Below the pieces are notes generated by a model that worked only from the letters and a program-made list of their open reading frames with translations, was not told where the DNA came from and made no database searches. This document shows, one piece after another, positions 1-64,000 of a DNA stretch of 64,000 bases; position 1 is the first letter of the stretch, and each line of letters starts with the position of its first letter. The position numbers and the translations under genes were made by a program. Source of the stretch: Nereocystis luetkeana (lineage: Eukaryota > Sar > Phaeophyceae > Laminariales > Laminariaceae); the NCBI GenBank assembly GCA_031213475.1, contig JARUPZ010000019.1, forward strand, positions 4,269,901 to 4,333,900, written 5' to 3'.

Positions 1-50
1 TTTTACAGTGTCGTTGCCAACCGACGCCAACCCAACCTATAAAATGGGGG
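1..50 (+). repeat. family B element, terminal fragment
   Basis: The first 45 bases match the distal end of the full-length family B copies at 20.7-21.2 kb and 58.8-59.4 kb and run into a G-rich tract. The rest of the element lies before the window. Confidence 0.7.
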
Positions 51-456
51 GGGGAGAGGGGGAGGGAGGGGGGTGGTGTTGGTGGTGGTGGGTGATGGCG
101 TTGGGCGGAGGGGGGCGGTGGTGGTGGTGGTATTGATGTTGTTGGTGTTGTTGGTGCTGGTGGTTGTGGTGGGAATCGGCGTTATTCCGCACCGTGGATA
201 AGAAACTTGTTGTTATGCGCGGGGCGGCGGCTGCACGGACCTCGGAGATGTTAGAGCTCACTTACTTTTGTTTCGTTTTTTGAGAAAAAAAAAAAAAAAA
301 AACTTACCTCAGTCAGGTTGTTCCACACGAAAAAGCGTTATTAATACTATACGTACATCCCATGATTTCGGACCTCCAACACAAAACAAACGCGAGGAAA
401 ACCTTAAACCTGTGCTGACCCTTCCCACCGCCGCCACAGAACCGCCTCTCTCTCTA
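51..456. other. G-rich and GGT-rich low-complexity DNA, no gene seen
   Basis: A G-rich tract passes into GGT/TGG triplets, then unique AT-rich sequence with an A18 run near 284-301. The His/Pro-rich reading frame on the minus strand is only the translation of the triplet repeat. Confidence 0.5.
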
Positions 457-573
457 TTATTGCGGAGGACCATAGTAAATAGAACCAAATATTGTCAGTA
501 AAAATAAGTAAATATCTTCTTGGTTTTTGGCTGTTTTGTACCGTAGGTCCTGTTTACTATGGCCCCCCGTAAA
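457..573. mobile_element. family A MITE-like element, copy 1
   Basis: Family A is about 110 bp, non-coding and nearly palindromic. Its ends read TTACGGGGGACCATAG and the inverse CTATGGTCCCCCGTAA, continuing inward through AATAGGACC, with an AT-rich middle. Twenty copies are seen here in both orientations. Good copies are flanked by TA on both sides, which fits a non-autonomous Tc1/mariner-type element; that classification is inference. This copy is diverged at its left end (TTGCGGAGGACC). Confidence 0.8.
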
Positions 574-577
574 ATGA

Positions 578-1222
578 CAAGAAAACGGGATACTGACCCC
601 ACAGCCCACAACGGACTAGATTTCTTGTTCGAGATTTGAGAAAGAAATGTGTTGCACACTACCATTTTCCCGGAAATAAATGTCTTATATACCAGGCACG
701 TACAAGGCTGATTCAGTACAACCGCTCGCGAATTTCCCGGTTTTTTTGTCGAAAAATTCTCAGAATGAATGCTAATAATGGCCTCTAAACACCGCTCGCT
801 CCCGAATTTTATCATTTTTTTTTCTCAAAGAAAAAAATTGGAAGGCCTTGGATTAAGTACAACCGCTCCCGAAATTATTTACTTTTTTTTATGGGAGATT
901 TCTGTAGTATAGACGAAGGCTGACAGGCCTTTTGACTATTAATACCACCACTCACTGCTGGCTGTGCGATCCACGACAAACAACAGCGAAGTCTTCTACC
1001 TCCGTCGAGGTTGATCAGTCCATGGTACGGTCGTGCAAAGTCCGACGAAGTTCATTCACAACACGCCCATATATATATGCCTTGCAACAACAGCTCACCC
1101 AAAAAAAAGTGCGCAACCGCAATCCATCAGGAACTCTTGGAACGGCAAGAAGAGGAACGTCCGAAAACTTGTCGAAAGTACGAGTAGTCAGCAGTATACC
1201 CCCCCCCCCCCCGCCCCTCCGT
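578..1222. other. unique AT-rich intergenic DNA, no gene seen
   Basis: Contains a loose repetition of a phrase like TACAACCGCTCCCGAA (near 718, 789 and 859) between T-runs. No reading frame here has coding-like composition. Confidence 0.5.
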
Positions 1223-1300
1223 GTGTCTATGGTCATACGACTACGGCCATGCATGAGATCGAGTATATACATATAATATCCTATCGAGTGCACCCCTCCC
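1223..1300 (-). repeat. family B element, short end fragment
   Basis: Matches the tract-bearing end of family B (the words CATGCATGAGATCGAGTA and TATCGAGTGCACCCC), with a C-run at 1200-1212 beside it. Confidence 0.7.
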
Positions 1301-1398
1301 TCTGTGTGCTGCCTTCTGGCACTGCTCTTGCCCTGTGTCCCATTAATTATTCCCAGCGTTCAAGAAACCTGCATTTATTTTGGTGTTTTTGCCGGTTG

Positions 1399-1508
1399 TT
1401 ATTGCGGGGGGCCATAGTTAATAGGACTCTATATTGTTGGTAAAAATGGTTAAATATATAGGTTTTTATGTCTAACACAGGTCCTATTAACTATGGTCCC
1501 CCGTAATA
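1399..1508. mobile_element. family A MITE-like element, copy 2
   Basis: Both inverted ends are present; the left starts TTGCGGGGGGCC and the right ends CCCCCGTAATA. Confidence 0.85.
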
Positions 1509-1509
1509 G

Positions 1510-1945
1510 TATTATTAGTAGGATGATGCTATGCCACGTTAGAGAAGCGCCGTGTTCTCCCGAACACATGTTCTCCTGAAGACACGTTGTCAGTATAAGG
1601 TTCCTGTAGCTCATGGGAGAGCTCTTTCTGCGTGCTGCATGCTTTGGAGAACAAATAGAGCGCTCTCGAACGCGATGGGCAACCAACCCCTAGCACGGCC
1701 TGTGTGTAGTCTGCTCCAAAACGCAGGCATGTAATGGATGAAGAGAAAAAAAAAAGACGCACGCTACTATTCATTGTAGGGTGGTATATACAGAGAATAT
1801 GCACCTTGTCTATGCCTGGAGAAAACTACAAGTAGTATATATATAGAGCGCTCAGTCCGGAGGGTGTTCCATCCCCGTGGCGTGTATGTAGCCGTAGCAG
1901 TCTCCACTTAGGGCGTCGGTGTGGTGCACCCATTTTTAAGACCAC
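1510..1945. other. intergenic DNA, no gene seen
   Basis: Unique sequence. Short frames on both strands have mixed codon use and no recognisable domain. Confidence 0.5.
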
Positions 1946-2225
1946 CCCCATTGCTGTCTCTGGGAGTGCCTACACCGGAAATTAAATCAACTCATCGAAG
2001 CTGTCATCCACGTGCAAGCAAGTCCGCGTCACAAGCGGTTCCTAGTAGGATGCAGGTCGCCCTTCATGCGACTCGCCGGACACCTCACGGCGCTTCGCGC
2101 TTGGTGCAAGCAATGTCTGCCTGGTCGGTTGAAAACCCGACGTCCTCAGTGCCGGCACTGTGGGGAGGCACGACTACGGCCATGCATGAAATCGAGTACA
2201 TATCTCCTATCGAGTACACCCCGCC
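1946..2225 (-). repeat. family B element, partial copy
   Basis: About 280 bp matching family B in reverse, ending with TCGAGTACACC near 2221. Confidence 0.8.
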
Positions 2226-2286
2226 TGACAACCCCCAAAAAACGTGGCCTTATCTCTTCACATACATATGGTTGTTATTTTTTACT

Positions 2287-2395
2287 GTTTACGAGGGACC
2301 ATAGTAAATAGGACCAAATGTTGTCAGTAAAACTAGGGAAATATATAGGTTCTTGTGTGTACCCTAGGTCTTATTTACTACGGCCCCCCGTTTTA
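2287..2395. mobile_element. family A MITE-like element, copy 3
   Basis: Left end TTTACGAGGGACCATAG, right end GGCCCCCCGTTTTA; both termini have drifted. An exact TACCTGGTA micro-element lies 70 bp to the right, at 2467-2475. Confidence 0.75.
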
Positions 2396-2579
2396 CTACT
2401 TACTGAAAAAAGGGATTTCGTACTAATTCCAAGTAGTTTTGTTTTCTCTGGTGACCTGAGGCGATTTACCTGGTATAATCTCTATTAACCCTTCTAGGAC
2501 TGCACACCCGTTTTCGGAACAAAGCGGTTATATTTTTGAGTAATTAGTTCCCAATTTTTCTTCTTTTTTTTTCTTTCTT

Positions 2580-2770
2580 TTTTTCCAGCTCGTTCTTTTT
2601 CAAGTGTTGGCCACCTCGCCTGCGGGGGGGGGGCACGACAGATTGTTTCTCCTAGATTTTGCTTTCATTTTTTTCTTCTTCTCTTTCGATTTGTCTACCT
2701 TGTTTTCGTTTTCTCTTTGATTGTTTCTTTTCGTTTCACTATTTCATAGATTGCGTATGTCGTGCCTGTC
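2580..2770 (-). repeat. repeat block E, reverse copy
   Basis: Pyrimidine-rich block that is the reverse complement of 12991-13185, including a G-run/C-run next to CACGACAGATTG and the phrase CTTGTTTTCGTTTTCTC. It lies directly beside a D element here and at 13 kb. Confidence 0.75.
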
Positions 2771-2773
2771 GTA

Positions 2774-2985
2774 TGTGTGTTCTTTAAACCGTTCTTTCTA
2801 CCCGTCGACATCCAGCACAACCAGTGTCCGTGCCGATTCTTCAATCCTAGAAGAGATACAAGTTCTGTGGTCACAAAGCTACGCCACAGAGATACTACGT
2901 TGTCACGTGTGCAGTATGCACTGCAGTGGGCAATGCAAAGCAAAGTCATCATATATATCGTGGGGACAAAGCTACGCCACAGAGA
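2774..2985 (+). repeat. family D repeat, forward copy
   Basis: Matches 12808-12990 almost base for base, from the ACCGTTCTTTCTACCCG start. No ORF is conserved between copies. Confidence 0.8.
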
Positions 2986-3004
2986 TACGACGTTGCCACG
3001 TGTG

Positions 3005-4665
<1,661 letters not shown>

Positions 4666-4715
4666 GAAGCTTCACACCTAGGATAGATAAACCATTTACG
4701 AACAGATAGATCATG

Positions 4716-4831
4716 ATCCCGATCATCTGCGGATAGACCATCTACTACTGCTGTGCTTGCTGTGGTCCCTCACCTCCCGATCATCTGCGGATAGACCATC
4801 TACTACTGCTGTGCTTGCTGTGGTCCCTCAC
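4716..4831 (+). repeat. tandem duplication of about 58 bp
   Basis: Two nearly identical units starting CCCGATCATCTGCGG and ending GTCCCTCACC. The GATCATCT wording links them to the GATC-rich tracts at 15.0, 17.9, 18.3 and 60.5 kb. Confidence 0.9.
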
Positions 4832-4844
4832 CCATTCAGAAAGA

Positions 4845-4953
4845 AGTGCAGTCCCGTTTTGGGGGCAAACTCCTTAGTTAGAATTTTGAGTGGATTTATC
4901 CCCTAAACGGGGCTGGCTCCAACAGTCTGCCCTACAAGGGTCGGAATGTGGGC
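4845..4953. mobile_element. family C palindromic element, diverged copy
   Basis: Left arm GCAGTCCCGTTTTGGGG and a worn right arm CTAAACGGGGCTGG...ACAAGGGTC around a short spacer. Confidence 0.65.
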
Positions 4954-5577
4954 ACACCACTCCTCCTCCTGCTAGCAGCAGCTGTATGTACGTACCTGGT
5001 AGCACTTTTTCGGCCACCCCAAAAGGCCATGAATTGAACCAGCCCCCCGTGATGGCCTGCTTACAGGTGTGTAGCGGCCTGCTTACAGGTGTGGGGCATC
5101 AAAAGGGTAAAAAACGCACGTGACACTCCGGCGGTGGCAGGAGTGCACCTTTTTTTGCACGTACATAGCTTTCTCTGCAAGGAGAGCTACTTACTGCTGC
5201 AGTTCTCTCTGTGTGTACCAGGTGAAAAAAACTCAAAAAAAGCTCGTTTTCTCAAGCTTTGTCGCCAAATTATTACAAGTTCGAAAGCGACGAGATCGCT
5301 ACCTCCCAATATATATAGTATATATATTATACAGTATATTAATAGTGTTCGTTTTTGAAGGTTAAACTGCTGAGCTACTCAGCCAGGTTTTACCTTTACA
5401 AGCGAACGAAAGTATGGTGCCTTTCTTTGGGCTCGATGCGGCCTCCCCCACCGATGGGCATCCTCCGGGGTTGATCAAGCCCCCTAATCAGCGCCTGGTT
5501 TTTCCTTCGTATCAGCGCCTGGTTTTTCCTAATCGGCGCCTGTTTTATAGTCGTGCCTTCTTCTGCTCATATATATG
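4954..5577. other. intergenic DNA, no gene seen
   Basis: Contains an exact TACCTGGTA at 4993-5001, a near match TACCAGGTG at about 5214, a short TA-rich stretch near 5310-5340, and a repeated phrase GCGCCTGGTTTTTCCT (5490-5530). Confidence 0.5.
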
Positions 5578-5585
5578 TGAGTGAG

Positions 5586-5832
5586 ATTCACCCTAATTTT
5601 TCTGAGGCTCCTCGCTTAAGGAGCTCCATACCTCGCCCGAAACCTGACTTCAGCAAACTTAAATCCCATCCCAATAATAATAATAATGAAGAATCCCATG
5701 GCCCAAGAACGTCATTTTTGTAATTGATATTATTGGCATTCCGGCGATTTTGGGTGAAGGAACTCTCCTTCACTCAGAAACAAAGCCCCGGAAATGTGCT
5801 AGTAAATACCTCTCTCTATCGTAGAACGCGCC
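5586..5832 (+). repeat. dispersed repeat G, copy 1
   Basis: About 245 bp aligning with 52236-52460 through shared phrases CACCCTAATTTTTC/CGCCCTAATTTTTC, AAGGAGCTCC, AACGTCATTTTT, TATTGGCATTCC and GGAAATGTGCTA. No shared ORF. Confidence 0.75.
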
Positions 5833-5895
5833 GATGTGGTTCACTCCGCTCTCGGCTCTAGACTCCGGTGCGCTGACTGAGAAACCAGCTCAGTG

Positions 5896-5985
5896 GTTAG
5901 AACCGCAGTCCCGTTTTGGGGACATAGCATTCAAACTTCAAGTAGTTTGTCCCCAAAACGGGACTGCGGTTCTAAAAGGGTTAAC
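5896..5985. mobile_element. family C palindromic MITE-like element, best copy
   Basis: Family C is about 90 bp. Its inverted arms read TAGAACCGCAGTCCCGTTTT and GGGACTGCGGTTCTAAAAGG around a spacer near CATTCAAACTTCAAGTA. It carries no ORF. Arms are near perfect here. Confidence 0.85.
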
Positions 5986-6118
5986 CTTTCTTTGTAAACG
6001 AACAAGTAGGGGGCATCGATCGGGCTGCGAATAGAATGAAGAAAAGCACACAGCACACGAAAATAATGGGAAAATTCCCTAACGGATACCAGGTATAGAT
6101 TGAGTATTTCCCGGTTGA

Positions 6119-6570
6119 GGAGCCCCCGTCTACCGCACTGTATACCGCACTGTAGAGGCATGCTACCGCACTACATACCGCACTGTAGAGGCATGCTACC
6201 GCACTGTATACCGTACTGTAGAGGCATGCTACCACACTACATACCGCACTGTAGAGGCATGCTACCGCACTATATACCGCACTCTAGAGGCATGCTACCG
6301 CACTACATACCGCACTGTAGAGGCATGCTACCGCACTACATACCGCACTGTAGAGGCATGCTACCGCACTACATACCGCACTGTAGAGGCATGCCACCGC
6401 ACTATATACCGCACTCTAGAGGCATGCTACCGCACTATATACCGCACTCTAGAGGCATGCTACCGCACTACATACCGCACTGTAGAGGCATGCTACCGCA
6501 CTATATACCGCACTGTAGAGGCATACTACCGCACTACATACCGCACTGTAGACCGCACTGTAGCGGGGTG
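6119..6570 (+). repeat. 33-bp minisatellite, about 13 units
   Basis: Units of 33 bp built from TACCGCACTRYATACCGCAC plus TGTAGAGGCATGC. Because 33 is a multiple of three it stays open in several frames (an 11-residue repeat), which is not evidence of a gene. The same minisatellite occurs inverted at 63397-63770. Confidence 0.95.
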
Positions 6571-6855
6571 GATCTTAAATTGCGAAGCACCCTTCCTTAC
6601 GTGAGAAACCGTCCTTTAGGGGGAAGGGTTTTAGGAGGGTTTTTACTCGATTAGAGTGTACACAGCCCATTTTTATCTCACTGGCAACTCGCCAACCATT
6701 GCAACGGATTGTCGCTGGAATGTATGTGCATGGGAGGGCTATTAATAGATGTGATCCAAAATGAAGAAAAGATAGCTCTCAGAAAAATGGGATTCCAAAA
6801 GCAAAGATATTGGGCACAGACAGCAATTCCTCGGGTTTGGGTTCTTACAGTTGTA

Positions 6856-7100
6856 CGGGGTGCGGGTCGCCCTTCATGCCCTTCATGCCCTTCATGCCTT
6901 TCATGCGACTCGGCGAACACCTCACGGCGCTTGCTCCGCGCTTGGTGCAAGTGAGCGATGCCTGCCTGGTCAGTGAAAACCCGACGACGTGCTCCGTCCC
7001 GGCATTGTTGTAGGGATGCGAGGGTCTATGGTCGGTCGTACGACTACGGCCATGCATGAGATCGAGTACATCTCTCCTATCGAGTACACCCTTTCCCCTC
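6856..7100 (-). repeat. family B element, partial copy with local triplication
   Basis: Family B in reverse; the phrase CTTCATGCC is repeated in tandem near 6873-6905. Ends ATCGAGTACACC then a C/T-rich tract. Confidence 0.85.
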
Positions 7101-7274
7101 CCCCGCCCCCGGCAGTCCGGCAAAAAGCTTTTGAGATCAGAAGTATATACGATTGTGGGCAAGATCCAGTGCCTACGGGGCCCACGGGTGGGAGAAGCGG
7201 GGGAGAGAGAAAGAGAGAAGCCTCCAAAGCCTCTAGCGCGACGGGTGTGTGTATGTGTGAGTGTGCGTGTGTGT

Positions 7275-7440
7275 GTTCTTCGCATTAAAACCGTTCCTTC
7301 TGCCGGTCGACATCCGGCACAGCCAGTGTCCGTGCCGATTCTTCAATCCTGTGTAGAGAGATCCAAGCTCTCTGTGATCACAAAACTACGCCACGGAAGA
7401 GATACTACATTGGCATGCACAGCAGTGAGCAGAGTATAGA
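7275..7440 (+). repeat. family D repeat with short TG tract
   Basis: Diverged D copy preceded by GTGTGTGTGTTCTTCGCATT, the same junction that at 12.8 kb borders a giant microsatellite. Confidence 0.8.
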
Positions 7441-7799
7441 TAATGCAATACCATGACATACATACTGGGTGGAAAGCAGAGGCGAGGGGAAGCAAAAAAA
7501 AAAAAAATGACGCTTCAACCTCAAATAAATACGAGCGATTTGTTTGACACTAAAACGGGGATACAAATTATATATATTTAAATACAATTGTTGTTGTGTA
7601 GGAGTTGTCCGACCGACGTCGAAGAGACCCTTATCCCGTCTCTAGTCTGCCGTGTTTTGTTCCTCCAACGATCAGTCAGTAAAAAAAGTTTGGTCCCGAA
7701 ACGCCCCACCCCTTTGTTCTTCCTCCTTCCTTTCTTTTGTTTTTTCCCTCATCCCGTTTTACTATGTTCGCCCTTCTTTTCCCTGTCTCCCACTCTAGC
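7441..7799. other. unique AT/pyrimidine-rich DNA, no gene seen
   Basis: An A-run and a C/T-rich stretch; no coding-like frame. Confidence 0.5.
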
Positions 7800-7906
7800 T
7801 ATTTGCGGGGGACCACAGTGAATAGGACCAAATACTGTTAGTAAAAATAGTCAAATACATAGGTTTTGTGTACACCGTGGGTCCTATTTACTATGGCCCC
7901 CGTAGT
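7800..7906. mobile_element. family A MITE-like element, copy 4
   Basis: Left end TTTGCGGGGGACCACAG, right end CTATGGCCCCCGTAGTA. Confidence 0.85.
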
Positions 7907-7964
7907 AGTCAAAACTCAGCTCCGGGATCACGTTGTATACAGCACGCTCTTCTCTCCCCCCCCC

Positions 7965-8040
7965 CCCCTTATGGTCATACGACTACGGCCATGCATGAGA
8001 TCGAGTACATCTCTCCTATCGAGTACACCCCCCCCCCCTT
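7965..8040 (-). repeat. family B element, end fragment
   Basis: GGTCATACGACTACGGCC through TATCGAGTACACC, bordered on both sides by C-runs. Confidence 0.8.
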
Positions 8041-8673
8041 CCCTCCTAACCCCCCCTCCCTCAGTCCCTCCCTCTTTCCCTCCCCCCCTCCCTCCCTCCC
8101 TCCCTCCCTCCCTCCCTCCCTCCCTCCCTCCCCGCTACGGCTCGCGCCTTCTTTGCCTTTGCCTTTTAGTTTTCGCGAGAAAACTTCTAAAACACTTTCT
8201 TCCTTCCCGTCGACTCGCATAGAAATTTGCACCCACCAAGCACTACCCTATCTGGCGTGTGTGGATCCAAAATTTCCAAGCACTGATACTGGGATTGAAA
8301 AAACCTGGTTATCATGGTGGGTAGTTGCTCCTCGGCTCGGGGCAGTTTTTTTTTGGTCCTGAAAACACACACGCCCGCTACGTACCACCGTGCGTGCGGT
8401 GCATGAGGCCTCTAAAATAATACCTGGTAGCGAACTACTTCGCACGTCGCTAAGAGCAGAAAATGAGACTGTGAAGCGCTATGATATCGGGTATACGAAT
8501 CGATATGACGGTACGAAAAACAAAAAACGCGCGATGGGCGTGTGCATGTATGTGTCAAGCTGAGTGTCGACTGCGTACGTATCCAGTCGATCGAGATTCG
8601 TAGGTACCAGGCATTACATACAACCTCGTGCATAGTGCATGGGATAAGTTTGTTCCCGTGGTTTTCTTCTTTT
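8041..8673. other. (CCCT)n tract, then unique DNA, no gene seen
   Basis: A CCCT-rich microsatellite at about 8041-8133 is followed by unique sequence with an exact TACCTGGTA at 8421-8429 and a near match at about 8604. Confidence 0.5.
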
Positions 8674-8850
8674 CCGGCGTCCCCGGTGGCTTGGTAGGTG
8701 GTCCGCGAGCTTATCAAGATCAATTTCGTGGGTTCAAGTCCCACCCAATGGGAATGGCATTCCCATTGGTCCCACCGAGTGCATGCTCGTAGGTGCTTTT
8801 TCTTGCACGGCTTGTCCAGAAGGTCGTCGAGGGTAAAACATCCTACGAGT
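8674..8850 (+). repeat. tRNA-derived SINE, copy 1
   Basis: The head holds an A-box-like TGGCTTGGTAGGTGG and a B box GGGTTCAAGTCCC about 50 bp apart, the internal pol III promoter layout. A shared body with CGAGTGCATGCTCGTA and CGGCTTGTCCAGAAG follows. A local inverted repeat (AATGGGAATGGCATTCCCATT) sits between head and body. Confidence 0.65.
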
Positions 8851-10318
8851 TAGACCTATCTATGCCAATGGGACAGCGAAGTTTCAATAAATAGTTTGAA
8901 TTTCAAAGATACCCGCCGAAAAAAATCAGAACACGCTTCCTATGGGCCACATAAAAAAAAAAAAAGTTCCTAACTTTTGGAAAAGCCCGAAAAAAACAAA
9001 TCTGGGGCCGATGTTGGGCCAACATCGGCTTGAAAAAAACTCAGGCCGATCTTTGGTTCGAAGCGGCGAGATTCCAAGTCCTCGGCAGATATCGATCAAC
9101 AAAACCCACGATTGCGTCATGAATTCTGAACGGAGTGCGCTCGTTAGGGGCTCCAACCCACCCTAGGGTCACCGTCTTCACACCATGGCCGGTATCATGT
9201 GGTGGGGGCTGACCAGGCGTATGATACAAAAACATTTGGCCGCTGGTTTGCACAAAACAGAAGACAAAACTTCTCCATCCGTCTCAAATGGCTAAAAATA
9301 GAGTTTTTTTCAGGTTTGGGAGGATACCGTAGGACGCCGCCGGCAAGCTCTCGCCCCCTAGACCATGGATCCACCTGATATCTTCGAGGCCGTTATCTAT
9401 ATTCGTTGGGCTTGCCAGATACCGAGCGGGTTGGCCGTGGGCAGAGTCTATGTCGAGATCGAGCGTCGATCGTCGCAAGAGCAGGTTTCGATCACCGTGT
9501 TGACAATTTGCAAACAGAAAAAACTAATTGCGCCGCCTGCAGCCGTTGGGGGGAAAAAAATAAAAAATAAAAGTTTTTTTCTCAGTTTTTCCCACAGCGG
9601 CGGTACGAGAAAATTCTCGGCTGTTTTTTTTAAAGCAATATATTTGAAAAAAAACTTTTGAACTTCGCGTTTCCATTGGCGGCATAGATAGGTCTAGATT
9701 AGAATGGAAAGTGAAAGTGATGATTAAAAAAAAGGGATGTTTTGAGTGATCAACGTTGAAGCTCATGCTGCATGTTGTCGGACTGCAAGCATCATACCTG
9801 GTAGTTTAATAATATAATTTTTTGTTTCCGAGGTTTTCTTCTTTCGGGAAAGTTGTGAGTGATCAAAGTTGGAGATCGTGCTGCACATTGTCGGATGGCA
9901 AGATAAATAAAAACAATAATAACATGATGATTCAAGTACGTACGTACGTACGTACGTACGTAGCTGATGTATATCTTTGCAAAACATATACCTGGTACCT
10001 GGTACTGTATACGTCCCCGGTGGTGCACAGAGTACAGCAGTGTGTGAAAAAAAAAATCGAAAACACGTTAGCTGTTCTATAGATCGCGAAAATAAACTAC
10101 AGGCGAAGTGGTGGATGCTACTATTAATAGTATAATATGTTGCGATCCCAAATATTAATATTAATAGTGTGGGTGCGGTGCAGATGGCAGCCTTGCGCGA
10201 GGCTGATATATATCCTCGCGTGCCCACGTTTTGGCATTGAACTATAAATGCTCGGAATGTGTATGGGATACGTTTTGCCGATTTTGACGCCTCGTGCGCG
10301 GAGTTGCGTACTATTAAT
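8851..10318. other. unique AT-rich intergenic DNA, no gene seen
   Basis: Holds an 11-bp-arm palindrome at about 9008-9030, an (ACGT)n run at about 9935-9961 and exact TACCTGGTA words at 9795, 9989 and 9996. Frames here are short with AT-rich codons. Confidence 0.5.
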
Positions 10319-10620
10319 GCCGGCGTCCCCGGTGGCTTGGTGGGTGGTCCGCGAGCCTATCAAGATCAATTTCGTGGATTCAAGTCTCACCGAGTGCATG
10401 CTCGTACAGGCTTTTTCTTGCATAAGAAAATTAATTAGCGGAAAGCACGAGAGCGTGAGTTAGCTACATTCGATGAAAATCGACGAGCAGTGGGAATGCT
10501 GAACCCTATGCGGGACAAAATTAAAGGCACGTGCCGGGGGGGAGAAGGGTAGACACCTGTGACCACGGCTTGTCCAGAAGTTTGTTGAGGGTAAAACCTC
10601 CTACGAGTTAAGCTGGAAAG
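10319..10620 (+). repeat. tRNA-derived SINE, copy 2 (longer)
   Basis: Same head as 8674 (GTCCCCGGTGGCTTGG, B box GGATTCAAGTCTC). Between the GAGTGCATGCTCGTA segment and the CGGCTTGTCCAGAAG end it has about 140 bp more body. Part of that body recurs near 17780, 18440 and 21440. Confidence 0.65.
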
Positions 10621-11156
10621 TAAAAGCGATGATTAATATATATGTATATATATAATATACCTGGTATATATTATATATACTATATATTGTATATACTCGT
10701 ATATATATTAAAAAAAAACACACACACACACAAACAGGAGCGATCACGGTCACGCAACAGCCAGCATCACCAATCTATTCCGAGTTAGGCTTTTTCCTTC
10801 CGCTAGGCAGTCGTCATCATCATCGTCACCCGGTTCACGCGCAGGCGGCCGGTTTCCGAGAATAACATTCTGCGGATGCTTTGTTTGATTGCAGGACAGG
10901 ACAGACACCTGTCAGCATTTATTTATAGGAGCTGCGGTCCAGGCTGTATGTATTGTACATCCAACAAAAGCTCACTGCACTGGTTACGGTGTTATTAATA
11001 TTAATAGTATGGTATCATACCTGGTACTCTCCTGATGTTACTATTAAGATCTTATTCCGGTGGGCTATGATACCGCGGTACAAGGTTAACCGATCGCCCA
11101 CCCAATCTAAGTAACAAAAGCTTCGTTACACTATTATCCTCCCCTTCTTGGTCTTC
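10621..11156. other. AT-rich intergenic DNA, no gene seen
   Basis: TA-rich stretch with exact TACCTGGTA at 10658 and 11018, a short CA tract at about 10719-10732, and unique sequence. Confidence 0.5.
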
Positions 11157-11259
11157 GGTTATGCACCCTTTTAGGACCGCAGTCCCGTCTTGGGGACAAA
11201 CTACTTAAAAAATGAGTGGGTTATCCCCAAAACGGGACTGCGGCCCTTACAAAAGGGTC
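11157..11259. mobile_element. family C element
   Basis: Left arm CCCTTTTAGGACCGCAGTCC, right arm ACGGGACTGCGGCCC...AAAAGGGTC. Confidence 0.8.
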
Positions 11260-11340
11260 AGCAATGTCTGAGGACCCACAGGAAGAAGAGTGCGTCATCA
11301 GATTCTTGACACGAACGAGGAAATTCACTTTTCTCGAAAA

Positions 11341-11592
11341 AAAACGTTTTCATGGTGGTGGTGGTGGTGGTGGTGGTAGACGTGAGATTCGAAGTCACGA
11401 CCAACGACCCGCCGTGTCCTCCCGATTGACGCCATATATATGTGAAAAGGTCTTGGTCCGTTGGGCTACTGGTAAAAATATTACCAGTAGCCCAACGGAC
11501 TAAGTTTTCACCAATAGCCCAACGTCTATCGGCGGGACATGGGTCGTCGGTCGTGACTTCGAGTCCCACGTCCACCATGAAAACGTTTTTTA
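11341..11592. repeat. large imperfect palindrome, about 250 bp
   Basis: Outer arms (AAACGTTTTCATGGTGG on the left, CCACCATGAAAACGTTTT on the right) enclose inner arms with a perfect 20-bp stem over a 5-base loop at about 11458-11502. The arms carry a tRNA-like GACTTCGAGTCCC, so it may be two tRNA-derived elements in inverted orientation. Confidence 0.8.
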
Positions 11593-11668
11593 GATAAAGA
11601 AAGGGTAAGTTTCCTCATGTCAAGAACCTGATAAGAGACTGCTCCTGGGTTCCCAGCAGAGATTGTTA

Positions 11669-11759
11669 ACCCCTTTTAGACCCCGCAGTCCCGTTTCGGG
11701 GACTTAGAATTTGACTGGTTTGTGCCCAAAACGGGACTGCGGTACTAAAAGGTCTAAAA
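11669..11759. mobile_element. family C element
   Basis: Arms CCGCAGTCCCGTTTCGGGG and AAAACGGGACTGCGG; the spacer is shortened. Confidence 0.8.
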
Positions 11760-11859
11760 GCGCTCCCATACGAAGACGAAGGACCCCGCTGTTCAGAACG
11801 GGGGGGGGGGGAGAGTGTTATAAGGCTTAGATTCTGGGTAGGCGATGGGATGACCTTTT

Positions 11860-11985
11860 ATAACCTGAGTAGCCTTGCGGAGAGACCTTGGCATTACTCT
11901 TGCCATCCGACAACAATGTGTACATATTATAGCCAGAGTAGCCTTGCGGAGAGACCTTGGCATTACTCTTGTCATCCGACAACAA
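11860..11985 (+). repeat. tandem duplication beside the (CATA)n array
   Basis: Two copies of about 64 bp containing GAGTAGCCTTGCGGAGAGAC and CCGACAACAATGTGTACATA. The second runs into the microsatellite. Confidence 0.85.
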
Positions 11986-11988
11986 TGT

Positions 11989-12794
11989 GTACATACGTAC
12001 ATACATACATACATACATACATACATACATACATACATACATACATACATACATACATACATACATACATACATACATACATACATACATACATACATAC
12101 ATACATACATACATACATACATACATACATACATACATACATACATACATACATACATACATACATACATACATACATACATACATACATACATACATAC
12201 ATACATACATACATACATACATACATACATACATACATACATACATACATACATACATAGATACATACATAGATACATACATACATACATACATACATAC
12301 ATACATACATACATACATACATACATACATACATACATACATACATACATACATACATACATACATACATACATACATACATACATACATACATACATAC
12401 ATACATACATACATACATACATACATACATACATACATACATACATACATACATACATACATACATACATACATACATACATACATACATACATACATAC
12501 ATACATACATACATACATACATAGATACATACATACATACATACATACATACATACATACATACATACATACATACATACATACATACATACATACATAC
12601 ATACATACATACATACATACATACATACATACATACATACATACATACATACATACATACATACATACATACATACATACATACATACATACATACATAC
12701 ATACATACATACATACATACATACATACATACATACATACATACATACATACATACATAGATACATACATACATACATACATACATACATACAT
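11989..12794 (+). repeat. (CATA)n microsatellite, about 0.8 kb
   Basis: Roughly 200 tetranucleotide units with rare CATAGATA variants near 12258, 12270, 12522 and 12758. Repetitive Tyr/Ile/His/Thr and Met/Tyr/Val/Cys frames are artefacts of the array. It ends directly against a D element. Confidence 0.97.
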
Positions 12795-12990
12795 GTGTGT
12801 GTGTGTGTTCTTCACATTAAACCGTTCTTTCTACCCGTCGACATCCAGCACAACCAGTGTCCGTGCCGATTCTTCCATCCTAGAAGAGATACAAGTTCTG
12901 TGGTCACAAAGCTACGCCACAGAGATACTACGTTGCCACGTGTGCAGTGTGAACTGCAGTGGGCAATGCAAAGCCATGTCATCATACTAG
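12795..12990 (+). repeat. family D repeat, intact copy
   Basis: Starts TGTGTGTGTGTGTTCTTCAC at the microsatellite edge and runs to GCAATGCAAAGCC. Best reference copy of the family. Confidence 0.85.
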
Positions 12991-13185
12991 ATACGACAGG
13001 CACGACATACGCAATCTATGAAATAGTGAAACGAAAAGAAACAATCAAAGAGAAAACAAAACAAGGTAGACAAGTCGAAAAAGAAAAAGAAGAAAAATGA
13101 AAGCAAAATCTAAGAGAAACAATCTGTCGTGCCCCCCCCCCCGCAGGCGAGGTGGCCTACACTTGAAAAAGAACGAGCTGGAAAA
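12991..13185 (+). repeat. repeat block E, forward copy
   Basis: Purine-rich block complementary to 2580-2770, following D directly, so D+E is probably one element. Confidence 0.75.
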
Positions 13186-13571
13186 AAGAAGAAATAACAA
13201 AAGACACCACTGCTTGTGAACAGAGTAAGACAAAGAACCAAGGAGAAAGTAACAAGGAAAAATAACAAAGGGGAAATAACAGGCAGACCAAAGCCCAAAG
13301 CACCTTCTAGGTGGCGGCAGCAGCTTGTGGTACGAGTAGTATAGCCAGGTTCTCCCTGCTAATCCGCCTGGTACCTTGCTACCCAGACTGCCGTCTCCGC
13401 CCTGCGTTCGTCAACTATGCCCAGCCCCTTGGCGTCAGACAATACGAGCCGAGCAGAGCAGGTTCGTCTTCCAACCACGCCACACGGCTCCTTGAGTACG
13501 GCTTATCAATCAGAAAAGGAAGAGGAAGAGAAAAAATGAAATGAAAATCACGGAGAGTCAGCGCAAGAGAG

Positions 13572-13609
<38 letters not shown>

Positions 13610-13978
13610 AAAAGAGAAGACAAGGGAAGACCACGTTCGAGCCAGCTGCACCAGTTGGTAGCACTAGTAGTATGGTCATATTCTACTTCCTAGTCGACTT
13701 GGTGCCTTGCTACCCTGTCTGCCATCTCCTTCCTACTTTCGTCTACCGCCGTTTCCCTTCTACCCCTCCTGTTCCCCCCCCTCTCCGCATTCACTCGGTC
13801 GGGCTTTATGCCACTTCTCCTGTTGCCCCCTCCCCCCCCGTTCCTTTGGGCACCATCCACGGCGGATGCGCGGCGCTGTCTACTCATCTCAGCCTCAGCC
13901 TCGTGCCACCTCACCATGAACCGTTCGGCTGCTTCAAGGATCCCCCGGTACCACTTCCCCGCCTTTTTGGCTGCTGTA
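13186..13978. other. intergenic DNA with diverged duplication, no gene seen
   Basis: Two diverged copies of a roughly 100-bp phrase (about 13315-13415 and 13650-13745, sharing TACCTTGCTACCC/TGCCTTGCTACCC) flank an A-run of about 37 bases at 13571-13607. CTGGTACC occurs near 13368. Confidence 0.5.
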
Positions 13979-14078
13979 CATACATACATAGATACATACA
14001 TACATACATACATACATACATACATACATACATACATACATACATACATACATACATACATACATACATACATACATT
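13979..14078 (+). repeat. (CATA)n microsatellite
   Basis: About 25 units with one CATAGATA variant near its left edge. Confidence 0.95.
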
Positions 14079-14499
14079 CATACTGTAGCATCAGTGGGTT
14101 TCGACATGGATCACTCGGGATCACTCCGAAAAAGAGAACACCACGAAAACAGACAAAAAAGCCTACGCATAAAGTCTAACTCCCTCCTGTACGTACGTGC
14201 TTCCGACTTGCCAGATATTTACAGTTGCGTAGGTGCGTTTTTTTTTGGGCGTTGATACTATTAACAGATCTCTCGCCGGGTCCCTTGCGGACGTCCGTGC
14301 TCTGTGATGATTTCATCAAGAACCCTGCGCACTATATACTAGTATAATGTGGGAGAATACGGCGAGTACGTACGTAGAAGAAACACGCCAAAGAGCAATG
14401 ACAGCCTTTTTTTTGTGATGGTGGGGATTATGTTATCCCTTCACTAACAACAACGGTGCTACACTTAAAATCAAGCCAAGTAGGCAGATTCGTTTCGAC
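14079..14499. other. unique intergenic DNA, no gene seen
   Basis: No coding-like frame and no recognised repeat. Confidence 0.5.
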
Positions 14500-14607
14500 T
14501 ATTACGGGGGGCCATATTAAACACGACCTACGGTACACACACAAACCTACATATTTCGCTATTTTTACCAATAATATTTGGTCCTATTTACTATGGTCCC
14601 CCGTAGT
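14500..14607. mobile_element. family A MITE-like element, copy 5
   Basis: Reverse-type middle (CATATTTCGCTATTTTTACC); ends ATTACGGGGGGCCATA and CCCCCGTAGTA. Confidence 0.85.
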
Positions 14608-14725
14608 AGGTTACCGTAGAGTTGTCACAGTAACAGCTCTATAATAGGTATGATGGAGCTGCCACAAGAACAGCTCAGAAGTTATACTGTGGGCCACGGA
14701 GCGCATTGCACTATCGTGACAATCC

Positions 14726-14895
14726 TGCCCTTCCTGCCACTCGCCGAACACCTCACGGCACGTCCCGCTTGGCGCGAGCGATGTCTGCCTGGTCTGTGAA
14801 AACCTGACCTGCTCCGTCCCGGCATTGTAGGGATGCGAGGGTCTATGGTTATACGACCACGGCCATGCACGACATGAGAACACCCCCCACACACC
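14726..14895 (-). repeat. family B element, partial copy
   Basis: Starts in GCCACTCGCCGAACACC and ends at GGCCATGCACGACATGAG before a CCCA-rich tract. Confidence 0.8.
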
Positions 14896-14974
14896 CACCC
14901 ACCCACTCGCCCACCCCCCTCCCCCTACCTCAAAATCCACCGGTGATATCGCTAGAAATGTTTCGACATCTCGG

Positions 14975-15205
14975 GCGGATAGATCATCAACAGATAGATA
15001 ATATACAGATAGACCATATAGATAATATACAGATAGATAATTTAAAACATCCACAGATAGATCATGTAGAGCATCTACAGATAGATAATCCAGATCGTAT
15101 AGATCATCTACAGATAGGTCTTATAGGTCGCATATATCATCTACAAACATATCATCTAGATCATCTAGATCATCTACAGATAGATCATATAGGTCATGTA
15201 GGCCC
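14975..15205 (+). repeat. GATC-rich degenerate tandem repeat
   Basis: Loose iteration of phrases such as CATCTACAGATAGATCAT. Smaller patches occur near 15400, 17880, 18320 and 60545. Confidence 0.8.
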
Positions 15206-15832
15206 TAACCTGCCTACATGATACGTTGTGCAGGATCTGTATAGTACACATCCAACCCGGTGGAGACATGACGCGCGCTACAGGCAGTAGATCGTCAGCA
15301 GTTTTTTTTTTTTGTTCTGCCCCGGAGAGCGAGAGGAAACCCCTGTCCACACTTATTTCTCAAGTATCGTCAGCAGATTGCACAGCTCCAACCCAGCAGC
15401 GTGATCTAGATCATGCAGATCATACAGATCATGCATCTATCTGCCCGGAAAAATCAAGCTCACGAATTTTGGGAATCGATTATCTGTCCAGCATGACGCG
15501 TGGCGTGTTTTGCTGACGTCCTCCTCCTTCTCCTCCTCCTCCTCCTATTCTGCTTATTGCTTCAAGGCCCTACCCTCCGATACTTTAACGAAGCGCAGAG
15601 CGAGAGGGAGACTAAGAGAATGAAAAAATATTCGAAGCACGAGCACCGAAGACAGCAGAAACAAACCTGCAGTGGAGTAGAGAGATAGATGTCCTCTTCG
15701 TACTTACTTGCTCAATGAGTGTGATTGCGCGATGCTATCTGGAACCGCGGTGCTAAAACAAGGGCAGCCAAGAACGGGGCGCCGAATATATCACAGGAAA
15801 AAAAAAAACAGCATTCTCCTCAGTTATCTCCC
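15206..15832. other. intergenic DNA, no gene seen
   Basis: A T-run near 15301, a small GATCATGCAGATCAT patch at about 15407-15435 and a CTC-rich triplet run near 15520-15545. Confidence 0.5.
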
Positions 15833-15833
15833 T

Positions 15834-15942
15834 GTTAGGGAGGACTGTTGTTAATAGGACCTACGTTACACACAAAAAAATATATATTTACCTCTTTTTA
15901 CTAACAGTGTTTGGTCCTATTTACTATCGCCCCCCGTAATAG
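15834..15942. mobile_element. family A MITE-like element, copy 6
   Basis: Right end well kept (GCCCCCCGTAATA); left end diverged (TTAGGGAGGACTGTTG). Confidence 0.8.
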
Positions 15943-16027
15943 AACATGCATCATCATATCTGCCGTCATTACCCCTCGAAAAAAATTGCGAATAAACCGC
16001 AACAAACTCGGCAGTAACTCGTGTCAT

Positions 16028-16280
16028 GCATGGTCGTAGTCGTATGACCACAGACCCTCGCATCCTTGCAATGCCGGGACGGGGCACGACGGGTTTTCAC
16101 CGACCAGGCAGGCATTGATTGCGCCTAGCGCGAAAACGCCATGATGAGGTGTTGGGCGAGTCGCATGAAGGGTGAGCTGCATCCTACTAAGAACCGCTTG
16201 TGAGGCGGCCTTGCATATGGATGGCAGCTTTGAATGAATCGGGCGGGGGGAGGGGGAGGGGGGGGGGGGGGGGGTACACG
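16028..16280 (+). repeat. family B element, partial copy
   Basis: From CATGCATGGTCGTAGTCG to ATGGATGGCAGCTTTGAATG. Here the G-tract lies at the opposite end (16241-16275), so this copy was cut or inserted differently. Confidence 0.8.
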
Positions 16281-16917
16281 ATAAACTAAAAAAACACGTC
16301 GTACGGTGCCAGGTATTCTACCTACTATAGCACTTCGTACATAGTCTAAAAGGCTCAAACGGTCCCCAACGGCCCCAAAGGGCTAAAACATGACTCGCTT
16401 GATTTCACGACGTGCAGGCTCGAGCCGCCGTATCGGCAGATAACTACATTTCAATACTACGAGCGAAAGGAGATACCACCGACACCATTTTTCCACAGCA
16501 GCCTATAAAACTATACCAGTGCCAGGTAGGGCACGTGCCTTGCTTCCGAGCTGGGTGAGATGACGCCCTTGGAGATGCTTCAAGAGAAAGCCCAAAGAAC
16601 GCAGACCCGCTCGCGAATACGAAATCCGATCGAAAAATCTTCCGAAATAATCATTTTTCGAAAACAAGGAAACGGTCTGTCCCGAAGTAGAAGGAACGTT
16701 TGGACCAAAACTTTTTAAGCGCCGTTTCAACGAAAATGTTAATATACTTTGACCGTTCTTATATTTTGATACAGAGAGGCGTACCAAGTAAGTATATATG
16801 TATATAATATATATACTGGTATATTATATATATCTATGTATGTGTGTGCCTTCTACCAGGTGATAGCGACAACGGCCACAAACATCCACGCCACAGCTGC
16901 TACCCTGTCGCACACCT
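16281..16917. other. unique intergenic DNA, no gene seen
   Basis: Near matches to the micro-insertion word (GCCAGGTAT near 16309, GCCAGGTAG near 16520, TACCAGGTG near 16855) and a TA-rich stretch at 16790-16835. Confidence 0.5.
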
Positions 16918-17018
16918 ACTACGGGGGACCATAGTAAACAGGACCAAATAGTGTTAGTAAAAAAAGGTAAATATATATATATATATAGGTTTTTGTGTGT
17001 ACCGTAGGTCCTATTTGG
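16918..17018. mobile_element. family A element, copy 7, right end missing
   Basis: Left arm CTACGGGGGACCATAGTAAA is intact. The right arm stops after GGTCCTATTT, so the terminal 20 bp are gone. A TA microsatellite has expanded in its middle. Confidence 0.8.
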
Positions 17019-17386
17019 GTTTTTGTCCGTCATATAGGGGGACAAGGAGAACACGCTTGACAAAAATCGGCATCCTCTATTGTCCTTAATGTCGGACACT
17101 GCATACACAACCTCCAATCTACGACAGCAACCTAAAGAGGGGATAACTCTTTGGAGTTTTTTTTTTTAGTTGAAATGGCGCTTCACCGAAACGGCATCAT
17201 CGTCGTTGGATCTACTACTGCCCCTCCCACCGTAGAAGCCCAAGGCCTGCAGCGACAATATATACGCCAGAAGACCGGCCGGCCAGACGAGGAGGATATA
17301 GAAGTGTAGTTATTCCTTTGCTGTGTGTCGTGCTATTAAAAATCAAGACTTTTCGTTTTTTTCTTCATGTTTTTGGCGGCAGTATC

Positions 17387-17486
17387 NNNNNNNNNNNNNN
17401 NNNNNNNNNNNNNNNNNNNNNNNNNNNNNNNNNNNNNNNNNNNNNNNNNNNNNNNNNNNNNNNNNNNNNNNNNNNNNNNNNNNNNN
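17387..17486. other. assembly gap, exactly 100 N
   Basis: A fixed-length scaffold gap; the true missing length is unknown. It sits against an (AAAC)n tract, a plausible cause of the break. Confidence 0.99.
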
Positions 17487-17710
17487 CGAACGAAATAAAC
17501 AAACGAACAAACAAACAAACAAACAAACGAACACACGAACGAACAAACAAACAAACAAACAAACAAACAAACAAACGAACGAACAAACAAACAAACAAAC
17601 AAACAAACAAACAAACAAACAAACAAACGAAACAAACAAACAAACGGAATAAACAAACAAACGAAATAAACAAACAAACGAACAAACAAGACAAAACAAA
17701 ACAATACAAA
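17487..17710 (+). repeat. (AAAC)n microsatellite with AACG variants
   Basis: AAAC units with scattered AACG and AAAT variants from the gap edge onward. Confidence 0.95.
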
Positions 17711-18956
17711 ACAATAAGAATGTGCTTTCATGTGCCTTTCTTCTCCTTGCGGGGTAAAGCGCGAGGGTGAGTTTGTTTTTTTGCGACATTCGATGAGCAT
17801 CGAGATGAGCAGTGGCAATGGTTCACAGAAAAATCGGACAGATCGTCGATCCCCACAGTTCATGATCTGTAGATCTTTTCAGGGCAGATAGATCATCTAT
17901 CCCCGATGTTGCATGATCTGTATGATCTAGCTCATGTTGCAGGGTGGGAGCTTGCATGGTCCACGACATGTTTCCTGGGTCTTGGATATATATGTGCTGT
18001 AACGCAGATCCCCCTGCACAGCACTTCATCACACGGCATGATAGTGCGATGGTATCCCCTCTCCCCTGTTGCGGCATTGTGGTTTGTAGCAAGCGTCCCC
18101 TCATCATACCTGGCAGGCGTTATCGCACCTGCCTTTCTGATGAATGCCTCGCCCCTTCGTTCAGGCGTTATCTGGCGAGGCAAGCAGCAACTAATTCAAG
18201 AGCTTATAACATCGTCAAGTATCTCGTGTGAGTTACCAGAGCAGAGCCAAAGGCATCAACCTGCTAGCAGTAGTCGGTCCCTAGGTCCATACTGCCTTAC
18301 ACTTAACGGTAGGATTTAGATTATCTATCTGTAGGTAGATGATCTATCTGTAGATGATCTATATGTAAACGATCTTCCCGGGTTGTGGCAGCAACGCCTT
18401 GAATGAACCGGATGCGTAACGAAAAAAATAAATGAAGGCATGTACACACCGGGAGGGAGGGGAGAGTGAGGGAAAAGACACCTACCTGCCTGTGGTCCCG
18501 CGGCTTTTTTTCACCTTTTCCAGGGGGCTGTAAAAGTGAAAAGTGATGGGGTTTTGTTTTTATCAAAAGGAGAAAATAAAAAAGGCAGGATGAGAAGAAA
18601 AGAAAGACAAAACGCGTCAGCTTTTAGAGACGTCACCACCATGTGTCGGCGACGAAGTTGTCCGTGTGTCACAACGATGTGTCGTGAGATCCATCGGGGG
18701 GGGGGGGAGGGGGGCTGATACCAAACGCACTTCCAATCAGCATCATGGTCACCATCATCACCATCACGAGAACACACGATGACCGCCGTAAAAAGAGCCG
18801 TTGAGTTCATTCACAACACAGGGTTAGGTGCGATCATTTTTCAGCGCTCGTTTTTGTCGACGCTGGCAACGGTATGTAAGAGGGGTGCTAAAAGTCGGAC
18901 ACTAATTTTCTCGGAGAGGTCTCGATCGGATAAATCCGAAAACACCTTGCATTTGT
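17711..18956. other. intergenic DNA with SINE-body and GATC fragments, no gene seen
   Basis: A CATTCGATGAGCATCGAGA phrase near 17787 and AAATGAAGGCATGTAC near 18430 echo the SINE body. GATC-rich patches lie at 17840-17935 and 18318-18372. TACCTGGCA occurs near 18107. No convincing coding frame. Confidence 0.5.
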
Positions 18957-19053
18957 TATCCCTTTTAAGACCGCAGTCCCGTTTTGGGGGGACAAACTAT
19001 CTAGAATTTGAGTTGTTTGTCCCCAAGATGGGACTGCAGTCCTAAAGGGGTTA
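18957..19053. mobile_element. family C element
   Basis: Arms TTTTAAGACCGCAGTCCCG and GATGGGACTGCAGTCCTAAA. Confidence 0.8.
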
Positions 19054-19444
19054 AGCTTCCCGTTCTGGAAAGAAAAAAAAAACGAGTGCGAGCTCAACGG
19101 TCTTCTTTGCGGTGTTTCTGGGGACCTTTCTTGCGTTGTGATCGTTGTCATGAAGTTTATGCTGCCATGTGTATATTTATTTATATATATACAGCACCGC
19201 GTACGATCGAAGCAATCACACACCAAAGCTTGCTTGCGCAAATGCGAAAATGAGTTTTGAGGGGGGAGGGGGGGGGGGAATCGCTTCGATCTTTCACGAG
19301 CATGAGTGGAGTGCTTTTTTTTTTACCGTTCTTAATTTTGTTTGCTTTAATTGATTGATTTGTTTTTCTTCAAATACAGAAACGTCTCGTACTACTGCTG
19401 TAGGTACCACAATTAATTGTTTCACGCCCCACTAATACTGCTAC
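19054..19444. other. unique intergenic DNA, no gene seen
   Basis: A G-run near 19260-19278 and AT-rich sequence. Confidence 0.5.
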
Positions 19445-19566
19445 TATTACGGGGGACCATAGTTAATAGACCTATGGTATACTTAAAAACCTACCTGGTA
19501 TATATTTAACCATTTTTACCAACAATATTTGGTCCTACCAGGTATTAACTATGGTCCCCCGTAATA
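19445..19566. mobile_element. family A element, copy 8, with two micro-insertions
   Basis: Against the clean copy at 57437-57545 it has two extra 7-bp blocks: CCTGGTA after a TA at 19492-19500, and its complement-type CCAGGTA at 19536-19544. Remove them and the copies align without gaps at those places. Confidence 0.9.
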
Positions 19567-19574
19567 ACTGCTGT

Positions 19575-19597
19575 TACCTGGTACCTGGTACCTGGTA
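19575..19597 (+). repeat. TA(CCTGGTA)3 array
   Basis: Three overlapping TACCTGGTA words at 7-bp spacing, just outside family A copy 8. Confidence 0.95.
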
Positions 19598-19632
19598 CGT
19601 TTTATTGTTCTTCTTATTGTTGGGTGTTGCCA

Positions 19633-19742
19633 TTATTACGGGGGGTCATAGTTAATAGGACCTATGGTATACGTAAAAAACCTATATATTGATCATTTTT
19701 ACTAACAATATTTGGTCCTATTAACTATGGTCCCCCGTAATA
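19633..19742. mobile_element. family A element, copy 9
   Basis: Intact ends TATTACGGGGGGTCATAG and TCCCCCGTAATA. Together with its right flank it looks like a segmental duplication of copy 8, because the flank CTGCTGTTACCTGGTACC recurs. Confidence 0.9.
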
Positions 19743-19750
19743 ACTGCTGT

Positions 19751-19766
19751 TACCTGGTACCTGGTA
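19751..19766 (+). repeat. TA(CCTGGTA)2 array
   Basis: Same flank as 19575-19597 but two units instead of three. Confidence 0.95.
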
Positions 19767-20115
19767 CGTTTTATTGTTCTTCTTATTATTATTTCTCTTG
19801 CCATCCGACAATGTGCAGCATGGTCTTCAACATGGATCACTCATAACTTTCCCGAAAGAAGAAAGCCTCGGAAACAAAAGGAAACCCATGCACCAAGTCT
19901 ACCTCCCTTCTTATTGTTGGGTGTTACCATTATTAATAACAGCAGGAGCTTTTCAACGTTGATCACCCGCAAAACATTAACATTCTCCCAAAAAAGTAAG
20001 AAAAGCCTACTGCTGAACGCTGGTTATACTTGGCCCCAGTGGCTTATGGTGTGCACTCATATGGGGGAAGGGGTGGGTGGGAGGGCACAGAAAGAGACAA
20101 ACACGCAAACTTCTA
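19767..20115. other. intergenic DNA, no gene seen
   Basis: Unique sequence with a repeated TTCTTATTGTTGGGTGTT phrase (19610 and 19908). Confidence 0.5.
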
Positions 20116-20350
20116 GCCCATGTATATCTCCAGTATCGTGCTGTCGTCGCAAGACCACATGTATGTATGCACACCCTCGCATGCCTACAGTGCCGGGACG
20201 GAGTGTACGTCGGGTTTTCACCGACCACCAGGCAAACTGACATTGAGTAGGTTGCTTGTTGCAAATCTTCCATCAAACTGGCGAAGCGCCGTTAGGCGTT
20301 TCCGCGATAGAGACGTATGGAAGGGTGAGCTGCACATCGTGATAAAAGAT
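20116..20350 (+). repeat. family B element, degenerate copy
   Basis: Shares CCTCGCATGCCTACAGTGCC and GAAGGGTGAGCTGCA with the family; the middle is poorly kept. Confidence 0.65.
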
Positions 20351-20489
20351 TAAAAGAAAAGCTGACTGCCATACACATAGCTCAGTGGGTTTTAGTGGGG
20401 GTGGACATCTAACGGAGGGGGAAGGGGTACTCATGTCATGCATGGCCGTTCAAGAGCCGGGGGTGTGTGCGTGTGTGTGTGCTGGGTAT

Positions 20490-20720
20490 CATGCATGGCC
20501 GTAGTCATCTGACCATAGACTCTGGATTCCCTACAATGCCGGGACGGAACCAGGCAGGACACCGCAAGTAGCAACCAAGCGCGCAGTGAAACGTGAGGCG
20601 TTCGGCGAGTCGCCTGAAGGGTGAGCTGCATCCCTACTAAGAATCGCTTCTGGGAGGGGAACTTCCTTGCATATGGGTGACAGCTTCAATGAGTAAGAGC
20701 GCGCGGGGCGGGGCGGGCGG
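20490..20720 (+). repeat. family B element, partial copy
   Basis: From CATGCATGGCCGTAGTCA to GACAGCTTCAATGAG. It runs into the G-tract that heads the next copy. Confidence 0.8.
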
Positions 20721-20734
20721 GGGGGCGGGCGGGG

Positions 20735-21240
20735 GGGGAGGTGTACTCGATAGGAGAGATGTACTCGATTTCATGCATGGCCGCAGTCGTATGGCCATAG
20801 ACCCTCGCATCCCTACAGTGCCGGGACGGAGCATGTCGGGTTTTCACCGACTAGGCAGAGATTGCTTGCACCAAGCGCGAAGCGCCGTGAGGTGTCTGGC
20901 GAGTCGCATGAAGGGTGAGCTGCATCCTACTAAGAACCGCTTTTGAGGCGGACCTGCATATGGATGACAGCTTCAACGATTTAATTTTATTTCCGGTGTA
21001 GGCACTTCCAGAGACAGCAATGGGAATACTATGTAACTGCCTCTTGGGTGCCTTACCTTGAACACTACGTGATACGATCATTCCCACTTGTGCAGAGCAA
21101 AGGTTCTTTACCTCGCACAAGTGATCTAGCTCGACAACTAGTTGTGGGCGACCGCCCAAAAAAAAAACGGTACCCTGGTTGTCTAGCGCACGTAGTGAGC
21201 GGCATGTTTTACAGTGTCGTTGCCAACCGACACCAACCCA
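20735..21240 (+). repeat. family B element, full-length copy
   Basis: About 505 bp from a G-tract and TGTACTCGATAGGAGAG to TTGCCAACCGACACCAACCC. Its complementary strand holds a frame (about 20960-21159) that is also open and similar in sequence in the copy at 58.8-59.4 kb (residues GRPQLVVELD, MIVSRSVQGKAPKRQL and IPIAVSG). I do not recognise the protein. Confidence 0.85.
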
Positions 21241-21243
21241 ACC

Positions 21244-21510
21244 TATCGCCCCGGTGGTTCAAGCGGTTAACCTCGTTCTACTTGTTTTGAGTCCTGGGTT
21301 CGAGCCCCAGGTGGGTCGGACTTTGACTTTATTTGCAAAAATAAAAAATAAAAAAAGGATTCAATTGTTGAGAGCGCCTTGCAGCGTGGGGTAGGCACAA
21401 TTCGATGCGAGTCGACGAGGGAAGAAAAGGCTGAAATCTTCTCGCGATAAAAATGAAGGCACGTACCGTAGCGGGAAGGGGGGAGAAGAGCCTGCTATGT
21501 GACCCCGGAT
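21244..21510 (+). repeat. tRNA-derived SINE, copy 3
   Basis: Head with GGTGGTTCAAGCGG (A-box-like) and GGGTTCGAGCCCCAGG (B box with a paired T-arm), then a body with GATGCGAGTCGACGAGG and AAATGAAGGCACGTACC resembling 10319-10620. The acceptor arm does not pair well, so it is not called a tRNA. Confidence 0.55.
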
Positions 21511-21695
21511 CTGAGTTACGAGTGGGAAGGAGAGAGAGAAGAAGATGTGCGAAGATAATGAATGGGATGAGCAATATATATATATATATATATATATACA
21601 AGTAGGGGGTGGGCGGGGGGGGGGGGGGCAGGTAGAAAAGGAGAGAAGAGGGAAAGGTTCACACCATGCACATGTTGTTGGCTTTTTCCGTCCAG

Positions 21696-21952
21696 CCCAG
21701 GGAGAGGGCCGGCCGCCCGAACGTCCGCACGCGCGCCCGGACAATCCCCATGCCCATGAGGTTCCTCGCTCCGAGAGCACCCCAGCGAGTGAGCGTCGAG
21801 GGTGTTGGTCGGCTGCGCGGCATAGTCAAGGAAAGGCGACGTCACCTTCCCGTTTTTGTTTCTCCGGACGAGCTCGCGTTCCGTAGCGCTCAGGATTCCC
21901 TGCCGGGTTTTACATACCACCGAACAACAATAGTAAAGAATACCAGTACCGG
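21696..21952 (+). CDS. possible exon of an unknown protein
   Basis: An open frame with mostly G/C third positions (85 codons) sits between a pyrimidine-rich acceptor (TTTTTCCGTCCAG) and a strong donor (CGG|GTAAGG). The predicted piece is basic and contains RTIPMPMRFLAPRAPQR and DELAFRSAQDSLPGF. No family is recognised and no joining exon was found. The complementary strand also has partly coding-like frames but needs a frameshift, so the plus strand is preferred. Confidence 0.3.
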
Positions 21953-22045
21953 GTAAGGGAGGAACGGAGGCGGACGGGGTGGGGGGTGGGAGAGCGGGGG
22001 GGGGGGGGAGGGGGGGGGGGCGGAGGGAAAACGGGGGGGGGGGGG

Positions 22046-22100
22046 GAGGGGCGTACGCATTTGTTGCTCGCCTTAGGTAGTCATTTAGTCATTGACCCAC
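22046..22100 (-). repeat. LINE 3'-tail fragment
   Basis: GCGTACGCATTTGTTGCTCG and TCATTTAGTCATTGACC next to a G-tract match, in reverse, the tail that ends the LINE relic at 57.8 kb. Confidence 0.55.
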
Positions 22101-22197
22101 ATCAGCATCAGCACCAGTTTTGAGGGCATAGAGCATCCGTTCTTACTCCTGATGGCAACACCTCCAACGTTTGCGCGGGGGGCGGGGGGGGGGGAGG

Positions 22198-22698
<501 letters not shown>

Positions 22699-22808
22699 TA
22701 TTACGGGGGACCATACTAAATAGGGACCTACGGTACACACAAAAACTTACATATTTCGTTATTTTTACGAACAATATTTGGTTCTATTTACTATGGTCCC
22801 CCGTAGTA
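22699..22808. mobile_element. family A element, copy 10
   Basis: TATTACGGGGGACCATAC on the left, ATGGTCCCCCGTAGTA on the right. Confidence 0.9.
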
Positions 22809-23041
22809 ACAAAACTATCCTTACCTCTCGAGGCGCCTATAGGTAGTTTACACCTGGTACCATTATGTAGTAAGGACATTTGACGCAACGGGTCCTGTGA
22901 TGATTCGACGATAACTGGACACCGCAACACTGCTGCGAACGAAAATAAGGGTCAAAGCGCGAAATCGAAAACCGCCCCCATGTTATTGATCTCCATCGCA
23001 CGCGGGTCGTTCGTCGGTCTGACGCAAAAAAAAAAAAAACT

Positions 23042-23226
23042 TGAGTCCAACCTTTCTGTTTCCCGCGAACGGGGAAACAAAGAGAGGAATGATCGAGCAC
23101 CTGGAGAGCCAAGAAGGTGTCGGCCATGTCGAAGGGTAGCGAGAGGACGGGCTTCTTCCGAAATGTGTCGGTGGTGCGCGAGAAGAACCCTCGCAGCTGG
23201 TACGTGTCCGCCTTTTTGTTTTGGTT
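23042..23226 (-). CDS. coding-like island, strand uncertain
   Basis: On the minus strand an open frame with strongly G/C-ending codons reads ADTYQLRGFFSRTTDTF and continues to LALQVLDHSSLCFPVRG. The plus strand has a competing open frame around 23110-23270 (SERTGFFRNVSVVREKNP). Splice sites are only moderate either way and no domain is recognised. It may be an exon of the same gene as 24516-24704, or a decayed fragment. Confidence 0.2.
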
Positions 23227-23260
23227 GCGCGCGCCCCAAATCAGACATCGTCACGAAAAA

Positions 23261-23490
23261 TCGGGGGAGGGGGGGGGGGAGGCGAGCGGGGGGGGGGGGG
23301 GGGGGGGGGGAGGGGGGGGGAGGGGGGGGGAGGGGGGGGGGGGGGGGGGGAGGGGGGGGGAGGGGGGGGGAGGGGAGGGGGGGGGAGGGGGGGGGAGGGG
23401 AGGGGGGGGGAGGGGAGGGGGGGGGAGGGGGGGGGAGGGGGGAGGGGGTGAGGGGGGGGGAGGGGGGGAGGGTGAGGGGGTGAGGGGGTG
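23261..23490 (+). repeat. G-run tract with periodic A
   Basis: About 230 bp of G-runs mostly 4 to 9 long, separated by single A. Strongly G-quadruplex-prone. It leads into a family B fragment. Confidence 0.97.
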
Positions 23491-23495
23491 AAGTC

Positions 23496-23625
23496 ATTGG
23501 CATGCATGGCCGTAGCCGTATGGCTATATAAACCCTCGCATCCCTATAATGCCGGGACGGAGAACGTGGGGTTATCACGGACCAGGAAGACATTGGTTAC
23601 TTGCACCACGCTGGCGACATGCCTT
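23496..23625 (+). repeat. family B element, partial copy
   Basis: GCATGCATGGCCGTAGCCG to ACATTGGTTACTTGCACC, directly after the G-tract. Confidence 0.8.
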
Positions 23626-23808
23626 ATTTGGTGGTCCCTCATCGGTTGGGGATTTATTGCCGTCGGTCGCCAGCGAAAAAAAGGCCGGCAACTAGAGCCA
23701 TGATGCAATATGGCATTCAGGCATCGCATTGCCCTGTCGCAGCTCGCATCCAGCCCGCGCTGCTGGTGTGCCGTATATGTCGTTTTGTGCTGGTCGTGTC
23801 CGGTACGA

Positions 23809-23862
23809 TAGCATGGCATGGCATGGCATGGCATGGCATGGCATGGCATGGCATGGCATGGC
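23809..23862 (+). repeat. (CATGG)n pentanucleotide repeat
   Basis: About ten perfect units. Confidence 0.95.
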
Positions 23863-23879
23863 TTCATCACATTGTCTAC

Positions 23880-24062
23880 TCTCTTTCTCATGTTGATTGC
23901 ATTTACAACAGAGTATCTCTGTGCTGTATATACCTGGTATACATAAACATAGCTTTCGTGACCGCAGGGCCTGCACCCCTCTAGGATGGCGAAACAGCAC
24001 GGACGGACGCTCGGTGGGCTGGATGTCGACGGGCAGAAACAACGGTCTGATGTGAAGAACAC
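23880..24062 (-). repeat. family D repeat, diverged, with an inserted TACCTGGTA block
   Basis: GGATGTCGACGGGCAGAAAC and CATAGCTTTCGTGACC match D in reverse. Relative to 3060-3100 it has about 23 extra bases centred on TATACCTGGTATA (23931-23939). Confidence 0.7.
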
Positions 24063-24515
24063 ACGCTATCTTACGTCTGATTTTTCCCAAGAACGAGCGA
24101 AAGCTAGGCGTTACTTTTCACGCCTCTCTAGAGGAAGGCATACCACTATGGTCGTACGTCTAAGGACCGTTTAGTACTCATACATATGTACAAACGCTTC
24201 TTATATTTATGACCAGAGCAGTTGGGGAAAAGTCACAATGCTCTATGTTTTAGCTAGTGGGTGGAGAGCGAGATCCTGCAGGAAAACTATGAAGCCGGAG
24301 ACCCGCGCCGTCACGACCGAAAATTTCTGCAACAAACGAAATATCTCCGGACAAAAAAAAAAAAAAAATTGATCGATTTGTTTTTTACCGCTTCCTTTTT
24401 CACACAGCGTGCACACAGTTCACAATACAAGCAGTGATGGTAAAGAAGAGAAAAAAAAAAAAAAAACGGCACATGTTGCTTGTTGCCATCCTCGAGAGCA
24501 TATGACCTATCTCAC
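24063..24515. other. unique AT-rich DNA, no gene seen
   Basis: A-runs near 24353 and 24453; no coding-like frame. Confidence 0.5.
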
Positions 24516-24704
24516 CCCAGCAGGCTCCGCGACTATAAATCGCATGCGAGACCCGGCGACCCCGTTCCCCAAGCAGCTGAGCGCGAGGAGGAGTCCGTTC
24601 GCCTCGAGGACGTTGATGCCTACCAGACGCCCGGACGCGGCGATCAATCGGACGAAGGCGCCTTGCCCGAAGAAATGCCACATGGCTCCAACGAGATCGC
24701 CGGT
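24516..24704 (-). CDS. possible exon of an unknown protein
   Basis: 63 codons in phase 0 between an acceptor (GTTATACCAG) and a donor (CTGGG|GTGAGA), with mostly C/G third positions and Gly/Leu-rich content (WHFFGQGAFVRLIAASG, NGLLLALSCLGNGV). The complementary strand has an acidic open frame of similar quality. No family is recognised, and neighbouring exons were not found. Confidence 0.27.
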
Positions 24705-25440
24705 CTGGTATAACAAATATCATGGCGGCGGTATATAGATGGCTAAGGCGAGGGGGGCCTGGGGCGTGATCGAGGGGCGGCCGCATCATCATTACCGCCC
24801 TGGGCGTGAATGTAAAGACCGCTTGATCTTTAAATTGATGTTTCAACGGTCCTTATATTTATGTCCAGCGTGGTGTGTGCCAGGACGAGAAGGAAAAAAA
24901 GAAGTAGGAGAAGAACAAGAAGAAGAGGAGGAAAAAGGAGGAAGCACGACAACAACAATGACAATGATGACAGCGAGTATCAACAACAGACAAACATGAC
25001 ACCGATGACACCCCCACCGCTACCAACAACAATCACAGCAACAAACGAATAAAACGAACAAACAAGCAAACAAACAAACCAAACAGACAAACACGCAAAC
25101 AGCAACACCACAAAAAAAAAAACAAGCAGCGTGGGCACCAACCACTACGCTGCGAGGAAAAAAATGAAACATTCAACAACGACGACGGGCCTATTTTACG
25201 ACAGTAGTTTCACCTCGCTCGCTAAAAGGGCATCCTCCGCCGGCAGGCCACACTGCACACACACACACTCACCTTGCCCGAACCGAAGTTTCCTCTCAGC
25301 GATCGCCCGGCGCCCAGCCCGTGCGGCAAGGCATGGCAGTACCACAGCGCGCCAACCTCGACCGTAATCCTGAGTTAACAGCACACACACGGAGGAAAGC
25401 ACGCCACCAGGCGTAGATGGGGGGCGGGCGGGGGTGTGCC
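24705..25440. other. purine-rich and unique DNA, no gene seen
   Basis: GAA/GAG-rich stretch at 24885-24945, AACA-rich stretch at 25020-25120, then unique GC-richer sequence with ambiguous frames. Confidence 0.5.
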
Positions 25441-25560
25441 CATGTCATGCATGGCCGCAGTAGTCGTATGGCCACAGACCCTCGCATCCCTACAAAATTC
25501 CGGGACGGAGCACACGTCGATTTTTTACCGACCAGGCAGACGTTGGTTGATTTTTGTTTG
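25441..25560 (+). repeat. family B element, partial copy
   Basis: CATGTCATGCATGGCCGCAG to GACGTTGGTTGATTTTTG, preceded by a short G-tract. Confidence 0.75.
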
Positions 25561-25904
25561 CGTCAAAAGCGTGATGCGATCGGGGTTTGGGGGGGAGGGG
25601 TGGGGGGGGGCAAGCGGTTGCTGGGCGCGAGGAGGTAGGTAGCGCGGGAAGCACAGCGCGCGTACTTCGACACTTGCAGGGCGCCGTCAGAAACGCTGAA
25701 GCGACGGTGAAAAACATACCTTGGTGAACAAGCACAAGTACAAGCCACGCATGCGGCGCCTTCCGTGCGCTCTGTACACTGTGCACGCGTAAGCAGGAAG
25801 TTTTTCGACTGGGGACGCTATACGGTGGATAGAGTGGGTTGTTTATCTAGATATTCACCCCTGTATGCATTACCCTTTGTTTTAGGCCACGAGGGCGGGG
25901 CAGG

Positions 25905-26013
25905 TATTACGGGGGACCATAGTTAATAGGACCAAATATTGTTAGTAAAAATAGATAAATATATAGGTGTTTATGTATACCATAGGTCCTATTAACTATG
26001 TCCCCCCGTACTA
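25905..26013. mobile_element. family A element, copy 11
   Basis: TATTACGGGGGACCATAG left; ATGTCCCCCCGTACTA right. Confidence 0.9.
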
Positions 26014-26148
26014 GTCGCTCTGTACCTCATTCAAATCGGGCTGGGGAAAAAGTAAGTTGTTTGGCGCAAGCGCGTATCAGACAATCCCATGTCGGTGCGT
26101 ATATCGCGACGCCAAAAAGCAAATGCATGACAAAGCTTAACTACTTTA

Positions 26149-26237
26149 CAGCGGGAAGGCAGTCCCGTTTTTGGAAACAACTACTTATAATTTGAGTGGT
26201 TTGTCTCCAAAACGGAACTGCGGTCCTAAAAGGGTTG
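26149..26237. mobile_element. family C element
   Basis: AAGGCAGTCCCGTTTTTGG and AAACGGAACTGCGGTCC arms; slightly decayed. Confidence 0.75.
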
Positions 26238-26771
26238 AGAACGAAAAATAGCTATTCGGCCGAGAGGCTGGAAAACTATTGAAGGACGTAAAATCCCCCC
26301 CCGTCCTTATACGCTAAGCCTTGGTTTTCCATGCCTGTCTCAAACATAATCAGTGGCATTATCCATCGCGCATCTGGGACTAACGACGCACACAATAATT
26401 AGTATTCTCCACCCGAGCGTCAAAGGGAATAGTAGAACGAACGCCGAAAGCATACTTTCCATCGAGCATCAACAAAAGATGGCAGATGTTTCATTCTCCC
26501 CAATCGACAATTCAAGAATCAGGTATTCGTACAGGTCATGTGTGCTTACGCGGCGTCGTCCATACCTATCTATCGAGCATCTTTACCTCGTTGAAGAACA
26601 ATCGCGCGCTTCTGTATTCTGTATGCATCCTCCAAAACACGCCACAACAACAAAAATGAGCGAAGAAAAAAAAATATTCTCCACACCTTCACTTTTTCGG
26701 AGTACAACAACCACGTCCAGGCAATAGAGGGCAGGGCTAGAGCTAACGCTTTATGTATCACATTCCCACAG
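26238..26771. other. unique DNA, no gene seen
   Basis: A 124-codon plus-strand frame exists but with AT-rich codons and no domain. A phrase ATCGAGCATC recurs. Confidence 0.45.
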
Positions 26772-27510
26772 ACAAACCGCACTCGTACCTCGCCACCTGC
26801 TTCCAGTCACCCTTGCTGTTGTCCCGGGGGGCACTATCTCCGATTGGTGGTGCGAGCCTCTTCGCGCAGCTCACCCAGGCCGCCACCCCCACCACAGCGA
26901 TGGCCGCGACCGAGTGGCTCGACGCCAGCGCTCCCGCCACGACATGCGCCCACGCCCTGCCCCCGCAGCTTGCCTCGCACCGCCCTTCTAACGCCACCAG
27001 CCCCCTCCAAACCCCAGAGAAGAACGCCGGAACGCCCGAAACCCTTGACGCGCAAGCTCTGGCCCGCGCGTGTGTACGCACGCTCTTCCTCAACGGCTGT
27101 GGAGCCTTCTCCCTCTCGTCCCGGCGCAGGTTGATGCTGCTTTTGCGCGGTCTTATCAACAGCATTCCCGCGGCTAAGCTAGAGACACGAGATAGGAGCG
27201 CGTTACCCTCGGCACCTGCATCTTCCCCTCCGTGGCTGTGGTTTCCGGATGCTTTTGGTGGTATTCCCGCATTGTGATGGCGGCTGCGTGAACCAATCAA
27301 GAATATAGGGGGCCATATGGTCGAGGCGTTCTCCTCGCGGGTGTAAGGGACGGGAAGTTGTTCGCCTCTTCCTCCTCCTCCTCCTCCTCCTCCTCCTTCT
27401 CCCCCGTTGACTTCGGGCACGTTGGCTTGTCGGCAGCCGCGACGAAGGCTGCGGAGGCGATCGCGGTGGTGTCTGTGGTGAGACCGTGCGCTTGGAACGA
27501 TGGGTTCTGA
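26772..27510 (+). CDS. candidate gene or gene fragment, unknown protein
   Basis: From an acceptor-like CATTCCCACAG (26761-26771) an open frame runs to a TGA at 27275 with strongly C/G-ending codons (LFAQLTQAATPTTAMAATEW, RTLFLNGCGAFSLSSRRRLM). A second frame with the same codon style runs from about 27310, through a Ser run and VDFGHVGLSAAATKAAE, to a TGA at 27508-27510. A single intron between about 27250 and 27310 could join them, but it would be unusually short for this genome and no donor is convincing. Opposite-strand frames are longer but have poorer codon use. No function can be named. Confidence 0.3.
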
Positions 27511-28794
27511 GCGCTTCTGCGACTGTCGTTGTTGCTGTGCGAAAGGACGCGAGTGTACGCGCGCGCGACGGGGAGAGGGAGGTTGAGGATATGCCGCCTG
27601 TGTCCTCTGGAAGAAAACTGCACGTTTGTATCAAGTGCCTCTCTCACAACAGCAGTTTATTTTTCTGTTTTGTGCTTTCCCGCCTGCTCCCGCAACCGAT
27701 GCTCGTGAACGACTGGAAGCGTTGAGGTTGTCCCCGCGCGCGCACCCACATGTGTACAGAGGGGAACGAGTATTCGTGCCGGATGCGGCCGCCATGTTTT
27801 ACTGCGGTAGCCGTAGAGGTACGCCACCCGTACCTCTGTTAGAATTGTCCAGGTCCACGGGCGGTGGATACATACAGCACATGTGCCGAAGAGCCCGTGT
27901 GTCACGATAAAAAAAATGATTCCTCAAAGGGAGATATATCCCATGCTGTGAATGGCACCGGTGTTTCGTGACAGTGATGTCCGCACGTTTTGGCAGGCTT
28001 GTCCTACCCGCACCTCAGGAACGGTACGTCAGGCTATACGTGCACGGAGGTCTTGTTTCCGACCCATGGCACGATACCGACACCGCCTTCTGATAATTTT
28101 CCTGAAGGCCTCGTTCAGACGATCCCTCCAACCAGAACAACGTGATAGCGCCTCTTCCAACTCGTTACGAGAAAACAAGCCGGCCTAGAGAAAACATACC
28201 ATCAAGCTTCTCACGTCAGTACCTACTGCTTGACCACCATGCGCCAACTCCGGCGGCATTTCAGCACGACCACAGATGGCCGCGAAACTTACACGAATAA
28301 AACAAAAACAAAAAACACCATCACCACGTCACCCTTGCCCCCCCCAGCTCTGGTAAAGGCTACATACCAGGTACGTCAGACCGATCATTGCATCGCTTCC
28401 CACTTCGTGGTCTAGATTTTTCGGGGCCCAGATTTATCCCTGATCTGAAAAATCTATTCGTTCATCTTTCCGGGTGAGAGTCGCGTAACCTGCGCGGTCC
28501 TAGGGGCATACGTTTCCTGCGTTGAATACGCACTATACGACTCTTGCGCAACACAGTATCTCAACGCCAGCTTAGGCTTCATTATATCCATCCCTGTGGA
28601 CGGATATATTAGGCTCTGGGTAGATATATTAGGATCGCTTCGTCTTCATGTTAACCTTGAAACGCTTCTAATGTTTCCGTTCAGAGTGGTAGATCGTGAA
28701 TGTCCAACGTCTGCAAGTATGTAACGAAATTCTATCATATTGTAAGACCCCCGCCAGCCCCCCCGAAGACATGAACACCCCCCCTCCCGTGGAT
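27511..28794. other. unique DNA, no gene seen
   Basis: Exact TACCAGGTA at 28365-28373. The short frames here lack consistent codon bias. Confidence 0.45.
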
Positions 28795-28855
28795 CTACGG
28801 TCATACGACTACGGCCGTGTATGGCATGGGTATGCCCCTCTCCCCCCCCCCCTAT
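28795..28855 (-). repeat. family B element, end fragment
   Basis: GGTCATACGACTACGGCC then GGGTATGCCCC and C-runs. Confidence 0.65.
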
Positions 28856-28925
28856 AGAGGGCTTGTGAACAAACCCCGCCGATAGATTGCAACTACTACA
28901 GTACAGCAGAACGGTGTAGTTCAGT

Positions 28926-29504
28926 ATGCTCCCGACAACGTCTGGGTGCAAAAAAACTCACCGGATTCGCATGTCCTTGCAGCACGTTCCCGTCCCCAAC
29001 GCATTCTGTCGGATTCCTCGAGCCGCGCCTCAAATCGGGTGTCGGGCAACGTGTTTTCGCCTGAAAATGATGATGTTGTTGCTTCCTACCGTTGATAGTA
29101 GCGGGTCTCTTGCTCCAAGCCAGGCGGCTTTCAGCTGCAGGGGTCTTGTTGAAAGCGGGCGTCTGCAGGCAGCTGACTTTCCACGGCTGCGCAACAGGCT
29201 TGCCGGTCAGCGCTACCGTGACCGCCGAGTCGGGCCAAACGGGATGCGCGCGAGAAAAAATGGATCCATCACCGCCGCCACCGCAGCCGCCGCCGAAGCC
29301 TCCGCTATAGCCTCTCGTCGAAATACCCAACAAGATTTGGCTGGAACAACAACTGTTGGTGATCATGCCGGTGAGGACCACCAGCAAACATCTTGCTCCC
29401 CGTACATTCTGCCGGCGACGAGCGACACCCTTCGTTCCTTTGGCCAGGATCATGACACTCAACGTGGTGTTGTGTGTGTGCATTGTGTAGACGCTATCCG
29501 GTGA
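28926..29504 (+). CDS. candidate ORF, unknown protein
   Basis: 192 codons from ATG to TGA. The last two thirds have the better codon use, with RLRNRLAGQRYRDRRVGPNG and an Ala-rich stretch, ending VCVHCVDAIR. A minus-strand frame of 204 codons overlaps with a Gly-rich segment. Nothing is recognisable in either; the plus strand is weakly preferred. Confidence 0.25.
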   Translation: MLPTTSGCKKTHRIRMSLQHVPVPNAFCRIPRAAPQIGCRATCFRLKMMMLLLPTVDSSGSLAPSQAAFSCRGLVESGRLQAADFPRLRNRLAGQRYRDRRVGPNGMRARKNGSITAATAAAAEASAIASRRNTQQDLAGTTTVGDHAGEDHQQTSCSPYILPATSDTLRSFGQDHDTQRGVVCVHCVDAIR

Positions 29505-31004
29505 GCGCAAAGAGCGAGCGTATACAGGCTACCACTGTAGATCCACCCGGCTACGCGAGACCGTATCAGAATTTCCACGGAACCTGATGAATCGCGAGTC
29601 GTCTGAAAACAGTTCGACTACAACAGCGCGCGTTTAAACCGAGCTTCGCTGAGCCAGGCCGCCGACAACTGAGCAACCCGGCACCAAACACGAGATGTGT
29701 TCTATACCTGGTATACTGCTGCAAAATGTCGCTTCGAGGACTCGGCGATAAAAGCTTTCTTCAGCAGCACCTTCAGCTCGCCTGTGGAGCAGTAGAACCT
29801 ATCACAGCAGCGCCAGGATTGTTCCATGAATCACACTGTTGCTTCACGCTGCTATGTAGACCGACGAGGAGCGCAAGCTATACGACTCGTCGATTTTGGC
29901 AAACGGAATCTTCAATTCAAAATCGATCCTACCAGGTACCAGGTACCAGGGTAAAAAGTTGTGCGTAGAACAACAACTGCTACAATCCCCCTTCCTAATG
30001 TGTTTTTTTTCGAGCCAGTAAGCAAGCGAGCAACCAACCCAACTCTGGCTGAAACCCTAACTCCTCCTGGTGGTACATAGAGCTGTTATGGAGGCCAAGT
30101 TATCTAAGTACAGCAGCTCAGGCAGCAGGGTGTCCATTGTCCAGAGGAGGTCCAGAATCGCTGATCGCGCCGCATATCCGCATGACGGACTGTCATATTT
30201 GGCCAATCAGAAGTGGCCAAGATCCACAGCCATCAAGTTCAGTAGTAGGACCGCGGTTTGACTCCTTGACTGACAGGCTCATGCTCACTAAAGCCAGCAT
30301 AATAAGGCCTACAGAGGTCTTGACGTGCCCAGAGATTCCTAGGATCTTTGACAGCAACTGCTGCTACACCAGCAGCAGGATCATGTCATGCGCCACAGCC
30401 GTACAGCGTGCAGCGCACAGCGCACAGCACACAGCACACAGCGACACGTGCAGCCCCAACGAAAAAGGCGTACTCGATGGGCGTACGAGTACGAGTACGA
30501 GTACGAGGTAAGAGTCAAATTCATGTTCGATCGAAGATCGGACTACAAAATAAATGTTGGCAACAAAACAAATGACCTCTCACAAAATTCGCGAGGGAAG
30601 CCCAGTCTGTCGTCGACAGCAGCAGCTGTTTCATGAAAAAAAACAGCCAGAACGTAATCATCGAAGAGAGTTTTTTGTAACCGCGGACTACACAATACAT
30701 ACACAACAGGTGTTTTCACTCGAGGTGCCTGGAGAAGCAGTAGACGAGACCTAACAGAGAGAGATTCCGGCTACGAGTACAAGGTCAAGAACAGGCTTTC
30801 CTCGTGTCCACTTAACATATCCCAGGTATATATATGGGCACCACATCACTTTTATTGCCTTCCAGCTCAACCCGTAGCGGAGTGCGTACGTACCACAGGT
30901 TTATCATCCTCACCGGCCTTCTGGCAACAACAACAAAAAAGTGGCTGGAGATGTCGCCCCTTTTCTCTCCCCCCCCCCGCCCCCTTTTTTATACCTGGTA
31001 TATA
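29505..31004. other. unique DNA with micro-insertions, no gene seen
   Basis: Exact TACCTGGTA or TACCAGGTA at 29705, 29930, 29937 and 30992. A short AGCACACAGCACACAGCG run lies near 30410-30445 and a GTACGA run near 30485-30505. Confidence 0.5.
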
Positions 31005-31490
31005 TATGTTGGGTTGGCGTCGGTTGGCGACGACGCTGTAAAACACGCCTCTTACTGCGTGAGCTAGACAGTCAGGGTACAGTTTTTTTTCGTCTTGGCT
31101 GTTACCGCGGGTGGCGGTCGAGTTAGATCATTTTTGTGCGGGGATAACCTCTACTGCGCACAAAAGGGGGATGATCGCATCACGTAGTGAAATAGATATA
31201 TATATATGGTGAGGCACCCACGAGGCAGTTATATAGTAAACTCATTGTTGTCTCTGGAAGTGACCACACCAGAATTTTAATCAATTCATTGATAGAGGCT
31301 GTCACTTGAAAGAAAATCCGTCTCTTAAGCGGTTCTTGGTAGGATGCAGCTCACCCTTCATGCGACTCGCCCAACACCTCACGGCGCTTCGCGCTTGGTG
31401 CGAGCAATGTCGGCCTGGCCGGTGAAAACCCGACGTGCTCCGTCCCAAACGACAACGGCCATGCATGATAATGAGTACACCCCCCCCCTC
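31005..31490 (-). repeat. family B element, near full-length copy
   Basis: Reads from TGTTGGGTTGGCGTCGGTTG to GGCCATGCATGATAATGAG then ACACC and a C-tract. The conserved frame of the other full copies is broken here. A TACCTGGTA sits at its outer edge (30992-31000), where the element ends in a TA-rich stretch. Confidence 0.85.
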
Positions 31491-33054
31491 CCCCTCCCGG
31501 TATGTACATGCCTTCTCACTTTCATCGCGGAGAGGGTTTCAGCATTCCCACTGCTGGTCGATCGATTTGCACCGAGTTTGGCCGACCCGCGCTCTCTCTC
31601 GCATTTTCGGCGACGGAAGAAAATACTCCACATGAAAAATTCCTGCGCATAAACACACCACCAGCGGCCAAGATTCGAACCCCAGCCCAACCGACCGCTA
31701 GCGACGTAAGACAAAAAGTCTACTGATCTATCACTGATCCATAATAATAAGAAGTCAAGCACTTCGGACACATACAGCAGTAAGTACCTGGCATGATTTT
31801 AGGGATTGCAGAGAGAACGGGCCCCGCATCCCATCGGCAAGGAAGGTAAGCTCATACTAACTCGTTTGGTGCTCGTACAGGAAGGGGCACGGGTGGTTTC
31901 AAGGGTCACGAGAGGGGAACAAACACCATGATGACGACCCGGCAACAAAGCGTTTTCGAAACATCGACCAGAAAAAGACAACGGTACGTCAACCTCGTCC
32001 TCGTAAACACTACACTGGTCAATATGCCACAGAGCCACCTGTAGCATATTCACACTTGGTATTCGGTCGACAGCGCGAAAAAAAAACACATTGGTGGTAC
32101 AGCAGTAGTAGCGGCATCGAAACACCATCCGATCTACCGCTGTAGGAATCATCCCATGCAGAGGAAACCCATTTCACCGGGTCCATTTCCATTCCACGTC
32201 CAGGAAATGATCCATCCAAGAAATAAAAACACCCAAAAAAACGTGGCATACCCAATAATCATACCATAGAAAACATCCCGTCCGAGAACTATTCCACCCA
32301 AGAACCATCCGCACGCAAGACATCATATCACAGCCACAGCTTCGGCAACAACGCGCGCGACCCTCGACAACACAATTGTCCCAGCCGAGACCCACCCTCT
32401 GCACACTTTCGACGGCCCCTATATACAGATCAACATACATGACAAAACGTCAAAAATGTCACAAACAAACAAAACGAACCTACTGGTACGTACGTAAACA
32501 CACGTAAACAACACGCTGGAAGCACCCCTCCCCCCCCCCCCCCTCCCCGACAAGCGAATCCAACGGGAAGTTACTACCCCTGTTGGCTACTTCAGAGATG
32601 TACCCAACTCTGATTTCAAGTTGTTACGTGTCGCTACAAAAAAAAGTGGGTGCGTAGGTGTGCACCCTCTTGGGACTTCAGAGAGGGAAGGGGGGGGGGG
32701 AATCGACGTTACAACAAATGACGGTTACATATAGCAACGGCCACGGAGTGATTGGTGGATGACACAACCAGTTGGTTGGTGTCCGACTTACAGCGAAAGG
32801 AGTCGCACGCCACGGGCGCAGCATGATCCTCCTCCTTCTGCTGCTGGTCGCCATATCGCAGTCCCACAGGGGGTTACACCCTACAATACCACTGTTTTGG
32901 TCGCCATATCGCAGTCCCACAGGGGGTAAAAAAAATCTTCAAAGCCACCCTGCAAATAAACACTACGTACGTACCGCGTTTTTTTTTTTTTTGGCAATAC
33001 CAATTTTATAAGTAGCTTGCCTTGAAGGGAATATAACCGGTTACCCCCTTTTAC
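31491..33054. other. unique DNA, no gene seen
   Basis: A tRNA-like B box (GGGGTTCGAATCTTGG, minus strand, near 31670) without a matching A box; a repeated 30-bp phrase containing GGTCGCCATATCGCAG at 32847 and 32898; a C-run near 32530. Frames are AT-rich or Trp/Cys-rich and not coding-like. Confidence 0.45.
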
Positions 33055-33170
33055 TATTCCGGGGGGCCATAGCAATCAGAACCCATCATATACACAAAAA
33101 TCTACTGGTATATATTCCAGTCATTTTGCTAGACCTATTGGAGTCCTGATTACTATGTTCCCCCGAAATA
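33055..33170. mobile_element. family A element, copy 12, with a micro-insertion
   Basis: Diverged ends TATTCCGGGGGGCCATAG and TATGTTCCCCCGAAATA. A 6-bp gain gives TACTGGTA at 33103-33110. It lies about 190 bp beyond the stop codon of the PX-GOLD gene. Confidence 0.75.
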
Positions 33171-33362
33171 CGTACCTGGTGCTGCATTTTTCTCGCAACT
33201 CTAGTCAAGTAGATTCTAGCAAAAAAAAAAGGGCCAGGTACCACGGTACTTCAAGTAGGTATTAATAAGAGGTGCCTCTATTAATAGGAAGGGGTTACAT
33301 TCAGGGTACGTACGTACCAGGTGTTACATTTACAGGTGTACTTATGAACTCCTCCTCTCCTT

Positions 33363-33624
33363 TCAAACTGAGTACGTTTCTATCTCTACCGCCTCCTCCG
33401 TGTCCATCGAAGGGGCAGCATCGCCCTTCCGAACCGCCACTGGTGGCGATTGCGACTTAGTCACCGGTGGGGATTGCGACCTGGCCACCGGTGACGATTG
33501 GGGTTGAGATTGTGACGACGGCGGCGCGTCCCCCTCGCTTCCGGCGACGGCCGATAACAACCGCCGAATGCGAATTTCGAGGTTCTGCACCGCTCGGTCG
33601 ACGTCAGCGTCCAGCCTTTGAGCG
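33363..33624 (-). CDS. PX-GOLD gene exon 7 (C-terminus)
   Basis: Acceptor CGTGTGCGCAG, phase-matched. A short helix (VDRAVQNLEIRIRRLL) precedes an SQSPPV-type repeat and a TGA stop. Confidence 0.65.
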
Positions 33625-36600
33625 CTGCGCACACGCACGAGGCAGCGCGGAATGGAGAGAGCAGGGGGGAGCAGGGGGGGGGGGGGGGGGGGGGGGAGCG
33701 TACTCATCTGTTGCTTGCCTTAAGTCATTTGACCATTGACCACGCATCTCCTTCGAGACGAAGAAAGAGAGAGAGAGAGAGAGAGAGAAGTATTCGTGGA
33801 GGAGTTGTTCGCGTTATTCCGTTCCGCGCGAAAAATGGCGGGCGATTGGCCCACGTCTCCCCCCACAGATAGGAGCGAATTTTTTCGTCCGGCAGGGACC
33901 TGCTCGTGATAGCCCACCATCGTGCCGGCCCTTTCCGGGGCACTCGGTGCCTCGCGTACACAGTTTCACACGGAGCTGCACGTATTCTTGACATACAACG
34001 CTGGAAGCCGACATACCTTGAGCTTGCTGGGTTCGCCCGAAGGTCTTCCCGTAAGTGGTGCTGCCGCTCCCTCAAGTGGACCAGCTGCCTCGAAAGCTGC
34101 TTCAGCGCAGCCTGGCCGAGAAAGGGTTGGAATTGCGTGCGCCCAGGTGAAAAAGATGGCACCCACGAGAGGCAAAAGAGGTAAAACGAGGTCTGTCTTT
34201 GTCGCTACGTGTAGAGCCCGGATTGCAAAGAAGGGGGGGTCCGATTCTCGTGGGAGGTCGCGAGCTACTTCTAAAAAAGGTTCTGACTGGAGCTTCGCGC
34301 GAGTGCGGGTCTCCTCGATCGAGGAAGTGCCCAATGTCACTGGGATACACAGTTTTTTAGACCACCTCGGGACAGGCAATTTAGGTGAGTCTTCTCTCTA
34401 ACATGGATACGAGTACGATATTTTAAACTGCTAAAAAAAATTGCCCCATACCTACTTACTTCCAGGCGGATTTTTTTTTCTCGTGACGAGCCGATTTACC
34501 TGGCTTATTTTATCTACCCCAAAAGTCTTACAAACCGGAGGGCCTTAAAGTGGGTATACCACTGCATCCCATTTGTGTTGCACAAGAGTATTCGTGTACA
34601 CCTAGTCTACTACGGGGGACCATAGTAAATAGGACCAAATTTTGTGAGTAAAAATAGTCAAATATATAGGCTTTTGTGTATACCGTAGGTCCTATTAACT
34701 ATGGCACCCCGTAAGAGTAGGCAATTAGATTGTTCCTATACTATAAATACAGTAGGATACGCCTTCGTATTTTCCCAAGGGCAGTTTCGGGTGACTTGCT
34801 AATAGCACAAAAGACTTAGCAATAGCGTGGAACTCCACAAGCGGGGGGGTTCAGCAACATCAGGTGCTACAGCAGTATCCCTATCGTAGGAGCTTCGAGT
34901 CGACAGCATTTCACGACTAATAACTAATCGGTGGGTGCCGTTAACCAACTAACTGACTTTAATCGGCATGTCGGCTGGCGAAGCCAGCTGATCGCCAGCC
35001 GACGTGCCGACTTGTGTCAGGCGAGCGAAGCGAGCCAAATGAGTCCTTCTTGGCTGAGGTAGCCCCACCCTAACGTATGTATATACATCTCGCATTCAAC
35101 ATCGTTTCCAAAAGGATGGGAACTCAACAACTCGGACAGTCGGCATCCCCGGGAAACGACCAACTAGTCCGACTAATGACTTAGTTGGTGAATTAAGTCG
35201 TGCCGAATCACAGCTAGCTATACCTTTCGCTGCGCGCGTCTTCAGAAGTTCAGAACTCTTACAAGTAACGACTTCAGAAGCAACGCATCCAGAAGTAACG
35301 ACGACTTCGAAGGTATCGACTTTATAAGCGACAACTTTTAGAAGTAACGACTTGAGATGTAACGGCTTGAGAAATAGTTACCACATGGTAGCAGTTGACT
35401 TCACAACTACAGCAGAAGTGACGCACGACCTACCTGGCATACAAGAACGGATGTTTCGCCTAGGGTGTCTCTTATCCAGCGGATCCGATCCGACTTCAGC
35501 ATACAAGAACATATGTTTCGCCTAGGGTGTCTCTTGTCCAGCGGATCCGATCCGACTTCAGGCTACGAAAAACAGCAGCCGTCTCTTTTTTTCATGGTTC
35601 TCAAACAGAACGTGTATCGCAAGTTACCCAGCGCCGCCCAACACGGATGTACACGGCATCGGGAACGCCAGCATTTCCTACACCACCAAAACACTCAGTC
35701 TACCCGCATGACGCTTAAAAACAACCTTCTCCATCGCGAGAACTGAAGAACGACGGACACCATGCCGATTTCTGCACACCACCTTTTTGTCTTCCATTTT
35801 TAGTCCTGACGCTCTCGGCGACAAAGACCCCTTCCGGCTACCACCGCCGCTGCTGCCACCGCCGCTGCTTCGCGCCTGCCCGCGCGCTCCCCGCGAACCA
35901 ATATCCTCCGCCGCGTCCCGGCCTCCCCCCCACCCCCTCTCCGAGTCGCCCGCGCTCCCTTCCGACCCTGCCCCCGCGACGGCACCACCACCTCCTGACC
36001 CCACCCCCGCCACCGGCCCCACTCCGGCCCCGACCCCGGCCCCGCCCCCCGTCCAAACAACGCCCCCATCACCGCCACCGCTGCTGCCGCCGCCCACGCC
36101 CCGCCGAATCTCGGCGAGGAGAACCTTCTTCTCGGCGCGCAACCGGTGCAGACGTATCTCTCCGTCCGCCTGAGCCGCCTCCATCCTCTCCGCGTCCTCC
36201 TCCAGCTCCCTCGCTCGGGTCTCGGCGGCCCGGCGCATCATCGCCGCCTCCTCTGCCCGAGCCTCAGCGGCCGCGCAGCGGTCGCCGAGAGCGCGCTCGC
36301 GCGCGCGCAGGCCCGCGACGAGGACTCGCTTCTGCGCGGCGAGCTCCGCCACCGCCGCGTCGAGCTCGGCGACGGCCGCGCGGGCGTCCTCTGCCTCCTC
36401 GCGGGCTAGGCGCGAGGCCTCGCGCTCGGCGTCCAGGGCGGCGCGGATGCCGCCGACGCCGCCGCGTTCTTCTTCCAGGCGGCGCGAGAGGCGCGCCGCC
36501 TCGGCCTCGGCGTGCGCGCGGGACTCGTGCGACTTGGCCAGGGCACGGCTCGTGTCCTCGTGGCGGTGGCGCTCTTGCTCTTGCTCGCTCACCACCTGTT

Positions 36601-39600
36601 TGGAAAATTACGGCATGTTTGTTAGCGGTGATCGGTTGGTTGATTGGGTGGTTGTTTCGGTTGGTCGGTTGGTTTGGTTTGGTTGGTCGGCTGGTTGGCC
36701 GGTTTATTCGCTGGTTGGTTGGTGGGTTGGTTGGTTGGCCGTGATGAGACGGGGGGGGCGGATGACGAATGAGGGGGGTTGATTTTTCGCCGCGCGGTTT
36801 TCGACAAATATACCGGGATGTCTGAAAGTGTGTGATTCAAGCGGTGTCCTTCGTGTAGTGGTTGGGCGGAACGCTGAGAACAGCGACAAAAATGAACCAC
36901 CAACGTGTAAGGTACGACCGTCGAGGTAGCTTCTTAGCGCAAAAACCACGGGGGCGCTTGAGAACACAATCTATGCGTGACTTGGGTCAAGCCAAGAGAG
37001 AGGGACGTTATCTCCGCTTGACTCTCACGAGATCAGGTTCAAGCCTCACGGTCTAGGTAAGGAAAATGCGGGCACTCTCGTATGCCTCGGGATGCCTCGA
37101 CTGCTATGTCGGCCCCAGTTCATGCTGTTGACGTTCTGCTACCGTCGGCAGCAGTGCATCATGCTCGGCCTGTGTTTTTTTTTTTTGAATTCCATCATCG
37201 CCAGTGGTTCGGGTCACGAGGGTCAACTATATCAGCCAGCGTCGCGCACACAAGTACGACAGCGCATACCCTGCAGCAACCATCGCCACAACCGACAGCG
37301 CCGCCGCAAAGCGCCGCGTCTGCGGCCTTTCCCTCCCTGCCCGGAAACAGCATCAAACCAGACCAAAAACCAAAACCAAACCAAACCAAACCAAACCAAA
37401 CCAACCCAAACCAGCCCGGGACCAACTCGCGTGTGCGATGTCTTGTCTGAACACTATTACGGGGGACCATAGTTAATAGGACCTATGGTATACATAAAAA
37501 CCTATATATTTGACCATTTTTACTAACAATATTTGGTCCTATTAACTATGGTCCCCCGTAATAAACCGCTCTTGCTACCCACCGACAGTTCCGCACAACG
37601 ACGGGACAACCAACCAACCCCCAACCCCTGCACGGCATGTCTAATACCGGTGCTGCTACGCTACGTATGCGCAGCGTGTGCGTCTGTTGCGTGCTGTGTT
37701 TCGCTGCGTGTTGCTGCCCTCTGCCCCCCGCCATCCCACCTTCGCCAGCTCCTCCTGGATGCCGCTGCGGGCGACCTGCCAAACGCTCCGCTCGGCCTGC
37801 AAGAGGTCGTACTCCCGTCTCACGCGAAGGAGCTGCTCCTCCGACGTCTGGAGTCTGGCCCCCGCCGCCGCCCCCGCCGCCGCGGCCTCGTCTCTCGAGG
37901 TCTCGACCTCGGCCAGATCCCGACGCGAAGAAGCGAGACCTTCTCGCGTCTCCTCCAAGCTACGTTCCAGCCTTCGCAACCAGACAGGAAACGCACACAA
38001 AAATATGCCCAACTTAAACGGGACGAGAAACGCGTTTTTCGTAGGTGCAAAACTTCTCCTCCTAACAATCTTACTACTTGGTGGTGGGGGACGGGGGGTG
38101 TACCTGGTGGTGGTGGTGGTGGGTGGGTGGGTGGGGGTTGGCGTAACGCTATTACGGGGGACCATAGTAAATAGGACCTAACATTGTTAGCAAAAATAGG
38201 GACATACAAGGCGCTTCGCTCCGCGGGCGGCCTACGCCGCCCGCTACGCTCGCTCAGGAAGGAAAAAAGTACATCAAATTATGCGAAGCGAACAGAGGCC
38301 CACGATTGAGTTTAGTGTTTTCAAGGATCGTAATTGCAAACCGGCGACTTGATAATGCCAAGAGTCCCGCCGCACTGCTTCAGGAAAAAACAGCTCCGAC
38401 GTCAGCTTGGATGCCACATATACGCTTCGCGTCGCAGATGTCGTACGTACGTACATACCCCAGGTAGGGTACTACTGTCTGTTATACTTATTTTCTTCTT
38501 TCGATATGCTCTATGTCTGTACTGTATGTACGAAGAAAGCGAAAGCACAGCACGGTACAGCAGCAAAAACAATAAAAATGAAACCGAAAACTCGGAAAGG
38601 AAAAAAATCCCCGTCCCCTCTCGTGTAATATTTTTCTGCCTGATTGGAACACCTTACAGCCGCAACCCGGTCGAAAAGAAGAAGCTCCGCGGGCGGCCTA
38701 CGCCGCCCGCTACGCTCGCTCAGGAAGGAAAAAAGTACATCAAATTATGCGAAGCGAACAGAGGTCCACGATTAAGTTTAGTGTTTTCAAGGATCGTAAT
38801 TGCAAACCGGCGACTTGATAATGCCAAGAGTCCCGCCGCCATGCTTCAGGAAAAAACAGCTCCGACGTCAGCTTGGATGCCACATATACGCTTCGCGTCG
38901 CGGATGTCGTACGTACGTACATACACCCCAGGTAGGGTACTACTGTCTGTACTTATTTTCTTCTTTCGATATGCTCTACCTGGTATGTCTGTACTGTATG
39001 TACGAAGAAAGCGAAAGCACAGCACGGTGCAGCAGCAAAAACAATGAAAATGAAACCGAAAACTCGGAAAGGAAAAAAAATCCCCGTCCCCTCTCGTGTA
39101 ATATTTTTCTGCCTGGTTGGAACACCTTACACCCGGTCGAAAAGAAGAAAAGAAACAAATCGCACAGAAGAGCTTCTCTCTCAGCCTCGTACGCCGCCCG
39201 CCCCTCTCGCGACCACCTCGCTACCGATTCGGTCCGGGTAAAGCTTTTATCACTCTCTGCCACAATCAGCCCCGTCGCCCGCCCCGCGTGAAGCCCGGTG
39301 CTCACCGTGGCCGTCGTTCGCCAGCTCGATAACGTTGGTGTTCGAACTGCACACCTCCCTCTTTCAACTTCAGCGTGGTCGCAAAAATAAGCACCGCTTG
39401 AATATTATCTTGCCATCCCGAACGACCTTTATAAACTCGTACATACTCTATCAACAATCATAAATCGAAGCCAGACAAAGCCCGTTTATTCACCCCTCGT
39501 GTCTCGAGGCACACGCGACGCCTAGGCACGAAAGCGGCGACCGCGCTCCTTGCAACCCCCCCTCTACCCGCCAGCACCCGCTGGCACCCGCGACGGTTCC

Positions 39601-42600
39601 GGGTCCTCCCGCGATGCCGTGCTCGGAGAACACGCACGCACACGAAACGAAAGAAGAAAAAAGGAAGAAATGACCGAGAAAACAAAGAACTGCTGGAAAG
39701 GTCCGGCAAGTAATGAAAGGAGGCGGTTTGGAAGTGGGAGCTCTGAGAGGCCAGGGATGCACCAACCGAGCACGCTCAGGGGTTGTGATCTAAGTATGTA
39801 GTTCTATGTACGTTTTCGTTTATACCGTAGGTCCTATTTACTATGGCCCCCCGTAATACCGTGTTCACTTCGAAGTCACGTCATTCACGCAAAGGGACCT
39901 TCGGCGGCAGGGGGGGATTTTGTTTTACGGTAGAACAACAAATCTGAGCGACTGTTGTCGGTCGGCCTTGCCAAGGAAAAAAAAAAACGCGCGCGAAGAG
40001 AAAGTCAACTGGTCGGTGGCAAAACACTACAACGCTCGCGCGGGTACTGAGGGTCGGACAAACGCAGCGTGTTGACTTCGTGCGACCGAACCACTCTTCC
40101 GAGGGAACGTACTACAGTAATCAGAACCCCACGATGTACCCGAAAACCAGGCATCCCCCTATATGTGTACATGTTTTTACACTATATTTGGTTCCGATTT
40201 CTACTCTCCCCCGTAGTAATGCTGTGCCGAGGTTTTCCGGAGGAGTACAGGCTACGGCGAACCGGTCCCAGAACGAGCGCGACATCCTGGAGTCACGAGG
40301 CTGGGCTGGGCAGCACCGGCTGCGTAGCTCCGGAACAATAATCTAGCGGGGGGGCCATCACAACGTCCATCATCAAAAGGTCCATCGATCGTGCTGCCTC
40401 CCAACGAGGAGCCTGCATCGGACCGAACGCCCCTTCACCCACCCGCCCAACACCCACAGCTCCCGCGTGCACCACCCTAAATCTCGAGAAAAGGCCCCAC
40501 CGCCCCCCCACCCCCCCCCCCCGCGCCCGCCCGCCCGCTCACCTGTCTGCCTTGGTGTTCGCTCTTTGAAGAGTGGCGAGCAGCACCTTGGCCTGCGCCT
40601 CGCTCTGAGCCCGCCGAGCAGATACCGACGCTACCTCGTCCTCCAGAATCTCGAACCGTGCCACTAGCTCCTCGACCCCCTTCGCGTCTACGTTTCCGTG
40701 GCTGCCGCTGCGCACGGCGCCACCACCCCCACTACCCCCACCCCCACCCCGCCCACCACCACCACCACCACCAAAGGAGGGTGTTCCCCAGCCGGCTGTT
40801 CTGGTATCGCCGCCACCGCCGCCGCTGCCGCCGTTCTCGATGCCACCGTTCCCACCGCCACTCCCGCCAGCGCTTTGTCCCGCGTCAACGATGGTGCCGA
40901 GGTCTCGGAGCAAAGCCGCCGCCACGCGCCGAACGCGACCGAACCTGTAGTGACTACTGTAGTAGATTGTGGTTGAGTCGGCGTCGCCCAATCCTCCTAA
41001 TTCTCCCCCCCCTCTTCCTCCTCCTACTTCGTCGCCGCCGCTGCCGCCGCTATTGTTTCCCGCGTTACCTCCACTTCCTCCTTCGCCGCCGCCGAGCTCA
41101 CCATCGGCGGTAGCCGCGCCAACTGCCGTGACGGTAATCCTGACCTCGCCGTGCCCGCTGTCCAGGATCCTCTGCGCCACGGCGCTGCGGCTGGCACGCT
41201 TCTTGTGGTCCAAAGCACCCGCCGCCTCTATCGCCGCCCGCATCGTCTGGACGGTAGCCGACTCGACCACAAAGCAAAGCCGCTTCCCGCGCAACCGGCT
41301 GTAGGCGTTGTCCCAGCGCAAGATGCATCTGCGTCGAGGAAGGAGGGGGGGAGAGAGGGGGGGAGGGAGAGAGGGAGGGAGGGTGTCGGGGAGGGGGGGG
41401 GGGGGAGGGCGAGGCGGCAATTCCGTCGGAGGGCCACCACGACCGAACGGTGACCGGGGGGACAAACTTGTTAGGATTCAGGTGGCGGGATTTTGACGCT
41501 TTCCCGCATGAGGGGAAAGCACCGCCCCGTAACGTACGATACTATACAATACAATTCCATACCGTATCGTACGGTACCATACCATACCGTACCATACTAT
41601 ACCATACCGTATCATGCAGTGCCGTACTGTGTATTCTGTCGTACTGTCAAGTGTGGTACTCAACGCTACACACCTTGAAGTACCCCAACAACTAGTCCCT
41701 ATACCTTCAAAACAAGTCTGGAGTAGACAGCCCGGGAAAACCTGGGGTTCTACGCGTTCAGTCGATATTTAGCACTAACACACGACGGGCGAGAGGGGTT
41801 CGTTACTCCATGGACGCCCCCCACTCGCACTTCCCGTCGACAGGTCGCGTCACTCACGTCCCGTCCGCCGGGCAGGTGAAGCTCCCCTGCACGAGATCGC
41901 CTCCTACGGTAGAGTATCTCGTCGGCAGGTGCACGGCTCGGTCTTTCGGTGGCCCCTGCCCCCGCCCTCCCCCGTCCCGTTCAGTCCCCCTTCCACCCCC
42001 TTCGGCGCTCGCTTGTGTGTCGCCGTGGCTTCCTCCGTCCCCGCCTTCTCCATCGCCGCTGCCCCTACCCCACCACCCGGACCTTCGCGGGGGCCTTTCC
42101 CCCGCCGCAGATGCTCTCCCGGCGTCGGTGTTACCTCCGTCGCTCGCACGGTTAACAGGAAGCGTGTCCCCCTCTTCACCCCTGGGTCCCGGGCTCGACA
42201 AACGCCCCTCCGTTCCAGCCGATGCGTCTGCTGCTACGGCCGCTGCCGCCGCCGCCGCCGCCGCTGCCGCCGCCCCTTGGTCGGGGGAGAGAATCGGCAG
42301 CGGGTGCGGCTTAAACAGGACAGAGAAGTCGACGTCCAGGCTGTCCATCACCTCGAACTTCCACACCACGCTCTCGCCGTGGAGCACGTCGATGCGCTCG
42401 GTGTGCTCCGCCCGGCGCGGCACGTACACCTTCCTGCTTTCGAAAGGCTGCAGCAGAAAGTCGACCGCCGTCTCGGGGCTCCTCGGCGCCCCTTCTCCGC
42501 CGTATCCGCTGCTGCCACCGCTGCCGCCGCCGCCGCCGCCCCCCTTCTTCTCCTCTCCCTCCTCGCACTCCTTGTCAGAGTGGCGGCGGCTGTGTTCTTC

Positions 42601-44214
42601 CATAAACCCACTGAAAACCTGGCTTTGCACGACCGCCGGCACAGCTAGCAAAGCCTTGAGGTATGCATCGAGCGCTCGAGCGATGTCGGCGCTATCACCG
42701 CCGCCACCACTGCCACCGCCGCCGTCGCCGCCGCCTGTGGTCCCGGCGGGGCCCGCCGGCAGCGCGGGAAGCTTCTCCTTGACGGCCTCGTTGCAGCCGA
42801 ACTCGTCGGTGAGGAGGAGGTAGTGCAATCGCTGAAACTCGGACCACGGCTTGCGTAGGGATGACCCGGAAACTGCGGCGCGCGGGCCCTCGCCGCATTC
42901 GAGGGTGATGTCGATGTTGAACCAAGGCTCCTGCAAGGCGCCGACCGTCGCGAATGCGGACCGTACACGGCAGACAGCAGCAGTAGTAGATGTTATGAGA
43001 CAAAGTATGACATATTCATACGGTCATGGTGGTGGCGGTGGCGAAGGGATACACAGTACGTACGTGCGTCCCGCTGTATATCAGGTACGTACCGGTATAT
43101 TACTGGCCAGCCGGTGGGATCTTAGTGAAGGGTGCGCGGGCCCCGAGAGACGAAAACAGCACACAGCCCGGGGTCCCCCCGTGTCTGGAAACAGCGGGTA
43201 GACCGGCATCTGGGGTAGGGGTCAATCGTGGGTTCATTTGCCGTACGAGGGCGTACGACTACACGAGTCTACACGTATGTACTGCCTTTGATCTACGAAC
43301 CTACTTTTAAATACTAATACCTACTGTTGCGCGACTATTAATACCGTAGATTGAAGTTGGTGTGATGAGAGCATGATGCTGTCTCACTATTTTCAAGTAT
43401 AAAGAAAGAGCGGGACGTCGTAGTAATAGAATACACGACGCAGCGTGGCTCCAAGCACTATTATTAATAGCGCTTACCTACTATGCTGTACCTGGCACAC
43501 CGGCACCTGGTACGGCGGTACCTGGTACAGCAAGGTCTGATCGGACCCATGACCGGCTGGCTCGTGGTGAGTGTGTCAGTATTTTACAGGTACGTTGCAA
43601 ATCAATGCTCGTACCAAAGGTCCGAACATCAACTTGGCAAAATTGATTCTCAGCTTCTGGGGCTTTCTCGTGTTGCCTGAAAAGTGGGAACCTATTCGTA
43701 GGGTTGCGATGACGATGGTATGTGGTGGACGATCAGTGCACATAAAGGATTCGCGTGCTACTTGCCTGGCGTTTTCCTAGGACTCTACTGCTGTAGAGCT
43801 GTGTACGCACATCAACCAGGTGCTGTTCGCGACCTCGTTGGAAGTTGGAGTGTAGAATCAGCAGAAAAATACGCGAACGGGTACCCCCCAAGCTCCAAAA
43901 GCAAGTTTCAACCACGACCATTGTTTCCTTGCAAGTCAACACGAGCTGACAACCCTCCACGTTTTCACGAACAGCTATGAAGGCCGCCAACTAGTACTAG
44001 CTCTGTTGCTGCTGTACTGCTGTACCTCCAATGAATCGTCGTAGAGGTCGGTGCTGGAGTAGAACTCATTGGCGTCCATCTCTTTAACCATCTCCTTCAC
44101 CAGCTCGGATAGGTTCGACGAAGTCGACTGCTGCTTCTCCTTCATATTCGCCACTTGTCCGTCTCCTGGCTGACTGTCGGTCTTCTGCACTGTGCTGGAA
44201 CCTTCCATTGGCAT
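33363..44214 (-). CDS. PX-GOLD-coiled-coil protein, 7 exons, complete
   Basis: Seven minus-strand exons join in phase to a 1149-residue frame: 44214-44026, 42930-41858, 41328-40543, 37971-37740, 36595-35783, 34111-34017 and 33624-33363. Residues 64-175 resemble a PX phosphoinositide-binding domain (LRKPWSEFQRLHYLLL, then ALDAYLKALLAVP), with LRKPWSEF where the usual RRYSEF lies. Residues 214-272 and 421-445 form a GOLD domain (VVWKFEVMDSLDVDFSVLF; ILRWDNAYSRLRGKRLCF) interrupted by an Ala/Gly-rich insert and an intron. About 640-890 is a long coiled coil. The C-terminus is Ser/Pro/Gln-rich. By analogy with known PX and GOLD proteins it is likely a peripheral endomembrane adaptor; that is inference. 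The gene is divergent from APC1 across 420 bp. The start is ATG 44214 or the ATG two codons later. The exon 5 donor is the least certain junction. Confidence 0.75.
33690..33765 (-). repeat. LINE 3'-tail fragment in PX-GOLD intron 6
   Basis: A G-tract then GCGTACTCATCTGTTGCTTG and CATTTGACCATTGACCACGC, the reverse of the LINE tail at 57.8 kb. A short GA tract follows. Confidence 0.7.
34017..34111 (-). CDS. PX-GOLD gene exon 6
   Basis: 95 nt between acceptor TTTCTCGGCCAG and donor TCAAG|GTATGT; reads AALKQLSRQLVHLRERQHHL, amphipathic and in phase on both sides. Confidence 0.65.
34609..34716. mobile_element. family A element, copy 13, in PX-GOLD intron 5
   Basis: CTACGGGGGACCATAGTAAA left; TATGGCACCCCGTAA right. 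Confidence 0.9.
35439..35562 (+). repeat. tandem duplication of about 62 bp in PX-GOLD intron 5
   Basis: Two units containing GTTTCGCCTAGGGTGTCTCT and CAGCGGATCCGATCCGAC. Upstream (35230-35390) is a looser repetition of AGAAGTAACGACTT. Confidence 0.9.
35783..36595 (-). CDS. PX-GOLD gene exon 5 (coiled coil, Gly/Ser linker)
   Basis: Acceptor TTTCCAAACAG. Arg/Glu/Ala-rich coiled coil (RALAKSHESRAHAEAEAARL) followed by a Gly/Ser-rich linker. The chosen donor AAAAAG|GTGGTG is weak; an earlier donor inside the linker is possible. Confidence 0.6.
37455..37562. mobile_element. family A element, copy 14, in PX-GOLD intron 4
   Basis: Almost identical to copies at 57437 and 19633. TATTACGGGGGACCATAG and TGGTCCCCCGTAATA ends with TA on both sides. 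AAACC and GGTT microsatellites lie at 37365-37420 and 36635-36740 in the same intron. Confidence 0.93.
37740..37971 (-). CDS. PX-GOLD gene exon 4 (coiled coil)
   Basis: Acceptor TCTGGTTGCGAAG; 77 codons of heptad-like sequence (RLERSLEETREGLASSRRD, RREYDLLQAERSVWQVA). Donor GCGAAG|GTGGGA. Confidence 0.75.
38150..38205. mobile_element. family A element, copy 15, left half
   Basis: TATTACGGGGGACCATAGTA through GTTAGCAAAAATAGG, then broken. The matching right half is at 39795-39858. Confidence 0.85.
38218..38688 (+). repeat. direct repeat of about 470 bp, unit 1
   Basis: Begins GCTCCGCGGGCGGCCTACGC (a GC-rich hairpin) and ends GGTCGAAAAGAAGAA. It lacks the CCTGGTA gain seen in unit 2. Confidence 0.95.
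38689..39160 (+). repeat. direct repeat of about 470 bp, unit 2
   Basis: Roughly 97 percent identical to unit 1 by eye. The clearest difference is GCTCTATGTCTG in unit 1 against GCTCTACCTGGTATGTCTG here (TACCTGGTA at 38977-38985). Confidence 0.95.
39795..39858. mobile_element. family A element, copy 15, right half
   Basis: TATACCGTAGGTCCTATTTA to GGCCCCCCGTAATA. Separated from its left half by about 1.6 kb that includes the duplicated 470-bp units. Confidence 0.85.
40109..40219. mobile_element. family A element, copy 16, strongly diverged
   Basis: The right part (TATATTTGGTTCCGATTTC, CCCCCGTAGTA) and the left AGTAATCAGAACCCC resemble copy 12. The left GGGGGACC block is lost. Confidence 0.55.
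40543..41328 (-). CDS. PX-GOLD gene exon 3 (end of GOLD, start of coiled coil)
   Basis: Acceptor after a C/T tract (CCTCGACGCAG). It restores the GOLD strand CILRWDNAYS exactly in phase. Two Gly/Ser-rich linkers precede the heptad-like VEELVARFEILEDEVASV. Donor GACAG|GTGAGC opens directly into a G-run. Confidence 0.8.
41526..41640 (+). repeat. degenerate CCATACCGTA repeat in PX-GOLD intron 2
   Basis: Iterated CATACCGTA/GTACCATAC words, self-complementary in places (CGTACGGTACC). Confidence 0.8.
41858..42930 (-). CDS. PX-GOLD gene exon 2 (PX and first part of GOLD)
   Basis: Acceptor CGCCTTGCAG|GAG; donor GGGAC|GTGAGT in phase 2. It carries the PX-like domain, Gly-rich linkers coded by GGC triplets, the first GOLD strands, and a low-complexity Ala/Gly segment. 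Confidence 0.8.
44026..44214 (-). CDS. PX-GOLD gene exon 1 (residues 1-63)
   Basis: Starts with two close Met codons (MPMEGSS), is Ser/Glu-rich, and ends in DDSLE with donor GGAG|GTACAG in phase 0. The preceding TTG of the same frame is not a likely start. Confidence 0.6.
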
Positions 44215-44634
44215 CCTCCCTTTCAACCCGCGTGAGGATGAGACAAGCTAGCCTAGGAGGGGCATGGAGATTCGCCACGTGGCATACAGGGAGTATCGAC
44301 GCATCCTTCGAACACTCCACGAAAGCGGAAGCAGAAAAGAAAACCAGCAGAAAAAAAACAGTTTTCTACAAGACAAGTTGGCATTCATGGTCAGGGCATG
44401 TGTGAAGTGCTCCGTAGCGTGAACCTCCGCAAAGACGCCAACTGCTGTAGAGGTTAGATAGCCTTGCCATCGATTATAAGCGCTTGTAGCCTTTCGCTAC
44501 GGTGTCGAGAGGTCTGGCAGAACCATCGAAGTGTTGTCCCCTAGACGATTCTGGTGGGTTCAGCTCAACCGTTGCACTCGCAGTAGTGTAAGCGAGGGTA
44601 CAAAACACAGAAGCAACGCTCGGAATTCAAACGA
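44215..44634. promoter_or_regulatory. head-to-head promoter region of PX-GOLD and APC1
   Basis: 420 bp separate the two start codons on opposite strands. No repeat element is inserted here and I see no clear TATA box. It must hold both 5' UTRs and both promoters, so shared control is possible but not shown. Confidence 0.55.
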
Positions 44635-47600
44635 ATGACAGGCCCGACCCACCACACACAGGTGCCTGTCTCTGCGAATCCAGCTTACCGCCAAAGGAAT
44701 TCGAAGCTGCAACCGGCACCGTCACCACCACACGCCATGCAGCAAGGGGGCGCTGCTTCCGCTTCCGCAACTGGACCATGCCATCCAGCAGCTGTTCGCG
44801 CCCAATACCTCGGCCAATACCCTTCGCCAGCACCCGGCTGCACCGTCCTATCCAGTGTTGACGGTGGCCGCTCGCGCGGGGGTGCCGCGGCCGGCGGAGG
44901 CAGCGCACCCGCAGACCCTGCTGCGCAAGAAGAGCTGTTCGTGGACCCGTCGGGAAACTCAGCCGTCTGGCGCAGCCTCGGTGGCCAGGTTGCACACAAC
45001 TCATTTCGATCGGTGGTGCTTGGACCGAAGCCGGCGCTGGAGGGAGTATCGCCAGGACGGGTAGAGGGCGAGGGCGAGGGAAACAGCAGCGTGCACGGGG
45101 CCATCGTCCAGGCCGTGAGGTGCCGATTTCCGAACCTCCTGGAGGGGTGGAGCTCCGAGCGCAAAGCGGAGGCGGGTAAGAGGGTTGGGGAGCGCCGGCA
45201 GCGGCGGAAACGGCAGAGGGGGCTACCGTGGTCGGTGTGCATTCTCCGGAACCCGGACTTGATCACGGTGCACCACCCCAGCGGGCACTCGTACGACGTG
45301 ACCTTGCCGTGCGAAGCCCGCCTGCTGCAGCCTCTCGGCGAAGGCTTGCTGGTGCAGCGGCATGCGGGGGGCGACGAAGATGCCCAGTATTTCTCTGGAG
45401 CGCTCAGAGGGCAAGATGGGATGGAGGAGGAGGAACAGGAGCAGGAAGAAGACGCCTTGGAGGCGTCTCCAGTGCCATCGCTGTTCACCCTCTCGCACCC
45501 GCTCGATGAGCTCAGGCCCGTTGCTCTCTTGCCGCCGGCGGTGACGGCGACCAGGGCACCCACAGGCGGAAACCGAAGTGGTTGCGGCGCCGGCGGCGCC
45601 GGCAGCAGTGACAGCAGAAGGAGGGAATCGTTTCCCCTGTTTTCGCCGTGTTCATTTCGTCTCTCCACGGTCGAAGAGCAGCCGCAACACCTTGTTTGCG
45701 ATGCCTCGGAGCGAGTGGTCTTCGCTCGGGGGGGCGGCGCCGTGGGCACGGGCCGAGACGCGTCCCTGCTATTGACGTACCACGCCGGGCGCCGACGACA
45801 CTCCCTGTGGCGCATGCTTCCTGTGCCCGAGCCAGACCACGAGCCGGAGCCGGAGCGAGACGAGGGACCGGATGCCCTCGGCGGCGGAGACGTCTCGGTG
45901 CTGGGCCCCATGATGGACGCGTCGCCGGGAGGGATGGGCAGTTGGCGCGCCACGACGGGGTTGTCGTCGACCCTCGCGGCGGACGCCAGCAGCCTGAGCA
46001 GCACGCTGCTCGGGATATCTGCGCTTGAGTCGTCGTCGTCCGCTGCGGGGCTCGGCATGCTGGACGCCGGCTTGGCTGCGGGGCAGTCTCGGAGAGACAG
46101 GCTTAGCAGCGGCGGGCGGGGTAGGCTCTCCGGTGGCGGTGGCGGCGGCGGCGCGGGGAGAAGAGTGTCTGCCGGAAGCAACGCTTCGTGGGTCGGTCCA
46201 GGGAACACCCGCAACGAGGCTCTGGCGAGTGCCCTTGGTCTCGGGCAGTCCGCGCTGGGGGTCGCATCGAACATGCTCTCCCTGAGCGCCGCGACCGGGC
46301 AGGGGGGAGGCGACCGTGGAGGGGGGGCGGACCCGTTTCCCCCCTCCTTCATCGGGGGAGGCCGCGCCGGGGGCTCTTCGATGGCCCTCGGCGAGTCTCA
46401 GGCGCGTGAGGAGGAGGAGGAAGAGGAGGAGGAGGAGGACGGTGAGGGAGCCCAGCCCATCCGCCCCCACGTGGGGCTTTCCCTCGTGTGGAGGGAGGCG
46501 GAGGACTCGCCCTCGCCGGCCCGCCATGTGTTCTGCGCCGAAGCGGGAGCCTCTTCGTGCCCCACTTCTGCGGGATCGTTTTTGGTCTGCCTCGTGGGGA
46601 GCGACGCCGCACGACTGCGCGCCCTGTCCGTGTCTTTTCCCACCGCCCCGAGCGGCACCAACGCCAGGGCTACCGGCGACGTCGACGGTGACAACGGCGG
46701 AGGCATGGAAGTGACGGAGGCGTTCACGATGCCGTGTAGCTCTGCGGTTGGACTCTGTGCCACGACCGGTGGGGAGGGGGAGGGCGCTCCGGGAGGTGCG
46801 ATTGCCGCAGACATCCTTGCGCTAACCCCGGACCGCGGCTTGGTCCTGTGCCGAGGTAGTACCACCGTCACGCAGGTGTCGCTCCCAGAAGCACCGGCGG
46901 CGGTGGCGGGGGTGGCGACCGGTAGTAGGAAAGCGCCCCGAGTGGTATTGCCGGATCAAACCCTCCCTGACGATCCCGAGTCCGTTTCCGACGCGGTCGG
47001 GTCCTGCTTCACCCTGACAATGCGCGGCGGTCACCGGCGGCGACTCCGCTTATCGCTGGACCCCGCCTCCCCTCTCGTGTCCTCGTGTCTCGGTGCGTGG
47101 GATTGCATGCTCAGCGCCTCTCTTTCGGCCTCCCTCCGAGCGGACGTCGTGGGAGGGGCGCACGCCCTGGCGGAACAAACCGGGCCCCCTGCCAGGGTGG
47201 CGGAGCACGCAGGCGGCGGGACGCAGGGTTCCGCGGCAAGGAGCGGTGGCAGTGGCGGCAGCGGCCTCGACCTCGACTGGGAAGCTCTCGTGTCGGTCAT
47301 GCGAAATCTTATCGCGGGCGTGGATGAACGTTCGTTGGATCATTGGGAGAACGGGCTGGCCAGGACCGGTAAAGAGGGCGGAAACACTGGCAAAGATTGC
47401 GCCCGAGGGAGCGGGGGTGGTGGCGATGATGGTAGCGATAGCGGCAGAGGCGACGGTGGCGACGATGCTTGGTTTCGCCTGCTGTCGAGCCCGTTCGACG
47501 CCCAGTTCTCTCGCGACAACGCCATGCTGCTGTCGGGGTTCCGCGACGCAGCCGGATCGACGGCGCAGAAGGACTCGCGAACGCCTCAGGAACTTGCGCG

Positions 47601-48000
47601 GGGGGGTGTCCCCGAAACCCGGTCCCCGTTCTCTCCGCCGCGGCCGCTGCGCACAGAGAGGGCGGCGTTCGTTGCCGAAGCCGGCGCGGTGTTTGACGCG
47701 CTGCACCTCGTTCTGGAAGACCTGAAGACCTCTCGCCTTACCATGTCGCTTGTGCCGCGCCTGGCGTCTCTGCTCTTGTCGCTGACCCGCATGTGCGGTG
47801 ACGCCGGGGCTGATATGCGCGATTTTTCCGACCATTACTGGAGAGACGCCGCCGGATGTAGACAGGGAAACGGCGGCGGCGGCGGCGGCGGTAGCGGTGG
47901 CGGCGAGGCGGCGTCTATGATTGCCCGTGGTAAAGAAGGCCTGCTCATGGCGGAGATGGGAAAGGACGCTCTGCCGGGACGTCCTACGCGCTTCCGCAAG
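44635..48000 (+). CDS. APC1: APC1 exon 1 (residues 1-1122, N-terminal region)
   Basis: One long exon with the propeller-like region. It has an acidic run of Glu near 46410-46442, Gly-rich loops and the helical segment FDALHLVLEDLKTSRLTMSL ending in SDHYWRD. Donor CGCAAG|GTGAGG. Antisense frames up to 555 codons are shadows. Confidence 0.85.
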
Positions 48001-51000
48001 GTGAGGATGGCGGTGAGGGTAGGGTGGGGCTCGAAGGTCGGCTTGTCCGCCCTTGGAAAGAGTTACGCAACCGCTAGAAAAACGCGTTTGGGTCCGAGCG
48101 TTTGCCATGTACCCCGCTGACACTCGTGGTACGTAGTGTTTTGGTTTTTTCCGTGTGCGGTACGGTCATCCCCACGTCGCGACGGTCGCACTTCCGAAAG
48201 CAACTGTATCACAGCAGCAACTTCAACCATTCTCTGGTAGCTCTGGGTTGGCCGTTCTTTGGTTATTTGACCCCAGCCCCCCCCCCCCCTCTTGAGGGGG
48301 AGGGCGGGGGGTACGGTATCTGCTTCCCACGAAGGTTAACCCCTTCGGAGAAACTGCGCTCAAATTTTTGGAAACAACCTACTTGAAAATACAGTGGGGT
48401 ATTGTTTTGCACTGCGGTAAAATAGTTGGTCCATATACAGCTGCTATATATTTGATACTGTAGATCAATTCGGTTTGTGCCATAAATCAGTCGATGTCGA
48501 CTCCGACCACTCTCCCTCCGACGCGGGCTTACCAGGTGCCTTGCCTCCGGGGCTGGGTGCACACGAGGGTGCGCACGGGGCAGGCATTGATGGGAGCCGA
48601 ACCGGTCTCTTCAGGGGGCCATCAGCAACCGCGGGAGTCGGTGACACCGCTGGCGATACCGCGGTACACCGGTGAGGACGGCCCGTTCCCGACTCTATCG
48701 GCATCCCACGACGCTCTCCAGGGCACCCGCCGCATCTGCCGCTTCTACGCAATTATGTGCGACGGTGTTGGTGGTGGTGAAAGGAATAAACAGGGGTTGA
48801 AGCAGAGAAATGGCGCGGTTTTTCACCATGGTAGTGGTGGTGGTGATGGTGGTGGTGGTGGTGGTGGTGGCGGCGGCGGCGGCGGCGGCGGTGGGGGCGG
48901 TAGCGGCAAGTCTTATCGAGGTGGGCGATGCCATAACTCGGATTGGGTCGGCGCGCGCCTCGTGGCAGTCATGGTGGAAGAAGGCTACGGGGCGGAGGAT
49001 CTCGAGCACGCGCCGCTTGGGTTCGTCCTGCCGCTTCTCGAGCTGCTGCACGCGGCGAGCGGCCAAGCGCTCGTGGAGTGGCCGGCACGAGCGCAAGAAC
49101 TGGTGGGTCGGCAAGACCTAAGCGCGCTGCGTCGCATGCTCAAGGCTAGTGGTGGCGGAGGCTTGCAAGAGAGGGGGCACCGCCAGGGGACAGCGAGGAG
49201 GGCGGAGGACGGAAACGAGGAGGAGGAGGAGGAGGAGGAGGAGGAGGAGGAGGAGGAGAGCATAGGCGAGAGTGGGGGGTACTGGGCCAGAGGAAGGATT
49301 AGCGGTAGCGGGGCGGGAGGGAGGGACTCCACGGGCGGAGGAGCGGCGGGAAACGGCAGCGCGGCAGGTGGCGGTGGCGGCGGTGGTGGCCGCGGAAGCG
49401 GCGGTGGTGGTGGTGGTGGTGGTGGTGGTGGTGGTGGTAGCAGTTCGGCCGCGGCTGCCGGTGGTGGTGGTGGTGGCGGCGGGGAGGCGGCTGACCTTGA
49501 CGGCTTGTCGTGGGTGGACGACCTGTCGTCGCTCCGATTCGGTCGCGACCGGCGGGTGAGGGAGGCTTGCCGGCTCGTGCGCGGGTCGCGGCCGGTTCGG
49601 TTCCACGTGGAGAGGTCCCCGGAGTCCAGCGACCACGACCACCAGCAGCGGCAGCAGGCGCGGCTGCTCCAGTTGGCCATGCGCACCCTGGCGGGGCCCG
49701 TCGGGCGCGGCATGCTCACGCTCGGCACGCTGGCCCCGCTCCTGGCCGAGCCCCTGCCGATACCCCCGCTGTGTCTCGCCGGGCGCATCCGCAAGCCCGC
49801 GGACGTTGTCGTCAACCTCGATTTGGCCGCGGCGGCCGTATCTCCCGACACTACCGCGTGGGCGGAGTTCCACAACGGTGTCGCGGCGGGGCTGAGGCTG
49901 CAGCACGAGTGGGGATCGGGTCGGGGGTCCGGGGGCGCCGGGGGGAAGGGGAAGGGAAAGGGTGGCACCGGTGGCGAGTACGGACGTGCCACCGGCGGGT
50001 TCGGGGAGGGTGGTGTCAGCAGGACGTGGATCACGTACAACCGGCCGGCGGGTGGGGGCGCCAACAATGCCCACGGCGGGCTGCTGATGGCGCTCGGGCT
50101 GCAGGGGCACCTGTCCTCCCTGGCGATGACTGATGTGTTCGAATATCTCACTCTCGGGCAGGAGAGCACGACCGTCGGGGTGCTCCTGGGGATGGCGGCC
50201 GCCCGGAGGGGATCGGCAGACCTGTCGACCCACAAGGTAAAAAACCCCCCACAAAACTAAGGTAAGCTACGGGTGCTGCCCTCCGTGGCGGCAGCAGGGA
50301 AGCCATTTTTGTTGTTTTGTTGTCTTGGCTAGGGTAGGGACCGGGCGGATGCGGGGGGGGGCGGGGTCGCGCGGCAAGCAGCAAAAGCCAGGAACAAGCC
50401 GGTGTGATGTTTTTGGTGTTGCAGAGGGTAAGGGGCCAGAGGGGAGCGGGGGTGCGTGCGCCGCGTGGTAGTAGGAAGTGCAGAAGAGGCAGCAGCAGCC
50501 GCAGCGGCGTGAGTAGTCGCGGTGCAAGCCATGCCATCGGGTCAGCGGTACGTCTGACGAGGAGAAATGGTGCCACACAAAAGACTGGCTTCCTGTTTTC
50601 ATCGGAGAAGAGCAGGGCAGGCAAGCGCTTCATCGCTTCCGCGCCTTCCCTTCGTTTATGCCTCCCTCCCTCCTTCCCCTCCCTCCCTCCCTCCCTCCCT
50701 CCCTCCCTCCCTCCCTCCGTCCCTCCCACTGCCCCTCCCTGGCTGCGCCTACCGCCGAGTGCGCTTTTCGCCGCGACAGATGCTCTGCCTTCACGTGCCC
50801 AGCCTCCTCCCTCACCCCTTCGCGGACATGGACACGAGCAGCGTCACTCAGGCGGCTGCTCTCGCCGGGGTGGGGCTTCTTTATCAGGTGAGTCAGAGGC
50901 AAAAGAACGGCGTGCGACCGCCGCTGCGCGGTGGAACAGGATCGCTGACCGCGCGGTAGCGGCTGCGATAGCGATGCGATGCCGGTGGCGGTGGGATTGG

Positions 51001-54000
51001 TTGTGGCGGCGGTAGCGGCGGCGGTGGTGGTGGCGGTGGCGGTGGCGGTACCTGTGGCGGTGGCGATGGTGGTGGTGGTACCGGTGCCGGTGGTGGTGGT
51101 ACCGGTGCCGGTGGTGGTGCGGCTGCAGTGGCGGTGGCGGTGGCGGTGGCGGTGACGGTGACAGAATGGTAGCGGTAGCGATATTGCTAGTGTCTGGTGT
51201 CCTGGGCAGCAGAGGTTCTTTCATGACATATGGTAGCGGGAGCGATAACGCTAGTGTCTAGTGTCCCGGGCAGCAGAGCTTCTTCCGCAATAGAGAATCG
51301 TGACGCGTACGCGCAAGTCGCGGGTTCTGTCTGGAGGGGGAGAGGTCGTGCCGGGGCGCCGGTATCGATTTTTTGCTGCATCTGCGGTAAGCTGCAGCTG
51401 CAGCTGCAGCGGCGGCGGCGGAAGCCAGGGAGCGACCAAGCGCGCGGGACGCTCAGAGCTGAAGAGAAGGCGAGCGCTCTCGACCAACACGACGCGTCGC
51501 CGGGGGAACGGGGAGGGAGGGCGTCAGAGTCTGGTGAAACGGGTCGAGATGTCGACCATGATGGAAGCTGACCCCCCTGCTTCTCCCGCCACCGCCCCCC
51601 CCCCCCCCCCCCCGCGGTCCTTTCCTTCCTCCGCTTGTACAGGGGACCTCGCATCGGCTCATGACCGAGTTTCTCCTGGGCGAAATGGGGAGGTAGGAGA
51701 ACCACGCATGTGTGATATGGGGGAGCGGGGCGCGGGGTGTTCGGGGAGGGAGGGCGGGGCAGGGTGTCAACAGACGCATGTGTTGTTGAGATCGTGCCTA
51801 CAGTTTTGCGCGTTTTGGCTTTCGCCTTTTGGTATCACCGGGAGTAAACAAAGAGCAGTTGCGCTGCGTACTCGTAGCGTTGCTTTGCGCCACGTTTGCG
51901 TGGCGTGTCGCCGTCGGACTTGTGCGACAGTCTCCTATACAGTACATCGGTGTGATGTACCGTGATGAAAAAAGAAAGAGCGCCTACTTTGCACAGGTCA
52001 CGGAGGGGTGGTGCGATCGTTTTTGAGCGCTCGGGTTTTTTCCGGATGAGGGGAAGGTTAAGGTTGCCAATACCGAACAAGAACCGAATAAGCCGTTTTC
52101 GGAAAGATCTGGTCCAGAGCCTTCCGAAAAATGTACGCTAGAGTGTTCTGTTCGACGTTGGCACCCTCTTTGCCGTTGTCGGGGATAAAGCGAGCGCTGA
52201 AGAACGATCGCTCTTTAGAGGCGTTCTACGATAAAAGTTCGCCCTAATTTTTCCGATGCTCCTCACTCAAGGAGCTCCTTATCTCAACCAAAAACTGATA
52301 AATCAAATTGGATCCCGATGAATATATATCATGGCCCCGAGTATAAAAAACGTCATTTTTCGAGATAATATTGGCATTCCGACGATTATGGGTTAAGGAG
52401 CCCCGTCATTCAGAACATATTTTAGCGGAAATGTGCTACCTCTATACCGTAGAACGAGCGCTCTTTACGGTAATGCCTCCCGCCTATCCCTGAAAACGCG
52501 ACGCACTCCGTTCAGGCATTATAGGGACGCGAGGGTCTATGGTCATACGACTACGGCCAAGCATGGAATGAGTACCCCTCCCACCCCGACCCCCACCCTG
52601 CCTCCGGTGAAGTGTGACGTGCAACAATCCCGCTCCCCTGGTTCCATGAATACGAATGCCTCCGTGCCAGCGGTGGCTTTTCAGTTTTTTCCAAGCATTC
52701 TGTTGTAGCAGACCGCGATTTGGCCCCCCCTTTGGCTGACCTCCCACGTACACTATTTTACGGGGCACCATAGTAAATGGGACCAGATATTGTCAGTAAA
52801 AAATAGGTAAATATATTGTTTTTTTGTGTGTAGGTTCTGTTTAATATGGTCCCCCGTAACAGAATCAGCGCAACAAGGCCAATCGAGGCATTTTGATGCG
52901 CCCCCCAAAAGGCCGGTCTCCTTATATGATGGCACCATCTCTTTTTAGTTTTTGGTGATATTTTTTCCCCGTGGACTGTCTGTCTTCCGCGTCGGCCGTG
53001 CGCGGCGGTTATCATTTTTTGTTTGTTTTTGTTTTTTGTTTGTGGTCTTTGTAGGTCTCCGTGCAGCGACCGCTTCGCCGATCGAGAAGGTTACGCCCTT
53101 GCCTGCGGCCTCTCTCTGGGGATGATCAACCTCGGCAAAGGTGCCAGCGGGGGCATGGCGGGTGTGGCAGACCTTAAGCTCGAGCAGCAGCTGCACCGGT
53201 GAGTTGGGATGCTGGAGAGTGAGGGGGCGGGAGGAAGGGGTGTGCTCGATATCATGCATGGCCGCAGTCGTCTTACCATAGACCCTCGCACCCCTACAAA
53301 ATCCCGGGACGGAGCGCGTTGAGTTTTCACCGACCAGGCTGACATTTGCTTCGCACCAAGCGCGAAAGCGAAACGTTAGGTGTCCGGCGAGTCGCATGGA
53401 GGGTGCGCTGCGCCCTACTAAGAACCGCTTGTGCGGCTGACTTGCAAATGGATGACAGCTTCAATGAGGAGGGGGGGGAGGAGACGTAATGGCGTTCCCA
53501 GGCGTTCTTGGGGGCGTTTTTGTTGTTGTTGTTGCGACCACCGGGAGGGGAGGGGGGCGGACATGTTTTTCGACCTGACCCACATACTTGACTTTAAACC
53601 CTAACTCTGTAACCGGTACCCTCACCCTTACGGTTTGGGGGAAATTATCAGAATATCGGCAGTACTGAGGAGTTACCCCTGAGCCCTAACAACCCTAAGC
53701 TTACGACCGCCTGAGAATTTTCTCAGAATGAAACTGTACTAAGGAGTTTGTGAAGAATAGCTCGGGCATGCCATAAGCACGCGTATGGGGGAAGGGGTGT
53801 GTGTAGGTGCGCGCGCGGGGGGTGAGTGGTGTGTGATAGCGGGGGTCTGTTCTTGCGTTGGTGTTTGCACTTGCCAACGCTCGCGTGGGACTCTGCTTGA
53901 GTGTGCCGCAACAGTACGCGTAGCAAGGGTGGTAACTGGTGTGGGTCTCCGGAAGTTTCCCGGCCGAGTCCGAGAACGCCGAGCGCGGTCTGCGCCCGCT

Positions 54001-55626
54001 CATGAGGTACGTACTGTTTTTTTTTTCCGGCGGTAGATTGACAACAGTAAGAAACTTAAACGACAACAACAGCAATAACGACACTCCTCGCCACCACCAC
54101 ACCACCGCCACCACGCCACCACCACCACGATCACCCACCTACCCACCCCGGTGACCCCAAAACGGAAACTCCAATCCAAACCTCTTTCACTCCCCCTCTC
54201 CCAACCCAACCCAAACCCAACCCAACCCAAACCCAACCCAAACCCAACCCCCAACCCAACCCAACCCAACCCAACCCAACCCAACCCAACCCAACTCAAC
54301 CCAACCCAACCCAACCCAAACCCAACCCAACCCAACCCCACCCCCAACCGAACCCAACCCAACCCAACCCAACCCAACCCACCCCACCCCACCCCACCCC
54401 ACCCCAACGCAACCCAACCCAACCCCCAGCTACATGAGCGGGGGCCAAGACCTCACCGCGTCCGGCGCAGGCGGCAGCGACCCCTCCGGCAACAGCAATC
54501 GCGGCGGAGCCCCGGGGCGGGGGGGCGGTAGTCGCACCGGCGGCAGCAGCAGTGGTGGTGGCGGCGGCGGCGGCGGCAGCGGCGGAGCTAACGGCCACGA
54601 GTCTTCGGGGCCTAGCCGCATCAGCCCCGGCGAATATGTGAACACCGATGTCACCGCGCCGGCTGCGCTTGTGGCCCTGGCTCTCATCCACGTGCGGTCG
54701 GGGGATAGGGCGCTGGCGGAGAGGCTGGCGCTGCCCCAGACCTACTTCCAGCTGGACTACGTGCGGCCAGAGCAGCTGCTGCTGAGGGTGGTGGTCAGGG
54801 GGCTAGTGATGTGGGACGAGGTTTTTCCGACCCAGGAGTGGGTGGATGCTCAGGTGAGGGATGGGGGGGGGGGGAGGAGAGAGAAAGAGGGAGGCAGGGA
54901 GGGAGCGAAGATTGCTGCAGTGCTGTAGCGTTACCTCTAGTGTGCGGTATATTTTCAGGGCAAGGGTTTTGTTTGGTCGATTCTTGCTTCGGCTCAGTCC
55001 TGTTTTTTTTCGAACTGCGTCGTCTCTCATTCTCAGTTTTTTTCGGGTGAAATAGCTATTAACAGATTGTGTTTGTTATGTTTTCCTTCTCGCGTAGTTT
55101 CTGCGTCGTGACTGATGTAACGCCAGGCTTACCTGTTCGGTTAATGTCATGCGTCGTATGTAGATCGGCTACGCGTTACATGATGCACAACCGTGCCGTG
55201 CGCGAACGAACTCAACTGGACAGTCTTGCCTATTCTTCACCTCCCCCACACCTCCCCCTCCTCCCCTCCCCTTCCCCCTTCCCCCTTCCCCCTCCCCCTC
55301 CCCCCTCCCCCTTCCCCTTCCCTCCCCTATCGCAGATACCGGAGGTAGTGAGTGTCGAGTACGCCAGGTTGCACGAGCCCCTCCCTGAGGAACTCGCTTC
55401 CGTGGTTGATCGCCAGACGGTGAGGCAGGCCCACGCAAACATCATCGCGGGGGCTTGCCTCTGCCTCGGCCTACGGTTCGCGGGGACCGCAGACGAGCAG
55501 GCCCGGGAAACCGTGCTCAGCCGCGTCAGGTAAGGCAAGGCCAGGCCAGGCCACCCGGGGCAAGGCCGTGTGGTGTGGTGTTGTGTGTTTGTGTTGTTTG
55601 GATTTGTCTTCTGCACTGCCGGAGCT

Positions 55627-55660
<34 letters not shown>

Positions 55661-55934
55661 AGCGGAAGTAGTTTTTGTTATTTTGTTCGTTGTGTTGGTA
55701 CTTCCTCGTTATATCTCCTCCGGTTGGTTGGTTTCTTTTCTCATTCCTTTCCTCGCGTGAGCTTGAGCGTGAGCGTAAGTGGGCATGTGTTTTTTTCGCA
55801 ACAAAGAGTGCGCAGCGCGTCGTTGTTGATGCTGGTGGTGGTGCTAGTGTTGTTGGGTGTTGGGTGTTGTTTTTGTCGTCCCTAGAGGACGCACGGTGTT
55901 GGTGCTGCACCGGTCGCACGCACAGACCGTGCGA

Positions 55935-55968
<34 letters not shown>

Positions 55969-58805
55969 CTATCTCATCATCAGGCGGACGAGACTCACCC
56001 CCGCCCTGACAAAGGGGGGGGGGGGGCGAGGAAGAGACACACCCAATCACCTTAGCCTTACCGGCGAGGTCACTATAAACGCAATGCCTTTCCCCCCCCC
56101 CTACCCCTCCCCCTCCCTAATCCCCTCTCTCCCCCCATCGAGTACCCCCCCCATCCCCCCGCCTCCCGCCCAACTGTTGGAGGTGTCTATATTAATTATA
56201 GGAGTAGGAACGGTGCTCCGCCTCGATATGGATGCGCGATCAATGGGCTAATTACTGAGGCAAGCAACACATGAGTACCCCCCACACACACACCTAATAT
56301 ACTCGAGGTACATATTGATGAGTTGACAGCAGCAGTCGAAGCAGCATAGCGGGAGCCACGGCGGGGGAAGATACCGCATCGGGATTGATGTTTGCGGGTG
56401 GATGACTTGGTGGGGATATCAGGAACACTCGAAGGAATGCAGAAACAAGCAGAGAAGAATACAGTAGGAGATGGAGGGTGACGGCGAACGTAGAGAAGTG
56501 CGCAGTACTTGTATGTAACGAAGATAAGGTGAACTCGGTGATTTTCAGTTGGAAGTGGGGAAAAGATGAAGTACCGATCGTGGACCAGTATATGTACCTT
56601 GGCGCAGATATCTCAACGGGCTGCTCTTGGGATGCACACATAGCAAAAGTAATAGGAAAGGGTAAATCGCACGCAGGCAAGGTGGATGCGATCCTAACAA
56701 ACTCGCACCTTGACACCAGGATTAAGAGATGTATCCTGACGAATGTGACGGATAGTACCAAAGCTAGAATACGCAAGAGACATATGGCACGGGCACGCGA
56801 AGCTCGTGAAACAGTCGGAAACAGCACAGATGACAGCAGCTAAAAAAATGTTGGGATTGCGCAAGTACGAACTAGTGATACAGTACTAAGAGCAGAACTG
56901 GGAATGCACCCACTTGAGACAAACAAAGGGACGAGAAAGTTGAAATGGCGATGTATGGTAAGGAACATACATGCCGAAAAAAGAGGTTGCCAACCGTCGT
57001 TGATAGCGCTGTACGGGAGAAAGTAACAAAAGGGCGAGCTGGAGTGAGGTGGGATAGCGTAGTCGAGAAGGTGTGGAAGGATGTATGATAGGAGGGAACC
57101 AAGAAGAGGTGATGCCCGCAGAGAACTCTGGGAGGTACAAGACAGAAGTAGAAAAGAGGATAGAAAGAAGAGAGAGGCTAGCGCCAAGAAATATTGTGAA
57201 CATGGCGAAACACGTGGAGATATACCGGGGGGTTAAGCGAAGGGATAGGAATGAAAGGGTATTTGCACGACCGAATGGACTTGGCGAAAACGCCGAAAAG
57301 GCGATTTTTTGTAGGGGGCCTGGACCTGCCAGGAAAAAGAAAGAGGTATACCAGTAGCCGGGAGGACGAGGAGGTAGGTGCACCGATGTGCCCGCGTGGC
57401 AACGCAATGGAGAGTAGAACTCACATGCCAGGGTACTATTACGGGGGACCATAGTTAATAGGACCTATGGTATACATAAAAACCTATATATTTAACCATT
57501 TTTACTAACAATATTTGGTCCTATTAACTATGGTCCCCCGTAATAGGAGAATGTGAAATATACAAGGAGGAACGGGATGTGTTAGAAGAGGAGATGAGGG
57601 AAATAGACGAATGTGACATGGAGGAGTTTGACACACTAGATAGCAGCGAGAAAACGATCGCTATCCTAGGGAAAAGATGATAGATGGTGACCATGGGCGG
57701 CGAAACACGAACGGGATACGACTAGCGAAAAGTTTCTATGCAACATATGGCAACAACGTATTGAGCTCCCAAAGGTTGGGGGTGTCTCTAGTAGGAGTAG
57801 GAACGGTGCTCCGTCTCGAAAGCGATGCGTGGTCAATGGTCAAATGATTAAGGCAAGCAACAAACGAGTACGCCCCCCCCCCCCCCCCCCCCACTCTCCC
57901 TCCTTCCGTCCTCCTCATGCGTACCGTCCCTCCCTCCGTCCGCCTCTCGGGGCGACAACCCCCCCCCCCCCCCCCCCCTCCTCGGGAGCAGGCACTTCAA
58001 GCGCCTCAGGGACTCCCTAGGGGGTGGGGGTGGTGGGGGCGGCGGCGGGGGCGGAGGCGGAGGCGGAATGGGGGGGGGGAGGGATCCCTTCGTGACGGCC
58101 CGAAGGCCCGAGCGACCCGTCTTGGAGATGTGCCTGTCGACGGCGGTGACAGCGCTCGGCATGATCATGGCGGGGACGGGGGACCTGGAGTGCTTGAGGC
58201 TGATGCGGGAGCTGCGCGGCCGAGTGGAGGGAGAGGTGAGGGCTACGAGCTATCTGTCGTGCTGTAGGGGAGCGGGAAGGGGGGGGGGGGGGGTCGGGGT
58301 CGGGGGTGGGGTCGGTTGGAGGGCGGTTGGAGGAGGGGAAGGGGTTGGGGGTGAAGGGGAAGGGGTTGGGGGTAGAGCGGGGGGGGGGGGGAGAGGTCGA
58401 GGGGTAGCGGCGGAGGAGGGGGGGGGGGGCTTGCAGGAGGGGAGACGAGGAGGAGGTGAGGGGGGCAGGGGGGGGGGTTCTCGTGCCATTCATAACCGTA
58501 CACGCTCGAATTCCTACAATGCCGGGACGGAGCACGCCGGTTTTTTTTTTGCCGACCAGGCAAACATTGACATGCTTGGCACCAAAGCTCGAAGCGAAGC
58601 GTGAGCTGCTTCCTGCTATTCAAGCAATGAAAGGGTGAGCTGCTTCCTGATATTCAAGAACCGCTTGTGAGGCGGACTTTCTTGCCCACGGATGACACCG
58701 TCGGAGCAGTTTAGTCATTTTCTTGGAGGGGGGGCGGGACTGGGTCTATAAGAGGAGAGGTTGGAGGTAGAGGGGGGGGGTGGGGGGAGGGGCCGAGGGG
58801 TGGCT

Positions 58806-58844
<39 letters not shown>

Positions 58845-61800
58845 GTACTCGATAGGAGAGATGTACTCGATCTCATGCATGGCCGTAGTCGTATGATCAT
58901 AGACCCTCGCATCCCTACAATGCCGGGACGGAGCATGTCGGGTTTTCACCGACCAGGCAGATATTGCTTGCACCAAGCGCGAAACGCCGTGAGGTGTCTG
59001 GCGAGTCGCATGAAGGGTGAGCTGCATCCTACTAAGAACCGCTTTTGAGGCGGACTTGCATATGGACGACAGCTTCAATAAGTTGATTTCCGGTGTAGGC
59101 ATTTCCAGAGACAGCAATGGGAATACTATATAACTGCCTCTTGGGTGCCTTACCTTGAACACTACGTGATACGATCATTCCCAATTGCGCGAAGTAAAGG
59201 TTCTTTGCCTCGCACAAATTATCTAACTCGACAACCAGCTGTGGGCGACCGCCAAAAAACAAACAAACAAAAAAACGGTACCCTCGTTGTCTAGCTCACG
59301 TAGTGAGCGGCATGTTTTACAGTGTCGTTGCCAACCGACGCCAACCCAACCTATATAAAATAGGGGGGGGGGGGGTGGCAGGGGGGGGGGTGTACTCGAT
59401 AGGAGGTATGTACTCGATCTCGTGCATGGCCGTAGTCGTATGACCATAGACCCTCGTATCCCTACAATGCCGGGACGGAGCACGTCGGGTTTTCATTGAC
59501 TAGGCAGACATTGATTGCACCAAGCGCGAAGCGAAACGTAAGCTGTCCGGCGAGTCGCATGAAGGGTGAGCTGCATCCTGGCAAGAACCGCTTGTGAGGT
59601 GGGACTTGCACATGAATGACAGCTTCAATGAGTTAATTTAAATTCCGATGTTGGCCAGTTCCAGAGACAGCAGTGGGAGCACTATGTGCGTGCCTCTTGG
59701 GGTGCATTACCATAAACACTGGTACGTGATACGATCACATCCCTCTTGTGCGCAGTGAATGTTTTTCCACCCCACTCGTGTGTGATCTAACTCGACCACC
59801 AGCTGTGACCGACCGCCAAAAAAAACAAAAAAACGGTACCCTGGTTGTCTACAGTAGCTCAAGTAGTGAACGGCATGTTTTTACAGTGTCGTTGCCAACT
59901 GGCGCCAACCCAACTTATATCATATATAGGGGGTGGCGGGGAGTTCACAGGAGGGGGGGTCGAGGAAAGAGGTAGGGGGAGGGGGGGTTTACAGGAGAGG
60001 GGTAGGGGGAGGAGGAGAGGGAGGGGGGGAAGAGGGCGTTCAGTGATGTGAGGTCTTGTTTTGAGCCGAAGGCCGATTGGTCGGTCTCCTCTGTCAGAGG
60101 AGTAGGTAGTGGTGGCGGCACGGAGGCGCTACACGGGGCGCGACGGTAGGGCGCTCTTTTTTTTTTCCGTGACGCCGTGTGCAACTGCTGGACCTGAAAA
60201 AACGTATCGAGGGTTGCAGGCTGTGTCCGTCGGGCCTGGCGACACCTACTCATTCCCCCCCCCCCCCCCCCCCCCCCCCCTCCTTTTGAGGTGCAGCTGA
60301 CGAAGTGCACACAGGTTTTCGTGGATAAGATTAATTTTACATATAATTTGGGGGGGGGGGGGGAAGGGTGTCCTCATTATCATGCATGGCCGTAGTCGTA
60401 TGACCATAGACCCTCGCATCCCTACAATGCCGGGACGGAGCATGTCCGATTTTCACCGACCAGGCAGAAGGGGGGGGGGCGGGGGGGGGGATTTTCAGCC
60501 GTAAGGAGGTTACACACGTTGGACACGTCACGACTTATCTACCTACAGATGGATCATCTACAGATAGATCATCTAGATCCTAACCGGACGCTCTGAGGTG
60601 CAGCTCTGCAGATCTGTGGAAGTACCTATTCAACCCAGGGAAACGTTGTCCTGCTACAGCAGCAGAGCATGCAGAGTATGCGGCTCCTACCCAGAAACGC
60701 GAGCTATCAACAGATCATACGGACCAGAAAGTATCTCCGCTCTGAAGGAGCTAGATCATGTCCGTGGGAACCGGCGATCTGACAGGCGTGTGAAAAAATT
60801 GCCACGTTTGGAGCTGCGCCGACGTTTTTTTTTGGGGGGGGAACAAACTATTACGGGGGACCATAGTTAATAGGACCGAATATTGTTAGTAGTAAAAATG
60901 GTTAAATATATACCCTGGTAGGTTTTTATGCATTCCCTAGGTCCTGTTAACTATGGTCCCCCGTAATACTGTAACTTGGATCAGAGTGGGATAGTTTTGC
61001 AGTCGCTGCGAAGGGTTGAGCGTAGTGCTGGTAAATGTAGCACCCATGGGCTGCCGTGAGTAAGCGAGCGAGCGAGTGAGTGCGCGGTTCGAGCCCCCCC
61101 GATGACTACTGTGCGGCGCGTTTCTCTAGATGTGAGATCGCTTTCTATTATTTATGGCAAGAATCCCGGTTTTCCTCGATTTTTTCCTCGTTTTTTTTCC
61201 AGATTTTTCCTCGGTTTTTTCTTTTTAAGATCGTGGCAAGAATGCACGGGGTGCTCCGAGTACCTGGGAGTAAATCAAAATGTTTCTGAGAGAGAACGGT
61301 CTAGGCACTTCGTGTACTCGCAGTATGTTGGGGTTTTATGTACTGAGGGATACTGCGAGTACTCGCAGCATCTTCCGAGATTCGGTCCTGCTGTGCTCAA
61401 CACTGTGGAATACTGCTGTGCTTGGAGTCTTTTCAGGGCGTCATGCGGGTACTGCCGAGTACTGGCAGTGCTTCGTCCTTTGGTACTGCGAGTACTCGGA
61501 GTATCGAAATACTCTCAATATGCGCAATATGTCCGGGGTATGAACTATACTTCGACCATCTGTATGTGCACCGTTTCGATCATTCCGTCTCCCTTTTTTT
61601 TTCCCCCAGAAATCATTCACGGATGGTCCCACGAGTGGGAGTTGGAGCAAGATTGCTTTCGGGGGGGGGGGGGAGGGGGGGGGGAGCTGGAGTATTTTAA
61701 GCACTGGCAGTATTTCGGGAGTATATACTGCGAGTACTGGCAGTATTTACCGGATCAATACTCTTAATACTCTTGGGTAAGCTGGAGTACTTCAAGTACT

Positions 61801-64000
61801 GGCAGTATTTACCGGATCAATACTCTTGATACTCTTGGGTAAGCTGGAGTACTTCAAGTACTGGCAGTATTTCGGGAGTATATACTGCGAGAGTACTGAC
61901 AGTATTTACCCCGTCAGTACTCTTGACACTCTTACTCTTGGGTACTCCATGCACTTCGGATGTTTGTACTGCGGGTACTGCTTGTACCCGTGGTTCTGTG
62001 CTGCTCATACTCACAGTACTCGCAGTATTTGGGCCTCCAGTATTACTCGTACTCCCAGTACTCCAAGTATTTAGGCCGCCAGTACTGCAATACTCTTAAG
62101 AGTACGAAGCGTACTCGATACTCCGCTTATACTCGGCGCATGAAGCATACTGGGAGAATCTGTGACACCTGGTTGCTGGTTTCCGTCGATTTTTTCTCAA
62201 TTTTCCTCTAGTTGGGAGAATCTGTGACACCTTGTTGTTGGTTTCCGTCGATTTTTTTCTCAATTTTCCTCGAGTTGGGAGAACCTGTGACCCCTGATTG
62301 TTGGTTTTCGTCGATTTTTCCTCAATTTTCACCCGAGCGAAACTCTCCATGTTCTTGTTTCGCCCTGATATTTCTCCCCCCCCCCCGATCCCCCCCCCCC
62401 TCTAGGGGCATACGACTACGGCCATGCATGAGATCGAGTTCATCTCTCCTATCGAGTACACCCCCCGCCCCCCCCCCACGACGACGGCCATGCATGATAA
62501 TGAGTACCCCGCCCCCCCCTCCCCTGCCACCCCTCCCCCCGCCACTATGCCGCCACCGCCTCTAATGCTGCTGTCGGTGCCGATGCCGCCGCCGGGCCCG
62601 GACACAGGTGACTTACGGCACGCACATGGCGATAGCGATGGGGATTGGGCTGCTGTTCCTCGGAGGTGGCATGGCTTCCCTGGGAAGAGAAAACGACCAC
62701 ATCGCGGCTCTTTTAGCGGCGTTTTTCCCACGGTGAGGCGGGGATGGTGGTACGTATAGTGACAATATCCTGTGGAATATTACGTGTGTAAACCTTGTGT
62801 TTTGTTTCTGAAAAAAGAGGGAATGGCGTGATTGGTCTCAAAAGGGTGATCGCAGCCTTCGTGGGGCGGCGCCTTATCAGAGCAAACGCCGTGTAGAAGT
62901 GCCGGCGGACGTGGGGGTAGGGACACGAACGGGCCTCCACGCGAGCACGTGATTGCACTTCCGTACCTGTCGGGCTAGCAGCTACTCGTAGCAGCGCTAT
63001 CAAGGCCTACTATTACGGGGGACCATATTAAACAGGACCCACGGTACACACAAAAACCTATACATTTCGCTATTTTTACCAACAATATTTGGTTCTATTT
63101 ACTATGGTCCCCCGTAATATTAATGGGGTAGAGGCAGTACAGCGGTGCCAGTCCCTCTATAGTGCCGGTATACGTCGAAGTGTATGCGGCAGCCAGCAAT
63201 ACTGGCAATATTTATAGCGGCAATCGGCACTAATTACTCCGCACACACTACACTGGTTATTAATAGCCCCGTCTGCGCCAAGCGATCCCACAGGCACTAA
63301 CTACCCAGCCGGCACTACGCTATAGTCAAGTAAAACAACCGATGTAGCACGGTTCTTACGAAAGAGTTTCGCGATTTCAGATAGAGCCATGCCTCTGCAG
63401 GTCCTGTAGCATGCCTCTACAGTGCGGTATGTAGTGCGGTGGCATGCCTCTACAGTGCGGTATGTAGTGCAGTAGCATGCTGCTACAGTGCGGTATATAG
63501 TGCGGTAGCGTGTTTCTACAGTGCGGTATATAGTGCGGTAGCATGTCTCTACAGTGCGGTATGTGGTGCGGTAGCATGCTTCTACAGTGCGGTATGTAGT
63601 GCGGTAGCATGCCTCTACAGTGCGGTATGTAGTGCGGTGGCATGCTTCTACAGTGCGGTATATAGTGCTGTTAGCATGCCTCTACAGTGCGGTATATAGT
63701 GCGGTAGCATGCTTCTATAGTGCGGTATATAGTGCGGTAGCATGCCTCTACAGTGCGGTATGTAGTTCTCTGCGGTGGCACGGCTTTGTCGTGTTCGTTT
63801 CGGCTGGGGCTGGCAGGTCTTGCCTCACAAGGAGGGGTGGGCGGTCATGTTTTCGTCGGCGTTACCCACCACGGCGGTGACACCACGGTGGCAGAGCACG
63901 GCGGTAGCACGGTGGCAGTGATCTGCTTGCGCCACCACATGACGCTTTTTTCGTTTTGCGACAGAGATAGCTCGTCGCTGTATACGTTGGAGTAACACAG
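44635..64000 (+). CDS. APC1: anaphase-promoting complex subunit 1, 5' nine exons
   Basis: APC1 is the largest scaffold of the anaphase-promoting complex, the nuclear ubiquitin ligase that drives exit from mitosis. Nine exons join in phase: 44635-48000, 48491-50236, 50780-50887, 51643-51692, 53055-53198, 54430-54853, 55336-55529, 57992-58235 and 62608-62732, giving 2133 residues so far; the 3' end lies beyond the window. The N-terminal part has the APC1 propeller-like region (EELFVDPSGNSAVW, FTLSHPLDELRPVAL). Later exons carry the proteasome/cyclosome repeats: GGLLMALGLQGHLSSLA, YALACGLSLGMINLGKG, AHANIIAGACLCLGLRFAG and AIAMGIGLLFLGGG. Human APC1 is about 1944 residues; this one is longer through Gly-, Ser- and Glu-rich loops. 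The start is the first ATG after an in-frame TAG at 44584. Introns range from 0.5 to 4.4 kb and are full of repeats. Confidence 0.93.
48337..48420. mobile_element. possible decayed family C element in APC1 intron 1
   Basis: TTAACCCCTTCGGAGAAACTG, TTTGGAAACAACCTACTTG and CACTGCGGT recall family C, but the arms no longer pair well. Confidence 0.35.
48491..50236 (+). CDS. APC1: APC1 exon 2 (middle region and first PC repeats)
   Basis: Acceptor CATAAATCAG; an alternative acceptor CTTACCAG at 48535 keeps the frame and removes 15 codons. The APC1 core reads GFVLPLLELLH, LVGRQDLSALR, RLLQLAMRTLAGPVGRGML and LPIPPLCLAGR. Polymorphism-prone Gly runs (48834-48905, 49366-49485) and a Glu run (49219-49258) sit in loops. 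Donor CACAAG|GTAAAA. Confidence 0.85.
50780..50887 (+). CDS. APC1: APC1 exon 3 (one PC repeat)
   Basis: 36 codons, both ends in phase 0: MLCLHVPSLLPHPF then ALAGVGLLYQ. Acceptor CGCGACAG, donor TATCAG|GTGAGT. Confidence 0.9.
50980..51170 (+). repeat. (GGTGGC)-type repeat in APC1 intron 3
   Basis: Irregular GGTGGC/GGTGGT/ACCGGTGCC units. Non-coding here, although similar triplets code Gly runs in exon 2. Confidence 0.85.
51643..51692 (+). CDS. APC1: APC1 exon 4 (50-nt micro-exon)
   Basis: Reads GTSHRLMTEFLLGEMG, a close match to the conserved APC1 segment at this place. Acceptor follows a C-run and CTTGTACAG; donor GGGGAG|GTAGGA. Confidence 0.88.
52236..52460 (+). repeat. dispersed repeat G, copy 2, in APC1 intron 4
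   Basis: Partner of 5586-5832; see the shared phrases there. Confidence 0.75.
52505..52590 (-). repeat. family B end fragment in APC1 intron 4
   Basis: CAGGCATTATAGGGACGCG to CGGCCAAGCATGGAATGAG, then TACCCCTCCC. Confidence 0.7.
52754..52860. mobile_element. family A element, copy 17, in APC1 intron 4
   Basis: TTTTACGGGGCACCATAGTA left; TATGGTCCCCCGTAA right. Confidence 0.85.
53055..53198 (+). CDS. APC1: APC1 exon 5 (PC repeat)
   Basis: DREGYALACGLSLGMINLG then GMAGVADLKLEQQLHR. Acceptor GTCTTTGTAG; an in-frame alternative GTGCAG lies 12 nt later. Donor CACCG|GTGAGT. Confidence 0.9.
53250..53475 (+). repeat. family B partial copy in APC1 intron 5
   Basis: CATGCATGGCCGCAGTCG to GATGACAGCTTCAATGAG, followed by a G-tract. 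It starts just after the exon 5 donor. Confidence 0.8.
54187..54428 (+). repeat. (AACCC)n array in APC1 intron 5
   Basis: About 240 bp of AACCC/AAACCC/CACCC units ending at the exon 6 splice acceptor. Frames across it are artefacts. Confidence 0.95.
54430..54853 (+). CDS. APC1: APC1 exon 6 (PC repeat with Gly-rich insert)
   Basis: The acceptor is formed by the last units of an AACCC array (CCCAACCCCCAG). After a Ser/Gly-rich insert come YVNTDVTAPAALVALALIHV, YFQLDYVRPEQLLLRVVVRG and MWDEVFPTQEWVDAQ. Donor GCTCAG|GTGAGG. Confidence 0.9.
55336..55529 (+). CDS. APC1: APC1 exon 7 (PC repeat)
   Basis: IPEVVSVEYARLHEPLPEEL, then QAHANIIAGACLCLGLRFAG, a hallmark APC1 segment. Acceptor follows a CCCCTT tract (TATCGCAG); donor GTCAG|GTAAGG. 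Confidence 0.92.
56174..56284 (+). repeat. LINE 3'-tail fragment, left of the LINE relic
   Basis: GGAGTAGGAACGGTGCTCCG to GGCAAGCAACACATGAGTAC then a C-run. Same sequence as 57772-57875, in direct orientation. Confidence 0.8.
56285..57771 (+). mobile_element. non-LTR retrotransposon relic (3' part of the RT ORF), in APC1 intron 7
   Basis: Translation in several frames shows the end of a reverse transcriptase and its downstream region: the YIDEL segment near 56315, a frameshifted FADD-type catalytic motif near 56390, and a longer open stretch (56478-56843) with TANVEKCAVLVCN and YMYLGADIS, typical of LINE thumb regions. After it come a broken basic segment and a CPRGNAMESRTH stretch near 57400, where a family A element is inserted; EMREIDECDMEEFDTLD follows the insertion. 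It is 5'-truncated and has several frameshifts and stops, so it is inactive. The LINE clade cannot be fixed from this fragment. Confidence 0.75.
57437..57545. mobile_element. family A element, copy 18, nested in the LINE relic
   Basis: Clean reference copy: TATTACGGGGGACCATAG to TGGTCCCCCGTAATA. Removing it with one TA restores a continuous LINE reading region, so TA is the target duplication. Confidence 0.95.
57772..57875 (+). repeat. LINE 3' tail ending in a C-run
   Basis: GTAGGAACGGTGCTCCG to AAACGAGTACG and then about 20 C. It is the natural end of the relic before it. Confidence 0.75.
57992..58235 (+). CDS. APC1: APC1 exon 8 (PC repeat)
   Basis: HFKRLRDSL, a Gly run, then LEMCLSTAVTALGMIMAGTG and LECLRLMRELRGRVEGE. 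Acceptor CCTCGGGAGCAG after a C18 run; donor GGAGAG|GTGAGG. Confidence 0.9.
58480..58710 (+). repeat. family B partial copy in APC1 intron 8
   Basis: Starts after a G-tract with TTCTCGTGCCATTCATAACC and ends near ACGGATGACACCGTC. The phrase AAGGGTGAGCTGCTTCCTG is locally duplicated. Confidence 0.75.
58842..59358 (+). repeat. family B full-length copy in APC1 intron 8
   Basis: Best copy: a G-run of about 34 (58809-58842), TGTACTCGATAGGAGAG, the conserved body, and CCAACCCAACCTATATAA at the end. The minus-strand frame (about 59032-59262) is intact. Confidence 0.9.
59385..59930 (+). repeat. family B full-length copy, tandem with the previous one
   Basis: Same boundaries and orientation, separated only by a G-tract. 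Its body is more diverged and the frame is broken. AACACTGGTACGTGATAC here against AACACTACGTGATAC in the previous copy is another small gain at a TA. Confidence 0.9.
60377..60470 (+). repeat. family B end fragment in APC1 intron 8
   Basis: Between two G-tracts: CATGCATGGCCGTAGTCG to TTCACCGACCAGGCAG. Confidence 0.8.
60849..60968. mobile_element. family A element, copy 19, with a micro-insertion
   Basis: Compared with clean copies it has 8 extra bases giving TACCCTGGTA at 60911-60920, in the middle of the element. Both ends are intact. Confidence 0.92.
61290..62110 (+). repeat. AGTACT-rich degenerate repeat tract in APC1 intron 8
   Basis: Over ten copies of the palindrome AGTACT embedded in phrases like GCGAGTACTGGCAGTATTT. 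A 61-bp unit is repeated in tandem at about 61750-61872. Confidence 0.85.
62151..62336 (+). repeat. three tandem units of about 62 bp
   Basis: Each unit starts TGGGAGAAYCTGTGAC and contains GTCGATTTTT and CTCAATTTTC. Confidence 0.95.
62404..62510 (-). repeat. two family B end fragments before APC1 exon 9
   Basis: CATACGACTACGGCCATGC to TATCGAGTACACC, a C-run, then ACGACGGCCATGCATGATAA and TGAGTACCCC. Both end in C-runs on the upstream side of the exon 9 acceptor. Confidence 0.8.
62608..62732 (+). CDS. APC1: APC1 exon 9 (PC repeat)
   Basis: VTYGTHMAIAMGIGLLFLGG, then NDHIAALLAAFFPR. Acceptor CGGACACAG, donor CCACG|GTGAGG in phase 2. The next exon was not found before the window end. Confidence 0.9.
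63011..63119. mobile_element. family A element, copy 20, in APC1 intron 9
   Basis: TATTACGGGGGACCATATTA left; TGGTCCCCCGTAATA right; TA flanks. Confidence 0.92.
63397..63770 (-). repeat. 33-bp minisatellite, about 11 units, inverted relative to 6.1 kb
   Basis: Same unit as 6119-6570 read on the other strand (GCATGCCTCTACAGTGCGG). Units differ by point changes only. Confidence 0.95.

Follow-up and report, generated by a model that had tools for sequence, protein, structure and literature searches.

Excision footprints of DNA transposons are known as such, and descriptions in the literature available deal with individual loci or individual assays. In the accessible text on Tc1/mariner elements, NHEJ joins overhangs that correspond to the footprint (PMC7827188). 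Footprint lengths of 2-4 bp are given in a further account, parts of which also report a palindromic, AT-rich target preference for ZB (PMC7913693), and extracts on Stowaway elements describe footprints of 2-4 plus 1-2 bp, thus 3-6 letters in all, with several different footprints per site and re-insertion beside an old footprint (PMC1925063). In the brown alga Ectocarpus, a relative of the kelp considered here, Tc1/mariner elements comprise 17 families and 11,912 copies according to sections of PMC12477816, mostly short and non-autonomous; the term 'footprint' is absent from the main text of that paper.

The word TACCWGGTA (W being A or T) recurs throughout a 64-kb stretch of Nereocystis luetkeana DNA, hereafter the window, and each occurrence was probably left behind when a TA-targeting cut-and-paste DNA transposon inserted and was then excised once. 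Read in this way, it resembles what is described for Tc1/mariner and Stowaway (Sleeping Beauty, mariner, Osmar), with a duplicated TA and a few terminal nucleotides between two TAs. The main form of five letters exceeds the 2-4 bp given in the text seen of PMC7913693, but lies within the 3-6 letters of Stowaway in that of PMC1925063. Unlike these systems, the kelp carries one nearly uniform five-letter scar in ~182,000 intact copies in one genome; it is the scale and the missing donor that are unusual. Fanzor-carrying elements with TA duplications, reported in part of a study of the Ectocarpus virus EsV-1, share these duplications and the brown-algal setting, and no link to the word was found (PMC3627910).

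Abundance and distribution of the word

Exact counting on both strands gave 24 words in the window, reading TACCTGGTA in 19 cases and TACCAGGTA in five on the + strand, compared with ~0.4 expected. A preliminary description had listed 23 coordinates, all of which hold the exact word, and had missed one further site at 6087. Its expectation of ~0.5 agrees with the 0.40-0.48 words from Markov models of orders 0-3; orders 4 to 7 gave 0.8 to 22 words, which are higher because those models are fitted to the word itself. Simulations (60 per Markov order, on 59,626 masked bases of the window) produced means of 0.38, 0.38 and 0.87 words at orders 1, 3 and 4, and a maximum of 4. Against the low-order expectation the excess is therefore ~55-fold, somewhat above the ~45-fold first claimed, and within the window the word belongs to the non-repetitive 9-mers with the strongest over-representation. 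Near matches, put earlier at roughly ten, include TACCTGGCA and CACCTGGTA (= TACCAGGTG), six of each, which bears that figure out. The words group into 19 clusters, with weak local clustering along the window (p 0.05 to 0.32). The APC1 open frames at 44587-50257 contain no copy of the word. The sites and their variants are as follows.

2467..2475, + strand: TACCTGGTA single footprint, exact word
4993..5001, + strand: TACCTGGTA single footprint, exact word
6087..6095, - strand: TACCTGGTA, exact word, the site missed earlier
8421..8429, + strand: TACCTGGTA single footprint, exact word
9795..9803, + strand: TACCTGGTA single footprint, exact word
9989..10004, + strand: tandem of two units, (TACCTGG)2TA, exact words
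10658..10666, + strand: TACCTGGTA within a (TA)n palindrome; TA-only paralogues, but low-complexity AT sequence
11018..11026, + strand: TACCTGGTA single footprint, exact word
19445..19566, + strand: MITE copy with TTACGGGGGACC ends and two footprints inside, from an alignment of 18 copies
19492-19500, + strand: footprint TACCTGGTA in this MITE copy
19536-19544, + strand: footprint TACCAGGTA in this MITE copy
19575..19597, + strand: tandem of three units, (TACCTGG)3TA; 3 vs 2 units against the local duplicate
19751..19766, + strand: tandem of two units, local duplicate of the 19575 array; exact words, alignment
23931..23939, + strand: TACCTGGTA single footprint, exact word
28365..28373, - strand: TACCTGGTA, exact word
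29705..29713, + strand: TACCTGGTA single footprint, exact word
29930..29953, - strand: two exact units and one six-letter unit; the + strand reads TACCAGG TACCAGG TACCAGGG TA
30992..31000, + strand: TACCTGGTA at a repeat-copy edge; word missing from the paralogues at 59378, 59941 and 67 (minus strand), but left flanks aligning poorly
33103..33110, + strand: TACTGGTA (= TACCAGTA), a variant of four letters occupying the 19492 TA in a MITE copy that has diverged
38421..38603, + strand: first copy (part) of a tandem duplication, holding the empty site
38977..38985, + strand: TACCTGGTA in the second copy of this 466-bp tandem duplication; first copy plain TA (GATATGCTC-TA-TGTCTG)
43519..43527, + strand: TACCTGGTA in a short minisatellite of 15-bp period (43490-43529); this could be a chance word
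59850..59856, + strand: TACAGTA, a three-letter TA-duplicating insertion
60911..60920, - strand: TACCAGGGTA, a variant of six letters in a further MITE copy, at the place of the filled TA of the 19492 copy

The genome-wide count against a control, proposed earlier as a check, also revealed an excess. The source genome holds 182,395 words (91,155 + 91,240) in 465,085,209 bases, or one per 2.55 kb, compared with 1,744 (883 + 861) for the backwards control word; this density is comparable to that of the window, which is therefore typical of the genome. Similarly, 25 arbitrary 10-kb stretches held 90 words and no backwards control. The sites fall outside any single larger repeat family, so that neither outcome named earlier as a refutation occurred. 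Their flanks are in general unrelated, as had been proposed, except that 19492 and 19536 share one MITE copy and the 19751 array duplicates that at 19575. A dispersed repeat, against which the preliminary description had also argued, is not indicated, there being no common sequence beyond the word except for the weak target consensus described below for 93 arrays.

Insertion at TA and target preference

Paralogues give the form of the insertion as TA to TA-CCWGG-TA. A TA-only paralogue at the same place was found for 13 of the 134 clusters tested; the inserted unit is therefore CCWGG plus one TA, which bears out the proposed TA boundaries. These 13 are not all independent, as one repeat accounts for both L008_1997 and L009_132, one shared place for both L010_1501 and L010_2105, and low-complexity AT sequence surrounds L019_1828, L019_1844 and W_10658; with these discounted, approximately eight or nine firm independent events remain. 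The sister MITE copies carry plain TA at the 19492 and 19536 places (20 and 23 clean empty matches, respectively), except for the variants at 60911 and 33103, and the best empty paralogue of the 38977 site, in L007, is 96.5% identical over 114 bp. Of 426 indels listed blind among paralogues, 48 duplicate TA, and the commonest word is TACCAGGTA (8).

One-mismatch words number 146, compared with 45, 51 and 63 for three control words, and one-letter variants are commoner at three of the four TA-edge positions than in the core, a surplus not expected from simple decay. That the word is an artefact of assembly or library, for which no supporting point was found, is scarcely credible given these decayed copies and the words common to duplicated copies (19575 and 19751; the L008/L009 repeat).

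The flanks of 93 arrays share a palindromic target consensus, with A at -6 (48% vs 25% background), T at +7 (52% vs 25%) and A/T at -7 and +8 (77% and 83% vs 53%); p values range from 1.5e-6 to 2.8e-9 across these four outer positions. Hidden neighbouring units are not the cause, because there is no enrichment of C at -5/-4 or of G at -2/-1. The outer consensus recurred in 34 held-out arrays (p 0.018 to 5.6e-5), which failed to reproduce the -2 T, +3 A and +2 features. The kelp scars thus resemble ZB, as far as the text seen describes it, in having a palindromic preference, of which the outer positions were replicated (n=34) and the inner mostly were not. Unlike in Tc1/mariner and Stowaway, the consensus reaches -6/-7 and +7/+8, and the scar therefore resembles its own target.

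All four outer features are also present in CCAG words (n=29; p 0.011 to 1.4e-4). In CCAGGG words (n=10), A at -6 occurs in 8/10 (p 4.6e-4), and the other three features lean the same way without significance. The consensus is absent from CTG (96), CCG (68) and TTAA (128) words, from CCSGG sites (n=12) and from the flanks of CAG words such as TACAGTA. TACAGTA was therefore rejected as a product of the same process and assigned to another element, and its insertion at 59850 probably stems from another TA-target element. Isolated features appear in control words (CGAG, T at +7, p 0.031; TGG, A at -6, p 2.8e-4).

The single exact word and its high copy number (one per 2.55 kb) could also suggest a functional motif, for example a protein-binding site kept or spread by selection. 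This is highly improbable in view of the exact insertion boundaries with TA duplication, the empty paralogues, the insertions within MITE copies and other repeats, the tandems of mixed orientation and the palindromic flank preference outside the word.

Length variants and tandem arrays

Six-letter forms are A-centred (CCAGGG) in 93/100 among the matches listed, and CCAGGG occurs 10 times and CCTGGG 0 times in 264 kb; genome-wide, TACCWGGGTA numbers 13,000 vs 771 for its control. The CCAG words stand barely above their backwards control, at 29 vs 18 in one set and 4 vs 4 in the held-out set. As the four- and six-letter forms lean towards the same consensus, excision scars of a larger element fit better than a mobile 7-mer. 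Of the earlier proposal of a very short element, the non-random, genome-wide and TA-bounded character stands, and the notion that the 7-bp unit itself transposes has become less likely. Its TA-bounded form, very high copy number and tandem units would agree with self-mobility, but a 7-bp sequence is too short to hold transposase binding sites, and this together with the shared target leaning of the length variants makes the reading very unlikely.

Single units make up 86/93 arrays, and three L010 paralogues carry 0, 1 and 2 units at one place, so that some places have been hit more than once. Among 15,917 adjacent pairs genome-wide, 9,539 have the same orientation, 4,522 run A-then-T and 1,856 T-then-A, so that 6,378 (40%) are mixed, where independent events would give 50%. 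Same-orientation tandems (9,539 vs 6,378 expected if independent) exceed expectation by ~20% of pairs. The arrays of the window are all of single orientation. Slippage as the origin of the tandems was suggested by these one-orientation arrays, and the mixed pairs of the genome leave it only ~20%. As the source of the word at large, a microsatellite or slippage product can draw on that excess and on the 3 vs 2 units of the local duplicates; it is nevertheless barely plausible, given the single-unit arrays and the mixed pairs, and as a main cause slippage is already largely refuted. The same two observations place the word outside the microsatellite and minisatellite class.

The putative donor and the meaning of the proposed scars

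The preferred reading, excision of a TA-targeting transposon, would require a donor with ends of the form 5'-TA/CCAGG(G)... and a transposase whose cuts in the non-transferred strand fall ~5 nt within each end. Pairing of the resulting 3' overhangs, both CCAGG, would leave one central A:A mismatch, and its repair would yield CCAGG or CCTGG, which are reverse complements of each other. In an alternative of the same kind, 2-3 nt per end (CCA and TGG) would remain and be trimmed on joining. The TAs at the scar edges would fit the target consensus, with a TA 7 bp away, so that scars could be re-hit and tandem arrays form. The element may leave far more often than it stays, and scars would therefore outnumber copies. 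Besides the missing donor, the points that speak against this reading are the excess of same-orientation tandems, the weak excess of CCAG words, the surplus of one-letter variants at TA edges, the CCSGG sites that lack the consensus, the inner features that were not reproduced, the isolated features of control words and a length above 2-4 bp.

Unlike for Tc1/mariner and Stowaway, no donor was found in either search for its ends. An inverted-repeat search of ~288 kb (28 loci of <=10 kb plus the window), which sees only elements with both, similar ends in one locus, found none with CCWGG ends, its sole match being a chance pairing of two scars. Among TACCNGG/CCNGGTA pairs <=400 bp apart in 358 kb, none stood as donor. 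Near-CCWGG end pairs in the window gave 42 matches, of which the 25 listed represent the GGGGGACC MITE and an inverted repeat at 2799-3163. A 184-bp stretch with TACCGGGCTTTCAG ends (L037) was considered as a CCGGG-ended relative and rejected because its inverted repeat runs outward beyond the TA; only 311 such ends exist genome-wide. A 37-bp CCAGG...CCTGG piece (L041) is isolated.

DDE_1 elements of the pogo/Tigger/Fot1 type target TA. The DDE_1 transposase domain has 28 matches in the genome, none tied to the scar, and five of these loci (L039-L043) lack CCAGG-ended inverted repeats within ~5 kb; together with the TACAGTA insertion, these matches provide supporting context, as TA-scar elements appear to be at work in this genome. 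No match was obtained for the DDE_3 domain among 30 scored candidates, in Rfam or for two word patterns in viral contigs. A 16-mer occurred in five viral contigs, but the stretches examined showed no further copy besides the seeded pair, and its presence was taken as chance. Literature text searches gave no match to long words, 9-mer matches listed that appear unrelated, and nothing on five-letter footprints, palindromic-target footprints or this word.

With ~182,000 words and no donor in the stretches read, the unit might have been added without a transposon, by an enzyme making a two-base staggered break at TA and a repair that adds a fixed, templated, near-palindromic pentamer CCWGG. A dimeric endonuclease would also fit the palindromic consensus. 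To our knowledge, no process inserts such a pentamer at TA breaks; the need for a fixed template of this kind, and the six-letter form being CCAGGG and not CCTGGG, which resembles a longer piece of a transposon end, render this explanation unlikely.

There is about an even chance that this genome carries a 'ghost transposon', either an element that targets TA and moves exceptionally often or a TA-target recombinase of a new type, of low copy number or extinct, with ~0.3 million scars (an estimate comprising the 182,395 intact words plus decayed copies). Its scars would recreate the preferred target, so that the element would re-hit its own footprints. If so, scar counts would record lifetime jumping rather than surviving copies, and discovery of the donor would put to the test the idea that a transposon's scars can far outnumber its copies. 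One scar type present ~182,000 times in 465 Mb could serve as a genome-wide counter of past excisions. With so many natural events on record, one could measure how targets are chosen, how ends are joined (to 4, 5 or 6 letters, centred on A or T) and how scars are re-hit. The frame-shifting 7-bp insertion also seems to be a major contributor of small indels that has gone uncounted.

Abundance of the word in the window and the genome

The window contains 24 exact copies of TACCWGGTA (TA, CCWGG, TA; hereafter the scar), whereas 0.40-0.48 are expected under Markov orders 0-3 and a maximum of 4 was seen in simulated window sequence; at higher orders the model is fitted to the word itself and the expectation climbs to 22. 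All 23 sites listed in the preliminary description were recovered, but its total missed the copy at 6087. TA stands on both sides of 24 of the 153 CCTGG pentamers in the window (both strands). Across the source assembly (465,085,209 bases, 1,987 contigs; window at G000:C19:4269901-4333900) there are 182,395 copies of the word and 1,744 of the control, the same word read backwards; 25 arbitrary 10 kb stretches contained 90 words and 0 controls. Scar density in the window is ordinary for the genome. The window also contains an APC1 gene (Pfam ANAPC1, E 1.9e-11), for which 21 related proteins were returned, the best at 94% identity and the only two named ones from Ectocarpus at 67%, pointing to a probable host among the brown algae or their near stramenopile relatives. 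It has the following further features:

457-63119: MITEs with TTACGGGGGACCATAGT termini flanked by TA, one family of at least 18 copies, most of them near 109 bp; relatives also present at eight or more sampled loci elsewhere
2771-2954 and 3008-3191: two 184-bp inverted arms (95%)
3178-4627: perfect (AC)725 repeat, 1,450 bp, adjoining these arms
6130-6552 and 63406-63766: 33-bp minisatellite (TACCGCACTGTAGAGGCATG...) near both window ends, in opposite orientation
17387-17486: N gap, 100 bases
43528-64000: final 20.5 kb, zero exact scars; about 4 expected with TA number and APC1 frames considered (p 0.006)

Insertion at TA and age of the scars

Comparison of paralogous copies shows that the word is an insertion at TA. 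In a 466-bp tandem duplication (38218-39149) the two copies read GATATGCTC-TA-TGTCTG and GATATGCTC-TACCTGGTA-TGTCTG. Similarly, when 18 MITE copies were aligned, the copy at 19445 carried TACCTGGTA and TACCAGGTA at places where its sisters have TA, and in two further copies the first of these places was occupied by TACCAGGGTA and TACTGGTA. Indels between paralogues, listed blind in 29 sequences, included 48 TA-duplicating insertions among 426, the commonest word being TACCAGGTA (n=8). In a directed search, 13 of 134 clusters had a clean paralogue with TA alone; since these include copies of one repeat (L008_1997 and L009_132, named by sampled locus and position), a pair sharing one place (L010_1501 and L010_2105) and three cases in AT-rich low-complexity sequence (L019_1828, L019_1844 and window position 10658), the firm independent events number about eight or nine. 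At locus L010, three tandem paralogues have 0, 1 and 2 units (one CCWGG plus one TA) at one place.

In 314 kb, 114 exact words were accompanied by 146 with one mismatch, compared with one-mismatch counts of 45, 51 and 63 for three control words, and by this excess many scars are old. The MITE copy at 19445 has diverged little from its sisters (tip branch 0.009), so its two scars are probably young. Of the four TA-edge positions, three have more mismatches than the core, a pattern that simple decay would not predict.

Target preference and tandem units

Alignment of 93 arrays from 264 kb (one a mixed tandem), after removal of the insertion, gave a target consensus that is palindromic around TA, with A at -6, T at +7, either A or T at positions -7 and +8, and fainter signals across -3 to -1 and +2 to +4. 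Control positions -5 and -10 were not enriched; at +6 the result was borderline (p 0.054), and at -8 there was mild enrichment (p 0.018). In 34 arrays from previously unused loci, eight of which had been chosen for carrying a tandem array, the signals at -6, +7, -7 and +8 were seen again and, among the inner ones, -1 alone. Hidden neighbouring units were ruled out as the source of the consensus, C at -5/-4 and G at -2/-1 being without enrichment. The outer consensus was absent around CAG/CTG, CCG and TTAA words, and CGAG and TGG words showed single features of it. A TACAGTA insertion at TA (59850-59856) resembles the classic three-letter Tc1/mariner footprint; this word is enriched (97 versus 36 backwards, 264 kb) without the CCWGG target consensus.

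Each edge TA of a scar has another TA exactly 7 bp away, an arrangement that fits the outer consensus; scars are therefore expected to be hit again. Adjacent unit pairs genome-wide comprise 9,539 in the same orientation, 4,522 A-then-T and 1,856 T-then-A; blind re-insertion predicts 1,336 pairs and a rough model with target preference 9,824, the latter over-fitted, with weights taken from the same data. With A favoured at -3 and T at +4, an excess of A-then-T over T-then-A pairs is the direction to be expected. If the centre letters were independent, there would be as many same-orientation as mixed pairs (6,378); the remaining 3,161 are assigned to slippage or duplication. The window tandems are all same-oriented and, taken alone, would have been misleading.

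Scar forms, proposed excision and the putative donor

The scars are best read so far as excision footprints of a TA-targeting cut-and-paste transposon. A six-letter form favours A (CCAGGG 10 versus CCTGGG 0 in the sample); genome-wide, TACCWGGGTA occurs 13,000 times against 771 for its control, with central A in 93 of 100 places listed; these places all come from the first 5.9 Mb of a single contig, and seven of them lie in an apparent tandem array. At G000:C1:1305185-1308353, TACCAGGGTA recurs seven times at 528 bp spacing, apparently a tandem array carrying one scar. The four-letter form (CCAG 29 versus CCTG 11; backwards controls 18 and 3) did not exceed its backwards control in the held-out loci (CCAG, 4 versus 4) and is the weak part of the series. 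The outer consensus around CCAG words (n=29) is the same as that of five-letter scars; around CCAGGG words (n=10) it is clear at -6 only, other outer positions leaning likewise. The length series reads as prefixes of a putative transposon end, 5'-CCAGGG.

Sleeping Beauty is described as leaving 3-nt overhangs, the letters of which are retained as the footprint (PMC7827188). With CCAGG ends and a 5-nt cut offset, the two overhangs would pair everywhere but at the centre, where A faces A, and conversion of this mismatch to A:T or T:A by repair would yield CCAGG or CCTGG; the offset and pairing, which we infer, would account for the odd length, near-palindrome and free central A/T. Alternatively, pieces of both ends may be joined, as described for Stowaway-type scars (2-4 plus 1-2 bp; PMC1925063), and the counts of CCATGG (4 versus 0) and CCGG (22 versus 12) in 264 kb would fit this.

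No donor with CCAGG ends was found in the window, in about 288 kb or among the end pairs searched. A CCGGG-ended candidate (L037:3602-3785) was rejected as internal to a longer inverted repeat; it belongs, with L029:325 and 2015 and L038:361, to a family whose long inverted repeats contain TACCGGGCTTTCAG, and TACCNGGCTTTCAG, from the same family, has 311 matches genome-wide. As to possible donor enzymes, there was no match to the transposase domain DDE_3, whereas 28 places matched DDE_1, several of them with long open frames; CCAGG-ended repeats were absent at the five of these 28 loci inspected. Two DDE_1 matches with equal scores lie 2.4 kb apart in opposite orientation at G000:C34:4445281-4448513. 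Going by these 288 kb, short donor copies would number under about 5,000 in the whole genome, an estimate limited to short copies as the search was blind to long elements and dissimilar ends; the ratio of intact scars to short copies would therefore probably lie above about 35 to 1. Such an excess is either the most interesting feature here or the weak point in the model. Excision footprints of TA-target elements are already described (PMC7827188, PMC7913693, PMC1925063, PMC4561436, PMC3660474), and a search of the open-licence literature returned no report of such scale, a uniform scar, a self-recreating target or a missing donor; the kind of event is known, and these aspects would be new.
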